The notes beneath the pieces were generated by a model. It was given only the letters and a program-made list of their open reading frames with translations, was not told the origin of the DNA and did not search any database. A DNA stretch of 57,982 nt, taken from contig NZ_JAKMUZ010000018.1 in NCBI RefSeq assembly GCF_027570195.1, positions 1 to 57,982 of the forward strand. The letters are read 5' to 3'. The stretch comes from Corynebacterium yonathiae. GTDB lineage: Bacteria; Actinomycetota; Actinomycetes; Mycobacteriales; Mycobacteriaceae. Below, in pieces: positions 1-57,982 of the stretch; the stretch's first letter is position 1, and each line of letters opens with the position of its first letter. The position numbers and the translations under genes are program-made.

Positions 1-518
1 CGTAATTTTGGGGTGTGCTAATTACTTCTACTACTTTTGGCATTGATGAAGAGTGCCGAATCCCTCACAGGTGGATTCTAGACTTACGCACAGGGATTTG
101 AATATATAAAGCAAACTCGGCAGAAATGCAGTATTCGCAAATAATTCGTCATACCCAAGTTAGCAAATCAGACGACACGAGAGACCTCTCAGAGGTCTAC
201 GTTCGTATCACATCCAAATAGAAGGCGGAGTCAATCAAAAATTCAGAAGGCTGTTAGCCGTAGCCTTTAAGCGTTAAATAATCAGTGCTGCTACCAACTT
301 TGCCTTTGGATTAAAAGACCGAATATTTTAAGTGACCGCCTGCTATCACCGGAGTGGGTAGCGCCAAACGACGAGACTACGATAACCATGGTCTCACACT
401 ACGATCTAAATCGAACAACACCCGCCGTAAGGATCATTCAGACAAATAGGAGTTCAAAATAGACAACACGCTGGCCCCCGAACCAAAGATTTGATTAAGC
501 TTTCCACTTTTCCCACAG
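1..518. other. gene-free stretch left of parB
   Basis: I see no convincing gene on either strand. The stretch is A+T-richer than the genes to its right and lies downstream of parB, which points left. A short hairpin-like segment near 247-268 (aaggct...agcctt) could act as a terminator, but no clean T-run follows on the parB strand. A trio-like tract (TTACTTCTACTACTT, about 22-37) lies at the extreme left without a DnaA box beside it. Confidence 0.4.
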
Positions 519-1559
519 TCATTCACCTAGTTGTATTAGTGCCATAATGCGCTCAAAATCTTCTTGGTCACCAAATTCCACAACCATCTTGCCCTTGCGC
601 TTGCCCATAGTCACGGTGACCTTGGTGTCAAAGCGATCAGACAAGCGCTCGGCGGAATCAGTGAAATACTGCGGCTGTGGCGCTGGCTGCTTCTTCTTGG
701 ATTCGGCCGGCTTACCATCACGCTTATAAAGGGTGACTGCCTCCTCAGTAGCGCGTACGGACAGACCTTCCGCGATGATGCGGTTGGCAATATATTCCAT
801 GGCCTCGGTGTCATCCAAAGACAGTAGCGCACGCGCGTGGCCAGCAGACAAGGTACCAGCGGCTACACGTTTTTGTACCTCTACCGGTAGCTTGAGCAGG
901 CGCAGCATATTGGTCACCTGGGGGCGGGAGCGGCCAATGCGATCCGCCAGCTCATTCTGGGTAACGCCGAACTCTTCCAGCAGCTGTTGATAGGCGTGTG
1001 CCTCTTCCAGAGGGTTGAGCTGCACACGGTGAATGTTTTCCAGCAGGGCATCGCGCAGCAGGTTGTCATCCTTGGTATCGCGCACGATGGCCGGAATCGT
1101 AGCCAGACCCGCCTTGGAAGAAGCGCGCCAACGGCGCTCACCCATGATGAGCTCGAAGCCACCCTCCTCGGAAGGACGGACGACAACGGGCTGCAATAAA
1201 CCAAACTCGCGAATCGAGTGGACGAGCTCGCCCAGCTCATCCTCATCGAAGACGGTGCGAGGCTGCTTCGGATTCGGGATAATATCGCCGATGGAAATCT
1301 CGCGATAGGTCGCACCGATAGGAGCCGGGGTAGCCTGACGCTTCTTCGAGGACTTGGAGCCAGAACTCTGCTGAATGGTGGGGGCGCCCTTGACACGCTT
1401 GCCTTCGCCGCCCTTATGGCCCGGCTGCGGAGTGGAGTTTCCCAAGATGATATCCGCAGCGGAGTCTCCTAGGCGCGGCTTGCGGGTAGGGGCATCGGGA
1501 CCGGATGGGATGAGTGCGGCGAGACCTTTGCCAAGGCCGCCTTGCTTCTGTTCTGCCAT
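519..1559 (-). CDS. parB: ParB chromosome-partitioning protein
   Basis: This is the CTPase/DNA clamp that loads at parS sites, spreads and, with ParA, segregates the origin. The protein is 346 aa. Its N-terminus carries the [13 protein letters not shown] motif typical of the ParA-interacting tail. A low-complexity Ser/Lys/Pro linker follows to about residue 85. The ParB N-terminal domain then has IIPNPKQPR and the conserved GERRWRAS box, and the helix-turn-helix region contains [21 protein letters not shown]. The C-terminal dimerisation part ends [12 protein letters not shown]. It lies 6 nt downstream of parA on the same strand, so the two are one operon. The ATG start is set by the conserved N-terminal motif. 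Confidence 0.97.
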
Positions 1560-1565
1560 GAGTTC

Positions 1566-2414
1566 CTATCCTTCCAATTCCGCGTAAATCTCTGGGCTCA
1601 CGCCAATCGCCCCGGTGGTCGGGTGCGGGCGGTAATCGCCACGCCGGTTAAGCTCGCGCGCCGCCGCAAGGTAGGCGCGGGCACCGGTGGACGAGGGAGC
1701 ATAATCAATAACCGTAGTACCGTACCCCGGTGCCTCGGAAACGCGCACGGAGCGTGGGATAACATTGCCCAGAACTACGGCACCAAACTGTTCGCGGACG
1801 TTATCTGCCACATCTTCTGCTAAGCGTGTACGGGCGTCATACATGGTCAGCAGCACGGCGGAAATATGCAGATCCTCATTGAGGTGCTCGCGAATCATGG
1901 AGATATTTCCCAGCAGCTGGCCCACACCCTCCAAGGCGTAGTACTCGCATTGAATCGGGATGATGACCTCTTCAGCGCACGTCATTGCATTGATGGTGAG
2001 CAACCCAAGCGAAGGCGGGCAGTCAATGAAGACATATTCGAAGCCATGCTCTTCAAGGAAGCCATTATGCAAAGCGTCATAGAGGCGGAATTCGCGGCGT
2101 ACCAAGGACACCATTTCGATCTCCGCGCCAGCCAAATCAATGGTGGCGGGAATGCAAAAAAGGTTTTCGTTGTGCGAAGAGGGCTGCATGGCCTTTTCGG
2201 CGCTGCAATCCCCAAGGAGCACCTCATAGCTGGAATCGGTGCCGGAGCTATGCTCCGCGCCCATGGCCGTGGAGGCGTTTCCCTGCGGGTCAAGATCGAT
2301 CACCAGCACTTTCTTGCCCTCTGCGGCAAGCGCTGCGGCCAAGTTGGCGGCGGAGGTGGTTTTGCCTACGCCGCCCTTCTGGTTAGCAATGGTGATAAGG
2401 CGCGGATTAGTCAT
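1566..2414 (-). CDS. parA: ParA partitioning ATPase
   Basis: This Walker-type ATPase forms the nucleoid-bound gradient that moves ParB-parS complexes. It is 282 aa with the deviant Walker A motif KGGVGKTTSAANLAAAL near residues 14-29, then LVIDLDPQGNAST (switch I region) and VFIDCPPSLGLLTINAM (Walker B/switch II). These are hallmarks of the Soj/ParA class. The protein lacks a long N-terminal extension, so this is a chromosomal rather than a plasmid type-Ia ParA. It is immediately upstream of parB and 10 nt downstream of rsmG, all reading leftward, which suggests cotranscription from the rsmG side. Confidence 0.97.
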   Translation of the reverse strand: MTNPRLITIANQKGGVGKTTSAANLAAALAAEGKKVLVIDLDPQGNASTAMGAEHSSGTDSSYEVLLGDCSAEKAMQPSSHNENLFCIPATIDLAGAEIEMVSLVRREFRLYDALHNGFLEEHGFEYVFIDCPPSLGLLTINAMTCAEEVIIPIQCEYYALEGVGQLLGNISMIREHLNEDLHISAVLLTMYDARTRLAEDVADNVREQFGAVVLGNVIPRSVRVSEAPGYGTTVIDYAPSSTGARAYLAAARELNRRGDYRPHPTTGAIGVSPEIYAELEG

Positions 2415-2424
2415 GCCGTCTACT

Positions 2425-3033
2425 TTAGTTCACGCGCGGGACACGAATGATCGTGGTTCCCTCGATGGTGCTGACCTCGGCCTTTCCGCCGCCGGCCTTC
2501 TTAATATCAGCGGCATCGCGCTCCAATTCCTCATGTACCGAAGAACCCTTCAACGCGATCATCTCGCCCCCTTTGCGCACGAGCGGCAGCGACCATTTGG
2601 CAAGTTTGCCTAGGGGTGCGACGGCACGGGAGGTAACCACGTCGGCCCCCGCCACTGCCTTTTTAATCGGGCCTTCTTCGGCACGGCCGCGCAGGACCGT
2701 GACATTTTCCAGGCCGAGCTGTTCTACCACCTCGTTGAGGTAGTTATAGCGTTTGAGCAGCGGCTCGATCAGAGTAATTTGCAGGTCTGGGCGCGCAATG
2801 GCCAGCGGAATGCCGGGCAACCCAGCACCCGAGCCGACGTCGATTACCGTGGCACCTTCGGGGATTGCCTGCTTGACGACGGCGCAATTAATGATGTGCC
2901 TATCCCATAAACGCGGTACCTCCCGGGGGCCTATAAAACCACGAATGGACCCGTCTGTAGCGAGCGAATCATGGTAAGCCTGCGCGAGGGGCAAGCGAGA
3001 GCCGAATACTACTGACGGGTCCATCTCGGACAC
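2425..3033 (-). CDS. rsmG: 16S rRNA (guanine-527-N7) methyltransferase RsmG
   Basis: RsmG (GidB) methylates N7 of G527 in the 530 loop of 16S rRNA using SAM. The 202-aa protein shows the SAM-binding motif I as [17 protein letters not shown] near residue 65-80. [19 protein letters not shown] in the C-terminal half is the family signature around the catalytic pocket. It sits between yidC and parA as in most actinobacteria. In mycobacteria, loss of the enzyme gives low-level streptomycin resistance; nothing here suggests a broken copy. Confidence 0.95.
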
Positions 3034-3053
3034 GATGGGGTTCTCCTCCGTGT

Positions 3054-4031
3054 TTATTTGTTTTTACGCTGTTTCTTAGTGCGGTTGTCCTTCTTGCGGG
3101 CACCCGGCTTTGGCGCGGAAGTGCGCTTGGCCTCAATCTTAGCGGCTTCCTCTTCTTCTTCCTCGCGGTCCATCTTGGCGTAGACGATGCGGGTTTGGAA
3201 GAAAGTCCAGACCGTATTGGCCATCATGTAGAACAGCAAACCAATTGGCCAGATGAAGCCGGAGAAGACCAGCATGGCCGGCATAACCCACAGCATCATC
3301 TTGGACATCATAGCCATTTGCTGCTGCATCATTTCCGCATTCTGCCCCTGCGGCGCTTGGGTCTTACCGGCAGCGCGACGCTTTTCTTGGCGGTTTAAGC
3401 TCATACGCGCATTGAAGTGCGTCATGACCGCAATGATGGCAATCATCGGAACGATGATGACAGCTGCCTGGCTAGTGGTTACGCCCTCTACGATTGGGGA
3501 GTTCAAGCGCAAGTTGGTCACGAGCGGAACATCAAAAATCTTGGCGTCCAAGAACTGCTGCACTAGGTCAGGCTTGAAGATGTAGTTCGCAGTATTGGCA
3601 TTTTCCTCGATGGACATTGGATCGCCACTGGGATGGCCAATGCCACCGGCAACCGCAACGGTGCGGTCGAAGGAACGCAACACGTGGAACAGACCAATGA
3701 ACATTGGAATCTGCACGAAGACCGGCAGGCAGCCAGCCATCGGACGTACACCAGATTCCTTATAAACCTTCTGCATCTCCTGTGCAGCCTTGGTTTGGTC
3801 ATTGCCGTACTTCGCACGGATTTCCTGCACCTTAGGCTGGATTTCCTGCATCTTGCGCGAGGAGCGAATCTGGCTGATAGTCGGCTTGACCATCAACGCC
3901 TTAAGCGTCCAGGTCAGCAGCACAATGGACAGAATCCACGTAATTCCCCACGCCGGGTCCATCACGAGAGATAGCAGCCAGTGCCAGAACCATAAAACGG
4001 CCGAAATTGGCCAGTAAATGAAATTAAGCAC
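3054..4031 (-). CDS. yidC: YidC membrane-protein insertase
   Basis: YidC/Oxa1 inserts and folds inner-membrane proteins, alone or with SecYEG. The 325-aa protein starts with a hydrophobic segment ([22 protein letters not shown]). The cytoplasmic loop [32 protein letters not shown] is characteristic of the Oxa1 family. The [21 protein letters not shown] segment and later paired membrane helices follow. The C-terminus is strongly basic ([18 protein letters not shown]), consistent with ribosome contact. It is 20 nt upstream of rsmG and 13 nt downstream of yidD. Confidence 0.96.
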
Positions 4032-4044
4032 GAGTGTTTAATCC

Positions 4045-4320
4045 TCAATTGTTGTTGGTATCCGGGACCGGATCGAACCCGCCCGGATGCCAGGGGCCGC
4101 ATTTGCAAACCCTGGCTATTGCCATCGCCGTACCCTTGGAAGCGCCGTGTTTGGAAAGCGCCTCTAGAGCATAAGCACTGCATGTCGGATCGAACCGACA
4201 GGTCGATACCATCTTAAAGCCAGAGACATGTTTTTGGTAGAAACGAACCACTCTGACCATTGGTTTGGCCAATCCTCTGGCTGGGGGAATTTCTTCCCCG
4301 CGGGAATTTAGATATCCCAT
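4045..4320 (-). CDS. yidD: YidD membrane-insertion efficiency factor
   Basis: This small protein (91 aa) is thought to help YidC-dependent insertion. It has the family core [29 protein letters not shown] with conserved cysteines, followed by [15 protein letters not shown]. The start overlaps the end of rnpA by 13 nt, indicating translational coupling within the rpmH-rnpA-yidD-yidC operon. Confidence 0.95.
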
Positions 4321-4670
4321 TGCTTGCGAAGTGCTTTGGCAAGATCTTTTTCTAACTGCTCACTACTAGCAGTAGCACTAGCGGGCAGTGCACGAATGAC
4401 CACATCCACGCTGGCGGGCAGCTTGGGAATGAATGTCATGCACACATGGCGAAGCCGCCGGGAGGTGCGGTGGCGAACCACTGCATTCCCGACGGCTTTA
4501 GAAACAATCAGCCCAAATCGCGGCCCAGTGGCGGCGATATCGGCTGCCTTGTCCGTACCTGCGTTATCGCGTGCATGCACGACGATCGTACGAGTGCCCG
4601 CCCGGCGGCTGCCCTTCATCGTGCGCCGAAACTGCGTCGGTGATGTGAGCTTATGCTGGGCCGGAAGCAT
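4308..4670 (-). CDS. rnpA: ribonuclease P protein component
   Basis: RnpA is the protein cofactor of RNase P, which matures tRNA 5' ends. The 120-aa basic protein contains the RNR signature region as [26 protein letters not shown] (the core [17 protein letters not shown] is diagnostic). Its N-terminus [23 protein letters not shown] is typical of actinobacterial RnpA. It lies 3 nt downstream of rpmH and overlaps yidD. Confidence 0.96.
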
Positions 4671-4673
4671 AAC

Positions 4674-4817
4674 TTATGCAGTCAGCTTTGCGCGGCCCTT
4701 CTTGCGACGAGCTGCAACGATGGCGCGACCTGCACGAGTGCTCATGCGGGTGCGGAAGCCGTGCTTACGAGCACGACGACGGTTGTTCGGCTGGAACGTG
4801 CGCTTACCCTTTGCCAC
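4674..4817 (-). CDS. rpmH: 50S ribosomal protein L34
   Basis: L34 is a short basic 50S subunit protein. I take the GTG at 4815-4817 as the start, giving 47 aa that begin [19 protein letters not shown] and end KKGRAKLTA, the normal length. An upstream ATG 25 codons earlier is open in frame, but it precedes the clear Shine-Dalgarno aaggag and the added residues do not look like L34. It is the first gene of the leftward operon, transcribed divergently from dnaA. Confidence 0.96.
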
Positions 4818-5234
4818 GTTAATTCTCCTTGAAGTTGTGCGTAGGCACACTACCGCTAGGCAGTGGTGTACCCACTGATGAATAGATTCCATGAACCTGA
4901 CGCATCACAGTCTCTCCGGTACACGGCGAGCCGACGGGCCCAGCCAGTGCGAGGTGACGCTGTCACTTTCACGCGCAACTCTTTGTTGCAATAGACCATG
5001 CCAGATTACGTGATTTCTGCCGCTGGAAACAAATCGACACCCGGGTACACCCGAAATTACATAAATGTTTTTTCTTGCAGCTAGAAGGCCAGATTCTAGG
5101 CCCTTACTGCACCTAATCCACCACACCGGAGGGTCGACCCCAACCCGCACCCGGGTAGTGAATTTTTCTCGCTAGACACACCTGCCATTTCGGCGGTACA
5201 ACAGAAGAATCAAATTCCACAGCCGTACCGACCA

Positions 5235-5367
5235 TGTGGATAACTCTAAATCAACACTCGAGACTTTTGCAGTTTTCGCAGCGTATGGCCATAGACTGGC
5301 CAATTGAGAGTTATCCACAGCCATGAACTAAGCTGTGAATAACTATTTCATCCACACCTGTGGATAA
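5235..5367. promoter_or_regulatory. DnaA-box cluster upstream of dnaA
   Basis: Three perfect 9-mers (TGTGGATAA at 5235-5243, TTATCCACA at 5311-5319, TGTGGATAA at 5359-5367) and one single-mismatch copy (5334-5342) lie in the rpmH-dnaA divergent region (4818-5487). The known role of such boxes is dnaA autoregulation and contribution to a bipartite origin. The rest of this 670-bp region must hold the two divergent promoters, which I could not place with confidence. Confidence 0.85.
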
Positions 5368-5487
5368 CTCTGTGGAGTTCGAGGTGACTCGATAAAAACC
5401 AATGTGAAAACCACAGTGGAATCCGCGGTGAAAATTGTTATTCAATGTCCACCCGTCCCCGACTAAATTCCACAAAGGTAGCCTGTA

Positions 5488-7125
5488 GTGACTGACCCAC
5501 AAGCGAACCTGCATGCCGTTTGGCGCGCGGTCGTTGATGACCTGCTCGCACAATCCGAGCAACCCAATTCCGAGGTCCCTAGTTTTTCGCATTCACAGCG
5601 CCTTTATCTCCAGCTAGTTCGCCCCATCATGATGGTCGAGGGATACACCCTTGTCGCCGCCGAGAACCTGGATGCCAAAAATGTGGTCGAAAACGAGCTT
5701 GGCGAGCATATCGCCAAGGCATTGACCCGGCACCTCGGCCGCCCGTGTTCCTTCGCGGTTACCCTCGCGACCCCGCAAGAGCCGCAGCCACCGGCCGCTG
5801 AACCGGCCCCACAAGCAGCTCCCCCTCAGCAGCAACAACCCCCACAAGCACAACCACAGCAGAACACGGAAGCTACCCCGAACTACATTCCGCGCCCGCA
5901 GCAACCAGATACCGCTGCGCAACAGGCTCCTATCCAGAACAACTGGCAGTCCAGCCACGCCCCAGCAAGCCTGGATGAGTTGGCCGAACACTATAACCAG
6001 CAGCAGGCGGAGGCCGCGGGAAATTTCTCGGGTGCTGCCACCAATTCCGCCCGCATCCCGCGCGAGGCTCCGGCGCATGATCCCAATCGTGAAACTTCAC
6101 TCAATCCAAAGCACACCTTCGATAGCTTTGTGATTGGTTCTTCGAATCGTTTTGCCAATGGTGCAGCCGTTGCCGTGGCCGAGAATCCCGCGCGTGCCTA
6201 CAACCCACTCTTTATCTGGGGCGGCTCTGGACTAGGTAAAACGCACCTTTTGCACGCCGCTGGCAATTACGCCCAGGTACTGCATCCGGGCCTGCGGGTA
6301 AAATATGTGTCTTCGGAAGAATTCACGAATGACTACATTAATTCCTTGCGCGATGACCGCCAGGAATCATTCAAACGCCGCTACCGCAATCTCGACATTT
6401 TGATGGTCGATGACATCCAGTTCTTGGAGGGCAAGGAATCCACTCAGGAGGAGTTTTTCCATACCTTCAATGCGCTGCACCAAGCCAATAAGCAGATCAT
6501 TTTGTCTTCGGACCGCCCGCCAAAGCAGCTCACCACGCTAGAGGATCGCCTCCGCACCCGCTTTGAAGGCGGTCTGATCACCGATATTCAGCCGCCAGAT
6601 CTAGAAACGCGTATCGCGATTTTGATGAAGAAGGCAGCCAATGATGGCACCGAGGTAGATCGCTCCGTACTTGAGCTCATTGCCTCACGCTTCGAGTCTT
6701 CTATTCGCGAACTCGAAGGCGCACTCATCCGTGTTTCGGCCTATTCTTCCTTGGTTAATGAGCCAATCAATGTGGAGATGGCTGAAATCGCTTTGCGCGA
6801 TTTGGCCCCTGATTCCGCAGATCGACAGATCACCGCTACCTCGATCATGGAGGTCACGGCAGAGTTCTTCGATATTGATGTAGAAACACTGCGCGGCGCC
6901 GGCAAGAAGCGCGCGGTAGCGCATGCTCGCCAGTTGGCTATGTATCTATGCCGCGAACTTACAGAGCTATCCCTTCCTAAGATCGGTGAGCAGTTCGGCG
7001 GCAAGGACCACACCACCGTCATCTATGCAGATCGCAAAATCCGCAAAGAGATGACTGAAAAGCGCAATACCTACGACGAGATCCAGGCACTTACCCAGCG
7101 CATCAAGAATCGCGGTCGCGCCTAA
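5488..7125 (+). CDS. dnaA: DnaA replication initiator
   Basis: DnaA binds DnaA boxes, oligomerises with ATP and unwinds oriC. The 545-aa protein has domain I at about 1-85 and a Pro/Gln-rich domain II linker at about 90-200. The AAA+ domain III has Walker [14 protein letters not shown] near residue 243 and Walker [15 protein letters not shown]. Domain IV carries the DNA-binding signature [15 protein letters not shown] near residue 505. The GTG start matches the family N-terminus. The very Gln/Pro-rich linker (runs such as [14 protein letters not shown]) is long but usual for high-G+C Gram-positives. Confidence 0.98.
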
Positions 7126-7143
7126 TTCTCACCGCACTACTTC

Positions 7144-7175
7144 AACGCCTTCCTTATATAAAGGAGGGCGTTTTT
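7144..7175 (+). terminator. terminator after dnaA
   Basis: A GC-containing stem (aacgcc...tcctt with aaggagggcg) is followed by a run of five T at 7171-7175, 20 nt after the dnaA stop. It is a typical intrinsic terminator separating dnaA from the oriC gap and dnaN. Confidence 0.85.
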
Positions 7176-7366
7176 AGTTTTCCCTTTAGACTTCCCTGAT
7201 TCCGCCGGCCCCACGTGGAGCTCAAGCCAGAACGACAAAACTGGAAATCCGCACGAAAGCCGAATAGGAGGCTAAAACAAACCTCCGCGCAACCGCTACC
7301 CATTGTTGTAATTTCACAAAGAATTCAAAACCGCTCCTGGAACTAAGCGTTTAACTGGGAAAAGAG

Positions 7367-7680
7367 TTATCCACAGCGTTGTTCACACCTGTGTAATTTC
7401 ATCTTTGTAATTCATGGATCTTGCTCACAGTTTTAAATTCCACAAGCCCTATGCTGGAAGAACCGCCCTGTGATCAGCCCTGTGTGTAGATCGGTGATCA
7501 AATGACAAAACCTGTGGATAAAACGGCGGTCCCACTAGTTGTCCACAATTCGCCCCGATTGATCACAGCAAGATCACAAGATTTGGCACACCCCGGATCT
7601 GTGCCGTGAACTTGTCATTTACCAAGTTACCCACAGATACCACAGCGCTTATTACTACTACTAAATTATTTCTCTGATCT
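7367..7680. other. probable oriC (dnaA-dnaN intergenic region)
   Basis: The 731-bp gap between dnaA and dnaN has no gene. It contains perfect DnaA boxes at 7367-7375 (TTATCCACA) and 7513-7521 (TGTGGATAA), and single-mismatch copies at 7539-7547 and 7626-7634. Just right of the last box is TTACTACTACTA (7652-7663), whose complement reads TAG repeats. This is the DnaA-trio pattern described in Bacillus subtilis, and it is followed by the A+T-rich taaattatttctct. Box, short GC-containing spacer, trio and A+T-rich tract in this order is the expected basal unwinding system. Extent and function are inferred. Confidence 0.8.
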
Positions 7681-7856
7681 ACCTAGAAGAAAGAGGGTGT
7701 GTGGAATTCGCCCCAGCCTGCCTTCGGCCAAACGCGAATCGAACGGGCGAAGATGGAATTACATGTTGTGGCGCACCGTGCCCGATGCGGTAAGTTGGAA
7801 GCCAGTCTTTTGTAAGTAACAATTTTCCTACTTGCCCTAGAGGAGCTCTTCGCACC

Positions 7857-9038
7857 ATGGATGAAGCCGTGTCATTTCGCGTTGCCAAAGATGATCTTGC
7901 CAACGCCGTAGCGTGGGTTGCTCGCAGCCTGCCCTCCAAGGTCACCCAGCCCGTGCTGCGCGCGATGCTGATCACCGCGGATGACAATGGTCTTGAGTTC
8001 ACCGGCTTCGATTACGAAGTCTCTACCCGCGTCCGCATCGCCGGCATGGTGGATGAACCCGGGCAAATCGCCGTAGCTGGCAAGCTTCTTTCCGATATCG
8101 TCGCTTCTTTGCCAAACAAAGAAGTAGAGATCTCCCAGGTAGATTCCAAGGCCCTGGTTACTTGCGGTTCTTCCCGCTTTGAACTGCCGCTAATTCCCCT
8201 GGATGATTACCCACAGCTTCCGGCCCTGCCGGAGGTTACCGGCACCATCCAGCCACAGCTATTCGTCGAGGCCATCCACCAGGTCGCTGCCGCGGCCGGC
8301 AAGGATGACACCCTGCCAATGCTCACCGGTGTGCACATGGATATCCATGGCAAAGACATTGAGATGACGGCAACGGACCGCTTCCGCCTAGCTATGCGCA
8401 CCTTGGAATGGGAGCCGAAGTCCCCAGACGTGGAAGCCAAGCTTCTGGTACCTGCTAAGACCCTGCAGGAAACTGGCCGTTCCTTGGATCCGCATCTCAA
8501 CATTCCAGTGGAGATCGCCGTGGGCACCGATGAGAATATTGGTGCCGAAGGCCTCTTTGGCCTGCACGCGGATAATCGTGAAACCACCACGCGCATGCTG
8601 GATGCAGATTTTCCCAATGTGCAGCCGCTGCTGCCGAAGAATCACACCAATATTGCCTCCATTGAGGTGGCACCACTGCAGGAAGCGATCCGCCGCGTTT
8701 CTTTGCTGACGGATCGCAACGCGCAGATCCGGATGGAATTCGCTGATGGTCAGGTAACCCTATCTGCCGGCGCGGATGCCGGTAACGCCACCGAGACCCT
8801 GCCATGTGCGTTCTATGGCCGTGATGAATTCCTCATCGCTTTCAACCCGGGCTATCTTAAGGATGGTTTGGCCGTTATCAACACCGACCGGGTGGTCTTT
8901 GGCTTTACCGAGCCTTCTCGTCCGGCCATTATGATCCCAGAACCGGAAGAGCTGCCTGAGGCCGATGAAGATGGCAACTTCCCCACGCCGGAGACTAACT
9001 TCACCTACCTGCTCATGCCGGTTCGCCTGCCGGGCTAA
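7857..9038 (+). CDS. dnaN: DNA polymerase III beta subunit (sliding clamp)
   Basis: DnaN is the ring-shaped processivity clamp for DNA polymerase III. At 393 aa it is normal length. The protein begins [25 protein letters not shown] and has the three-fold repeat topology ([27 protein letters not shown] in the second domain). It ends [12 protein letters not shown], the conserved C-terminus that forms the protein-binding pocket. Its stop overlaps the recF start by one base (TAATG), so the two are translationally coupled. Confidence 0.98.
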
Positions 9039-10237
9039 TGTACGTCAGGGATCTCGATGTTCGGGATTTTCGCTCATGGCCCGAACTTAAAGTACAGCTA
9101 GGGCCGGGGATCACCCTTTTTGTCGGGCGCAATGGCTTTGGCAAGACCAATATCGTCGAGGCCATTGGTTATACTGCCCATCTTTCTTCCCATCGCGTTT
9201 CTCATGATGCGCCGCTGGTGCGCCAGGGTGCGGGTAGTGCGCGGGTGTCCATTACCGCGGTGAACCAAGGCCGCGAGCTCACCACCCATTTGCTGATTAA
9301 GCCCCACGCGGCCAATCAAGCGCAGATCAATCGCACGCGCCTGCGCAGCCCCCGTGAGCTTCTGGGCGTGGTAAAAACGGTGCTCTTTTCCCCGGAAGAT
9401 TTGGCCTTGGTGCGCGGCGAGCCGGCTGGGCGCCGCGCCTACCTCGATAGCATCATTGCCTCGCGGACCCCGCGCCTTGCGGGCGTAAAGGCCGACTATG
9501 ACAAGGTACTCAAGCAGCGCAATGCCCTGCTCAAATCTGGCTCCGCCAGCCTGCGCCGCGGCTATTCCGATAGCGATGGTGCCGCGGCACTGGCCACCTT
9601 GGATACCTGGGATGCGCAGTTAGCCCGCCTCGGCGCCCAGGTTATTGCCGCGCGCCTTGCGCTTGTCGACGCCCTTTTAGACCACATTCCCGCCGCCTAT
9701 TCCGGCCTAGCACCAGAATCGCGCCCAGCGCAGGTGGAGTATAAATCCACGATCGACACCGCGGACCGAGAGGTGCTCGAGGCAGTGATGCTTACCGAAT
9801 TGGCGAACGTTCGGCAACGCGAAATCGAACGCGGCATTTCCCTCGTGGGCCCACACCGCGACGATCTGGTGCTTAATCTGGGTGAACAGCCGGCCAAGGG
9901 CTTTGCCAGCCATGGCGAGACGTGGTCCTATGCCATCGCGCTGCGCCTAGCGGAGTTTAATCTCCTGCGCCAGGAGGGAGGATCGGATCCGGTGCTCATC
10001 TTGGATGATGTTTTTGCTGAGTTGGACGCCAAGCGCCGCAAGCAGCTCGTCCACCTGGCCGCCGAGGCCGAGCAGGTGCTCATCACCGCGGCGGTAGATG
10101 AGGATCTACCAGGAAATTTGGAGCCCATCGTGCGCTATCGCGTGAGCGTGGAAGATACCGATGCCGGGCGCATTTCCAAGCTCAACGCTGAGGATGCTGG
10201 TGCGGACGCTGCCGAGGAAGGTGAGGGAAGTGAGTGA
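9038..10237 (+). CDS. recF: RecF DNA repair/gap protein
   Basis: RecF is an SMC-like ATPase that helps load RecA at gaps and restart forks. The 399-aa protein shows Walker [21 protein letters not shown] near residue 29. The RecF signature [22 protein letters not shown] is present, as are LVGPHRDDL and Walker [12 protein letters not shown]. The C-terminal tail is acidic. It lies between dnaN and the DUF721 gene in the usual order. Confidence 0.97.
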
Positions 10238-10799
10238 GATAGAAGGGGGCGTCGGCAAGCAGCGCATTGATCCAGTCACCCAGTACTTTAAGCTGGTCCG
10301 CTCCACCTCCAAGAACCCGCCGAAGCTAACCCGCCCTGTGCCGAAGATGCCGGTGCCCTCTCTGGAGAAGGCACAAAAGCAGGGGTATATGGGCTATCAA
10401 CGGGGTATTCCCACAGGACCGGATGGCAGGAAGAAACGGCGCACGCTGGCGGTGCCGAGCCTGGGAGCCCAAATCAGCCGCGAGGTAGTCAATCGTGGCT
10501 GGGAGCATGGCCTGGCCAATGGCTGGGTGATGGGGAATTGGGAAAATCTCGTGGGCGAGCGTATCGCCGCCCATACGCAGCCGCAGAAGATTAAGGACAA
10601 GGTTGTCTATGTGTCCTGCGATAACTCCACCTGGGCTACGGAGTTGCGCTATCTGCAGCGCCAAATCCTGCGGAAAATCTCTGACCGCCTAGGGCCGGAT
10701 GTCATCGTTGAGCTGCGCATTCATGGCCCTAAGCAAAGGCGCAACTATGAGGGGCGGCAGTGGGTGAGACCACAAGGATCGCAAGATACGTATGGCTAA
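10230..10799 (+). CDS. DUF721 (DciA-like) family protein
   Basis: DUF721 proteins related to DciA help load the replicative helicase in bacteria that lack DnaC. The C-terminal half carries the domain: [45 protein letters not shown] followed by [22 protein letters not shown] residues and LRIHGPKQ. I place the start at the GTG at 10230, which overlaps the recF stop by 8 nt and gives 189 aa. A GTG at 10221 is also possible. The N-terminal 60 residues are basic and Pro-rich, probably disordered. Confidence 0.85.
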
Positions 10800-10903
10800 T
10801 AGGTTGCAGTTGGATCCGACCTTTAAATTCTAAATAACCTCAGAGCGCGCCAGATTCCTATCTCTCACGGGTGTGGGGTGTCTTTCAGTAGGGGGTATCC
10901 GTG

Positions 10904-10909
10904 TAGAAT
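10904..10909 (+). promoter_or_regulatory. probable gyrB -10 element
   Basis: TAGAAT lies 48 nt before the gyrB start in the gap after the DUF721 gene. It matches the actinobacterial -10 consensus, and a good ribosome-binding site (aaaggag) sits between it and the GTG start. The -35 is not clear. Confidence 0.5.
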
Positions 10910-10935
10910 AGTCAGGGTCTTAGAATTAGCTATAG

Positions 10936-13026
<2,091 letters not shown>

Positions 13027-13037
13027 AGCGCAGCACA

Positions 13038-13070
13038 AGGCCCACCGTGGAATTCCCGCGGTGGGCTTTA
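13038..13070 (+). terminator. terminator after gyrB
   Basis: An inverted repeat gcccaccg (13040-13047) / cggtgggc (13059-13066) is followed by ttta. It lies 13 nt after gyrB and before the oppositely oriented MFS gene, so it may serve both strands weakly. Confidence 0.75.
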
Positions 13071-13095
13071 ATTGTGGCGTCGTAAAGCGCTAGCT

Positions 13096-14571
13096 CTAAG
13101 CCTGGGAGCTGCGCTGGTCTGCTATCGCGAATCCCAAGGACGCAAGGCACATGGCCAAGATGACGCCGAAGCCGGCGATGATGGAAAGCGGCCAGTCCGC
13201 GCTCGTGCCGTGCAAGGTGGCAAAGACGATGGCCGTGATGACGGCAAGCCCAATGGCCGTGCCGATACGCTGGCCGGTTTGGAGGACAGCGCCGGACGAA
13301 CCGGCATAAGCCTGTGGGACATGCGCCAAGGTGAGCGTTTGGTTAGGGGAGATGACCGAACCTTGTCCGCCGCCCACCAAGGCGAGTGAAAGGACCATCC
13401 ACCATTCACTGGCGCCCCATTGCTCGGTGACCCAGATAAGCGCAATGGTCGCTACGAGCCCCGAGATGGTCACAAGCATGCCCAGGACAACGACCTTGCG
13501 GCCATGGACGGACACGGAGCGGCCGGCCAGAGTGGCAGAAATGGAGCTCAATAAGGCGGCCGGAATGCCTACGGAGCCGGCAGCGAGGGCGGAGTGCCCG
13601 AGCCCGCTTTGGAAGTAGAGCGCGACAAGCACCCAAATGCTGGTAATACCCATAAACCACAAGGTGGCGATGATGGTGCCATTGCGAAAGCTCGGGGTGG
13701 CAAAGATATTGAGATCCACCATCGGCGGATGGCCGGTGGCCTTGTGGCGGCGTTCCCACAGCACCCATCCCACAAGGAGGACGGCACCCAGCAGCAAGAG
13801 CCACCACACGGCCGGTGATGCGGATGATTCCATAAAAGGGAAGAGGATGGCCCATACGGCAGCGCCGAGGATCAGTGCGCCGATAGGATCAAGGGTGGCT
13901 AGGGCCTTGAAGATGCCCAATTTATTGCCGGCTTCATCGTGTACGCGGGAGAATAACGGTCGAGGAAACCACATCAATCCTAAGATGATGGCTACAAGGC
14001 CGATGGGGAAATTGACCAGCATGGTCAACCGCCAGCCTAGGTCCGCTCCGCCAAGGCGAATGAGAAGGCCGCCCAGTACCGGACCGATGGCAACGGCAAT
14101 GCCCACCGTGGAGCCAAAATAACCAAAGGCACGGGCGCGCTCGGCACCGCGGAAGTACTGTTGAATCATACCTACGCCCTGTGGATTGAGCAGGCCTGCA
14201 CCTACGCCTTGGATAAAACGGGCGCCGTTGAGCGCTTCCGCATTGGGGGCAAAGCCGGCGACTGCGGCGCTGATGGAATAAATGGCGATGCCTGCCAGAA
14301 AGATGCCGCCGCGGCCGACGAGATCTCCAGCGCGGCCGGCCGCCACGAGGATGACACCGAAGGTGAGCGCATAGCCGGAGAGCACCCATTGCACATCGGA
14401 ATCAGAGGCTCCCAGGCCCGATTGGATAGAGGGCAGGGCGACGTTCACGATGGACACGCTCAGCAGCGACATAAAGAGCGCCGTGAGCAAAACAATCAGT
14501 ACCCGCCAGCGGGCGGGATCTTGGCCGGCGGGGTACTCGGTTTGGTTAGCTGCGGAGGTAGTCACTTCCAT
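13096..14571 (-). CDS. MFS transporter, DHA2-like drug exporter
   Basis: This is a 491-aa protein with about 14 predicted membrane helices, as in the DHA2 (EmrB/QacA-like) branch of the major facilitator superfamily. It would use the proton gradient to export a small molecule. The N-terminal part (LLTALFMSLLSVSIVNVALPSIQ, then WVLSGYALTFGVILVAAGRAGDLVGRG) holds the DHA2 motifs. GGLLIRLGGADLGWRLTMLVNFPIG corresponds to the antiporter motif region. The substrate cannot be told from sequence. It faces gyrB convergently and heads a leftward block. Confidence 0.85.
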   Translation of the reverse strand: MEVTTSAANQTEYPAGQDPARWRVLIVLLTALFMSLLSVSIVNVALPSIQSGLGASDSDVQWVLSGYALTFGVILVAAGRAGDLVGRGGIFLAGIAIYSISAAVAGFAPNAEALNGARFIQGVGAGLLNPQGVGMIQQYFRGAERARAFGYFGSTVGIAVAIGPVLGGLLIRLGGADLGWRLTMLVNFPIGLVAIILGLMWFPRPLFSRVHDEAGNKLGIFKALATLDPIGALILGAAVWAILFPFMESSASPAVWWLLLLGAVLLVGWVLWERRHKATGHPPMVDLNIFATPSFRNGTIIATLWFMGITSIWVLVALYFQSGLGHSALAAGSVGIPAALLSSISATLAGRSVSVHGRKVVVLGMLVTISGLVATIALIWVTEQWGASEWWMVLSLALVGGGQGSVISPNQTLTLAHVPQAYAGSSGAVLQTGQRIGTAIGLAVITAIVFATLHGTSADWPLSIIAGFGVILAMCLASLGFAIADQRSSQA

Positions 14572-14613
14572 ACTTATACCTGGCGGTTAGAAAGCGATTC
14601 AACTGCCGGGAAA

Positions 14614-15051
14614 CTACATATGTTTCTGCAGCACGCGTCCAAAATCTGGGACCGCAGGGGTGAGGAATTTCGACGCCTTACCGCGCAGGGAGTTATAAGG
14701 CTTAGATAGTGCGGGGGAGTTGACCTGCTCGGCGTGCTTATCGGCCACCGACAGGATGGCATCGCTTACCTCGGTGCTGCGTGGCTCCAGGAAGGAACCG
14801 AAATCCTGCTTGGTGCTGCCTGTAAACTCCTGCCAGTGCGGGTCGAGGGCATCAAGAACATCCGGTAGCACGCGGCCTAGTGCCTTCGTGACGATGGCGG
14901 AGTCGACCTTTTTAGCGGCGGCGAGGGCGCCCTTGAGCGCCATGCCGGTAATGCCCGATTGCTTGGCGACGACCCCCTCAACCAGCTCGCCACAATCGCT
15001 TATCACCGCAGTGCGCTGCGGAGCCGACATAAGTTCAGAAAGATGTGCCAT
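14614..15051 (-). CDS. uncharacterised 145-aa protein (DUF6918-like)
   Basis: This is a soluble, mostly helical 145-aa protein (MAHLSELMSAPQRTAVISDCGELVEG...). It resembles a family found in corynebacteria near the gyrase genes, which I recall as DUF6918. I see no catalytic motif, signal peptide or membrane helix. The coding frame is well supported by its length, clean start and composition like the neighbouring genes. It is followed by the MFS gene, and the small broken gene at 15072 lies just upstream. Confidence 0.65.
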   Translation of the reverse strand: MAHLSELMSAPQRTAVISDCGELVEGVVAKQSGITGMALKGALAAAKKVDSAIVTKALGRVLPDVLDALDPHWQEFTGSTKQDFGSFLEPRSTEVSDAILSVADKHAEQVNSPALSKPYNSLRGKASKFLTPAVPDFGRVLQKHM

Positions 15052-15071
15052 GCTGCACCACCTTACGCGAG

Positions 15072-15324
15072 TTAAGCTGGCTGTCCCGGCAAGCCAGGGA
15101 GGTTGGCCTGAATGGCGGCAATCTGATCGGCGATCTGACCCAAGCCGGCATCGCGCGCCGCCTTCTCCAGATTGACGTTGGGGGAGTAGAGGGCTACGGC
15201 ACTGGCCAGTGCGGTGACGCCCGCGGCTGCGGCGGTGATGATCAAGGTGAGGTCCAGCTGGGAAGAACCGGTAGAGGAACCCCCGGCTTTCCCCTGCTCA
15301 AAGTTCGGATTTACCTTGCCTTTC
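15072..15324 (-). pseudogene. small broken membrane-protein gene
   Basis: The minus strand is open from just after a TAG at 15325-15327 to a TAA at 15072-15074. It reads KGKVNPNFEQGKAGGSS, then a hydrophobic helix (LTLIITAAAAGVTALASAVALY) and a tail NVNLEKAARDAGLGQIADQIAA. There is no ATG or GTG start after the TAG; only an internal TTG (15243-15245) could serve. In the same frame upstream of the TAG the text continues plausibly (SPKEGTAPTVTAAEADS), and an aaggaagga ribosome-binding site precedes it. I infer an in-frame nonsense mutation in a small membrane protein. A short functional product from the TTG cannot be excluded. Confidence 0.4.
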
Positions 15325-15391
15325 TAGGAATCCGCCTCAGCTGCAGTAACGGTAGGGGCAGTTCCTTCCTTGGGTGACTATCGCCAATAAC

Positions 15392-15652
15392 TTAGGCAAC
15401 TTCTTTAACACTAAGGTAGACGCGCGCGCTAAACTTTGCGAACTCTGCGTTATACCCGCTTAGCGCCGGCACGCGGGCTAAAACCTCCGCCATAGCGCGG
15501 GCGGCGTCGCGGTGGCTATCGTGGATAGCTATTCCTTCCACCTTGGCCGTACTGGCGGCTGCGGCGGCCGCAAGGGCGGCAAAGTTGGTGATACGGACGT
15601 GAAAGTGTACGCAAAACTCTTGTGCCAAGAGGTAGAGCTGCTCGGTACTCAT
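15392..15652 (-). CDS. degenerate Doc/Fic-like protein of a TA-like pair
   Basis: This 86-aa protein lies 6 nt downstream of a ribbon-helix-helix gene, the layout of an antitoxin-toxin pair. Its length is shorter than typical Doc proteins (about 120-130 aa). Its C-terminal segment RVPALSGYNAEFAKFSARVYL can be laid over the Doc motif region (H-x-F/L-x-D-G-N-K-R). The catalytic His, Asp, Lys and Arg are then replaced by Pro, Gly, Ala and Glu. I therefore read it as an inactivated or repurposed Doc-like fold. The alignment was done by eye, and the family call is tentative. Confidence 0.45.
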   Translation of the reverse strand: MSTEQLYLLAQEFCVHFHVRITNFAALAAAAAASTAKVEGIAIHDSHRDAARAMAEVLARVPALSGYNAEFAKFSARVYLSVKEVA

Positions 15653-15658
15653 AACTGC

Positions 15659-15880
15659 CTAGGACTGCGCTGGCCGAGCGCGGCGGATTTCTGCTTCTAA
15701 CTCAGCGCGGCCGGGGAGGAGGGCGCGGGCGGTGGATTGCACGTGGGCGTCGGCAAGCGTGCGGGCTGCCGCCGCAACGATGGCGCGCACTACCGCTTCA
15801 TGTTTGGAGGTGCCCTGCGCCGAGGCCAGCAGGGTGAGAGCGTGATCCTGTTCGGCCGTAAGCCGCAATGTCATTGCCAT
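15659..15880 (-). CDS. ribbon-helix-helix (antitoxin-like) protein
   Basis: The 73-aa protein begins MAMTLRLTAEQDHALTLLASAQGTSKHEAVVRAIVAAA. This has the strand-helix-helix pattern of CopG/Arc-type ribbon-helix-helix DNA-binding proteins used as antitoxins and autoregulators. It directly precedes the Doc-like gene, so it probably represses this two-gene operon. It is divergent from gyrA with a gap of 78 bp, so its operator may also touch the gyrA promoter. Confidence 0.65.
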   Translation of the reverse strand: MAMTLRLTAEQDHALTLLASAQGTSKHEAVVRAIVAAAARTLADAHVQSTARALLPGRAELEAEIRRARPAQS

Positions 15881-15944
15881 GCCTTAGTGATACCACGGTG
15901 ATACCATGCGTGCGGCAATTCGGGCCCTGAAAGGCGCTAAAGGG

Positions 15945-15950
15945 TAGAAT
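15945..15950 (+). promoter_or_regulatory. gyrA -10 element, probably leaderless
   Basis: TAGAAT ends 8 nt before the gyrA ATG (15959). With normal spacing transcription would begin at or within two bases of the start codon. The intervening bases (ctggcgtt) hold no Shine-Dalgarno. Leaderless mRNAs are common in corynebacteria. Confidence 0.6.
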
Positions 15951-15958
15951 CTGGCGTT

Positions 15959-18511
15959 ATGAGTGACAATAACGACGATCTTTTTGATCGCATATTTCCC
16001 ATTGACATTAATGAGGAGATGGAGTCGAGCTACATCGACTACGCCATGTCCGTCATCGTCGGCCGTGCCCTGCCGGAGGTGCGCGATGGACTAAAGCCGG
16101 TGCACCGCCGCATCCTTTACGCGATGTTCGATTCCGGTTACCGGCCGGAGCGCGGCTACGTAAAGTCCGCCCGCCCGGTCTCGGACACCATGGGTCAGTT
16201 CCACCCGCACGGTGACTCCGCCATTTATGACACCTTGGTGCGCTTGGCCCAGTCGTGGAATATGCGCTACCCACTGGTGGATGGCCAGGGTAACTTCGGC
16301 TCCCGCGGTAACGATGGCCCAGCAGCAATGCGTTATACGGAGTGTAAGCTCACCCCGTTGGCGATGGAGATGGTGCGCGATATCCGCGAAAACACCGTTG
16401 ATTTCTCGCCCAACTACGATGGCAAAACCAGCGAGCCGGACGTACTGCCGTCCCGCGTTCCAAACCTGCTGATGAACGGTTCGGGCGGCATTGCCGTGGG
16501 TATGGCCACCAATATCCCGCCGCATAACCTCAACGAGCTGGCTGAGGCCATCTACTGGCTACTAGATAATCCAGACGCCGATGAAGAGGCTGCGCTGGAA
16601 GCCTGCATGGAACGCGTCAAGGGCCCGGATTTCCCCACCGCTGGCCTCATTGTGGGCGATCAGGGCATCAAGGATGCCTACACCACCGGCCGCGGCTCCA
16701 TCCGTCTGCGCGGTGTGACCTCCATCGAGGAGTCTGGATCCCGCCAAACCATCGTGATCACCGAGCTGCCGTTCCAGGTCAACCCGGATAACCTCATCTC
16801 CAATATCGCGGAGTCCGTGGCCAGCGGCAAGATTGCGGGCATTTCCAAGATTGAGGATGAGTCCTCCGACCGCGTGGGCATGCGCATCGTGGTCACCCTT
16901 AAGCGCGACGCCGTGGCCCGCGTGGTGCTCAATAACCTCTACAAGCACTCCCAGCTGCAGACGTCCTTCGGCGCGAATATGCTCTCCATCGTCGATGGCG
17001 TGCCGCGCACCCTTCGCCTGGATCAGATGCTGCGCTACTACGTGGAGCACCAGATCGAGGTCATCGTTCGCCGTACCCAGTACCGCTTGAACGAGGCCGA
17101 GAAGCGCGCCCACATCTTGCGCGGTTTGGTCAAGGCCCTGGATATGTTGGATGAGGTCATCGCCCTTATTCGTCGTTCGCCCACCGTGGACGAGGCGCGC
17201 GAAGGCTTGAAGGAGCTTCTCGACGTCGACGATATCCAGGCCGATGCCATCCTAGCCATGCAGCTGCGCAAGCTGGCTGCACTGGAACGCCAGAAGATCA
17301 TTGACGAGTTGGCGGAGATCGAGCGCGAAATCGCCGACCTGAAGGATATCCTCGCCCGCGAGGAGCGCCAGCGCCAGATTGTCCACGATGAGCTGGCAGA
17401 GATCGTCGATAAGTATGGCGATGAACGCCGCACCGAAATTATTCCGGCGACCGGCGATGTCACCGATGAGGACCTCATCGCCCGCGAGAACGTCGTGGTC
17501 ACCATTACCTCTACCGGCTACGCTAAGCGCACCAAGGTGGATTCCTATAAGGCACAAAAGCGTGGCGGCAAGGGCGTGCGCGGCGCTGAGCTCAAGCAGG
17601 ACGATATTGTGAAGAACTTCTTCGTCTGCTCCACGCACGACTGGATCTTGTTCTTTACCAACTTCGGCCGTGTTTACCGCCTCAAGGCCTATGAACTGCC
17701 AGAGGGCGGTCGCGCCGCACGCGGCCAGCACGTAGCTAACCTGCTGGAATTCCAGCCGGAAGAAAAGATCGCTCAGGTTATCCAGATCCAGTCCTACGAG
17801 GACGCTCCTTACCTGGTCCTCGCCACCCAGCAGGGCCGCGTGAAGAAGTCCCGCCTGACCGATTATGAGTCCGCGCGTTCCGCTGGCCTTATCGCCATCA
17901 ACCTCAACGAGGGCGATGCGCTCATCGGCGCACAGCTCGTCTCCGAGGGCGATGACATCCTGCTTACCTCCGAGCAGGGCCAAGCTATCCGCTTTACTGC
18001 CGACGACGACCAGCTGCGCCCCATGGGCCGCGCTACCGCCGGTGTGAAGGGCATGCGCTTCCGCGGCGATGACCAGCTGCTATCCATGTCCGTGGTCCAC
18101 GATGGCGAGTTCCTTTTGGTAGCCACTTCTGGCGGCTACGGCAAGCGCACCGCCATTGAGGAATACACCCCGCAGGGCCGCGGTGGCTTGGGTGTTATGA
18201 CCTTCAAGTACACCCCGAAGCGCGGCAAGCTCATCGGCGCCATCTCCGTCGATGAGGATGACGAGATCTTCGCCATCACCTCTGCCGGCGGCGTCATCCG
18301 CACCGAGGTGGACCAGATTCGTCCGTCCTCCCGTGCGACCATGGGTGTGCGCTTGGTGAACCTGGCCGACGACGTCGAACTGCTTGCCATCGACCGCAAC
18401 GTCGAAGAAGATGGTGAGGAAGACGCTCAGGCTGTAGCCAAGGGCGAAAAGACCGTGGATGAGGTCCAGCAGGAGCACAAGGCTGGCGATGCCTCCAAGG
18501 ATGAGGAGTAA
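15959..18511 (+). CDS. gyrA: DNA gyrase subunit A
   Basis: GyrA is the breakage-reunion subunit of gyrase. At 850 aa it is normal for corynebacteria. The catalytic tyrosine is Tyr125 in [10 protein letters not shown]. The quinolone-resistance region reads [17 protein letters not shown] with Ser87 and Asp91, the wild-type residues, so no classical fluoroquinolone mutation is present. The C-terminal beta-pinwheel has the GyrA-box region [17 protein letters not shown]. The tail is acidic. It probably shares its transcript with the DUF3566 gene 3 nt downstream. Confidence 0.98.
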
Positions 18512-18514
18512 TTA

Positions 18515-18853
18515 ATGGCACGACGAGACGTAACGATTACGCGAATCTCGCCCATTTCCGCGTTCCGCGTTGGTCTGGCCTTGTCACTCGTCGGACTCAT
18601 TGCCTGGATGCTGGCCGTATGCCTGCTCTACATCGGCCTGAACCAGGTGGGCATCTGGGAATCGCTCAATAGCCTCGTCGGCGGCGTCGGCGGCGGATTC
18701 GAGGTCACCTTCGGTGTCATTATCTCCGCCTCCGCGCTCATCGGCGTTATTTTCGCCGTTCTCCTTACGTTGCTGGCACCACTGATGGCGGTTATTTACA
18801 ACGCCATCGTGGACGTCTTTGGCGGCCTGCGGGTCGACCTAGACAGCCGCTAG
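18515..18853 (+). CDS. DUF3566 membrane protein
   Basis: This 112-aa protein has two strong membrane helices (GLALSLVGLIAWMLAVCLLYIGL and the VIFAVLLTLLAPLMAVIYNAIVDVF segment). The end FGGLRVDLDSR is typical of DUF3566, which lies directly after gyrA in actinobacteria. The mycobacterial counterpart is discussed as a divisome-linked membrane protein (CwsA region); function here is unknown. It starts 3 nt after gyrA, so it is cotranscribed. Confidence 0.88.
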   Translation: MARRDVTITRISPISAFRVGLALSLVGLIAWMLAVCLLYIGLNQVGIWESLNSLVGGVGGGFEVTFGVIISASALIGVIFAVLLTLLAPLMAVIYNAIVDVFGGLRVDLDSR

Positions 18854-18873
18854 CGCCTCTCTTGCGTTTGAAG

Positions 18874-18903
18874 ATACCGGCACCTTCGGGTGCCGGTATT
18901 TTT
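18874..18903 (+). terminator. terminator after gyrA-DUF3566
   Basis: A perfect 11-bp stem ATACCGGCACC / GGTGCCGGTAT closed by a TTCG tetraloop is followed by five T, 20 nt after the DUF3566 stop. It is a textbook intrinsic terminator. Confidence 0.93.
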
Positions 18904-19015
18904 CTTTCTTTCGTGCGAATCTTTCCCCGCTTTTGAGTTGCCGGAAATATCTGCTGAACAGGCGATTTGTGTAAATCCGGGGATAGTATGTAGAGTTAAT
19001 TCTCGTTCCGCACAA

Positions 19016-19089
19016 GGGCCTATAGCTCAGTCGGTTAGAGCGCATCGCTGATAACGATGAGGTCGCTGGTTCGATTCCAGCTAGGCCCA
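19016..19089 (+). tRNA. tRNA-Ile (GAT)
   Basis: The 74-nt cloverleaf has acceptor halves GGGCCTA / TAGGCCC, anticodon GAT in the loop ctgataacg and T-loop ggttcgattcc. CCA is encoded directly after the discriminator base (19090-19092). It lies downstream of gyrA as in most actinobacteria and 12 nt before tRNA-Ala. Confidence 0.96.
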
Positions 19090-19101
19090 CCACGGAACAA
19101 T

Positions 19102-19174
19102 GGGGCATTAGCTCAATTGGTAGAGCATCTGCTTTGCAAGCAGAAGGTCAGGAGTTCGATTCTCCTATGCTCCA
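19102..19174 (+). tRNA. tRNA-Ala (TGC), copy 1
   Basis: The 73-nt cloverleaf has acceptor halves GGGGCAT / ATGCTCC, anticodon TGC (ctttgcaag) and T-loop agttcgattct. It is identical over all 73 nt to the second copy at 45610-45682. Confidence 0.96.
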
Positions 19175-19183
19175 CAGCATGTA

Positions 19184-19218
19184 GTCCGGCTTCCTCTTCG
19201 GAGGGGCCGGACATTTTT
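19184..19218 (+). terminator. terminator after tRNA-Ala copy 1
   Basis: The stem gtccggc / gccggac encloses an inner stem CCTC-TTCG-GAGG with a TTCG tetraloop and is followed by a T-rich run. The same structure with two base changes follows the second tRNA-Ala. Confidence 0.9.
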
Positions 19219-19285
19219 CATTTCTGCGCTCATTCTCAAGCACTCTGAGAAGTGACACAATGGCGAGTGATTTACTCGGATCACC

Positions 19286-19342
19286 ATTTTCGTCCATATA
19301 GACCAGCAAAACCGTCGACGAAAACCGAGTTTTGGATGGACG
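19286..19342. repeat. nested palindrome near tRNA-Ala copy 1
   Basis: attttcgtccat (19286-19297) is partly mirrored by atggacg (19336-19342), with ccgtcgacg in the middle. It is a diverged relative of the cleaner 66-bp palindrome at 45757-45822 behind the second tRNA-Ala. The region 19219-19380 contains no gene. Function is unknown: mobile palindromic element, processing site or regulator site are all possible. Confidence 0.5.
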
Positions 19343-19530
19343 ATATCGTTGAAGACAACGGCTAAGCCAGTCTCGAAAAGGGGGGTGTTCCTATATAGGT
19401 TGTCAACTCCGTGGGTGGGCTTGTTGGGGGTGTGAAGGGTTTCTGCTTCGTCTCGTAGATGTTGTTTTGGGTACCTTGAGGAGCCGGTTGGGCTTGCTGT
19501 GCAATCGGCTTGGATGGGGGTCTGTTGGCT

Positions 19531-20739
19531 TTAGGCTGCTGCAGCCTCCTGAGCTGTAGAGATGTCTCGGTAGTGCTCGCCGTTTCGCATCATGGAGAAG
19601 AGAGCGTTGAGGCGTCGGCGTGCGAGTGCGACGACTGCGGCGTTGTGTCTTTTGCCTTCTTTGCGTTTTCGTTCATAGAATTGCTGGGAACGCTCGTGGA
19701 ATCTGGTCGATGCAGAAGACGATTGCCATAGGGCGTTCTTTAATTTTTGTTGCCAGCGCGGTTGGGTGAATTCGGCATAATGGACGTTCCTGATTGATTT
19801 GTCCGTGGTGATAGGCCTGTATAGGACGCTAGGTGCGCTGCATCGGGGAGGTCGGACATATCGCCAACAGTCATGAGGATCTGCGCGGCGCTACGTGGGC
19901 CGATGCCGGGCATGGATAAAAGAATCTCGGTTTGAGGAATGTCTTGAATGAGCTTGAGTACCTGTGCTTCGATTTCCTTGCGATGCTCGAGTTTGGCCAG
20001 TGCGTCTTTGGCGGACATTGCTACGCCAAGTTCGGCGTATTCTGCGCCGGCAATGGACATGGTCTGTCCGTGGATGGCAGCAAGCATGGCATTGATGACA
20101 GGCTCGGGATTGCGTGCTTTGTGACTGCGCGCAAAGGCTGCTAGGCGTGTTTTACCGATGCGTCGAATCTTGGTGGGGCCGCCGTATTTTGCAAGTAGGT
20201 GGAGGATCCATTTTCGGTGAATCATCTGTCCGCGCAGGACATGTTCGAATGCAGGATTGGTTCCCACGAGCGCGGATCGCATCTGGTTAATTTGGCGTGT
20301 GTAGGCTCGGGCGAGGTCTTCGTCGATACCGTTGAGAACTTTTGGCTGGGTAAAGACTTCCTCAACGCGGTCGACGTTGCGCAGGGCGTCTGGAAGGTTA
20401 AGACCGGCATGGGCGATGACGTAGGCGTCGCGTACATCGGTCTTTGAGTTGCCGACGTGGATGCGAGAGAGCTGTCGCATCGCAAGCCCTGGTAGATAGC
20501 GATCGTCTGCCCCCCATGTCTTGGGCGACTGCGACGGTTAATCGGCTGATGTTGTTGGGTTGATCGACAATGACAAGGACTGAGGTGTTGTCGGCGAGGA
20601 ATTGGCCGAAGAGCTTGCGGAGCGAGCTTTTATGCTGATTGATGCGTTTGGACAGGACTTGCCTGCCTTGGGGATCGAGGACGCAGGCGTGGTGGAAGTA
20701 TTTGCCGACGTCCACGCCAATGACGAAGTCATAGGCCAT
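19531..20739 (-). pseudogene. IS110-family transposase (two frameshifts), left copy
   Basis: The N-terminal RuvC-like DEDD domain starts MAYDFVIGVDVGKYFHHAC. The C-terminal part has LLSMPGIGPRSAAQILMTVGD and SGTS, the serine region of IS110 recombinases. The frame breaks twice. At about 20502-20507 a run of six G has one base too many (restored frame reads DMGADDRYLPGLAMRQLSR). At about 19742-19747 a run of five A has one too few (restored GNKKLKNALWQS). Corrected, the protein is about 402 aa, a normal IS110 size, ending at 19531. Without correction the pieces are 113 aa (20398-20739) and 246 aa (19740-20480). The second IS copy has the same two breaks. Confidence 0.85.
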
Positions 20740-21084
20740 GGGTGTGTTCCTCCTAGCGATGAATTAGAAGTTGGACTATTTGAGCTTCATCGCTGGGGGT
20801 GGTCGGACATACTTAGTACTGGCATCTACATTACTGTGAGACCTCATACCACCTGGGCTGGGTCAGGTTCCTATTGAGCTGTTTGAGTATGTCACTGTCT
20901 TCGGCGGCATCACCCCCGGATCATTTTCAGACAGGGGCGGGAATAAGCCATACCGAAGCCAGCGACTAGTTCTACTGTCCTTTCAGACGGAGGGAACGGA
21001 AATAAACATAACCCGCCCAATCGGGTGGACAGGCTATGAATCTTCGGTGCTCTGAGGTGGAACTGCTAACAACGAAATGGGGGG
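20740..21084 (-). ncRNA. candidate IS110 bridge-RNA region, left copy
   Basis: IS110-group recombinases use a bridge RNA made from the non-coding end upstream of the transposase. Here that end is 345 nt and rich in paired segments. agcgatgaa (20755-20763) pairs with ttcatcgct (20786-20794), gacatact (20806-20813) with agtatgtc (20886-20893), and cttcgg (20899-20904) with ccgaag (20953-20958). There is also an acccg/cgggt hairpin near 21010. The RNA, its ends and its strand are inferred from family knowledge and these pairings only. Confidence 0.45.
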
Positions 21085-21126
21085 GAACGGGGGCAAAGTC
21101 AATAATTCGAGTCTGGCATAAGTTGA

Positions 21127-21145
21127 TAAGGATTGCCTAACCTAA
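21127..21145 (+). promoter_or_regulatory. DtxR/IdeR iron box of the cargo operon
   Basis: The 19 bases TAAGGATTGCCTAACCTAA match the DtxR/IdeR consensus TTAGGTTAGSCTAACCTAA at 16 of 19 positions by my count, with a perfect right half. The box lies between a TTGATA -35-like hexamer (21123-21128) and a TACTGT -10-like hexamer (21146-21151). Bound iron-loaded DtxR would therefore block RNA polymerase. The first gene starts at 21203. This predicts expression in iron starvation. Confidence 0.82.
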
Positions 21146-21202
21146 TACTGTTTCAAGTTATGGTCCCGATCGGGAATCGGCAACGGAAGCGAGGCGGCGA
21201 CG

Positions 21203-21874
21203 ATGAACAGAAAATGTGGATCGACCAGAGAACCCCTCTCCGGAGGGGGAGTCGGGGACGCGGGCCCGGACGGGACGGGCGACGGCGACGCGGTGGCGTC
21301 GCAGACGGACGACGGGCGGTTGGTACACGTCGCACCGGTCGCAGCGGGTGGCCGACCATCCACCCGCGATATGCTCGTCGCCGCCGCGATCGGCGTCGCG
21401 GGGTCTCTCGTCGTCGTGCCCCTGACCTACCTGCAGGTGTTCGCCGGCATCGCCCACGTTTATCTCGTCGCGGCGACGCTCGGGTTGTGGTTCCTGCAGT
21501 GCGTCGTTCCCCTCATCGTCGTCCGCAAGCCTGGCGCGAGCCTCATCGCGTGCCTTGCCATGGGCGTCGTGTCCGCGGCGACCACCCCGTTCGGCGTCGC
21601 CGCGATCGGGGCGCTGATCATGGAAGGATTGCTCATCGAGCTTCCGTTCATGGTCACCCTGTACCGGCGGTGGACGCGTCCCCAGTTCGTGGCGTCGGCG
21701 ATGTTGTTCTCCGCGATGATGGGAACGATGGCCCCGCGCGCAGTTGGCGTCAACTCGCCGACCACGCCCATGACCCTGATCAGCTTCGGCGTAGCCTTGG
21801 CATCGAGCCTGGTGTTTTTGGTCCTGGGCTTTGCCGTCGCAAAGGGTCTTCGCAGCCGCGAGGTCACCCGGTGA
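21203..21874 (+). CDS. ECF transporter S component-like membrane protein
   Basis: The 223-aa protein has a 45-residue hydrophilic N-terminus and then about six membrane helices (e.g. MLVAAAIGVAGSLVVVPLTYLQV and VFLVLGFAVAKGL). The pattern resembles substrate-binding S subunits of energy-coupling-factor transporters of the YkoE/MptD-like kind. It lies first in the operon, just behind the iron box. Its stop overlaps the GTG start of a fused ECF A-A-T protein (GTGA), so the two surely form one transporter. The ligand is likely the metallophore, its metal complex or a precursor; this is inferred from context only. Confidence 0.7.
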   Translation: MNRKCGSTREPLSGGGVGDAGPDGTGDGDAVASQTDDGRLVHVAPVAAGGRPSTRDMLVAAAIGVAGSLVVVPLTYLQVFAGIAHVYLVAATLGLWFLQCVVPLIVVRKPGASLIACLAMGVVSAATTPFGVAAIGALIMEGLLIELPFMVTLYRRWTRPQFVASAMLFSAMMGTMAPRAVGVNSPTTPMTLISFGVALASSLVFLVLGFAVAKGLRSREVTR

Positions 21875-24228
21875 CCGGCGGAGCACCCGTGTGCGCCGGT
21901 GCGACACGCGGGACGGCCCCGGCCCGGTTACGGGTCAGTGGCGCGGGCGTGCGGCACGCCGATGGGCGATGGGCACCTGACATGGTGGATCTCTCCTTCG
22001 ATTTCGGCACGATCAACGTCATTACGGGACCCGTGGGATGCGGAAAGACGAGCCTGGCCCACCTCATCGCTGGACTGATCCCCTCGCACATCCCCATCGA
22101 CCATGCCGGATCCGTGCATATCGTCGATGCCGACGGCACCGAATGCCCCGTGGACGGGGACCGGGTCACCTTCGTCGGGCAAGACCCAGCGACGCAGGTG
22201 CTCACGCTTCGAGTCGTCGATGACGTATCCATGGCCCTCGAGTTTTCCCTCGTGGAAGCTGACATCGTCGCCAAGCGATCAGCCGCGGCCCTGTCAGAGC
22301 TCGGGCTGTCAGAGCTCGCGGAGAAGGATCCGTGGGCTTTGTCGGGCGGGCAACGCCAGCGGATGGCCATCGCCGGTGCGGTGGCCAGTGCGCCGGAGGT
22401 CATGATCTTCGACGAGCCCGCGGCCCACGTCGACGAGGATGGTCGTCGGTCGCTGTTCGCCGCTATCCGTGAATTGCGGGCTCCGGGGCGCGTCATCCTG
22501 CTCATCGAGCACGACCTCCGCCCGTTTGACGGGTGGGTCGACACGGTGACAATCCTTGATGTGGACGGGAGCGTCGCCGCCCAACGAGCGCCGGAGGGCA
22601 TCGCGGTGAAGGGCATTGCGACGACGGCCGCGACCACCGGAACGCCGGACGACAGTACGCCGGGCACGGGAGCGCCGGACCGTCCCGGTCCGGACCGGCG
22701 GCGAAAGTCCCGGAGGGCCGGGAATGGCACCGATCCGGATTCGGAGGCGGATGCCGTTCCGCTGCTGGCCTTGACCGGAGCCAACGTGGCCCGGGGCGGG
22801 GAGCGGATCCTGAACGGGGCTGATCTGACACTGGAACGGGGCGAGATCCATGCTCTAGTCGGCGCCAACGGAGCCGGTAAGTCCACCTTGCTGGCGGTGC
22901 TGTCGGGCCAGATGAAGGCGGGAGCGGACATACGGATCGACGGCGAGTCCGCCCGGCGCGCCCCCGACGCCTTCGCGTCGTGGGCGTTCCAGAACCCCGA
23001 GCACCAGTTCACCCGTGCGACCGTCGCCGCGGAAATCGCCTCCGCGCTGGCCCGCACGGACCCGCACGGACCACTCGGCGCCGATGAGCTGAGGAAACTG
23101 CGGGAAGCCTTGTGCCCCCGGGCACTTGACCCTGTCTCGCCGTTCGTCCTGTCGGGTGGACAGAAAAGACTGTTGGGAATCTTCCTAGCGGCGGCGGCCA
23201 ATCGCCGTTTGCTGCTTCTCGACGAGCCGTTGGCGCACCTGGATTCGCCGAGCTCGCGCATCGTACTGGATGCGCTGACGGAATACGCCGGGGCCGGCGG
23301 AACCGTTGTGTTCACGTGCCACGACCGCCGTGCCGCGCGAACGTGGGCGGATCGGGCGAGCATCGTCGCCGAAGGGAAGGTCGCCTGGTCTGGTCCCGCG
23401 GTCGACGTGCCGGCTGCCCCGGAGCCGTCCCGGCGGGATCGCGCACTGCCCGCGGCCGGCGCAGGGACGTCCGGGAATGAAAACCCCTGGACCAGTGAAT
23501 CCGCCTCTCGAAGACGCGCAGGGTTGAACGCCATCACGATTGTCGCGGCGGTGATGCTCGTCGTCGCCGCCGGGCTACTCTCCGGCGGAGACGCCGTTGT
23601 CGTGCTGACGGTGGTCGCGTTCCTCGCACTCGCTGCGATCGCGGAACGCGACGTTCGGGCGACGGCAGGGAAGGTCCTCCTCGTCCTGTTGAGCGGGGTG
23701 TTCTTCGGCTTGATCGGGTGGCGCTCCGAGTTCTACGGAGGTGGGGATGCGGCGGAGGCCGTCCGCCACGGCATCCATCACGGACTGCTGTTGACGGCCG
23801 TGTTCGCGGGGACGGTCCTGGTCTCCGCGTGCATGCGCGTCGAGGAGCTTTTCGACGCCATGGTGCAACGCCTCCGGGTGCCTTACACATGGTGCACCAT
23901 AGCGATTTCCGGGGTGAGCATCGCGGCGTTCCTGCGCAGCGAAATCCCCCAGCTGACATGGGCGATTAGATTGCGCTCGATGCGACCAGGGCAGTTTTTC
24001 CGCTCCGGTTTCATTCGCGCGACGACGCCCGCGCGCATCGCCTTCCCCTTGTTCGTCAGCGCCGTGCGCGGCGCCGAAAAGCTGTCCCTGACCCTGGCGA
24101 TGCGCAACTTCGGCCGCCATCCGCGGCGTACCTTCCGCACCGATCACCCCTGGCGAGTGCGTGACGGTTTCGCGGCCGCAGCGTCCGCCGCGGCCTTCGT
24201 TGCCGCCCTGGTGTCCGCAGTGACTTGA
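21871..24228 (+). CDS. fused ECF transporter: two ATPase domains plus T domain
   Basis: One 785-aa chain holds the whole energy-coupling module. ATPase 1 has Walker A GPVGCGKTSL near residue 52, signature LSGGQRQRMAI near 155 and Walker B VMIFDEPAAH. A Pro/Gly-rich linker follows. ATPase 2 has GANGAGKSTL near 330, LSGGQKRLLGI near 426 and LLLLDEPLAH. From about residue 550 a T-component membrane domain follows, with about five helices and coupling segments such as RLRSMRPGQFFRSG. I choose the GTG at 21871 because it overlaps the upstream stop; the frame is open further upstream, but that stretch lies over the S-subunit gene. A, A' and T are usually separate proteins, so the triple fusion is notable. 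Confidence 0.82.
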   Translation: MTGGAPVCAGATRGTAPARLRVSGAGVRHADGRWAPDMVDLSFDFGTINVITGPVGCGKTSLAHLIAGLIPSHIPIDHAGSVHIVDADGTECPVDGDRVTFVGQDPATQVLTLRVVDDVSMALEFSLVEADIVAKRSAAALSELGLSELAEKDPWALSGGQRQRMAIAGAVASAPEVMIFDEPAAHVDEDGRRSLFAAIRELRAPGRVILLIEHDLRPFDGWVDTVTILDVDGSVAAQRAPEGIAVKGIATTAATTGTPDDSTPGTGAPDRPGPDRRRKSRRAGNGTDPDSEADAVPLLALTGANVARGGERILNGADLTLERGEIHALVGANGAGKSTLLAVLSGQMKAGADIRIDGESARRAPDAFASWAFQNPEHQFTRATVAAEIASALARTDPHGPLGADELRKLREALCPRALDPVSPFVLSGGQKRLLGIFLAAAANRRLLLLDEPLAHLDSPSSRIVLDALTEYAGAGGTVVFTCHDRRAARTWADRASIVAEGKVAWSGPAVDVPAAPEPSRRDRALPAAGAGTSGNENPWTSESASRRRAGLNAITIVAAVMLVVAAGLLSGGDAVVVLTVVAFLALAAIAERDVRATAGKVLLVLLSGVFFGLIGWRSEFYGGGDAAEAVRHGIHHGLLLTAVFAGTVLVSACMRVEELFDAMVQRLRVPYTWCTIAISGVSIAAFLRSEIPQLTWAIRLRSMRPGQFFRSGFIRATTPARIAFPLFVSAVRGAEKLSLTLAMRNFGRHPRRTFRTDHPWRVRDGFAAAASAAAFVAALVSAVT

Positions 24229-24402
24229 CGGGCACCCGGAACCGGCGGGCCCCGAGCCCGCGAGCGTTTCCGAGCCTGTGCGGAGACGCGCCCCACCCAG
24301 TTGCTTCACCCCTTCAACCCTTCAGACACATCCTCCGGGTCACGCCATGCGGGCCCGGTCCGCCCGGCACCTGCATGGCGCCGACAACCGAAAGAGGTAC
24401 CA

Positions 24403-26175
24403 GTGAACACGATCCGGACCATCAGCGACGTGCTTCGGGACAAGGCCGATGAGACGAAGAAGGGGATCACCTTCGTCGAGAACCGGCGGGACGTCTTCGT
24501 CCCGTACAGCCGGGTCCATGCGGAGGCGGTGGCGGTTGCGACTCGGTTGGCCGAAGCCGGCATCGGCCCCGACGACCGCATAATCTTCCAGGTTTCGGAG
24601 AACCGCGGGCTCATCCGGGCGTTCTGGGGCTGCGTCTACGTCGGCGCGGTTCCGGCGCTTGCGCCGCCGGTGTCGGGCCCGGCTGACGTCGACAGGGTGC
24701 GGACGCTCTTGGACATGATGCCCGGGGCCCCGATCCTGGTCGATGAACGCAGTCACACGCTGCTCACCGGCGCAAACGGTGCCGTAGTCGTGGACGAGGA
24801 CCGGCTGCTCGACGTGTCCATAGTCAATGACGCCGCCGCGGAACCGGGGGCGGCGATGCCGGGTGATGCTGAATCGGACTTCTCTCAGCCGGGGGACGTG
24901 GATTCCGGGGAGGGCGCCGGCGCGGTCCCCGCGTTCCCGGTGCGGGGTGGGACGGGCGGCGAAGCCCTTATCCAGTTTTCGTCCGGTTCCACGGGATCGC
25001 CGAAGGGCGTCATCGTAACCAACGAGTCCGTGCTGAACGGTCTGCGCGCGACGATCCCACGCCACGCGCACCGGTACGAGAACAAGATGCTCACGTGGCT
25101 GCCTTTGACCCACAACCTTTCGCTGATTGGCTTCCACGTCTACGCCCTTTTCCGTGGGTATGACCAGGTGTTGCTGCCGGTTTCCGAGGTGATCGCCGAT
25201 CCCCGGAGTTGGTTCGAGGCCGTGACCAGGCACCGGCCGACGGTGACCGTGTGCCCGAACTTCGCGTTCAAGCACTTCCTGCGCCATCTCGAGCGCCGGC
25301 CCCTCGGGCCCGACCACGGTTATGACTTCTCCAACGTCCAGAAGCTGATGAGCGGTTCTGAACCCATCGACGCTCCATTGGCCCGGAAGTTCCTCGCGGC
25401 GATGTCCGCCATGGGCCTCCGGGAGGATGCCCTGACCTCCGCCTACGGAATGTCTGAAGCTTGCCTGCTGGTCACGACCCGGGACATCTACTCGGGTCTG
25501 TCCACGGTGCGGCTTGACCGGAAGGGCATCACCATGGGGCAGCGTTTCGAGGACATCGAGAGCGAGTCTGGAGCTGAGTTCGTCGCCTTGGGCAAGGCCG
25601 TCCCGGGGATCTCGTTGACCATCCGCGATGACGGGGGCGGGGTCCTCGGCGACGGCACCGTCGGTGAAATCCACATCGCCGGCGCTCCGATGACCCGCGC
25701 CGCGATCACGGCAGAGGGGATCGTGGAGCACGAGCTTACCGATGACGGGACGTTCGCCACGGGGGACATGGGCATTCTCCGCGACGGCGAGTTGTTCGTC
25801 CTCGGCCGGAAGAAGGACATCATCTTCGTCAACGGCCGGAACTACTATTCGGCCGATTTGGAAGCCGTGCTGGAGAATGTGCTTGACCGCGATGTCGCCG
25901 TTCTCGGCCGGAGCAACCCAGCCACGGGCGAAGAGGAGATCGCCGTGTTCCTGGCCAGGCAGACCCCGACCGATCGTGCGGCCGACGGTGCGACCGGTGT
26001 CGGGCAATCGGACGTGGATGAAACTCCGATCGATGAACAGGCGGTGGCCCGTTCCGCGATGACCGAGCTGATGCGCGTCGCCGGGGTGCCCGCTTCCCGG
26101 GTTCTGTGGGTCGACGAGCTGCCCGTCGCGTCTAACGGCAAGAAGCTCCGCCGCAAGCTCGAGGCTCTGCTCTGA
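24403..26175 (+). CDS. fatty-acyl/aryl-AMP ligase (starter-unit loading)
   Basis: This adenylate-forming enzyme (590 aa) should activate the carboxylic-acid starter and load it on the N-terminal carrier domain of the NRPS. Motifs are FSSGSTGSPKGVIVTN (phosphate loop), SAYGMSEACLL and ATGDMGILRDGELFVLGRKKDIIFVNGRN. The last, with NGRNYYSADLEAVLENV, resembles fatty-acyl-AMP ligases more than salicyl-AMP ligases such as YbtE/PchD. The GTG start has aaagagg 5 nt upstream. The NRPS begins 4 nt after the stop. The substrate may be a fatty, benzoic or other acid. No salicylate synthase gene is present in the cargo. Confidence 0.82.
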   Translation: MNTIRTISDVLRDKADETKKGITFVENRRDVFVPYSRVHAEAVAVATRLAEAGIGPDDRIIFQVSENRGLIRAFWGCVYVGAVPALAPPVSGPADVDRVRTLLDMMPGAPILVDERSHTLLTGANGAVVVDEDRLLDVSIVNDAAAEPGAAMPGDAESDFSQPGDVDSGEGAGAVPAFPVRGGTGGEALIQFSSGSTGSPKGVIVTNESVLNGLRATIPRHAHRYENKMLTWLPLTHNLSLIGFHVYALFRGYDQVLLPVSEVIADPRSWFEAVTRHRPTVTVCPNFAFKHFLRHLERRPLGPDHGYDFSNVQKLMSGSEPIDAPLARKFLAAMSAMGLREDALTSAYGMSEACLLVTTRDIYSGLSTVRLDRKGITMGQRFEDIESESGAEFVALGKAVPGISLTIRDDGGGVLGDGTVGEIHIAGAPMTRAAITAEGIVEHELTDDGTFATGDMGILRDGELFVLGRKKDIIFVNGRNYYSADLEAVLENVLDRDVAVLGRSNPATGEEEIAVFLARQTPTDRAADGATGVGQSDVDETPIDEQAVARSAMTELMRVAGVPASRVLWVDELPVASNGKKLRRKLEALL

Positions 26176-26179
26176 GGCG

Positions 26180-29100
26180 ATGACCATGACCAATGAAACG
26201 ATCGCGCCGGCCGTCGCATCTACCGCCGTGGGAGGAACCCGCACCGGGGTCCGAGTCGCCCCCGAACGGCTGTCGGAGTCCATCGCCGACGCCATCGGCG
26301 TGCACCTGGATTCGGCGGACGTGAAACTCCGCGACCACATCCCGAACTCCCTGACTTTCCTCCAGATGTTGCTGGCGCTGGAGGATGAGTACGGGGTCAG
26401 CATCGATTACGCGGCGATGGACCCCGGGGCCACGGTCGCTGATTTGGCGGCCACCATCGACGCGGCCCGGGGTGGCGCTGATGCCGGATCTGCCGCAGGC
26501 GCCGCTGCCGACCCCGCTGCGGCGACGGATGAGTCGGATGACGGCGGGGCCGGCAAAAATGGGGCCGATCCCGCGGATGCGGTCCCGCTCAATCCGATCC
26601 AGACCGCCTATCTGCTCGGCGCGGACGAGGACATCGAGCTTGGCGGCCAAGCGACGTACATCTACGCGGAATCCCGGCACGACCATCCGCTGCCGCAGGT
26701 GGAGGAGGCCGTGCAGGCGGTCTTCGGGCGTCACGACGTGCTGTTCCATCGGCTCGACGTCGATGCCGGGGTCTTGAGCCCGACCGGCGCGTGCCTCGCC
26801 ACCGTCGAGGTAGTCGGGTCCGGCGACGATGTCGACGCGGCGGTGGGGGAGATCCGTCGGGACATGCGAACCGCGGCGCGATCGTCGAACGAGGACGGTC
26901 CCATGGTCGCCGCGAGGCTGCTCGCAGATGCGGGCGGGTGCAGGATGTTCATCTACTTCAACATGATCGTCATGGATGCGGGTTCGGTGTACCTGTTCTT
27001 CGACGAGCTCGAATCCTTGCTGGCCGGGGAGTCGCCGGCTCCGGCTTCCAGATATGGGGATGCCGTGGCGGCAATCTCCGCGCGCCGGCGCGACGGGAAA
27101 CGGCCCGAGGACCTCGCCTATTGGGAGAAGAAGGCCGCAGATCTGCCGCGGCGCCCGGAGTTCCCGGCGGCCGTGGAGGGTGGCGACGATTGGTCGACCC
27201 GGCGCTTGGGCACGGTGCTTGACGCGGAGGTCACCGCCAAGCTCGGCGAACGTGCCCGCCGCATTGGAGTTACCCTGTCGTCGCTGGTGATGGCCGTCAA
27301 CGCCGCCGTCGTCTGCAGGTGGCTGCCCGAATCCGCGTTGACGGTCAATGTGACTGTCAGCGAACGCAGCGGCCTCGCTGCGGGCACGAGGGTGATGGGA
27401 GATTTCACTTCATCGATGCTCGTCGGCGTCGACGCCGGGAGAGCCGCGACCATCGACGGGTTGGCGGAGGTGATCGACCTGGACATCCGCGAAGGGCTGT
27501 CCCACCGCGGCGTTTCCGGTGTGGAGGTACTACAGCGATTCCTTCGGGACGCGGCCAATCAGTCCCAGGCCACTGCTCCGGTGGTGTTCACCAGCTACCT
27601 CGGCGGCGAGCGGGGAAGCGGGCGCAGCCCGGTCATCGAACGCGTCTACACGCAAACCGCGCAGGTGTGCCTCGACATTCAGGTGATGCCGGCATCGGGC
27701 GGGATGGTGTTGTCGTGGGACGTGGTCGACGATTACTTCCCTGCGGTAGATGCGATGTTCGGGGCCGTTGCGGAGGCCCTGGACGTGGTGGCGGAGGGTG
27801 GAGAGGCTCTGCCCATCCGTCATGCGGAGACGGAGGGGGCCGTCGCCCGCTACAACGACGCTGCGGGACCGATCCACGATGACACCCTGGTTTCGCTTGT
27901 CGAAGCCGCATGCGCGGCGACTCCGGACGCACCGGCCGTGCGCCTCGCTGCCCGGGGCATCTCGTACACCTACGCCGAGGTCTGGGCCCGGGCCGGACGC
28001 ATCGCCCGCCAACTCTCGGATTCCGGCGTCGGGGCGGGGGATGCGGTGATCGTGCGCTACACCAAGCATCCCGACGACATCGTCAACATGGTCGGCGTAT
28101 TGCGTGCGGGAGCCGCATTCGTGCCTGTCGACGCGGGCATGCCGACCCAGCGACAAGAATACGTCGTGGAAGCCTCAGGTGCGGCGGGCCCGATTCTGGA
28201 CACCGGCATGATCGATGAACTGGACCAAAGCGGAGTGGCGGGCGTCGGCAAGCCCGCAGCCGCGGAAGTCTGCGACCGCGCGGGCAGCGCGGGTGCTCAC
28301 TCTTCGCCCGGCACTGCCCCTGACGACCTTGCCTACGTCATCTTCACCTCGGGGACCACGGGCCGTCCAAAGGGTGTGCGGATCAGTCATCGCAACTGCG
28401 TCAACACCATCCTCGACGTGAACCGGCGGTATGGAGTCACCTCCGCCGATCGCATCATCGGATTGTCGTCGCTGGGATTCGACCTGTCGGTCTACGACGT
28501 GTTCGGTGCGTTCGCGGCAGGCGCGACGGTGACGATGGTCGGAGACGAACGCGACGCCGATGAAATCCTCGACGTCTTGCGGGAAGAGCGGGTCACGCTG
28601 TGGAACTCCGCGCCCGCCCTGTTGGAGCTCGCCCTGGTCCGGGCGGCGGACGACGACGTGTTCCCGGATGTGCGCACCGTATTGCTCAGCGGCGATCGCA
28701 TCGCAGCGGGGCTTCCGGCACGCGCCATGGCCATGTTCCCGAACGCGTCGATCAATAGCCTCGGCGGTGCGACCGAAGGAAGCATTTGGTCCATCCACTG
28801 CCCGCTGCAACGCGACAGCCTGGAAAACCGCATTCCCTACGGGTACCCGCTGGCGAACCAGGGCATCCACGTGCTCGCGCCCGACGGGGTGCATTGCCCC
28901 GTTGGCGTGCCGGGGGAAATCCACATCAGCGGTCTCGGGGTCGCGCAGGGGTACGCGGCCGATCCGGAGCGGACCGCTGCCGCCTTCGGGCATGTCCCAG
29001 GTATCGGGCGCTGCTACCGGACCGGAGACGTGGGCATGTTCAATGCGGAGGGTTTTGTGGAATTTCTCGGCCGCCGCGATCGTCAGGTGAAAATCGCGGG

Positions 29101-32100
29101 CTTCCGCGTCGAACTTGGAGAAATCGAATCGGTCCTCGAGCGGTCCGGCCTGGTGACCGCGTCGATGGCGGCGGTCGTCGAATCGGGCGATCGGGGACTC
29201 CTGGCGTGCCTCTACGTTCCGGCGGACGACATGACCGGCTCGCGGGATGCCGTCCGGGCCGAGCTTGCCCGCTGCTTGCCAGCGTACATGGTACCGACGG
29301 TCCTGCTGCCGGTGGCGCACCTGCCCGTTACCGTCAACGGGAAACTGGATCAGGAGGAAATTCGTAGGCACGTCGGCGCCGCGGGCGGCGGGGCAACGGC
29401 CGATAGCGAGGCCGCCGGGGCCGGAGCCGTGGGCGCGCCTGGTTCCGTCGCCGACCCCGGGGCGATCGAGTTGGTGTCCGGAGTCTTCGACGAGATCCTC
29501 GGGGAAGCCCCGTCGACGGGTGCCGCGGATCCGACGTGTGGCGCGGGAGAGTCTTTCTTCCGCCGCGGCGGCGATTCCTTGCAATTCCAGGTTATGATGC
29601 GCGCGATCCGGCAGAAGACGGGAGTCCGGCTCCGTTTCCGCGACGTCATCGCCGACCCGACCATCGCGCACATCGCCGGCCTTGTCTCGGAAGCCATGCG
29701 GGAGTCCAGGGCCGAGTCTGAAGACGTCGCCGAGGCAATGTCTTCCCTCGATTGCGCCGTCGGTGCCGGTTCAGCCGCAGGAGGCGCCCGAGAATGTTCC
29801 GCGAGTGCCCACGGGAAGGATCCGGTGGAACAATTCGGGGACGACCCCCACGCGCCGTTCCCCCTGACCGACATGCAGAAGGCCTACTACGTTGGCCGGA
29901 ACTCCGGGTTCGAGCTGGGCGGCGTCACCGAGCACTACTACATCGAATCCGTCACAGAACCAGGTATCGACATCGACCGCCTGGAGGAAGCCCTCGACAA
30001 TCTAATCCGCAGGCATCCGATGTTGCGCGTCGTGTTCACCGCACAAGCCACGCAGCGGATCCTGCCGGAGGTTCCGCGCTACCGCATTGACGTCGCCGAC
30101 TACCGGGCCGCCGATGAGGCGACCGTGGTCGAGGCGGTGCGGCGCAAGCGCGATGAGCTGAGCCACCAGGTATTCGATCTGGGCAGCTGGCCCTTGTTCC
30201 ATCTGTCGGCGTTCGCGCTCCCGGACGGGCGGCACCGCCTGTTCTTCAGCGTGGACATGATCATCGGAGACGGGGCGAGCCAGCGGATTTTCATCGACGA
30301 CCTGGACAAGCTGTACCGGGGAATGGAGCTTCCCCCTGTCACTGGCGACTACCGCACGTACGTCTTGGAGATGAAGCGCCGGGAAGCTTCGGCGGTCGGG
30401 CGGGGCGAAGAGACGTTGACTCGGACGGTGGTCGAGGAATTCCCGCCCGGCAACACCCTTCCATCAAGCGGTGCGGCCGCGGACGTGGATGTGCCGCGGA
30501 TGCGTCGCCTGACGTACACATTCACCGCTGCGGAAACCGCACTGTTGCGGGAACGGGCCAGCGCCGCCGACGGCAGCGTGTCCGCACTGCTTCTCGCCTG
30601 CTATGCGACGAGCTTGTCGCTGTGGTCGAGGGGGGATTCGGTCGGCATCAACATCACCACGTACAATCGTGATCCCGAAATCGCCGACGTCGCCGGCGTC
30701 TTCGGTGATTTCACCGGCGTGATTCTGATGCCGGTGAAAGCGGCCGCCGACCATGATCTCCGTTGGTGGACGGCGGAACTGCGCGACCGGCTGCTCGGGC
30801 ACATAGCGGCCGGGTACTCCGGGGTGTCGTTGCTCGGCGCCATCGCGCGCCACCGGGGTCTGCCCGTCGGACAGGCCGTAGCGCCGTTCGTGTACACCTC
30901 GTTGCTGTTCGGCGAGGGTTCCGCGGCAGGCGATGGCTCGGGCAGGGATGCCCACGTCCTGGGAGACGTCGATTACGCCATCTCCCAGACCCCGCAGGTG
31001 CTGTTGGACAACCAGGTGATGGAGGTCGACGGGCGTATCAACGTCGCCTGGGATTTCGTCGAGCAGATTCTGAAACCGGAACTGGTGGAGGACATCTTCG
31101 ACCACTACATCAGGTCGGTGTCGGGCTTCGCCGGGGGCTGCCCCGAAGCGGCGCCGCTGAGCGTCGGCCAGGTTCGGCACCTGCGCCTGGCGGTCGGGGG
31201 CACTTCTTCCGGCGGTGGGGCGATCGACGACGGCGTCGCGGGCGCGTCATCGGCGGAGCGCGACAGGTCGGGCGCGATCTCGAGGATCGCATCCGGGAAC
31301 CTGTTGGGCCGAGCTCGCGGATACCTGACGGTCATCACCGGGATGGTCCGGGCCGATCTCGGCGGCGCCGAAGCCGGCGCGGACGACGACCTGTTCCTCC
31401 TCGGCTACGACTCCCTGGGATTCGTGAAGCTAATGCAGCGGATTCAGGACATCACCGGGGCGTCGGTGCCGCTCGCGGAAGCGCTGGCCAAGCCGACGCC
31501 ACGTGGCGTGGCCGAGCTCGTCGACCAGTCGACGGCCACGCCGACCGACCGGCGGGACGCGGATGACCCCGGCGCGTCGGCCGCGGACCGTTCGCTGGTC
31601 CTATTGCGCAGCGGCGATGAGGCGCGCCCGATCTTCCTCGTCCACGGCGGATTCGGCACCGTCGACATCTACCGAGACCTGGCACTCGCGATCCCCGGTG
31701 GCGGGCAGGTGTGGGGTGTCGGCTTCGCGGAGTTCGAGAGACCATTCCCCCACGCTACCGGCATCGGCGACATCGCGGCCCACTACTCGGGCCGGGTCCG
31801 CGAGGTGCTCGTCGACGGTGCCGCCCCGGCGATCGTCGGATGGAGCCTCGGCGGCACCATCGCAGCCGAGATGGTGCTCCGTTTGGCCGATCTCGATCCC
31901 GCGCTGGTATTTCTCGACAGCCTGGCTCCGGGGATCGCGGTCGACGTCGGGGATTTCGACGCGGAATCCGAAAAGGGGCTGCTGTCCCGGGTGGTGCCCT
32001 CGATCGCCAATCTCCCGCACGGAACGCCGGTTTCCCGCCTCTGGGCGGAGTTCGACGGGGTCGACGAGACCGACGGGGAACGGGGGGCTCGCCTGCGTGC

Positions 32101-32506
32101 CCTGGCCGCGGCGGTCGCACCGACGCTCCTGGAGGACCTTGGGCTTTCCGGCGACCGGGTGACGGCTACGGAGTTTAACTCGCTGCGCTCGCTCATCGAT
32201 GCCCGTACCCGGTACCGGCCCGAGGGGCGGGTGAGGGAGGCGTTGTTCGTTCTCCCCGATGACGGCGAGGCCCACAACCACGACCAGTGGCGGGACCACC
32301 TCGTCGATGACCTCTGCGTTGCCGGCGTCGCGGGAAACCACTATTCGTTCGTCCTCGGAGAGGATGCCGCGCTGACTGGGGCTCTCATCGGGGAGTACAT
32401 CGAACGCCGGCGCCGGGCACCGGAAACGGATGACAGGGCAGTGGACCCGTCGTCCGATGGAATCGACCGGTCGCGGGACCGGGGAAAGGAGATAGAAAGT
32501 GACTGA
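26180..32506 (+). CDS. NRPS: ACP-Cy-A(Cys)-PCP-Cy-PCP-TE
   Basis: This 2108-aa megasynthase has the following layout. Carrier 1 has Ser57 in IPNSLTF. Cyclisation domain 1 runs about 136-560, motif NMIVMDAGS at 261-269. The adenylation domain runs about 573-1060 with FTSGTTGRPKG and FDLSVYD. A PCP has GGDSLQF near 1130, and Cy2 runs about 1227-1620, motif DMIIGDGAS at 1359-1367. A second PCP has YDSLGF (Ser1745), and the thioesterase has GWSLGG (Ser1889). Aligning the A domain by eye to GrsA gives pocket residues D-L-Y-N-L-S-L-I-W, the published cysteine code. The layout equals yersiniabactin HMWP2 plus a thioesterase, so the expected product is a starter acyl group joined to two cysteine-derived thiazolines, released by the TE. 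No internal methyltransferase or epimerase domain is seen. Cy1 has Asn where the first catalytic Asp is expected. Confidence 0.9.
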   Translation: MTMTNETIAPAVASTAVGGTRTGVRVAPERLSESIADAIGVHLDSADVKLRDHIPNSLTFLQMLLALEDEYGVSIDYAAMDPGATVADLAATIDAARGGADAGSAAGAAADPAAATDESDDGGAGKNGADPADAVPLNPIQTAYLLGADEDIELGGQATYIYAESRHDHPLPQVEEAVQAVFGRHDVLFHRLDVDAGVLSPTGACLATVEVVGSGDDVDAAVGEIRRDMRTAARSSNEDGPMVAARLLADAGGCRMFIYFNMIVMDAGSVYLFFDELESLLAGESPAPASRYGDAVAAISARRRDGKRPEDLAYWEKKAADLPRRPEFPAAVEGGDDWSTRRLGTVLDAEVTAKLGERARRIGVTLSSLVMAVNAAVVCRWLPESALTVNVTVSERSGLAAGTRVMGDFTSSMLVGVDAGRAATIDGLAEVIDLDIREGLSHRGVSGVEVLQRFLRDAANQSQATAPVVFTSYLGGERGSGRSPVIERVYTQTAQVCLDIQVMPASGGMVLSWDVVDDYFPAVDAMFGAVAEALDVVAEGGEALPIRHAETEGAVARYNDAAGPIHDDTLVSLVEAACAATPDAPAVRLAARGISYTYAEVWARAGRIARQLSDSGVGAGDAVIVRYTKHPDDIVNMVGVLRAGAAFVPVDAGMPTQRQEYVVEASGAAGPILDTGMIDELDQSGVAGVGKPAAAEVCDRAGSAGAHSSPGTAPDDLAYVIFTSGTTGRPKGVRISHRNCVNTILDVNRRYGVTSADRIIGLSSLGFDLSVYDVFGAFAAGATVTMVGDERDADEILDVLREERVTLWNSAPALLELALVRAADDDVFPDVRTVLLSGDRIAAGLPARAMAMFPNASINSLGGATEGSIWSIHCPLQRDSLENRIPYGYPLANQGIHVLAPDGVHCPVGVPGEIHISGLGVAQGYAADPERTAAAFGHVPGIGRCYRTGDVGMFNAEGFVEFLGRRDRQVKIAGFRVELGEIESVLERSGLVTASMAAVVESGDRGLLACLYVPADDMTGSRDAVRAELARCLPAYMVPTVLLPVAHLPVTVNGKLDQEEIRRHVGAAGGGATADSEAAGAGAVGAPGSVADPGAIELVSGVFDEILGEAPSTGAADPTCGAGESFFRRGGDSLQFQVMMRAIRQKTGVRLRFRDVIADPTIAHIAGLVSEAMRESRAESEDVAEAMSSLDCAVGAGSAAGGARECSASAHGKDPVEQFGDDPHAPFPLTDMQKAYYVGRNSGFELGGVTEHYYIESVTEPGIDIDRLEEALDNLIRRHPMLRVVFTAQATQRILPEVPRYRIDVADYRAADEATVVEAVRRKRDELSHQVFDLGSWPLFHLSAFALPDGRHRLFFSVDMIIGDGASQRIFIDDLDKLYRGMELPPVTGDYRTYVLEMKRREASAVGRGEETLTRTVVEEFPPGNTLPSSGAAADVDVPRMRRLTYTFTAAETALLRERASAADGSVSALLLACYATSLSLWSRGDSVGINITTYNRDPEIADVAGVFGDFTGVILMPVKAAADHDLRWWTAELRDRLLGHIAAGYSGVSLLGAIARHRGLPVGQAVAPFVYTSLLFGEGSAAGDGSGRDAHVLGDVDYAISQTPQVLLDNQVMEVDGRINVAWDFVEQILKPELVEDIFDHYIRSVSGFAGGCPEAAPLSVGQVRHLRLAVGGTSSGGGAIDDGVAGASSAERDRSGAISRIASGNLLGRARGYLTVITGMVRADLGGAEAGADDDLFLLGYDSLGFVKLMQRIQDITGASVPLAEALAKPTPRGVAELVDQSTATPTDRRDADDPGASAADRSLVLLRSGDEARPIFLVHGGFGTVDIYRDLALAIPGGGQVWGVGFAEFERPFPHATGIGDIAAHYSGRVREVLVDGAAPAIVGWSLGGTIAAEMVLRLADLDPALVFLDSLAPGIAVDVGDFDAESEKGLLSRVVPSIANLPHGTPVSRLWAEFDGVDETDGERGARLRALAAAVAPTLLEDLGLSGDRVTATEFNSLRSLIDARTRYRPEGRVREALFVLPDDGEAHNHDQWRDHLVDDLCVAGVAGNHYSFVLGEDAALTGALIGEYIERRRRAPETDDRAVDPSSDGIDRSRDRGKEIESD

Positions 32507-33677
32507 CCGACGAAACGGCGGGGAAGCACGGGACCGCGACGGGGGCGAACCCGTGAAAGTGCTGGTGGCCGGAGGTACCGGCGTCACCGGACGGCTCGTC
32601 CGGGGGATGCTCGGCGTCGTCGATGGGATTGAGCTGGCCTACACTTCCCGGCAGAAACCGGACGATGGCCCGGGGCGGCACTTCCCGCTGAGGATCGCCG
32701 CCGGCCACAACGAGATCTGCAGGGTCTTCCACAAACACGATTGGGTGGTCAACTGCACCGGCCCGTTCGAGGTGCATGCAGACTCACTCGCCCGTGCTTG
32801 CATCGACTCAGGCACCGGGTACATCGACGTCAACGATTCGATCGACGCCCGCCGCGCAATCATGGCCCTCGACGGGGATGCTCGGCGGGAGGGGGTTCCC
32901 GTGCTCACCGGGTTCGGCCTGTGCCCGGGCTTGTCGACGGCCCTGTTGATGCTCGGGGCCCGCGCTGCGGGGGCCGAAGAGGTCCGCGATGTGCGGGTCG
33001 ATCTGCGAATTGGCGCCGACCAGGAATCCGGGGCCGCGTCCGTCGAGTCGATGTTCCGGACCATTCGCGGCGGATACCGCGCGATGCTCGGCGGCGCCAT
33101 CGTCGAAGTGCGGCGCAACCTGGTGTCGTCGCAAAGCGGAATCGGCTACGAATGCCCGGACATCGACGTCGTACGCGAGGTGTGCCCCTCGATCCTCGGA
33201 TATTCCTACCACGTCGCCTTCGATGCTCTCCCCGATGAGTCGGTGGAGAAGATCCGCACGTCGAGACTGTACGCGATGCCCGTCGTCTCCGGTCTGCTCG
33301 CCCGTCTCGGGGCGGCCGTGACGTCGCGGAAGGCGCGGGCGAAGGGCACTCCGCAACCCGCCGAGCTGGTCGTCGCACTGTCCTCCGCCGGCGCGGGCGA
33401 TGCGGGGTCGGCGGCCGAGACAACCGTCGTCCGGGCGACTGGCCCGGGTTCCTACAAAATGACCGCGGCCATTGCCGCCGCCACCGTTGCGTCGGTCATG
33501 GGGAAGCCGGTCGCGCCGGGGTGCCGGGATCTCGTCGGCCACCCCCGGCTCCTCGAACCGGTCCTCGCCTTCGCCCGCGATGCGGGCATCCATATCGAAA
33601 CGCCGCATGACAACCTGACCACGGGGCCACTGCCGGCAGCGGCCCACTGCGACACCAAAGAAAAGGAGAAACGATGA
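32499..33677 (+). CDS. saccharopine-dehydrogenase-like reductase
   Basis: This 392-aa protein begins, after a short charged lead, with VKVLVAGGTGVTGRLVRGML, an NAD(P)-binding Rossmann fingerprint of the saccharopine-dehydrogenase-like family. It continues with WVVNCTGPFEVHADSLARACIDSGTGYIDVND, typical of that family. Yersiniabactin and pyochelin loci have a separate thiazolinyl imide reductase (YbtU/PchG), which I do not see here, so this enzyme may reduce one thiazoline to thiazolidine. That role is inference. The GTG start overlaps the NRPS stop by 8 nt and has an aaaggag site. Its own stop overlaps the next gene (ATGA). Confidence 0.75.
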   Translation: MTDRRNGGEARDRDGGEPVKVLVAGGTGVTGRLVRGMLGVVDGIELAYTSRQKPDDGPGRHFPLRIAAGHNEICRVFHKHDWVVNCTGPFEVHADSLARACIDSGTGYIDVNDSIDARRAIMALDGDARREGVPVLTGFGLCPGLSTALLMLGARAAGAEEVRDVRVDLRIGADQESGAASVESMFRTIRGGYRAMLGGAIVEVRRNLVSSQSGIGYECPDIDVVREVCPSILGYSYHVAFDALPDESVEKIRTSRLYAMPVVSGLLARLGAAVTSRKARAKGTPQPAELVVALSSAGAGDAGSAAETTVVRATGPGSYKMTAAIAAATVASVMGKPVAPGCRDLVGHPRLLEPVLAFARDAGIHIETPHDNLTTGPLPAAAHCDTKEKEKR

Positions 33678-34717
33678 CGGATCAAGCTGAACGGGGTGCG
33701 GCGATCGTCGTCCGCGACCTCACGAAGAGCTACCCGATTGCGGGCAAAGCCGGCACCGCGCCCGAAGGCGGGGCAGGTGCTCCGCCGGACGGCGGGCGTA
33801 AGGGAAAGCGCGGCGCCCGGATGCGCAAGCATGTGCTCGACGGCGTGAGTTTCACCGTGCCCGCCGGGTCGATCGTGTCGTTCCTCGGCCACAACGGCGC
33901 AGGCAAGACCACCCTCATCCGAATCCTGTCGACGCTCATCACCGCAGACTCCGGCGAGGTGAGCATCTTCTCGCGCGATGTGAAAGAGGATCCGGCGGGC
34001 GTGCGCGCCGACATTGCCACCACCGGCCAATTCGCGGCGATCGACGAGAACCTCACCGGCCGGGAGAACCTGGAGTTCTTCGGGCGTCTGCGCGGACTCG
34101 ACCGCGCCGACGCGGCCGCCCGCGCGACGGAACTGCTCGCGCAATTCTCGCTCGCGGACAGTGCCTCGACGTTGGCGTCGGCCTATTCGGGTGGTATGCG
34201 GCGCCGCCTCGACATCGCCGCGTCGCTGTGCGTCGTGCCCAGGTTGCTGTTCCTCGACGAACCCACGACGGGGCTGGACCCGGTCAGCCGCGAAGAGTTG
34301 TGGGGCTTCATCCGGCAACTGCGGGACGACGGAATGACCCTGGTGCTGACCACCCAGTACCTGGAAGAGGCGGAGGCGCTGGCAGACCACGTCCATCTGC
34401 TCAAGGACCGCCGCATCGTCGCCAGCGGAACGCCGGAGGAATTGCGTCGCGACTTCGGGTCGCACGTGCTCCGCGTGTCCTTCGCCACCGCCGCCGGGGC
34501 GGAGGCATTCGCCCGCTGCCTAAGGGGAGCGTGTCTGGACCGCGCCCGCGTCGCGGGGAAGATGGTGTCCCTCGACGTCGACCCCGGACCGCAGGTCCTC
34601 GAGGCGGTGGCGCGGGCGATGGAGGCCTCGGAAGCGTTGCCGGATTCGCTGAGCGTGTCGCCGCCCACCCTTAACGAGGTGTTCATATCGATGAACGCGG
34701 GGGGTGCGGCGCGATGA
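33674..34717 (+). CDS. ABC-2 type exporter ATPase (DrrA-like)
   Basis: The 347-aa ATPase has Walker A GHNGAGKTTLIRILSTL, signature YSGGMRRRLDIAASL and Walker B LLFLDEPTTGLDPVSREELW. The TTQYLEEAEALADHVHLL stretch is typical of the DrrA/daunorubicin-resistance branch. The C-terminal 100 residues form the accessory domain of that branch. Residues 12-50 contain an inserted Gly/Lys-rich stretch. With the two permeases downstream it forms a three-part exporter, probably for the metallophore or for self-protection. It is coupled by ATGA to the genes on both sides. Confidence 0.87.
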   Translation: MTDQAERGAAIVVRDLTKSYPIAGKAGTAPEGGAGAPPDGGRKGKRGARMRKHVLDGVSFTVPAGSIVSFLGHNGAGKTTLIRILSTLITADSGEVSIFSRDVKEDPAGVRADIATTGQFAAIDENLTGRENLEFFGRLRGLDRADAAARATELLAQFSLADSASTLASAYSGGMRRRLDIAASLCVVPRLLFLDEPTTGLDPVSREELWGFIRQLRDDGMTLVLTTQYLEEAEALADHVHLLKDRRIVASGTPEELRRDFGSHVLRVSFATAAGAEAFARCLRGACLDRARVAGKMVSLDVDPGPQVLEAVARAMEASEALPDSLSVSPPTLNEVFISMNAGGAAR

Positions 34718-35466
34718 GTGCGACGTCGGTCGCGGCGTTCCTCCGTCGGGATCTGCTGCTGTTGCGACGCAACACCGCGTCGCTGATCTCCATGTTCGTC
34801 GTTCCTCCCCTCTTCCTGCTGTGCCTGTACGCGGTGTTTGGGTACTCAGCAGGGCAATCCGGCTTCGGGTACCTGCGTTTCGTGCTCGGCGGCTGCCTGT
34901 TCCAGGCGGCGATGTTCACCGCCGCGGCGTCGGCGATGGCGGTGGGACAGGACGTCGAATCCGGGCTCGTCGACCGTGTGCGCGTGTTGCCCGGGGCCAC
35001 GGGCGGCTATGTCGCCGGCAGGCTCGCCACCGATGTGCTGCGGATGTCCGCGTCGATCGCGGCGCTGCTGATCGTCGCGTGGGCCTGTGGCCTCGACATG
35101 GCTCTCGGTGACGTCGCGTGGACAGTCCTGTGGTCACTGCTCGCTGCCGCGGTCCTGTCCCTGGTCACGGACGGGGTGATCCTGATGGTGCCCGCTCCGG
35201 TGTCGACGGCCTCATCGATCCAGGCGCTGGAAATGCTGCTGCTCATGTTCTCCACCGCGTTCATTCCGACGACCGCTGTGGACGGCTCCCTGCGCGACAT
35301 CGTGCGCCACATGCCTTTTTCGCCGGTGATCGAGGTGATCAGGGCGGCGTCCCCGGGCGCCTTCCCGAATCACGCCGGGGAAGAGGCCGCCCTGTGGCTC
35401 GGTGTCGCGACGGTCGTCGGAATCGTCCTGTTCATCCGCCTGTTCACCTCGAGGAGCGAATCATGA
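34714..35466 (+). CDS. ABC-2 type permease 1 (DrrB-like)
   Basis: The 250-aa membrane protein has about six helices. The N-terminal FLRRDLLLLRRNTASLISMFVVPPLFLLCLYAVFGY is followed by GQDVESGLVDRVRVLPGATGGYVAGRLATD, the amphipathic loop usual in DrrB-type permeases. It is coupled to the ATPase upstream and to permease 2 by ATGA overlaps. It should pair with permease 2 as the membrane channel of the exporter. Confidence 0.85.
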   Translation: MSATSVAAFLRRDLLLLRRNTASLISMFVVPPLFLLCLYAVFGYSAGQSGFGYLRFVLGGCLFQAAMFTAAASAMAVGQDVESGLVDRVRVLPGATGGYVAGRLATDVLRMSASIAALLIVAWACGLDMALGDVAWTVLWSLLAAAVLSLVTDGVILMVPAPVSTASSIQALEMLLLMFSTAFIPTTAVDGSLRDIVRHMPFSPVIEVIRAASPGAFPNHAGEEAALWLGVATVVGIVLFIRLFTSRSES

Positions 35467-36200
35467 TCGACGCCATTTTCGTGCATCTGCGGCGCATCGT
35501 CCACACTTGGCTGCGGCGCCCTGACTTCTGGTTCATGACGTTCATTGCTCCGCTCGTGTACCTGTTCATCGTCAACCGCATGTTCGGTAGCCTGGTCAGG
35601 CAGCTCACCGGAGAGTTCGAACTCCGGAACGCGGTCATCCTTGTCGTAACGGCGTGGGCGTTCATCTTGGCCATCACGGGATCGTCCACCGTGTTCGTTG
35701 AACGCAGCAATGGCCTCCACGAGCGGTTGATCACAATGCCGGCACCGTACGCGGCCGTGCCGACCGCACGGATAATCGCCGAGTTCATCCGGATCATGGC
35801 GATGACGATCGTCGTCGCGGCGGTGGCCGCCTTGCTTTCCGACGGCCCCCTGGAGGTGTCCTGGTGGTGGAGGATCACGGTGACCGGCGCGATGGTTGCC
35901 GCGGCGGCCGCATGCACCGGCACGTACATCGCGTTCTCCATCACCAGCCCCCAGGGATCCGTGGCCCTTATCCCGTTGATAATCGTTGCGATGTTCGTCA
36001 ACACGGTGCTCATGCCCGCCGACCACTTCCGTCCCCTCCTGCGCGGAATCGCCGGGCACACCCCCGTATCCGCGGCCGGCGAGGCCGTCAACGGTACCGG
36101 GGCTGCGGGTCTGGTGGTCTGCGCGGCCTGGTTCTTTGGTATCGCCGTGCTCGCGGCGTGGGGCATCGCCGTGAAAACGAGGCCGGGGGAGTCTGCATGA
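35463..36200 (+). CDS. ABC-2 type permease 2 (DrrC-like)
   Basis: The 245-aa protein starts MIDAIFVHLRRIVHTWLRRPDFWFMTFIAPLVYLFIVNRMFG and carries about six helices. FVERSNGLHERLITMPAPYAAVPTARIIAEFIR is the family loop. It is the second membrane half of the Drr-type exporter. I use the ATG at 35463, which overlaps the permease 1 stop. It ends in ATGA with a 26-codon reading frame. Confidence 0.85.
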   Translation: MIDAIFVHLRRIVHTWLRRPDFWFMTFIAPLVYLFIVNRMFGSLVRQLTGEFELRNAVILVVTAWAFILAITGSSTVFVERSNGLHERLITMPAPYAAVPTARIIAEFIRIMAMTIVVAAVAALLSDGPLEVSWWWRITVTGAMVAAAAACTGTYIAFSITSPQGSVALIPLIIVAMFVNTVLMPADHFRPLLRGIAGHTPVSAAGEAVNGTGAAGLVVCAAWFFGIAVLAAWGIAVKTRPGESA

Positions 36201-36277
36201 CGGCCCGCGAATCCGAGCATCTAACCCGAAACCGCCGCGTGGACGCGGCCCACACACCCGGAGACAGAACCAGATGA
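36197..36277 (+). CDS. 26-aa linker reading frame between permease and methyltransferase
   Basis: An ATG at 36197 overlaps the permease 2 stop (ATGA). The frame runs 26 codons (MTARESEHLTRNRRVDAAHTPG...) to a TGA at 36275-36277 that itself overlaps the methyltransferase ATG (ATGA). It fills exactly what would otherwise be the only sizeable gap in this part of the operon. It may be a translated coupling peptide that carries ribosomes across, or chance. No family is recognised. Confidence 0.35.
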   Translation: MTARESEHLTRNRRVDAAHTPGDRTR

Positions 36278-36957
36278 AGTCGATCGCCCAGATCGTCCAG
36301 AACAACCGCAGGCTCCTCGCGGCCTACGAGGACAAGGTCCAGCCGAGGTTCCTAAGCCGCTATGCGCGCGAACCGATGGACGCCGCCGCCGTGTACCGGA
36401 AGCTCCGTGCGCTGGATCCCGGGCCGGATGCGCCGGCCCGGGTCCTCGACCTCGGTTGCGGAACCGGGTGGCTCGCCCGCACGCTCGCCGCTGAGTCTCG
36501 CTATCGCAGGGCGAACATCGTCGGCTACGACCTGTCGCCCAATGCGATCCGCATCGCCCGCGAACGCGCCGCCGCCGACGGGCTCGGGGCCCGGACGGAA
36601 TTCCACGTTGCCGACATCCTCACGCCGCTCGCGGGAGAGCCCGGCGGGGCCTGTGAAATCTGGGTGTGTGGCGCGCTCCACCAAATGAAGGATGCGGGAG
36701 CCGCGCTCGGCAGGGTCTCCGGGCTGCTCGCCGACAGCGGCATCGCTTACGTGCAGACGTTCGTCGAGGATCCCGACGTGAACGAGCGGGTCGACATGGC
36801 CGTCATGGCGAAGATGGGCCACCGGGTGTTCCGGGGCAGCGAGCTCGAGGACCTCGCCGAAGCCAACGGGCTGAAGCTGGACGGAGCCTCACGCGCCGGC
36901 ATGGTGTATTTCTGCACTCTCGCGAAGAAAAGCGCGATCGGGGAGGCGGGGAAGTGA
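36274..36957 (+). CDS. SAM-dependent class I methyltransferase
   Basis: This 227-aa protein has SAM motif I as RVLDLGCGTGWLARTLA near residue 52 and then NIVGYDLSPNAIRIARERAAADGL (motif II region). It belongs to the Rossmann-fold methyltransferases. In yersiniabactin and pyochelin pathways methylation is done by domains inside the synthases; here a free enzyme could N-, O- or S-methylate the product, for example the thiazolidine nitrogen. The target is inferred only from context. It is followed by a GTGA overlap to the next gene. Confidence 0.82.
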   Translation: MKSIAQIVQNNRRLLAAYEDKVQPRFLSRYAREPMDAAAVYRKLRALDPGPDAPARVLDLGCGTGWLARTLAAESRYRRANIVGYDLSPNAIRIARERAAADGLGARTEFHVADILTPLAGEPGGACEIWVCGALHQMKDAGAALGRVSGLLADSGIAYVQTFVEDPDVNERVDMAVMAKMGHRVFRGSELEDLAEANGLKLDGASRAGMVYFCTLAKKSAIGEAGK

Positions 36958-38732
36958 GCGCCGTGGACGGGACCGTCGGCCCGTGGTCGCTGCTCGCCCC
37001 GATCCGGACCCGGATGCGTGCGGTGGTCGCGTTGTCCGTCCTGTCGTCGGTGGCTACCGTCGCTTCGCTGGTCGGCATCATCGACATCGCGATGACGTAC
37101 CCGGAGGCCCCGGTGCATCGGACGTGGTTGGCCGTGGTTGTCATCGTCGTCGCCGCGACGGTGCGAATGGCTGCGGACGGCGCCGCCGGCATGCTCTCGC
37201 ACCGGGCGGATAACGACCTGCAGCTCCACCTCCGGCGCCGGTTGGTTGCCCATATCCGGAAGCTGCCGCTGGGTTGGCTGGACGCCCGGCGCTCGTCGGG
37301 GATCATCGGGTCCGTTGAGAAGGACGTCGCGGCTGTCCACCAGCTCATGGGCCACACCGTCGGCGAGACCGTGGTGGCGGTGCTGGTTCCCCTGCTTTCC
37401 CTCATCGCGCTCGTCGCGGTCGATTGGCGGATCGCGGCGGTGGCGGTCGTCCCGGTGCTGGTCACCTTCGCCCTGATGGGCGTGATGATTTCGCGCGGAG
37501 CCGGTCTTCAGCGCGACTACGAGCGAGCCTCTGAAAAAGTGACGGCTGCGGTCATCGAGTTGGTGCGCGGCATCCCGGTGATGAAGTCCTTCGGACGCGC
37601 CAGCCAGGGCGCGGGCCGCTACGATGCCGCGGCGTCGTCGTTCGTCCGCGCGTGGTCCGCCTGGTCCCGGCAGTCGAACATCTATCTCGGGCTCATCGAC
37701 GTGGTGACGTCCCCGATCACGGTCCTCGCAGTGGTGTGCGGCGCCGGCCTCGCTTTGAGGGACACCGCGGGCGGCAAACCGGAGGGTCTCGTCGCCGGGC
37801 TGGTTCTCGGCCTTGGACTCTCCGCGGCGATCGTGAGGGTGGCTATGAACTCCGAACCCATCATCGCGGGGATCGCCGCCCTGAAGTCCATCGCGGAGGT
37901 GCTGGGCACGCCGCCGATCACCGAGTCCGCCGAGCCGGTGCCCGTGCACGGAGGCGCGCTCGAGGTCCGGAACCTGGTCTTCTCCTACGGGGATGGGCCG
38001 CGGGTCCTCGACGGGATGTCCGCGACGTTCGAATCGGGGGCCCTCACGGCGCTGGTGGGACCCTCCGGTTCCGGAAAGTCCACCGTCGCCCGGCTGTTGG
38101 CGCGTTTCCACGACCCTGTCGAAGGCTCGGTGCTGCTGGGCGGCGACGATCTTCGCGACATCGCCGTGCGCGACGTGCACCGTTCGGTGTCGGTGGTGTT
38201 CCAGGATCCGCAGTTGCTCACGCTGCCCTTGCGGGAGAACATCCGGCTGGCCAGGAGAGACGCCACCGACGGCGAAATCATGGCGGCCGCGAAGCTCGCG
38301 AACCTCGATACGGTCATCGCGGCGCTGCCGAAGGGCCTGGATTCGGTGGTCAACGTCGACGTAACCTTTTCCGGTGGTGAGGCGCAGCGCGTGGCCATCG
38401 CGAGGTCGATTGTCACGGACGCGCCGGTGCTCATCTTCGACGAGGCAACCGCTTACGCGGATCCGGCTTCCGAGGCCCTCATTCAGTCCGCAATCGAGCG
38501 TTTGGCTCGTTCGCGGACGGTGATCGTGATTGCGCACAGATTGAGCACGATCCGCAACGCTGACCGCATCCTCGTTCTCGATGGGGGAGCGGTCGCGGAG
38601 GCGGGCACCCACGACGAGTTGCTTGCGCGCGGTGGCCGCTACCGGGATCTGTGGCGCGCGTTCGCCCTCGACGACGAACCATCCGCCCCGCGGGGCACTG
38701 AAGCAGACGATGAAAAGGCAGGGAACCGATGA
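36954..38732 (+). CDS. ABC transporter, TMD-NBD half 1 (YbtP/IrtA-like)
   Basis: This is a 592-aa half-transporter with an exporter-type six-helix domain (LLAPIRTRMRAVVALSVLSSVATVASLVGII...). The ATPase has Walker A GPSGSGKSTVARLLARFHD, signature FSGGEAQRVAIARSIV and Walker B VLIFDEATAYADP. With its partner downstream it matches the layout of YbtP-YbtQ and IrtA-IrtB, exporter-fold pairs that import ferric siderophores. I see no N-terminal siderophore-reductase domain as in IrtA. The GTG at 36954 overlaps the methyltransferase stop. Import rather than export is inferred from the pathway. Confidence 0.83.
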   Translation: MSAVDGTVGPWSLLAPIRTRMRAVVALSVLSSVATVASLVGIIDIAMTYPEAPVHRTWLAVVVIVVAATVRMAADGAAGMLSHRADNDLQLHLRRRLVAHIRKLPLGWLDARRSSGIIGSVEKDVAAVHQLMGHTVGETVVAVLVPLLSLIALVAVDWRIAAVAVVPVLVTFALMGVMISRGAGLQRDYERASEKVTAAVIELVRGIPVMKSFGRASQGAGRYDAAASSFVRAWSAWSRQSNIYLGLIDVVTSPITVLAVVCGAGLALRDTAGGKPEGLVAGLVLGLGLSAAIVRVAMNSEPIIAGIAALKSIAEVLGTPPITESAEPVPVHGGALEVRNLVFSYGDGPRVLDGMSATFESGALTALVGPSGSGKSTVARLLARFHDPVEGSVLLGGDDLRDIAVRDVHRSVSVVFQDPQLLTLPLRENIRLARRDATDGEIMAAAKLANLDTVIAALPKGLDSVVNVDVTFSGGEAQRVAIARSIVTDAPVLIFDEATAYADPASEALIQSAIERLARSRTVIVIAHRLSTIRNADRILVLDGGAVAEAGTHDELLARGGRYRDLWRAFALDDEPSAPRGTEADDEKAGNR

Positions 38733-40462
38733 TCCGGGACTTGTGGTCGATGACGGATCGGCACTCGAAGATGACGCTGGCGTGGCTCATTGCGTTGGCC
38801 GCGCTTGCCGCGCTGGCACAGGGAGCGGCGTTCGTCGCGCTGCTGCCGCTGCTGTCGGCTCTGGCCGAGGGAGATGATGCGACGGCGTGGCGTTTCACCG
38901 GCGTCATCGCCGGCCTCGCGGCCGCCCATGCGGTGCTGTCCCTCGCCGCGGGGACGGTCGGCAGGGCGAATTCCGCAGCGGTGCTGTCGTCCCTGCTGCG
39001 TTCCCTGGGCGAACGCGTGCTGACGTTGCCACTCGGGTACGTCACCAAGTCCACGGCCGGCCGCTTTTCGGAGATGGCGTCTTCGGGCATGGCGTTCGCG
39101 GCGTCCGTGCCGCACGTGATCCTGCGGCCCGTCATCGCCGCTGTGGTTACGCCGACCGTCATCGCTCTCGGAATTCTGGCGATGGATTGGCGCGTCGGGT
39201 TGGTTCTCGTCGCGTCGGCGCCGGTGCTCTTCTTCGCCTACCGGGCCATTGGCCGGGTCGGCGGGGAGTCGGACGAAGCGCATGCTGACGCCGTCGCTGC
39301 CGTCTCCGGCAGGCTGATCGAGTTCACCCGCGGCCAGCAGGTGATTCGCGCCGCGGGCGACGGTTCGGCGGCGGACGCGATGGTGGATGAGGCGATCCAG
39401 GCCCAACACGATGCGTTCGCGAAGGCGACGTCGACGCAAGGCGCGGCCATCGGACGGTTGGGCTCGGTCGTCCATGCGGTGTTCACGGCGGCGGTGGTCG
39501 TCGCCGTGGCGGTCGCCGCGACGGGCGGGATGTCACCGGCGCATTTGGCGCCGATGCTCATTGTGGTCGTCCAGTTCACCGGACCGATCACCACGGCGGG
39601 AGCGTTGTCCGGCGGTTTCGGCGCGGGCCGCAACACGTTGGCTGCGCTGCGTGAGCTGCGGGCGATCCCCGTCCTTCCCGAGCCTGCCGCACCGGAGCTG
39701 CCCGACGGGCATGACGTGGAGTTCCGCGGCGTGAGCTTCGGGTACGGGGAGAAGAAGGTCCTCGACGGCGTCAGCTTCCGTGCGCCTCAGGGAGCGCTGG
39801 TCGCCATAGTGGGACCTTCGGGGGCGGGCAAGACGACGGTCATGCGGCTGCTGTCGCGGTTTCATGATCCGGACTCGGGGGAGATCCTCATTGGCGGGGT
39901 GCCCTTGCCTCGGATCGGCACCGACGGCGTGAACTCGCTGGTGACCCCGGTGTTCCAGGAGACGTTCCTCTTCGACGCGTCCGTGCGGGACAACGTGGTC
40001 TTCGCCGACCCCGGATTCGGTTCCGGGCCCGGCGACGGAGACCGCTTGCGCGAGGCCGCCCGGCGATCCGGGGTGGACCGCATCGTGGAGCTGCTGCCTT
40101 CCGGGTGGGATAACCCGGTGGGGGAGGAGGGGACGCTGCTGTCGGGAGGCGAGCGGCAGCGCGTCGCCATCGCCCGGGCGCTTCTGAAGGATTCCCCGGT
40201 GGTGCTTTTCGACGAGCCGACGTCCTCGCTGGATGCGGCCACTGAGCGGGCGATTGTTGGCACGATGGAAGCGTTGCGCGGCGATCGCACCGTGATCGTC
40301 GTCGCCCATCGCCTGCACACCGTCCGCGATGCCGACCTCATCGTCGTGCTTTCGGAGGACGGGACGGTCGCAGAACGGGGCACGCACGATGAATTGCTGG
40401 CGAAGGGCGGCCGCTACGCCGAGTCGTGGACGTGCCGGACGGGAGGCTCCCCGGGCGCCTGA
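38729..40462 (+). CDS. ABC transporter, TMD-NBD half 2 (YbtQ/IrtB-like)
   Basis: The 577-aa partner half-transporter starts MIRDLWSMTDRHSKMTLAWLIALAALAALAQGAAFVALLPLL. It has Walker A GPSGAGKTTVMRLLSRFHD, signature LSGGERQRVAIARALL and Walker B VVLFDEPTSSLD. It is the last gene of the coupled operon. Its end overlaps the remains of a lipase gene on the other strand by about 49 nt, so the operon stops exactly at older donor DNA. Confidence 0.85.
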   Translation: MIRDLWSMTDRHSKMTLAWLIALAALAALAQGAAFVALLPLLSALAEGDDATAWRFTGVIAGLAAAHAVLSLAAGTVGRANSAAVLSSLLRSLGERVLTLPLGYVTKSTAGRFSEMASSGMAFAASVPHVILRPVIAAVVTPTVIALGILAMDWRVGLVLVASAPVLFFAYRAIGRVGGESDEAHADAVAAVSGRLIEFTRGQQVIRAAGDGSAADAMVDEAIQAQHDAFAKATSTQGAAIGRLGSVVHAVFTAAVVVAVAVAATGGMSPAHLAPMLIVVVQFTGPITTAGALSGGFGAGRNTLAALRELRAIPVLPEPAAPELPDGHDVEFRGVSFGYGEKKVLDGVSFRAPQGALVAIVGPSGAGKTTVMRLLSRFHDPDSGEILIGGVPLPRIGTDGVNSLVTPVFQETFLFDASVRDNVVFADPGFGSGPGDGDRLREAARRSGVDRIVELLPSGWDNPVGEEGTLLSGGERQRVAIARALLKDSPVVLFDEPTSSLDAATERAIVGTMEALRGDRTVIVVAHRLHTVRDADLIVVLSEDGTVAERGTHDELLAKGGRYAESWTCRTGGSPGA

Positions 40463-41333
40463 TCCTCGTCCGTCGAGGACCATCGCTCCGGTCCGGTACC
40501 GGTGCAGTGGTCCCGCCACGCCGTCCCGGTCAGCGGGTCCTCGACGATGCCCTGGGCGACAGGGTCGTAATTGAAGCCGTAGTGCTCGGTGCGGTGGGCG
40601 GGGCACACGTCTTGGACGGTGATGTTGGTGACGCCGGGTTCCCGCACGAAGGAGTTTTAGTGGGGGAGCACGGCATTGTCGTGCCGCGTGCCCAGGAAGG
40701 TGTATCGCACGCCCGGTCGAGTGATGTCGCCGATGGTCAGCTCATTCAGCAGCATGGAACCGGAGATCTGCTGTTCCCAGGCAAGCGCGTTCGTTTTGCC
40801 GGCGTTTCGGGAGTATCCGTGGCGCATCTCGGGGTGGACGTCAAAGCGATCGGCTGCGCTGTGCGCCCGGGGCCCGTGGTTCGAGGCACCGGTACCGATG
40901 AGCTGTTCGACGACCCGGTCCCCGCCCAGCTCCCGGATGTAGTGGTGGGGCAGGGGTCCGCTGCCCTGCGAATACCCGACGAGGTTAACCGCCGGGGCTC
41001 CGGTCGCGGCCAGCACCCGGTCGACGACGGAATCCAGTGTTTTCGAGCTGTGGCGGATGTCGCCGCTGAACACAGCCCATTCGACGGGGTGTCCATCGAC
41101 GACGAGCGGGTTGTCGGTGAACGTGTAGGCGCAGAGCCCGGCCCGGGCGAGGCGGGACGCGAGGCCCGCCCATTTCGCGTAGGCGTCCTCCCGGGTCCCG
41201 GGAATGAGGATGACGGGCAATTCACCGTCCCGGGGCGGCACCGGAAGTCGTTGGCGCCGGGGGCACCAGACCGGGCTTGGCCATGGACAGGGCCCGGGCG
41301 GCCGCGGGTGAGGTTTGCCGGCGGCCGGGCCAC
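40414..41333 (-). pseudogene. decayed class-2 lipase/esterase gene
   Basis: The middle reads GELPVILIPGTREDAYAKWAGLASRL, then NLVGYSQGSGPLPHHYIRELGGD (nucleophile elbow GYSQG) and FDVHPEMRHGYSRNA. This is typical of secreted actinobacterial LipA/LipB-type lipases. An in-frame TAA at 40657-40659 (after NAVLPH) cuts off the C-terminus, NSFVREPGVTNITVQDVCP, which remains readable beyond it. Near 41230-41250 the N-terminal GANDFRCRP lies in another frame, so there is also a frameshift. The signal-peptide end is missing or unreadable before the IS at 41386. Three lesions make this a dead gene. Confidence 0.75.
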
Positions 41334-41535
41334 CGGTCGGGAAACCGCCGTCCGACAGCGACGAGGGGATTCTCGTTACCTCGTCGGGGGTGTTCCTATA
41401 TAGGTTGTCAACTCCGTGGGTGGGCTTGTTGGGGGTGTGAAGGGTTTCTGCTTCGTCTCGTAGATGTTGTTTTGGGTACCTTGAGGAGCCGGTTGGGCTT
41501 GCTGTGCAATCGGCTTGGATGGGGGTCTGTTGGCT

Positions 41536-42744
41536 TTAGGCTGCTGCAGCCTCCTGAGCTGTAGAGATGTCTCGGTAGTGCTCGCCGTTTCGCATCATGG
41601 AGAAGAGAGCGTTGAGGCGTCGGCGTGCGAGTGCGACGACTGCGGCGTTGTGTCTTTTGCCTTCTTTGCGTTTTCGTTCATAGAATTGCTGGGAACGCTC
41701 GTGGAATCTGGTCGATGCAGAAGACGATTGCCATAGGGCGTTCTTTAATTTTTGTTGCCAGCGCGGTTGGGTGAATTCGGCATAATGGACGTTCCTGATT
41801 GATTTGTCCGTGGTGATAGGCCTGTATAGGACGCTAGGTGCGCTGCATCGGGGAGGTCGGACATATCGCCAACAGTCATGAGGATCTGCGCGGCGCTACG
41901 TGGGCCGATGCCGGGCATGGATAAAAGAATCTCGGTTTGAGGAATGTCTTGAATGAGCTTGAGTACCTGTGCTTCGATTTCCTTGCGATGCTCGAGTTTG
42001 GCCAGTGCGTCTTTGGCGGACATTGCTACGCCAAGTTCGGCGTATTCTGCGCCGGCAATGGACATGGTCTGTCCGTGGATGGCAGCAAGCATGGCATTGA
42101 TGACAGGCTCGGGATTGCGTGCTTTGTGACTGCGCGCAAAGGCTGCTAGGCGTGTTTTACCGATGCGTCGAATCTTGGTGGGGCCGCCGTATTTTGCAAG
42201 TAGGTGGAGGATCCATTTTCGGTGAATCATCTGTCCGCGCAGGACATGTTCGAATGCAGGATTGGTTCCCACGAGCGCGGATCGCATCTGGTTAATTTGG
42301 CGTGTGTAGGCTCGGGCGAGGTCTTCGTCGATACCGTTGAGAACTTTTGGCTGGGTAAAGACTTCCTCAACGCGGTCGACGTTGCGCAGGGCGTCTGGAA
42401 GGTTAAGACCGGCATGGGCGATGACGTAGGCGTCGCGTACATCGGTCTTTGAGTTGCCGACGTGGATGCGAGAGAGCTGTCGCATCGCAAGCCCTGGTAG
42501 ATAGCGATCGTCTGCCCCCCATGTCTTGGGCGACTGCGACGGTTAATCGGCTGATGTTGTTGGGTTGATCGACAATGACAAGGACTGAGGTGTTGTCGGC
42601 GAGGAATTGGCCGAAGAGCTTGCGGAGCGAGCTTTTATGCTGATTGATGCGTTTGGACAGGACTTGCCTGCCTTGGGGATCGAGGACGCAGGCGTGGTGG
42701 AAGTATTTGCCGACGTCCACGCCAATGACGAAGTCATAGGCCAT
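41536..42744 (-). pseudogene. IS110-family transposase (two frameshifts), right copy
   Basis: It is identical to the left-copy gene, with the same extra G in a six-G run (about 42507-42512) and the same missing A in a five-A run (about 41747-41752). Because both copies share the lesions, either the element was already broken when it doubled and moved with help in trans, or both sites are recoded by slippage, or the assembly reused one consensus. Confidence 0.85.
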
Positions 42745-43089
42745 GGGTGTGTTCCTCCTAGCGATGAATTAGAAGTTGGACTATTTGAGCTTCATCGCTG
42801 GGGGTGGTCGGACATACTTAGTACTGGCATCTACATTACTGTGAGACCTCATACCACCTGGGCTGGGTCAGGTTCCTATTGAGCTGTTTGAGTATGTCAC
42901 TGTCTTCGGCGGCATCACCCCCGGATCATTTTCAGACAGGGGCGGGAATAAGCCATACCGAAGCCAGCGACTAGTTCTACTGTCCTTTCAGACGGAGGGA
43001 ACGGAAATAAACATAACCCGCCCAATCGGGTGGACAGGCTATGAATCTTCGGTGCTCTGAGGTGGAACTGCTAACAACGAAATGGGGGG
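42745..43089 (-). ncRNA. candidate IS110 bridge-RNA region, right copy
   Basis: This has the same 345-nt structured end as 20740-21084, with the same three pairings at +22,005 (for example 42760-42768 with 42791-42799). RNA status is inferred from the family. Confidence 0.4.
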
Positions 43090-43091
43090 CG

Positions 43092-43469
43092 ATGTTGGAC
43101 GGGAGCGGCATCTACAAGGTTGCGTGGCAGCGCGCCGAAGAGATGCTCGGTTCGCAGGTGCTGCATCCTTTTGGTCCCGACTGGGACGTATTTAAAGTAC
43201 GCGGCAAAATTTTCTTGCTGTTGACAGCGGTGACCGGTCAACAGCAAATGATCATTAAGGCCGAGCCGGAGGACTGCCAAGCGCTACAGCAGCAGTATCC
43301 ATTCATTGCGCCGGGCTACCACATGAATAAGCGGCATTGGGTTTCTGTCTATCCACACGCAGATCTGCACGAACGGCTGGTAGAGGAGTTAGTCACGGAC
43401 TCCTATCGTTTGGTGGTGGAAAAGCTGCCGAGAGGGCGGCGGCCGATCGATCCGTCCTCTGTGCACTAA
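43092..43469 (+). CDS. MmcQ/YjbR-like protein next to the IS end
   Basis: This 125-aa protein (from ATG 43092) resembles the MmcQ/YjbR family: WDVFKVRGKIFLLLTAVTGQQQMIIKAEPEDCQALQQQYP, then PGYHMNKRHWVSVYP. These proteins have a CyaY-like fold; their function is not settled. The frame stays open into the IS (to 43041), but the family start fits 43092. The IS ends 2 bp before this ATG, so the native ribosome-binding site and promoter lie about 23.7 kb away on the other side of the transposon. Expression may be lost or driven from the IS. Confidence 0.78.
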   Translation: MLDGSGIYKVAWQRAEEMLGSQVLHPFGPDWDVFKVRGKIFLLLTAVTGQQQMIIKAEPEDCQALQQQYPFIAPGYHMNKRHWVSVYPHADLHERLVEELVTDSYRLVVEKLPRGRRPIDPSSVH

Positions 43470-43500
43470 AGCCCTTTGTATTAAGGACAATGGCGAGTCA

Positions 43501-43529
43501 CTTTAAAATTAAAGCCATGTTGATAGAAT
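43501..43529 (+). promoter_or_regulatory. marR promoter with inverted repeat
   Basis: CTTTAA-AA-TTAAAG (43501-43514) is an inverted repeat upstream of a TAGAAT -10 (43524-43529) that ends 7 nt before the ATG at 43537. No Shine-Dalgarno is present, so the mRNA is probably leaderless. The repeat is a plausible autoregulatory operator for the MarR protein. Confidence 0.5.
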
Positions 43530-43536
43530 AAATCCC

Positions 43537-44022
43537 ATGACCGAGCGCGATGACTACTGGCTAAATGATGAAGAGCTCGCATCATTTATGTCCTTAATGA
43601 GCGTAAATATTCGCTTGACCAATATTTTGGATGCTCAGCTGCGTGATGACGCAGGCCTGAGCTTTTTTGAATACACGGTGCTCTCTCGGCTATCTGAGGC
43701 GGAAAATCGCGAGATGCGTATGCGTGATTTGGCGATTACGGCCAATGGATCTTTGTCCCGCTTGAGCCAGGTCGTTACGCGCCTAGAAAAGCAGGGGTGG
43801 GTCGTGCGCCAGCCGTGCCCGACTGATGGCCGCACCACCATGGCAAAGCTCACGGATAGCGGCTGGGACAAAGTAGTAGAGACCGCGCCTAGACACGCTA
43901 AGCAGGCGAGGAGGTCCGTGATGGATAACCTGACCCGCACGCAGATCCGCCAGATGCTGCAGATCAATGAGCGGATCATAAAGGCCATTGAGAATGATGA
44001 GCGTTATGGTGGGCGCTATTAA
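43537..44022 (+). CDS. MarR-family transcriptional regulator
   Basis: The 161-aa protein has the MarR winged-helix layout: SFFEYTVLSRLSEAENREMRMRDLAITANGSLSRLSQVVTRLEKQGWVVRQPCPTDGRTTMAKLTDSGW. This includes the recognition helix (SLSRLSQVVTRLEKQG) and the wing (PTDGRTTMAKLT). Such dimers repress genes and release DNA on binding phenolic ligands or on oxidation. No efflux pump lies beside it, so its targets are unknown. The transcript is probably leaderless. Confidence 0.92.
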   Translation: MTERDDYWLNDEELASFMSLMSVNIRLTNILDAQLRDDAGLSFFEYTVLSRLSEAENREMRMRDLAITANGSLSRLSQVVTRLEKQGWVVRQPCPTDGRTTMAKLTDSGWDKVVETAPRHAKQARRSVMDNLTRTQIRQMLQINERIIKAIENDERYGGRY

Positions 44023-44040
44023 GCAGCGCACTTTGCGGGG

Positions 44041-44589
44041 CTATTGCTTGGGATAGCCGCGGCGGGCCGAGACGGTTTTATCGAAAGGGATCCAAAACCG
44101 TAGGGCCGCTTCTTGGTTTTTAGAGATACCGATACGCGGTCCGCGTACCCATTCTGGTTCGGAGGTTCGCTCTACAATCTGAATCGGTTGGTGGTTATCT
44201 TCCAACGTGAAGCCTAGGGCCTTGCCCAAATTTCCTGGTCCGCGGGCGAGATTATGAAAATCAGTGGTGCCGCGGCGAGCGAAGGCGATATCGGCACCCT
44301 CGATGATTTCACCGCCGCGCAGCAGGCAGCCCTGGCCAGTCCCTTCAGGGGCACAGACGATATTGACGTTGCGGTGGATGCCGTAAGAAATATAGACGTA
44401 GAACCTGCCCGGCGGACCGAACATGGCCGCATTGCGCGGGGTCTTGCCATTGAAGGTGTGTGCCGCGGAGTCCTCGGCGCCTAGGTAAGCCTCGACCTCA
44501 GTGAGGCGGATGCTCACTCCGGCATGGGTGAGGGTGCAGCCGAGGAGTTGGGGAGCGACGGCGTCGGCAGTCAGAGCAAAATCAATCAT
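44041..44589 (-). CDS. mpg: 3-methyladenine DNA glycosylase (AAG/MPG family)
   Basis: This 182-aa enzyme excises alkylated purines in base-excision repair. It shows the AAG family segments RLTEVEAYLGAEDSAAHTFNGKTPRNAAMFGPPGRFYVYISYGIHRNVNIVC (with the catalytic Glu in EVEAY) and RGPGNLGKALGF. The length is normal for bacterial AAG. Its ATG overlaps the stop of the polysaccharide deacetylase by one base (TAATG), so the two genes are coupled even though their functions differ. Confidence 0.93.
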   Translation of the reverse strand: MIDFALTADAVAPQLLGCTLTHAGVSIRLTEVEAYLGAEDSAAHTFNGKTPRNAAMFGPPGRFYVYISYGIHRNVNIVCAPEGTGQGCLLRGGEIIEGADIAFARRGTTDFHNLARGPGNLGKALGFTLEDNHQPIQIVERTSEPEWVRGPRIGISKNQEAALRFWIPFDKTVSARRGYPKQ

Positions 44590-45452
44590 TAACCACGAGC
44601 GTAGTAGCGCTTACCTGCCACAGGGGTGCGCAGGAGGCGATCCATGCTCACAGGCTCGAGGCCCTTGGCGCGTAGGCCATCGATGACGCAATCGGCAGCG
44701 TCCACGGTGGTGGGGTGGATATCATGCATCAAGACGATGGAGCCGGCGCGGGCACCCTGCACGGCCGAGGAACAGACGTGCTCAGAGTTGCGGTCCTTCC
44801 AATCCACGGTGTCGACGTCCCATAGCGCCTGGGAGACGCCCTTATCGCGGGTTACCTGATCCACGGTGGCGTTGGTAGCTCCGTAGGGCGGGCGTACCCA
44901 GCGCGTCCCCTGGCCGGTGGCCTTCTTAATAGCGGCGTTACCGGCGTCTATCTCTTGGGATACCTGCTCGTAGGACAGCGTGTTGAGTTGGCGGTGGCTC
45001 TTGGTGTGGTTGCCGATAGTGTGGCCCTCGGCCTTCATGCGTTTGAGGAGCTCAGGGTGCTGCTCAGCACTGGGGGCGATCACCATGAAGCTTGCGTGCG
45101 CGTTCTTTGCTTTGAGCTTGTCCAGCAGGCGGTTGGTCTCGGCGCCGGGGCCGTCGTCGTAGGTGATAGCTACGCAGTTGGCACAGTCGACGCCACCTTC
45201 GCTGCGCGGCTGCGGCTTCTTTGGAGCTGGGGCGGCGGGTGCCTTCTTCCCGGGGGCAGTGTGTGGAAATGCCTGGGAGCTGAAATCTTCGACCTGTGCG
45301 CGGGCATCCTCGAGGCGATGGTTGATTTCTCCTTGAATATCCGCGCTTGAAGACGCAGGCAATCGTGGGATTTGCGGTAACTGTGCATGAGCGGCTGCTG
45401 GCATGGCGGCGGCAATAAGCACGGTGAGTGCAGAGGTGAGAATGCGGCGCAT
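44589..45452 (-). CDS. secreted polysaccharide deacetylase
   Basis: This carbohydrate-esterase-4 enzyme probably removes acetyl groups from peptidoglycan or another glycan. I start at the ATG 45450-45452, which gives a clean signal peptide (MRRILTSALTVLIAAAMPAAAHA). A Pro/Ala/Lys linker precedes the NodB domain with CVAITYDDGPG (metal Asp), GNHTKSHRQ (metal His pair H-x3-H) and RWVRPPYGATN. A Cys pair (DCANC) before the domain is unusual and could form a disulfide. The total is 287 aa. It is transcribed divergently from tRNA-Ala copy 2. Confidence 0.9.
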   Translation of the reverse strand: MRRILTSALTVLIAAAMPAAAHAQLPQIPRLPASSSADIQGEINHRLEDARAQVEDFSSQAFPHTAPGKKAPAAPAPKKPQPRSEGGVDCANCVAITYDDGPGAETNRLLDKLKAKNAHASFMVIAPSAEQHPELLKRMKAEGHTIGNHTKSHRQLNTLSYEQVSQEIDAGNAAIKKATGQGTRWVRPPYGATNATVDQVTRDKGVSQALWDVDTVDWKDRNSEHVCSSAVQGARAGSIVLMHDIHPTTVDAADCVIDGLRAKGLEPVSMDRLLRTPVAGKRYYARG

Positions 45453-45609
45453 AGTCTTCCTAAGGATGAGGGAAAGTGGACACGATGTGCCCATGACTCT
45501 AGCGCCTGCGTGTTACAGAAGTGATAGGACATGCCTAAAGTGACCAAGGTGGTTTGTGTGGTTCAGGTTTGGAGTTACTTCGCCTGCGGTAGTAAAGTAT
45601 TTAGGCACT

Positions 45610-45682
45610 GGGGCATTAGCTCAATTGGTAGAGCATCTGCTTTGCAAGCAGAAGGTCAGGAGTTCGATTCTCCTATGCTCCA
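45610..45682 (+). tRNA. tRNA-Ala (TGC), copy 2
   Basis: This gene is identical over 73 nt to the copy at 19102-19174, with anticodon TGC. It is a lone gene here without tRNA-Ile. The two copies are direct repeats that bracket the transposon and four host genes. Confidence 0.96.
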
Positions 45683-45691
45683 CAGTATGAA

Positions 45692-45725
45692 GTCCGGTTT
45701 CCTCTTCGGAGGGGCCGGACTTTTT
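45692..45725 (+). terminator. terminator after tRNA-Ala copy 2
   Basis: The stem gtccgg / ccggac has an inner CCTC-TTCG-GAGG hairpin and a run of five T. It is nearly identical to the terminator after copy 1. Confidence 0.9.
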
Positions 45726-45756
45726 CTATGTGGAGGGGTTCAGGGGGTTGATTTAG

Positions 45757-45822
45757 CGATTTTCGTCCATACAAACTGTGGTTTCCGTCGACGGTTGTGC
45801 CGGTTTACATGGACGAAAATCG
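45757..45822. repeat. 66-bp nested palindrome behind tRNA-Ala copy 2
   Basis: Perfect 14-bp arms cgattttcgtccat (45757-45770) and atggacgaaaatcg (45809-45822) enclose a perfect 10-bp inner palindrome ccgtcgacgg (45785-45794). A diverged version sits at the same place after copy 1. It does not look like a terminator, since it follows one and lacks a T-run. Function unknown. Confidence 0.75.
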
Positions 45823-45930
45823 TGAACGGTGAAAGAAGAGGGCGGAAGTGTGCAAGGTCGCGGGGGAGAAACTTTCAGTACAGTGAACGGGGAATCATTA
45901 CTGTCCCGCGATACCACTAGGAGACCAACC

Positions 45931-46179
45931 ATGACCGCCAATGTTCGCTACAGTGATCCCTTTACCTCCACAGAGAAGAAAGTCTCGGCGCCGGAAGGCG
46001 CAGAATACGTTGTAGTGCGCAAGCGCGGCGAAGCCGCGGTGGATGGTGAGGTTGTGAGCTTTCACAGCACCCGCGAAGAGGCGCGTGAGGCAGTTATGGC
46101 TGGCCTGACCGAAGAATTTAAGACGGCCGTGGATAACGAGCCGATCTACGTCACCCACGCCCGCCTGCGTTCGATTTAG
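45931..46179 (+). CDS. uncharacterised 82-aa protein
   Basis: The frame from ATG 45931 (after aggagacc) encodes MTANVRYSDPFTSTEKKV... and ends FKTAVDNEPIYVTHARLRSI. It looks like a small soluble alpha/beta protein: EYVVVRKRGEAAVDGEVVSFHSTREEAREAVMAGL reads as strand-strand-helix. I recognise no family. Its stop overlaps the stop of the acetyltransferase on the other strand by 3 nt. The frame is open 34 codons further upstream, but that part is low-complexity and not preceded by a ribosome site. Confidence 0.65.
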   Translation: MTANVRYSDPFTSTEKKVSAPEGAEYVVVRKRGEAAVDGEVVSFHSTREEAREAVMAGLTEEFKTAVDNEPIYVTHARLRSI

Positions 46180-46646
46180 AAGCGCTTGACCATCACAAAA
46201 TGATCCTTGTGGCTGCCTACGTGTTCGAAGCCGAGGTGCTCGTAGAGGCCCTTGGCGCGGGGATTATCGGGGTGGACGGCTAGCGAGATGCCGGGGGCGC
46301 GCAGGGTCTGGGCGAGGGAAATGGCGGCGTCGATAAGCGCGGTGGCAATGCCCTGGCCCTTATAGCGGGCCTCGACCGCGATGGCGAGCTCCGGAATGGC
46401 GGGTTCGACAAAGCCAAAGCCGTGATTGTCCTCCGTACCCCAGTTGAGCCACACGCCGCCAGCCGGGACGAGCTCCTGCCAGGCGATGAAACCGCCCTGG
46501 TTGGGATCCCAATTTTCCACGTAGAAGGCGAAATCATCGGCGAAGTCGGGGGAGAGCTCGCCGTGCTCGTCACCGAAAGTATCGGTAAGAAAGTTGAGGC
46601 GGGCGAGGTAGGTGCGGTCAGATTCCTGCGTTGCGCGAAGTTCCAT
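46176..46646 (-). CDS. GNAT-family N-acetyltransferase
   Basis: From ATG 46644-46646 (MELRATQESDRTYLARLNFLTD) this is a 156-aa acetyl-CoA-dependent acetyltransferase fold. ELAIAVEARYKGQGIATALIDAAI is motif A with the pyrophosphate-binding R/Q-x-x-G-x-A pattern. HPDNPRAKGLYEHLGFEHVG is motif B. The substrate cannot be inferred. An upstream in-frame ATG adds 21 residues rich in His/Ala that do not fit the fold. Confidence 0.87.
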   Translation of the reverse strand: MELRATQESDRTYLARLNFLTDTFGDEHGELSPDFADDFAFYVENWDPNQGGFIAWQELVPAGGVWLNWGTEDNHGFGFVEPAIPELAIAVEARYKGQGIATALIDAAISLAQTLRAPGISLAVHPDNPRAKGLYEHLGFEHVGSHKDHFVMVKRF

Positions 46647-46746
46647 AAGATCCACGATAGACGGCGAGGCAGCAGCGTGGGGGTGGGCATGCGAAAATCC
46701 CCTCCGCACAGGTTGGTGAACTGCGGGGAAGGGATTGTGCTAACGC

Positions 46747-46950
46747 TTAGGCTAGGTGGTAATTGCGGACGTCGTGACCGTTGAACTCGCGCTCGATGCC
46801 GGCCTCATCCACGGAGTGGAAGGTGGTTCCGTTATCGATGGCGAAGCGCAGGTTGTCCACGCGAGAGGAAGGGTCTTTGGACACCGCGCCCGCCGGGAAG
46901 TAGTACGTTGAGCCGTCTTTGAGCTTGACGGTGAGAGACTCAAAGCTCAT
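46747..46950 (-). CDS. uncharacterised 67-aa protein
   Basis: This is a small acidic protein (MSFESLTVKLKDGSTYYFPAGAVSKD...) with alternating strand-like segments, probably a small beta fold. It has a good start context (aaggagatgaac on the minus strand). It has no signal peptide, helix or known motif that I recognise. It stands alone between the acetyltransferase and a coiled-coil membrane protein. Confidence 0.6.
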   Translation of the reverse strand: MSFESLTVKLKDGSTYYFPAGAVSKDPSSRVDNLRFAIDNGTTFHSVDEAGIEREFNGHDVRNYHLA

Positions 46951-47071
46951 TGTTCATCTCCTTGTAGAAAGATCCCTAATGTGGGAATTCAATCAAGAGA
47001 CTTTTGTCTAAGCAAAGAAATGAGATCTAGACAACGCTATACATACCCCCACGGCGGGGTGATAAGCGTAT

Positions 47072-47821
47072 TTATTCATCGGTTTGCAGGCGGTGCTTGC
47101 CCTCGTTTTGGTGGTCATCGGTAACGCGGGTGGTATCAACTGGCTGAGCAGCTTCTTCCTCGCGGTGCTTGGCCAGCTGTTCGTCGATGGAACCGAGAAG
47201 TTCCTCATCGCGTACGGCACCTTCTTCAACGAGGTCGGACTGGTTGTCATTCTCGCTGGTGGAGGTGTAGACCAAGGTTGACTCCGGAGCGGTATGGGAA
47301 TCGGACTGGAAGTCATCCACGCGCGGCGGGGTCTGAGATGGCTTGTCATTGGAGCGCAGCCAGTAGTAGGCGGCACCGGCCGCAGCGGACAGCACAGCGA
47401 TGATGCCGGCGAAGATCCAGCCCTTAGAGGACTTCTTATTCTTCTGCTTCTTGGCTACCTTGGCGGATTTCTTCTTGAGATTCTTTTGTGCCTTCTGGGA
47501 ATCCTTCTTGGCCTGCTTGCGGGCCTTCTTAGCCTTCTTGGTGGCTTCTTCCTTGGCGTCGTTCAAGCGCTCGGTGGCGTCTTCGCGGTAGTCGTTGAAT
47601 TCCTCCAGAGCACGCTCGAGGCGAGAGTGTGCGGCGCGGGTAACAGCGCCGGCCTGGCGGCGGGATTCGGCGAAGGTGTCATTATCGCGCTCGTCCATCT
47701 TCTGTGCGGCTTCTTCCAAGGCGGTATAGGCCTCGCGGGACTTTTCCTCGCGGTAGTTATTGAACTGGCTCCACAGGTTCGATGCGGTCTTGAAAGCCAC
47801 GTTTAGCGTGGTGGGGTTCAT
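47072..47821 (-). CDS. coiled-coil membrane protein
   Basis: From ATG 47819-47821 (MNPTTLNVAFKTASNLWSQFNNYREEK) this is a 249-aa protein. A charged alpha-helical, coiled-coil-like region runs to about residue 100. A Lys/Ala-rich stretch (EEATKKAKKARKQAKKDSQKAQKNLKKK) follows, then one membrane helix (GWIFAGIIAVLSAAAGAAYYWL) and an acidic C-terminal tail. The basic stretch just before the helix predicts the long N-terminal part inside the cell. I recognise no enzyme motif. Structural or scaffold roles are possible. Confidence 0.7.
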   Translation of the reverse strand: MNPTTLNVAFKTASNLWSQFNNYREEKSREAYTALEEAAQKMDERDNDTFAESRRQAGAVTRAAHSRLERALEEFNDYREDATERLNDAKEEATKKAKKARKQAKKDSQKAQKNLKKKSAKVAKKQKNKKSSKGWIFAGIIAVLSAAAGAAYYWLRSNDKPSQTPPRVDDFQSDSHTAPESTLVYTSTSENDNQSDLVEEGAVRDEELLGSIDEQLAKHREEEAAQPVDTTRVTDDHQNEGKHRLQTDE

Positions 47822-47935
47822 GGGGTGGAACACTCCTTAACTCAGATTTATCAATTCGTTTTCACCCAGCATAGTGACGCGGTGGGAGGTGTACCACCGT
47901 TGGCGCTGTGGCGTGCTGGGGGTACGCACCGGAAA

Positions 47936-47951
47936 TAGACCGCTTGGTTCA
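47936..47951. promoter_or_regulatory. possible McbR-like site upstream of metF
   Basis: TAGAC-N6-GTTCA resembles the corynebacterial methionine/cysteine repressor (McbR) site TAGAC-N6-GTCTA, with two mismatches in the right arm. It lies about 165 nt before metF in a 270-bp gap (47834-48103) that holds no gene. A TTGACA hexamer at 48022-48027 may be the promoter -35. Weak evidence. Confidence 0.3.
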
Positions 47952-48103
47952 GATTGCGGGATTATTATTCAGCCGATTTTTCGCCAACCTCGCAGTTTGC
48001 AGGGCTGCAAAGGTATTACCATTGACAGATTGCTATCGCGCAAACTGAACAGCTTGGTACGTTTTTCTCAACACACCAACGACGACCAGCAAAGGAGGTG
48101 ACC

Positions 48104-49036
48104 ATGAGCCCGCGACTATCTGCTTCCGCACCCTTGGATTATGAGAGCGAAGAAGAAGCAAATGTGCCCCAGCGCCTTGCCCTGTCTTTCGAGGTAATCC
48201 CGCCGCGCCACAATGCCGATGCCGCCAAGATCGACCGCCTTTTAGAGGTCCTGGAAAGCTATCACCCCGATTACATCGCTGTGACCAGCTCTCAGCGCTC
48301 CGGGTGGTTGGAAGGAACCGCGGCCTTCATTGAGAAGATTTCGCAGAACACCTCCATGCGCCCGCTGGCGCACTTGGCGTGCACAGCCGGATCGCGCGAT
48401 GAGCTCATCGAATGGATTAATCGCTTAGTAGATGCTGGCGTGCGCGGTCTGCTAGCTCTGCGCGGCGACCTTCCCGAAGGCGGCATGCCAGAGCACTACC
48501 TGCAGCATGCCGATGAACTGGTTCGCCTCATCCGTGAGTTGGAAAGCCACCAGGCAGCCCGCTTTGCCGCCGGCCGTCTCGCGGTAAGCGTAGCTTGCTA
48601 CCCCAGCGGCCATGCCGAATCCAAAAACGAGGACGAGGACTTCGACGTTCTGCTCAATAAGCAGCGCCTTGGCGCGGACTTCGCCATCACCCAGCTTTTC
48701 TTTGACGCCGAGGATTTCCTCCGCTTCGCCCAAAAGGCCAAGTTGGCCGGGGTAAAAATCCCCCTTATTCCGGGGATTATGCCCATGACCAGCCTGCGCC
48801 GGTTGGAGCGAATGGGCCAGCTGTCCGGGCTGACCGTACCCGAAAGGGTGCGCACTCAGCTCGCGGCAGCGAAAACCCCAGAAGAGGAATACGAAATCGG
48901 CATGGAGCTTACCGCCCAATTGGCCCGCACCATCGTGGCCGGCGGCGCGGACGGCCTCCATATCTATACCCACAACAATCCGGACATTACCCAAGACCTG
49001 TTATCTCGAATCGGAGTAGACAATGACGAACACTAA
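48104..49036 (+). CDS. metF: 5,10-methylenetetrahydrofolate reductase
   Basis: MetF reduces methylene-THF to methyl-THF, the methyl donor for MetE just downstream. The 310-aa protein has the family segments LSFEVIPPRHNADAAKIDRLLEVLESYHPDYIAVT (catalytic Glu in FE), GVRGLLALRGDLP and ADFAITQLFFDAEDFLRF. It also shows VKIPLIPGIMPMTSLRRLERM and GADGLHIYTHN. The ATG at 48104 has a strong aaaggaggt site 4 nt upstream; a GTG inside that site is discounted. It overlaps the metE start by 14 nt. Confidence 0.95.
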   Translation: MSPRLSASAPLDYESEEEANVPQRLALSFEVIPPRHNADAAKIDRLLEVLESYHPDYIAVTSSQRSGWLEGTAAFIEKISQNTSMRPLAHLACTAGSRDELIEWINRLVDAGVRGLLALRGDLPEGGMPEHYLQHADELVRLIRELESHQAARFAAGRLAVSVACYPSGHAESKNEDEDFDVLLNKQRLGADFAITQLFFDAEDFLRFAQKAKLAGVKIPLIPGIMPMTSLRRLERMGQLSGLTVPERVRTQLAAAKTPEEEYEIGMELTAQLARTIVAGGADGLHIYTHNNPDITQDLLSRIGVDNDEH

Positions 49037-51293
49037 CTTCCCCAAGGCGACGATTGAGGGCTATCCGCGCGTCGGTGCTAATCGCGAACTCAAGCGCGCG
49101 CTGGAATCCTACTGGGCCGGCCGCATCGATGCGGAGACCTTCGAGTCTGCCGCGCACTCCCTGCGCTTGGATACCTATAACCGCTTGCGCGACCTCGGTC
49201 TTACTGAGGACTATGCCATTCCAGCCGACGTCGCTTACTACGACCAGGTGCTCGAGACCGCACTGACCGTTGGCGCGGTGGCTGGCGAAACCCTGGATGA
49301 TGAGTTCACCTTGGCTCGCGGCAATAAGGACACCGCGCCGCTGGAGATGACCAAGTGGTTCGATACCAACTACCACTACATCGTCCCAGAAATCTCCGAT
49401 GACCAGGACTTCACGGCGCATCCACAGCGCGTTATCAAGCTGGTGGAAGAGGCCCGCGCAGCAGGCCATACCGTGCGCCCGTACCTCGTCGGTCCAGTCA
49501 CCCTGCTGGCGCTATCCAAGCAGGCTGAGGGTGCTACTAAATCTCCGCTCGACCGCCTGAATGATGCCGTAAAGGCCTACCAGGAGATACTGGCCGAGCT
49601 GGATAAGTCCGGCGTGAAGTGGGTACAGCTGGCTGAGCCTGCCCTGGTAGCAGACCTGACCGTTGCCACCGATGAGGAGCTAGCCGCCCACACCAAGCGA
49701 GCCTATGAGGCCATTTTGAGTGCGGACAACCGCCCGCAGGTATATCTCACCACGCCTTACGGCTCTGCGCGCAAGGGTCTTGACGTTCTGGCGGAACTTA
49801 AGCCAGAGGCCGTCCAGGTGGACCTTTCCGTGGGCACCCTGGCACTCGATGAGGGCTACCTTGAGCGCGTGAAGAACCTGAACACCCACGTGGTTGCCGG
49901 GCTTATCGACGGTCGCAATGTCTGGGCCGCCAACCTGCGTGACCTGCGCTCCAAGTACGAGGATCTAGAGACAAGCCTCGACTCCCCCTCCGTATCTACC
50001 TCCGTATCCCTACAGCATGTGCCGCACACCGTGGAGGCAGAAACCAAGCTGCCTGCCGACGTTGCTACTTGGTTCTCCTTCGCCAACGAGAAGGTCAAGG
50101 AAGTCGTCGCCCTGTCCCAGGGCCCGCTGGAGGTACCGGAGGCGTATAGCATCAGCGACCGCGCGGTGCGCACCCGTGCTGATTCCGAGCGCATCCACAA
50201 TGCGGCGGTGAAGGCGCGCATCGAGAAGCTGCCGGCCGGCGAGGTCAAGCGCGAGCCTGCCTTTGCCGAGCGCAACGAGGCGCAGAAGGAACTCGGCCTC
50301 CCGCAGCTGCCGACTACCACCATCGGTTCCTTCCCACAGACCAAGGAGATCCGGCAGGCGCGTGCGGCGCACCGCAAGGGCGAGCTTTCCGACGCCGACT
50401 ACAACGCCGCCCTCAAGGATGAGGTCAAGTCCGTCATCGAGCTGCAAGAGCGTCTCGGCCTCGATGTACTCGTACACGGCGAGCCAGAGCGCAATGACAT
50501 GGTTCAGTACTTTGCCGAGCTGCTCGAAGGCTTTGTGGTTACCGAAAACGGCTGGGTCCAGTCCTATGGCTCCCGCTGCACCCGCCCGCCAATAGTCGTA
50601 GGCGACATCTCACGCCCGGCTGCGATGACCACCGAGTGGTCCAAGTACGCGCAATCGCTCTCGGAGCACCACGTCAAGGGTATGCTCACCGGCCCGGTGA
50701 CTATCCTGGCCTGGTCCTTCGTCCGCGATGATGTGCACCAGTCCGTCTCCGCTGATCAACTTGGCGTTGCGCTGGCGGATGAGGTCCGTGACTTGGAGGA
50801 GGCCGGCATCGATATCATTCAGATCGATGAGCCCGCTCTGCGCGAGCTGCTGCCGCTACGTGAAGAAGATCGCAAGGCCTATCTGGATTGGGCCGTGCGC
50901 TCCTTCCGCCTGGTAGCGCTCGAGGCCAAGCCGACCACTCAGATCCACACCCACCTGTGCTACTCGGAGTTCGGCCAGATCATCGATGCCGTTGCTGGTC
51001 TGGACGCCGATGTCACCTCTATCGAGGCGGCCCGTTCCCGCATGGAGCTGCTGGAGGATATCGACGAGACCTTCCACTCCGAGATCGGACCGGGAATCTA
51101 TGATATCCACTCGCCGCGCGTGCCATCTGTAGCGGAGATGGCCGAGCTTATCCGTGCTGCGCTCAAGCACGTACCGGTTGAGCGCCTGTGGGTTAACCCG
51201 GACTGCGGCCTTAAGACTCGCGGCTACGAGGAGACCGAGGCCTCCCTGCGCAATATGGTGCTGGCCCGCGATGAGGTACGTGAATCCCTCTAA
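49023..51293 (+). CDS. metE: cobalamin-independent methionine synthase
   Basis: MetE moves the methyl group of methyl-THF-polyglutamate to homocysteine without B12. The 756-aa protein has the duplicated barrel. The C-terminal barrel has TTTIGSFPQTKEIRQAR, the zinc ligands in IHTHLCYSEF (His, Cys), and the second Cys in RLWVNPDCGLKTRGYEET. It also has DVLVHGEPERNDMVQYFAELLEGF. The length and N-terminus (FPKATIEGYPRVGANRELKRALESYW) are normal. It is coupled to metF. Confidence 0.97.
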   Translation: MTNTNFPKATIEGYPRVGANRELKRALESYWAGRIDAETFESAAHSLRLDTYNRLRDLGLTEDYAIPADVAYYDQVLETALTVGAVAGETLDDEFTLARGNKDTAPLEMTKWFDTNYHYIVPEISDDQDFTAHPQRVIKLVEEARAAGHTVRPYLVGPVTLLALSKQAEGATKSPLDRLNDAVKAYQEILAELDKSGVKWVQLAEPALVADLTVATDEELAAHTKRAYEAILSADNRPQVYLTTPYGSARKGLDVLAELKPEAVQVDLSVGTLALDEGYLERVKNLNTHVVAGLIDGRNVWAANLRDLRSKYEDLETSLDSPSVSTSVSLQHVPHTVEAETKLPADVATWFSFANEKVKEVVALSQGPLEVPEAYSISDRAVRTRADSERIHNAAVKARIEKLPAGEVKREPAFAERNEAQKELGLPQLPTTTIGSFPQTKEIRQARAAHRKGELSDADYNAALKDEVKSVIELQERLGLDVLVHGEPERNDMVQYFAELLEGFVVTENGWVQSYGSRCTRPPIVVGDISRPAAMTTEWSKYAQSLSEHHVKGMLTGPVTILAWSFVRDDVHQSVSADQLGVALADEVRDLEEAGIDIIQIDEPALRELLPLREEDRKAYLDWAVRSFRLVALEAKPTTQIHTHLCYSEFGQIIDAVAGLDADVTSIEAARSRMELLEDIDETFHSEIGPGIYDIHSPRVPSVAEMAELIRAALKHVPVERLWVNPDCGLKTRGYEETEASLRNMVLARDEVRESL

Positions 51294-51341
51294 AACCTCA
51301 TAATCACACGGAATCCCGGCGGGGAAATGGGCAAAAAGTCC

Positions 51342-51980
51342 TTAACTGGCCGGGATTTCGTGCTTTGCTTTATACCGCTTGTTGATCCACCCGATTATCA
51401 TCGGCAGCACGGAAATTGCCACGACGATGAGCATAATGATGTCGATGGAGTGGGCGATGCCCGGGATGCCGCCCAACAGTACGCCGACCAGCAGCATGGA
51501 GCCTACCCAGCCGATGCCGCCGAGGATATTCCAGCGCAAGAAGGAGTTGTAGCCCATTTCCGTGGTGCCGGCGGCGAAGGGGACGAAAGTGCGCACGATT
51601 GGTACGAAGCGGCCTAATACCAGGGCCAAAGGACCGTGACGCTGGAAGAAGTCTTCCGCGCTATCGAGGTGCTCAGTGCGCAGGATGCGGGCATCGTCCT
51701 TGAAGAGTTTGCGCCCGAAGCGGCGACCCAAATAGAAGCCCACTTGGTCGCCCGCGAAGGCAGCCACTGCTGCTACGACAAAGAGCAGCCAGGCAATGAT
51801 GTCTAGCTCGTGGCGCAGGATTGCGGCGGTAACGAGCAGCGAATCACCCGGCAGGAAGGGGAAAAGCACGCCGGATTCGATGAAGATGACCACGGCTACG
51901 CCGAGTAGAATATAGGGGCCGAAACTTTGGAGCAGCGAGCCTGCGTCCATAAGGTTGTGCAGGGAGGACAAGAAATCCAT
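51342..51980 (-). CDS. DedA-family membrane protein
   Basis: DedA/SNARE-associated proteins include phospholipid flippases (undecaprenyl phosphate, PE) of the bacterial membrane. From ATG 51978-51980 (after aaagga) the 212-aa protein has several helices. The family core reads ESGVLFPFLPGDSLLVTAAIL, FAGDQVGFYLGRRFGRKLF and GRFVPIVRTFVPFAAGTTEMGYNSF, with the conserved E, D and R residues. It is convergent with metE. An inverted repeat (aatcccggc 51312-51320 / gccgggatt 51349-51357) at the gene ends may form a bidirectional terminator. Confidence 0.92.
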   Translation of the reverse strand: MDFLSSLHNLMDAGSLLQSFGPYILLGVAVVIFIESGVLFPFLPGDSLLVTAAILRHELDIIAWLLFVVAAVAAFAGDQVGFYLGRRFGRKLFKDDARILRTEHLDSAEDFFQRHGPLALVLGRFVPIVRTFVPFAAGTTEMGYNSFLRWNILGGIGWVGSMLLVGVLLGGIPGIAHSIDIIMLIVVAISVLPMIIGWINKRYKAKHEIPAS

Positions 51981-52122
51981 GTGTGGATCCTTTCGTAGCG
52001 ATTTCTTTAGTATCCTCTGCACATTGCGAACTTGCTGCGAATCAGCTGGGTGTCCGAATGGAATCGGTATGTTTCTTTGCTCGTTCTAGCTTCTAGGTTA
52101 GGAACATCACTAGCGTGGGAGT

Positions 52123-53760
52123 ATGAAGCACTCCGCATTCCGCAATAGTCAAGATACCTTCCTTTCCGATGCCCTTGCCGGGCTCATCGCAAACCACCCC
52201 GATGCCTGCTGGCACGACGTGGGATTCATCGGCCGCACCACATCACTGCACACCGCGGACGGTGATCCAGCAGTGGCGGTGATTTCCGGTGGTGGTTCCG
52301 GTCATGAACCGATGCACGCCGGGTTCGTCGGTCAAGGCATGCTCGCTGCGGCCTGTCCGGGACTGCTCTTTACCTCCCCCAACGCGGTGCAAGTCAGTGA
52401 GGCCACCCAGTGGGCGGACCAGGGCAGGGGAGTAGTGCACGTAGTGAAAAACTACACCGGGGACGTCATGAATTTCACCGTCGCCCGCAACGCTGCCGAG
52501 GCGGTAACCACGCGCACGGTGTTGGTAGCCGATGATCTTGCCACTGATGGCCATGAAGATGGCCCCGGCCGACACGGCACGGGCGCAACGATCTTGGTTG
52601 AAAAGGTCGCCGGCGCTGCTGCATATCGCGGCGACGACGTGGATAAGGTTGCTGAATTAGGGCAGCGTGCCGCGGATAATTCCCGCAGCATGTCCGTGGC
52701 CTTGGGCGCCGGATTCATGCCGACTACCGGCCGCGAGACCTTTGACCTTGCAGCCGGTCAGATGGAGGTGGGAGTGGGTATTCACGGTGAGCCGGGCACG
52801 CACACCGAGCAGGTAGATAGCGCGAGCGCCATCGTGAATCAGGTCCTAGATAAGATCGTGCCAGCCCTTGACCTGGGCCAAGGCGATGAAGTGGTGTGCC
52901 TGGTCAACGGCCTAGGCGGCACCACCCCGCTGGAGCTGAGTTTGCTCTTTGGTGAGGCCTCCGCGCAGCTGGCCCAGCGTGGCGTCACCGTCGCTCGGTC
53001 TTTGGTGGGATCCTATGTCACCGCGGTCAATATGCACGGTGCTTCCTTTACTCTGCTCAAAGCCGATGCGGAGCTGCTCAAGCTTATCGACGCCCCCACT
53101 GCCGCCCCCGCCTGGCCACACACCCTGGGCCGCGCGAAGGCGGTGGAACCCGCCACCATCACCTTCCAGGATGAACTTCCCACCGAGGGCGAGGAGAATC
53201 AGTGGCTCACCGCCTTTGTGGAGCGTCTCCAAGCCTCCTTCGAGGCGCTTACGGAGCTGGACCGCAAGGCCGGCGACGGCGACTTTGGCCAGAACATGGA
53301 GGCGGCTTTCGGGGGCATCGAGCTTCCCCTGCGTGGCACCGATACCGAGATCCTCACCGGGCTGGCTAAGCGCCTGCTCGTCCTCGCAGGTGGCACTTCC
53401 GGCGCCGTCTTCGGCACGCTCTTCAACGAGCTGGCCCGGGCGGAGTCGCTGGACGACGGACTCAATGCAGCGGCTGACCTCATCCACGAGCTCGGCGGCG
53501 CCCAGCGCGGGGATCGCACCATGCTCGATGCTCTTATCCCGGCCGCAGAAAAGGCCCGCGAACTAGGAGCGAAGAACCCGGACGCGGAAACCTTGCAGGC
53601 GCTTTTCGAAGCCGCCCATGCCGGCGCCCTCGACACCGAAGACCTCGCGGCAAAGAAGGGCCGCGCCTCCTACCTGGGCGATCGCAGCAAGGGCGTTATC
53701 GATCCGGGCGCGATCGTGGTCAGCTGGCTCTTTGGGGGAGAACCTCTCTCAGTGCGCTAA
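52123..53760 (+). CDS. dihydroxyacetone kinase (DhaK-DhaL fusion)
   Basis: This ATP-type kinase phosphorylates dihydroxyacetone. The 545-aa protein joins the DhaK domain (about 1-330) and the DhaL ATP-binding domain (about 355-545). DhaK has GGGSGHEPMHAGFVGQGML and GIHGEPGTH, with the substrate-linking His. DhaL has KAGDGDFGQNM and GGTSGAVFG, with the Asp residues that bind magnesium. It is a single-chain enzyme as in citrobacter and eukaryotes, not the PTS form. It overlaps the HAD gene on the other strand by 41 nt at the 3' ends. Confidence 0.93.
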   Translation: MKHSAFRNSQDTFLSDALAGLIANHPDACWHDVGFIGRTTSLHTADGDPAVAVISGGGSGHEPMHAGFVGQGMLAAACPGLLFTSPNAVQVSEATQWADQGRGVVHVVKNYTGDVMNFTVARNAAEAVTTRTVLVADDLATDGHEDGPGRHGTGATILVEKVAGAAAYRGDDVDKVAELGQRAADNSRSMSVALGAGFMPTTGRETFDLAAGQMEVGVGIHGEPGTHTEQVDSASAIVNQVLDKIVPALDLGQGDEVVCLVNGLGGTTPLELSLLFGEASAQLAQRGVTVARSLVGSYVTAVNMHGASFTLLKADAELLKLIDAPTAAPAWPHTLGRAKAVEPATITFQDELPTEGEENQWLTAFVERLQASFEALTELDRKAGDGDFGQNMEAAFGGIELPLRGTDTEILTGLAKRLLVLAGGTSGAVFGTLFNELARAESLDDGLNAAADLIHELGGAQRGDRTMLDALIPAAEKARELGAKNPDAETLQALFEAAHAGALDTEDLAAKKGRASYLGDRSKGVIDPGAIVVSWLFGGEPLSVR

Positions 53761-54379
53761 GCGAGCGCAGATCTCCCTCACCAGCACGGTCGAGGTGGAG
53801 GGCGCGCAGCCCCGCTTTGCACGCACCCTGCACATCATTGGCCAGGGAATCGCCCACCATGAGCGTGTTCGCGGGGTCCACTTCCAGCTGGCGGCAAGCA
53901 GCGAGGTAGGCCTCCCGTTGTGGTTTGGGGCAGCCGAGGTCAACGGTGGGGATGAGGTGGACGTCGGCAAGCGCAAGGCCCGTTGCTTCCAGCTTCGCCT
54001 GCTGCATCTCTCGCTCGCCGTTGGTGAGCACGCCTACCTGAAAACCGGATTCGAGGGCCCAGGTGAGGGTGGGCAGGGCGTCGGCAAAAGCGCGCCATTG
54101 CTCCCGGTAGGCGGAAAGATAGCCGTCGTAGGCGGTCAGGGCCTCGGCATCGCTCATGTTCCGGCCGAGGAATTCGCGGCAGCGCGCCGCGCGCTGGCCG
54201 TGGTGCGAGACCTCGCCGCGCTCATAGGCTTGAAACCACTTTCGTTCAATGGCCGCGAAACGCGCATGCTGGCCCTCGGGCAGGCCGAGTTCGCGGCACC
54301 ACTGATCCACCGCGTCTCGGGCCGCGCCGGTGTGATCGAGCAAAGTGTCATCCAGATCAAAAAGCAACGCGCGAATCAT
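53720..54379 (-). CDS. HAD-superfamily hydrolase
   Basis: The 219-aa protein has HAD motif I as LLFDLDDTLLDHTGAARDA (nucleophile Asp), motif II with GVLTNGE and motif III/IV in CPKPQREAYLAACRQLEVDPANTLMVGDSLANDVQGACKAGL. It is a phosphatase of the YjjG/phosphoglycolate-like subtype with a helical cap. The substrate is unknown; adjacency to dihydroxyacetone kinase is convergent and need not be functional. Confidence 0.9.
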   Translation of the reverse strand: MIRALLFDLDDTLLDHTGAARDAVDQWCRELGLPEGQHARFAAIERKWFQAYERGEVSHHGQRAARCREFLGRNMSDAEALTAYDGYLSAYREQWRAFADALPTLTWALESGFQVGVLTNGEREMQQAKLEATGLALADVHLIPTVDLGCPKPQREAYLAACRQLEVDPANTLMVGDSLANDVQGACKAGLRALHLDRAGEGDLRSLSALREVLPQRAS

Positions 54380-54444
54380 GCCTTCAGGTTAGCGCGATCG
54401 CTGACAGCGTTATGTCATGTACGGCAGGCGCGCGCTAAATTCTT

Positions 54445-54450
54445 TACAAT
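54445..54450 (+). promoter_or_regulatory. -10 of a leaderless ppiA transcript
   Basis: TACAAT ends 7 nt before the ATG at 54458, so transcription should start at the start codon. No Shine-Dalgarno precedes it. The ATG inside this -10 (54449) is therefore unlikely to be the true start. Confidence 0.6.
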
Positions 54451-54457
54451 GGCTGGC

Positions 54458-54979
54458 ATGACTCAGAAGACCGCAACTGCAACGATGCATACCAACTACG
54501 GTGACATTGTTATCGATCTCTTCGGTAACCATGCACCGGTAACCGTTGAAAACTTCATCGGCCTGGCCAAGGGCGAGAAGGACTACTCCACCCAGAACGC
54601 AAAGGGCGAGCAGTCCGGCCCGTTCTATGACGGCGCAATCTTCCACCGCATTATCGATAACTTCATGATCCAGGGCGGCGACCCGACCGGCACCGGCCGC
54701 GGTGGCCCGGGCTACCAGTTCCAGGATGAGTTCCACCCGGAGCTGCAGTTCGACCGCCCATTCCTGCTGGCTATGGCCAATGCCGGCCCAGGCACCAACG
54801 GCTCTCAGTTCTTCATCACCGTGGCGCCAACCCCGCACTTGAATAACCACCACACCATCTTTGGTGAGGTTACCGATGCCGCCTCTCAGGAGGTTGTGTC
54901 CAAGATCGCCAAGGTTGATACCGACCGCATGGACCGTCCGCACGAGGACGTCGTTATCGAGTCCATCGATATCGCGTAA
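54458..54979 (+). CDS. ppiA: peptidyl-prolyl cis-trans isomerase (cyclophilin)
   Basis: Cyclophilin speeds proline isomerisation in folding. The 173-aa cytoplasmic protein has no signal peptide. It starts MTQKTATATMHTNYGDIVIDLFGNHAPVTVENF. Family motifs are YDGAIFHRIIDNFMIQGGDPTGTGRGGPGY (active-site Arg in FHRI), FLLAMANAGPGTNGSQFFIT and LNNHHTIFGEV. Its context matches other actinobacteria, with cyclophilin near the origin followed by a rhomboid gene. An earlier in-frame ATG at 54449 is disfavoured by the promoter position. Confidence 0.95.
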   Translation: MTQKTATATMHTNYGDIVIDLFGNHAPVTVENFIGLAKGEKDYSTQNAKGEQSGPFYDGAIFHRIIDNFMIQGGDPTGTGRGGPGYQFQDEFHPELQFDRPFLLAMANAGPGTNGSQFFITVAPTPHLNNHHTIFGEVTDAASQEVVSKIAKVDTDRMDRPHEDVVIESIDIA

Positions 54980-54992
54980 TCGCCTTTTCCTT

Positions 54993-55040
54993 CGAGCCCG
55001 TCACCGCATTTTCGTGCGGCGGCGGGCTCGTTGCAGTTTT
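54993..55040 (+). terminator. terminator after ppiA
   Basis: CGAGCCCG (54993-55000) pairs with CGGGCTCG (55023-55030), with an inner GC-rich hairpin (ccgca...tgcgg), followed by a T-containing tail ending tttt. It lies 13 nt after the ppiA stop. Confidence 0.75.
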
Positions 55041-55087
55041 CCCCGAGCTATCCACAGCTAGACCCCGCCTAAAGGACTGACAACTTC

Positions 55088-55741
55088 ATGACCATGGTGA
55101 GAAACTATGTCCGCGCTACCCCGGCGACCGCGCTCATCGCCGCCGTCTGCATTATTGCTTGGCTGATTACCGCGGTGCAGGCGCGCACGCTAGGTGCCAC
55201 CTTCTATGATTCCCCGCTTGCAGCGGATTGGGGACTGTGGGGACCGGATTATCCCTTCCGCCCTCAGGCTGCGCTGTCTTCGGAGTTCATGCACCTAGAC
55301 GCAGGCCACTTAGCGGTGAATATGATCATGCTCTTGCTCATAGGCAAGGAGGTGGAGCGGACGCTTGGTACTGGGTTGTATCTCGCCGCTTATTTCACCT
55401 CTTGTCTGGGTGCGTCCGCCATGATCTTGAAATTCGACTTCAATACCCCCACTGTTGGCGCCTCCGGTGCTCTCTTCGCTCTCATGGTCATGCTTGTGGG
55501 CGCTTACCGGCAGCGCGGACTCAATCTCCGCGCGCCCATCGCCCTCGTTGTGGCGAATGTGGCCTATACCTTCCTGGCCGATGGCGTATCTCTGTGGGGG
55601 CACCTCGGCGGGTTGTGCACAGGCATCGTGTTGAGCCTTTTCCTCTATCGAAAAAGCCCAGTTTTTCGCTGGAGCGGTGTTGTTGCGGTGACCGCGGTGC
55701 TCCTCGCGTTCTTAGCCCAACAAGCTGGGGTTTGGGGATAA
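55088..55741 (+). CDS. rhomboid-family intramembrane serine protease
   Basis: The 217-aa protein has about six helices. The rhomboid active site is GASGALFAL (Ser nucleophile, GxSG) in helix 4 and a His in SLWGHLGGLCTGIVLSLFL (helix 6). HLAVNMIMLLLIGKEVERTLGTGLYLAAYFTS carries the helix 2 H-x3-N pattern. It should cleave membrane proteins within or near the bilayer; substrates are unknown. It follows ppiA, as in mycobacteria and corynebacteria. An ATG 6 nt downstream is an alternative start. Confidence 0.92.
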   Translation: MTMVRNYVRATPATALIAAVCIIAWLITAVQARTLGATFYDSPLAADWGLWGPDYPFRPQAALSSEFMHLDAGHLAVNMIMLLLIGKEVERTLGTGLYLAAYFTSCLGASAMILKFDFNTPTVGASGALFALMVMLVGAYRQRGLNLRAPIALVVANVAYTFLADGVSLWGHLGGLCTGIVLSLFLYRKSPVFRWSGVVAVTAVLLAFLAQQAGVWG

Positions 55742-55790
55742 CTGTGGAATTTGATCACCGGAAAGCATGTGCGAAAAATTTCCACAATGT

Positions 55791-55985
55791 TTATCCACAT
55801 TGTGGATAACTACATTTTTGTAATTTACCGAACGTCTTTCCGGAGGTTTCCCTGATCACGCTGGTCTAGGGCGTGTGAAAGTGGGAAAATCCACCTGTGG
55901 AAGCCCGTGAAAACAGTTATCCACAGGGTGTTAATAATTGTGTGAAATTCACATTTCACAGGTTTTCTCCACAGCCTGTGGATAA
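55791..55985. promoter_or_regulatory. DnaA-box cluster distant from dnaA
   Basis: The 306-bp gap 55742-56047 has no gene but four perfect DnaA boxes: TTATCCACA (55791-55799) and TGTGGATAA (55801-55809), separated by one T into a 19-bp palindrome, then TTATCCACA (55917-55925) and TGTGGATAA (55977-55985). Short partial matches such as tgtggaa and tccacaa lie between. The cluster is about as dense as either flank of dnaA. It may titrate or reload DnaA, or regulate the oxidoreductase gene downstream. Confidence 0.8.
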
Positions 55986-56047
55986 CTTTCTACCCATTGT
56001 GTTAACAAGACTGATAAATTTGGGTACTGACCTGCATAAGGAGCATT

Positions 56048-57499
56048 GTGGATTACCAACCCCGCGCTGTGATTGTCGGCGCAGGACCTAATGGGCTCAC
56101 AGCCGCGGCGCGTTTGGCCATGGCTGGCTGGAGTGTGGATATCTATGAGCGGGCCGGCTGGGCCGGTGGTGCGGCGGCCTCCTCGGCGGAGATTTTCCCG
56201 GGCACGATTGTGGATCTCGGGGCGGCTGGTCACCCTTTTGGCATAGCGAGTCCGGCTTTCCGTTCCCTTGATTTGGAATCCCATGGCCTGCGGTGGCGAA
56301 ACGCTCCTTATCCCATGGCCCACCCCTTAGAGGGTGCCCCGGCCGGGATCCTGCACAATTCGCTGGCGAATACGGTAGCGGAGTTGGGCGTTGATGCTCG
56401 GGCGTGGACACGGTTGCACGGACACATTGTCCGCCACATCGATGAGCATGTGGAAAACGCGCTTACTCCGCTGGTGCGCTGGCCCGATCGCTCCGTGCGC
56501 TTGGCACAGTTCGGTGCGGCCGGCATTTTGCCCGCCAGTCAGCTCGCCCGGGCGGCATTTCGCACCCCACAGGCCCGCGCGCTCTTTTCCGGCAGCGCGG
56601 TGCATGCTATTACTTCGCCCACCAAGCCTTTTACCTCCGCGTTCGGCCTGCTCTTTGGCGGGCTAGGCATGACCCGCGGTTGGCCCGTAGTGGAGGGCGG
56701 CACCGGTGCTCTTATCGACGCCCTACTGAGCCTCCTCCGCTCCCACCATGCCCGCCTCCATACCGGTTGCGAGGTTCGCGACCTGCGGGAATTACCTGAG
56801 GCCGAGGCGACTATTGTGAATCTGACCCCGCGCCAGCTTCTGAGCCTCGGAGGGCTAGAGCTTCCCAGTCATGTTCGCCGGAGCCTGGCGCGCTGGCGCT
56901 ATGGCAGCGCCGTCTTCAAAGTGGATTTCCACCTCAGCGAGCCCGTGCCGTGGACCGACCCGCGCGTGGGCCAGGCCGGCACCGTGCATGTGGGAGGCAC
57001 AGTGGAGGAGATCTGTAGGGCAGAGGGGGACGTCGGCAAGCAGCGCATGCCCGAGCGACCCCTAGTATTGGCCTGCCAACAATACGTGGCCGACCCTTCC
57101 CGGGGGCTTACGCTGTGGACTTATGCGCACGTCCCACATGGTTATGTGGAGCGCTATCCGGGCGAGGTAACCGAATTGATTAGCGCTCAGATCGAACGCT
57201 TTGCCCCCGGTTTTCGGGATACCATCTTGGCTACCCACGCCACTAGCCCGGCCGAACTGGAGCGGTGGAATCCCAACTTGGTGGGCGGCGATATTGCCGG
57301 CGGGGCCATGACCGGGCTGCAAACTCTGCTGCGGCCACGCCTTTCACCCCATCTGCATCGTCTCGCGCCGGGAGTATTTATGGCCTCTAGCTCCGCCGCT
57401 CCCGGTGCTGGCGTGCACGGTATGCCGGGGTGGTGGGCCGCCGAAGAAGCACTCAGCGGGAAAGACGGCGCAGCCAGAAAAAGAGGCCCGCACCGATGA
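56048..57499 (+). CDS. phytoene-desaturase-like FAD oxidoreductase
   Basis: This 483-aa protein of the CrtI-like NAD(P)/FAD amine-oxidase group has the dinucleotide-binding start RAVIVGAGPNGLTAAARLAMAGWSVDIYERAGWAGGAAAS. The C-terminal FAD segment is GVFMASSSAAPGAGVHGMPGWWAAEEAL. These enzymes oxidise or isomerise lipophilic substrates; no carotenoid genes are nearby, so the substrate is unknown. The GTG start follows aaggag by 4 nt. It lies just after the DnaA-box cluster and overlaps the next gene's 3' end by 47 nt. Confidence 0.87.
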   Translation: MDYQPRAVIVGAGPNGLTAAARLAMAGWSVDIYERAGWAGGAAASSAEIFPGTIVDLGAAGHPFGIASPAFRSLDLESHGLRWRNAPYPMAHPLEGAPAGILHNSLANTVAELGVDARAWTRLHGHIVRHIDEHVENALTPLVRWPDRSVRLAQFGAAGILPASQLARAAFRTPQARALFSGSAVHAITSPTKPFTSAFGLLFGGLGMTRGWPVVEGGTGALIDALLSLLRSHHARLHTGCEVRDLRELPEAEATIVNLTPRQLLSLGGLELPSHVRRSLARWRYGSAVFKVDFHLSEPVPWTDPRVGQAGTVHVGGTVEEICRAEGDVGKQRMPERPLVLACQQYVADPSRGLTLWTYAHVPHGYVERYPGEVTELISAQIERFAPGFRDTILATHATSPAELERWNPNLVGGDIAGGAMTGLQTLLRPRLSPHLHRLAPGVFMASSSAAPGAGVHGMPGWWAAEEALSGKDGAARKRGPHR

Positions 57500-57982
57500 G
57501 CCAGAGAGTCGCAGCGGCGAAGTACCCAGGGATGGTCGTGGTGCGGGGTAGGTAGGAACTGCCTGGGACGAGCCCTGCTAGGACAGGCTCGAGGAGGAAG
57601 CCCAGGACGGCGAGGTAGTCGAACCACCGGAACTGGGCCGAGGCCGCGCCGGCCAGCCCCAATACCGGTCCAGAGATGAGCGCCAGGATAAACCATTGGG
57701 CGTTGTACTCAAATGCCTCGCGCCAGTTGTACACGCCGAAGACCACGAGCAAGGCGTAGTGCACGGCCAGCATCAAGACGATCATTTCCGTACCGGCCAG
57801 GAGTGCCTTGAGCCACCACCCCGAGAAATTCTTTCCTATGAGGTAGCTAAAGAATCCCCACACCATGCCCGAGCCCAGGACGTTACCTAGGTAGTTGCGC
57901 ACGGAAAGGCGGAGGGGAGCGGCGCCGGTGAGTACTGTGGTGTCGGAAAACGCGATGTGCACGGCCGCGTAGGCCACCGAAA
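57453..57982 (-). CDS. multi-pass membrane protein (partial, runs off the window)
   Basis: At least 174 residues are visible, with about five hydrophobic helices (for example LGNVLGSGMVWGFFSYLIG, LLAGTEMIVLMLAVHYALLVVFGVY, WFILALISGPVLGLAGAASA). It ends IPGYFAAATLWLIGAGLFFWLRRLSR. The first in-window candidate start is a GTG at 57975-57977, but the frame is still open at the edge, so the real start may lie outside. I recognise no family with certainty. Confidence 0.65.
   Translation of the reverse strand, partial: SVAYAAVHIAFSDTTVLTGAAPLRLSVRNYLGNVLGSGMVWGFFSYLIGKNFSGWWLKALLAGTEMIVLMLAVHYALLVVFGVYNWREAFEYNAQWFILALISGPVLGLAGAASAQFRWFDYLAVLGFLLEPVLAGLVPGSSYLPRTTTIPGYFAAATLWLIGAGLFFWLRRLSR

Follow-up and report, generated by a model that had tools for sequence, protein, structure and literature searches.

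A putative equibactin-like metallophore operon of Corynebacterium that appears to have spread horizontally and to have been repeatedly reduced to importer-only forms

In the window, i.e. the whole stretch of 57,982 nucleotides of Corynebacterium yonathiae DNA that was analysed, an operon headed by a match to a DtxR box is inserted with an IS110-family copy on either side; its genes are predicted to direct the synthesis, release and re-uptake of a cysteine-derived metallophore. The best reading of the sequence is that this would be a new equibactin-like metallophore operon, which has spread horizontally and has repeatedly been reduced to importer-only ("cheater") forms. Since no complete synthetase gene is present in 21 of the 27 carrier assemblies and IrtAB is intact in all 27, most carriers probably live off their neighbours' product. 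We regard this account, in which the 21 are non-producers likely using what a neighbour makes, as reasonably probable.

The operon (21085-40462) has a GC content of 66-69%, against 52-63% outside it. Its genes all read on the + strand, most of them overlapping or adjoining the next, in agreement with the single coupled operon proposed in an earlier sequence-only reading. It is enclosed by two IS110-family copies that are identical over 1704 bp, the left one at 19381-21084 and the right one at 41386-43089, both on the - strand. In both copies the transposase consists of two overlapping ORFs (20398-20739 and 19740-20480 in the left copy), and the domains DEDD_Tnp_IS110 and Transposase_20 were found on the right copy. 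The insert extends to 41385, so that the inserted unit with both IS copies spans about 19381-43089; its last part (40463-41385, - strand) is the interrupted remnant of a lipase-like gene bordered by the right IS copy, as judged from a six-frame reading with the family assigned by eye. The insert is absent at the corresponding site in all six operon-free relatives with gyrB identity of 92-93%. Cargo between two IS copies together with empty sites in relatives is the arrangement of an IS110 composite transposon, and the location near dnaA bears out the earlier suggestion of foreign DNA near the chromosome origin. A plasmid-borne operon was considered and rejected, as no plasmid record matched the island; one record matched 10% of the IS, and plasmid matches to the NRPS were below 60% only.

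A DtxR/IdeR-type box at 21127-21145 (+ strand) agrees in 15 of 19 positions with the DtxR-box consensus; on the strand that was scanned, no other 19-mer of the window scores better. This score was reached by none of 2000 random 118-bp first-order sequences, whose maximum was 14. All 17 loci scanned that keep their own promoter have a box of 12-15/19 (12/19 in G021), and all seven loci that have lost it have another box upstream, of 16-17/19; a DtxR-type box of 12-17/19 thus precedes the retained genes in 24/24 loci scanned. It is possible that the lineages without their own promoter placed the importer under another DtxR box. In three distant Corynebacterium operons the boxes score 12-13/19, scores matched by random stretches in 4, 3 and 37 cases out of 200. 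The island ORFs that were scanned yielded no Pfam match to a DtxR-like regulator gene, and the iron-type regulation, which had been claimed earlier and is upheld by the conserved box, is read from the box itself. Cy-type metallophores can bind zinc, and coelibactin is Zur-regulated, so the operon might serve another metal, e.g. zinc, rather than iron. This is very unlikely in view of the DtxR/IdeR-type boxes at the operon and of two perfect ones (19/19) in a Propionibacteriaceae relative (L008), upstream of its ligase and S genes.

The first two genes appear to encode an ECF importer, as had been expected, in the form of a separate S-like ORF and a single fusion of two ECF-type ATPases with a CbiQ-like T part. 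The putative S component (223 aa, 21203-21874, + strand) is assigned by its position and its overlap with the ECF ATPase gene; it has no NCBIfam match, and in four distant loci it is conserved at about 50% identity. The EcfA-EcfA'-EcfT fusion (785 aa, 21871-24228, + strand) contains two ABC_tran domains and CbiQ, and its best NCBIfam match, ECF_ATPase, is below the cut-off of that family. A 1031-aa ORF at 21133 has an over-extended start, as do two further long ORFs (35118 and 36666); reading the 1031-aa ORF as a four-part fusion including the S component was rejected, the S gene being in another frame.

The stand-alone AMP ligase (24403-26175, + strand; start chosen as the GTG behind AAAGAGG) was likewise found in the operon. 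In the sequence search the salicylate ligase 5wm2 reaches 49 bits versus 186 for the top match, and in the fold search it ranks 48th, after McyG, keto-acid A domains, and FAALs. The ligase is therefore not of the salicylate (DhbE/YbtE) type; a salicylate starter was rejected on both rankings, and a salicyl-type product appears unlikely. Since the ligase falls in the FAAL/McyG group, the product is likely to be a metallophore built from two cysteines and a starter other than salicylate. The NRPS (26180-32506, + strand) has the domain order CP-Cy1-A(Cys)-PCP-Cy2-PCP-TE, that is, two condensation-type (Cy), three carrier, one A, and one TE domain. The A-domain pocket, with positions placed by eye, reads DLYNLSLIWK, presumably a cysteine code, which agrees with the two-Cy synthetase and cysteine A domain described from the sequence. 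The bis-thiazoline chelator proposed in the same reading is a different matter: Cy1 has NxxxxD in place of DxxxxD and thus lacks the first Asp of its motif, so that "bis-thiazoline" remains a prediction.

The expected reductase gene (32499-33677, + strand) encodes a protein whose fold matches lysine, carboxyspermidine, and saccharopine dehydrogenases. An Irp3-type thiazolinyl-imine reductase was rejected as its identity, none being named among its best 50 structural matches. It is followed by DrrA-like ATPase (33674-34717), DrrB-like permease (34714-35466), and DrrC-like permease (35463-36200) genes, all on the + strand. A Drr-type exporter is thus present, but its role as the dedicated exporter of the product is doubtful because 15 of the 21 genomes without a full synthetase retain it. 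The class I methyltransferase that had also been listed (36274-36957, + strand) is intact in all six carriers with a full NRPS and shortened in four non-producers.

The last two genes (36954-38732 and 38729-40462, + strand) encode an IrtA/YbtP-like ABC transporter half, without the siderophore-interaction domain, and an IrtB/YbtQ-like half. Among the half-transporter chains in its best 60 matches, the first half scores 335 bits with IrtA, 277 with YbtP, and 225 with Sav1866; among the best 60 matches of the second half, YbtQ reaches 285 bits, IrtB 275, and the next half-transporter outside these families 209. The pair is therefore confirmed as YbtPQ/IrtAB-like, as in yersiniabactin- and equibactin-type loci. 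Both transporters have exporter folds, and IrtAB and DrrABC may instead be efflux or immunity pumps, directed against a harmful NRPS product or a related compound of neighbours and kept for protection rather than for iron. The retention of Drr noted above would fit such a role, as would two distant loci (L110 and L008) that manage without a full IrtAB match, and in the parts of the equibactin study consulted the YbtPQ-like EqbKL is suggested to act in efflux, iron import requiring EqbHIJ and not EqbKL (PMC3672683). Nevertheless, we consider protection unlikely, as both halves score higher with the importers IrtA/IrtB and YbtP/YbtQ than with other half-transporters, and the DtxR-type boxes precede the retained genes throughout the 24 loci, including the seven with replaced promoters.

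The metallophore reading is extended by a survey of 242 Corynebacterium genomes with five probes (reductase, DrrC, IrtB, NRPS, and ECF). IrtB, 94-100% identical to that of the window, occurs in 27 genomes, which were defined as carriers by this gene, so that its presence in 27/27 follows from the definition; when the stub genome G224 (a 3.3-kb contig, excluded from gene counts) is added, the union of the probes is 28 genomes, 27 of them with IrtB. DrrC was found in 21/242 genomes (at least 93% identity), ECF in 16/242 (at least 91%), all 16 with IrtB as well, and the full NRPS in 6/242 (at least 95%) besides the stub. The NRPS matches at 95-96% include C. amycolatum SK46 and a cluster named C. 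simulans; the size of protein cluster P0241 was not used as a count, since clustering at 90% may put intact and scarred forms together. One of the 21 genomes without a full synthetase, G086, was excluded from the junctions: its contig ends inside the reductase gene, and a near-identical NRPS is absent from the assembly. In 24 carriers belonging to other species, those for which gyrB could be compared over nearly its full length, IrtAB DNA is 95-100% identical to that of the window versus 74-94% for gyrB (74% in G006). The importers of producers and importer-only relatives are nearly identical, and some of these genomes carry them at the same chromosomal site.

Synthesis has been lost through at least eight internal junctions. 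The deletion allele joining 25250 to 33412 is common to four species (genomes G112, G236, G083, and G056) whose mutual identity is 75-94% in gyrB and 96-99% in IrtAB. Scars are in frame in five of seven cases, weakly beyond chance (about 0.05). Neutral decay, in which IS-adjacent deletions erode the 5' side and IrtAB is simply the last to go, would agree with the IS110-like ends immediately left of the operon in many loci and with the 3' end being the part that is always kept. It is most improbable, since internal deletions spare S-ECF in ten non-producers (both genes intact in 8/10), the IrtAB frames are open in 27/27 carriers (DrrABC is intact in 21), and other DtxR boxes are found where the own promoter was lost. 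Furthermore, the dN/dS of IrtAB after loss of synthesis is mostly 0.2-0.3, like that of producers, and ranges over 0.06-0.41 in non-producer groups except for one pair at 0.54, values in which some groups have few substitutions or may contain later recombination. Loss of synthesis, retention of predicted uptake, and purifying selection afterwards together make a cheater genotype, with IrtAB as the presumed uptake route.

In one study, as far as the text consulted goes, most nasal corynebacteria tested made no siderophores and grew on those of others, staphyloferrins among them (PMC11296517). The retained pair may accordingly serve a different siderophore by now, a neighbour's staphyloferrin or another thiazoline siderophore, its link to the operon product being lost. 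We consider this quite unlikely: the non-producer IrtB is so close to that of the window, and its constraint so similar to that of producers, that there is no sign of a changed substrate.

For the preferred reading, use of a neighbour's metallophore, the following scheme can be proposed. The ligase would load a fatty, aryl-alkyl, or keto acid onto the first carrier domain; as the domain order suggests, the single Cys-specific A domain would load both PCPs, and the Cy domains would condense and cyclise two cysteines. The saccharopine-dehydrogenase-fold enzyme may then reduce one C=N, the methyltransferase may methylate, and the TE would release the acid. From similarity and retention, the metal complex would be imported by the IrtAB-like pair, with the ECF unit as a second route. 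More speculatively, DrrABC may re-export the emptied ligand, which would explain its retention by non-producers. Three further elements of the scheme come from the sequences themselves: deletion of the synthesis genes, transfer between species, and purifying selection acting on IrtAB once synthesis was lost. All parts named earlier for making, exporting, and re-importing the chelator are thus present, but dedicated Drr export is doubtful and uptake via IrtAB is presumptive. As a tentative extension, the carriers may form a genus-wide producer/cheater network on one mobile operon, with synthesis cut at least eight times, importer-only alleles mobile between distant species, a new product class (FAAL-type lipid or aryl-alkyl starter plus two cysteine rings), and DrrABC as a recycling pump needed by users.

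As to spread beyond Corynebacterium, the reductase (E<=1e-25) occurs in a single genome out of a sample of 348 from the order, that of the window itself. Relatives outside the genus are a Propionibacteriaceae MAG (L008), a Gordonia ligase, and metagenome proteins, and partial ones are MAG proteins of Propionibacteriaceae, Bifidobacteriaceae, and Acidipropionibacterium. L110 and L008 have the S and ECF genes, and a full-length IrtAB match is absent from the DNA examined; in these two loci import may depend mainly on the ECF unit, which weakens the IrtAB-import step. Matches to DrrA and IrtA in L008 were rejected as cross-matches to its ECF ATPases.

The operon points to a predicted, undescribed metallophore and offers a testable genetic route to siderophore use without production in nasal corynebacteria, through the mapped deletion junctions and through producers and importer-only relatives whose importers are almost the same. 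Such a natural series would be rare, and would allow the evolution and cross-species spread of public-good cheating to be measured.

No published description of the operon was found in the literature passages searched, including text of two BGC surveys, and to this extent the suggestion of an undescribed siderophore system stands. Yersiniabactin (Irp1/Irp2, YbtPQ) has a similar transporter pair, and its HMWP2 has the similar order carrier-Cy-A-PCP-Cy-PCP; in contrast, the operon has no PKS part and no salicylate ligase or synthase, its reductase is of another fold, and its TE is on the same protein. Pyochelin (PchD-G) follows the same logic of a starter, two cysteines, reduction, methylation, and a TE, whereas the operon has a single NRPS, with one A domain, and its ligase belongs to another group. 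IrtAB and YbtPQ share with the operon pair two exporter-fold halves and their order, and are its best half-transporter matches in the PDB, although the IrtA-like half of the operon lacks the siderophore-interaction domain. As regards corynebactin (ciu), the operon, judged here from its own genes, is NRPS-based.

The comparison set of the sequence-only reading (yersiniabactin, pyochelin, and ciu) missed the closest described locus, equibactin, which was compared through its published description. In the parts of the sources consulted, this is the eqbA-N locus of Streptococcus equi (PMC3672683); related loci occur in Clostridium kluyveri and in C. difficile RT023 (PMC6814731). Both the operon and equibactin lie on mobile DNA, encode a Cy-domain NRPS that has just one A domain, a YbtPQ-like pair and a further importer, contain no salicylate synthase gene, and share metal-dependent repression (predicted from the DtxR box in the operon). 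The gene list of the C. difficile relative includes an ECF gene (PMC6814731), and the saccharopine-dehydrogenase-like EqbM family (PMC3672683) is matched by the operon reductase in fold. On the other hand, the operon has a single TE-terminated NRPS in place of EqbE and EqbG, a FAAL/McyG-like ligase where equibactin has a YbtE-like salicylate ligase, fused ECF ATPases and T part, an added DrrABC, and a stand-alone methyltransferase; neither a regulator nor a PPTase or type II TE was seen in it, whereas the equibactin locus as described contains a DtxR-like regulator gene, and importer-only derivatives in many species distinguish the operon. In this last respect it resembles the pyoverdine non-producers of Pseudomonas, which, in the portion of a review consulted (PMC10393863), have lost siderophore synthesis and retain the uptake gene; it differs from them in the Gram-positive genus, in the horizontal movement of the operon, and in one deletion allele found across species down to a gyrB identity of 75%.

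The proposal from the sequence-only reading of a single operon, a putative metallophore locus, was borne out as to the operon: eleven genes, all on the forward strand (21203-40462) and with mostly overlapping stops and starts, encode in order an S-like protein (a putative ECF S component), a fused EcfA-EcfA'-EcfT, an AMP ligase, an NRPS, a reductase, DrrA, DrrB, DrrC, a methyltransferase, and IrtA-like and IrtB-like proteins. The operon lies in an island (21085-41385) with a GC content, in 2-kb steps, of 66-69% versus 52-63% elsewhere in the window. It is flanked by two identical 1704-bp direct repeats (19381-21084 and 41386-43089), both with IS110-family transposase ORFs; no further full copy of the repeat is present in the assembly (54 contigs). 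To the left of the island are dnaA, a recF-like gene, and two further genes taken as gyrB and gyrA from their position and size; the gyrB stretch has a match in 241 of 242 genomes.

Six operon-free related genomes (gyrB 92-93%) pass from about 19.3-19.4 kb of the window directly to about 43.1 kb, and in one of them (G106) both flanks of the empty site abut. G223 (on the left side) and G220 (on the right) have the operon in this chromosomal place as well, with a truncated IS copy beside it; in G220 some 4 kb of other sequence separates the tRNA genes from the operon. Two near-identical (96%) tRNA-Ala stretches (19098-19217 and 45606-45725) look native, unlike attachment repeats of an island, since the empty sites are flanked by the pair too. 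A lipase-like gene remnant on the reverse strand (40463-41385) is broken by stops and adjoins the right IS copy; its stretch at about 40922-41191 is absent in G220, G221, and G073. At eight other loci (L101, L102, L104, L112-L115, and L121), another IS110-like end sequence, nearly identical across species, abuts the left side of the operon, and in L114 and L121 a transposase-like ORF (family assigned by eye) points away from the operon.

The DtxR box of the window operon matches at 15 of 19 positions, a score attained by none of 2000 random 118-bp stretches. Boxes of 12-15/19 were found in all 17 loci scanned that have their own promoter, the lowest being that of G021. In all seven loci without their own promoter, another box (16-17/19) precedes the homology by about 60-354 bp, in a region longer than the 118-bp stretches of the random control. 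Three distant Corynebacterium operons have boxes of 12-13/19, scores matched by 4, 3, and 37 of 200 random stretches, and L008, a Propionibacteriaceae relative, has two 19/19 boxes, ahead of the ligase and the S gene.

The NRPS retains the serines of its carrier domains, DxxxxD in the second cyclisation domain (Cy2), and GxSxG in the thioesterase-type release domain (TE). The A-domain pocket is DLYNLSLIWK, which we take to be a cysteine code; six of its ten positions do not vary among 14 homologues, and at one other (L) most of them carry M. In Cy1 (NRPS at 26180-32506), the first Asp of DxxxxD (residue 261) is Asn in 13 of 14 homologues and Ala in the other. Sequence and predicted fold (mean pLDDT 82.9) agree in placing the stand-alone ligase nearest to McyG, fatty acyl-AMP ligases, and an A domain that selects keto acids; among family models long-chain acyl ligases are nearest, with all scores below the model cut-offs. 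Beyond the close group, names of its nearest proteins are acyl-CoA synthetase, NRPS, and fatty acyl-AMP ligase. In the alignment, the TH motif is followed by N-x-S in the 11 members with at least 39% identity and by D-M-G in seven more distant ones. In its predicted structure (mean pLDDT 87), the reductase adopts the same fold as lysine, carboxyspermidine, and saccharopine dehydrogenases, enzymes that work on C-N bonds. From the NRPS motifs, the ligase affinities, and the reductase fold, we infer a route in which a starter acid and two cysteines would be joined and cyclised, one ring would be reduced and perhaps methylated, and the product would be released by the TE. The methyltransferase genes of four genomes without the full synthetase (G112, G010, G154, and G189) are shortened to 118-201 of 227 aa, as expected if the enzyme serves synthesis.

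When five probes were compared with 242 Corynebacterium genomes, IrtB (at least 94%) was found in 27, DrrC (at least 93%) in 21, ECF (at least 91%) in 16, one of these in two pieces, and the full NRPS (at least 95%) in only six (G000, G239, G220, G005, G006, and G145), where G000 and G239 are one species. G224 has part of the ligase and NRPS on a 3.3-kb contig without IrtB. Among the 27 carriers of IrtB (26 fetched loci and the window), IrtA and IrtB are intact in all, DrrA, DrrB, and DrrC in 21 each, the methyltransferase in 18, S and ECF in 15 each, the reductase in eight, and the ligase and NRPS in six each. Since the carriers were defined by IrtB, frequencies are better compared over the combined set of 28 genomes: IrtB 27/28, ECF 16/28, and full NRPS 6/28.

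Nucleotide alignments revealed eight distinct internal junctions, in window coordinates 24465|31885 (G136), 24421|32337 (G010), 24569|32755 (G160 and G075), 24649|33383 (G073), 25250|33412 (G112, G236, G083, and G056; 25240 in the G112 alignment), 24631|32376 with further gaps (G189), 21385|33077 (G223 and G221), and 21259|36199 (G021). Other DNA replaces the left part of the operon in G135, G154, G033, G172, G159, G146, and G187. Matching bases (1-22, some imperfect) occur at every junction inspected, a set outside which G189 falls, except that of G021. With G021 set aside, the scar frame continues to a native stop overlapping the next start in five of seven coding-coding junctions, for which we calculate a chance of about 0.05. 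Similar scars occur in publicly available proteins, examples being ligase 1-58 fused to reductase 88-392 (P0241) and S fused to reductase 190 (P0244). Complete operons were therefore the source of these importer-only forms.

The retained genes give low dN/dS, values that later recombination could blur. In the four genomes sharing 25250|33412, dN/dS is 0.17-0.27 for IrtA in five of six pairs (0.54, with few changes, in the sixth) and 0.18-0.33 for IrtB; it is 0.20-0.38 for IrtAB at two other shared junctions, and 0.06-0.25 (IrtA) and 0.20-0.41 (IrtB) in five IrtAB-only genomes. Well-diverged producer pairs give 0.17-0.23 and 0.22-0.31, respectively, and DrrA in non-producer groups gives 0-0.18. 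In every one of the 26 fetched carriers, IrtAB shares 95-100% DNA identity with the window, while gyrB DNA drops to 74%; therefore, the operon has been transferred between species. So have the non-producer alleles, because within two groups of genomes IrtAB is far more alike than gyrB (96-99% versus 75-94% in the four 25250|33412 genomes, and 98% versus 80-86% in the five IrtAB-only genomes). G160 and G075, and likewise G223 and G221, are more closely related to each other (gyrB 91% and 97%, respectively).

Among the best 60 matches to solved structures, bit scores are 335 (IrtA) and 277 (YbtP) for the first ABC half, and 285 (YbtQ) and 275 (IrtB) for the second; full transporters, P-glycoproteins among them, rank above these because the scores of two halves are added. 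The retention pattern in carriers points to IrtAB as the probable importer. The distant relatives L110, one of the three Corynebacterium operons with weak boxes, and L008 would instead point to the ECF unit: both have S and ECF genes, and neither has a full-length IrtAB match within the locus DNA compared. Two other distant Corynebacterium operons, L116 and L118, are complete, with every gene from S to IrtB matched at 28-50% identity. The contrast between IrtAB and ECF thus offers a direct test case for which transporter imports.

Literature searches returned no paper that we recognised as describing the operon, and it is not described in the text passages covered, as distinct from the figures and supplements drawing NRPS clusters, of two recent surveys of corynebacterial biosynthetic gene clusters (PMC12542688, PMC12188740). 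Siderophore non-producers that retain uptake are known in pseudomonads (PMC10393863), and a C. difficile island is described as having a related gene set including an ECF gene (PMC6814731). The closest described locus is equibactin (PMC3672683), which is likewise mobile and under DtxR-type control; its Cy NRPS, its enzyme resembling saccharopine dehydrogenase, and its two importers, one of them a YbtPQ-like pair, also have counterparts in the operon. However, the equibactin ligase is of the salicylate type, whereas that of the operon resembles the keto-acid A domain, McyG, and fatty acyl-AMP ligases. Iron uptake in the equibactin system required the second transporter and not the YbtPQ-like pair (PMC3672683).
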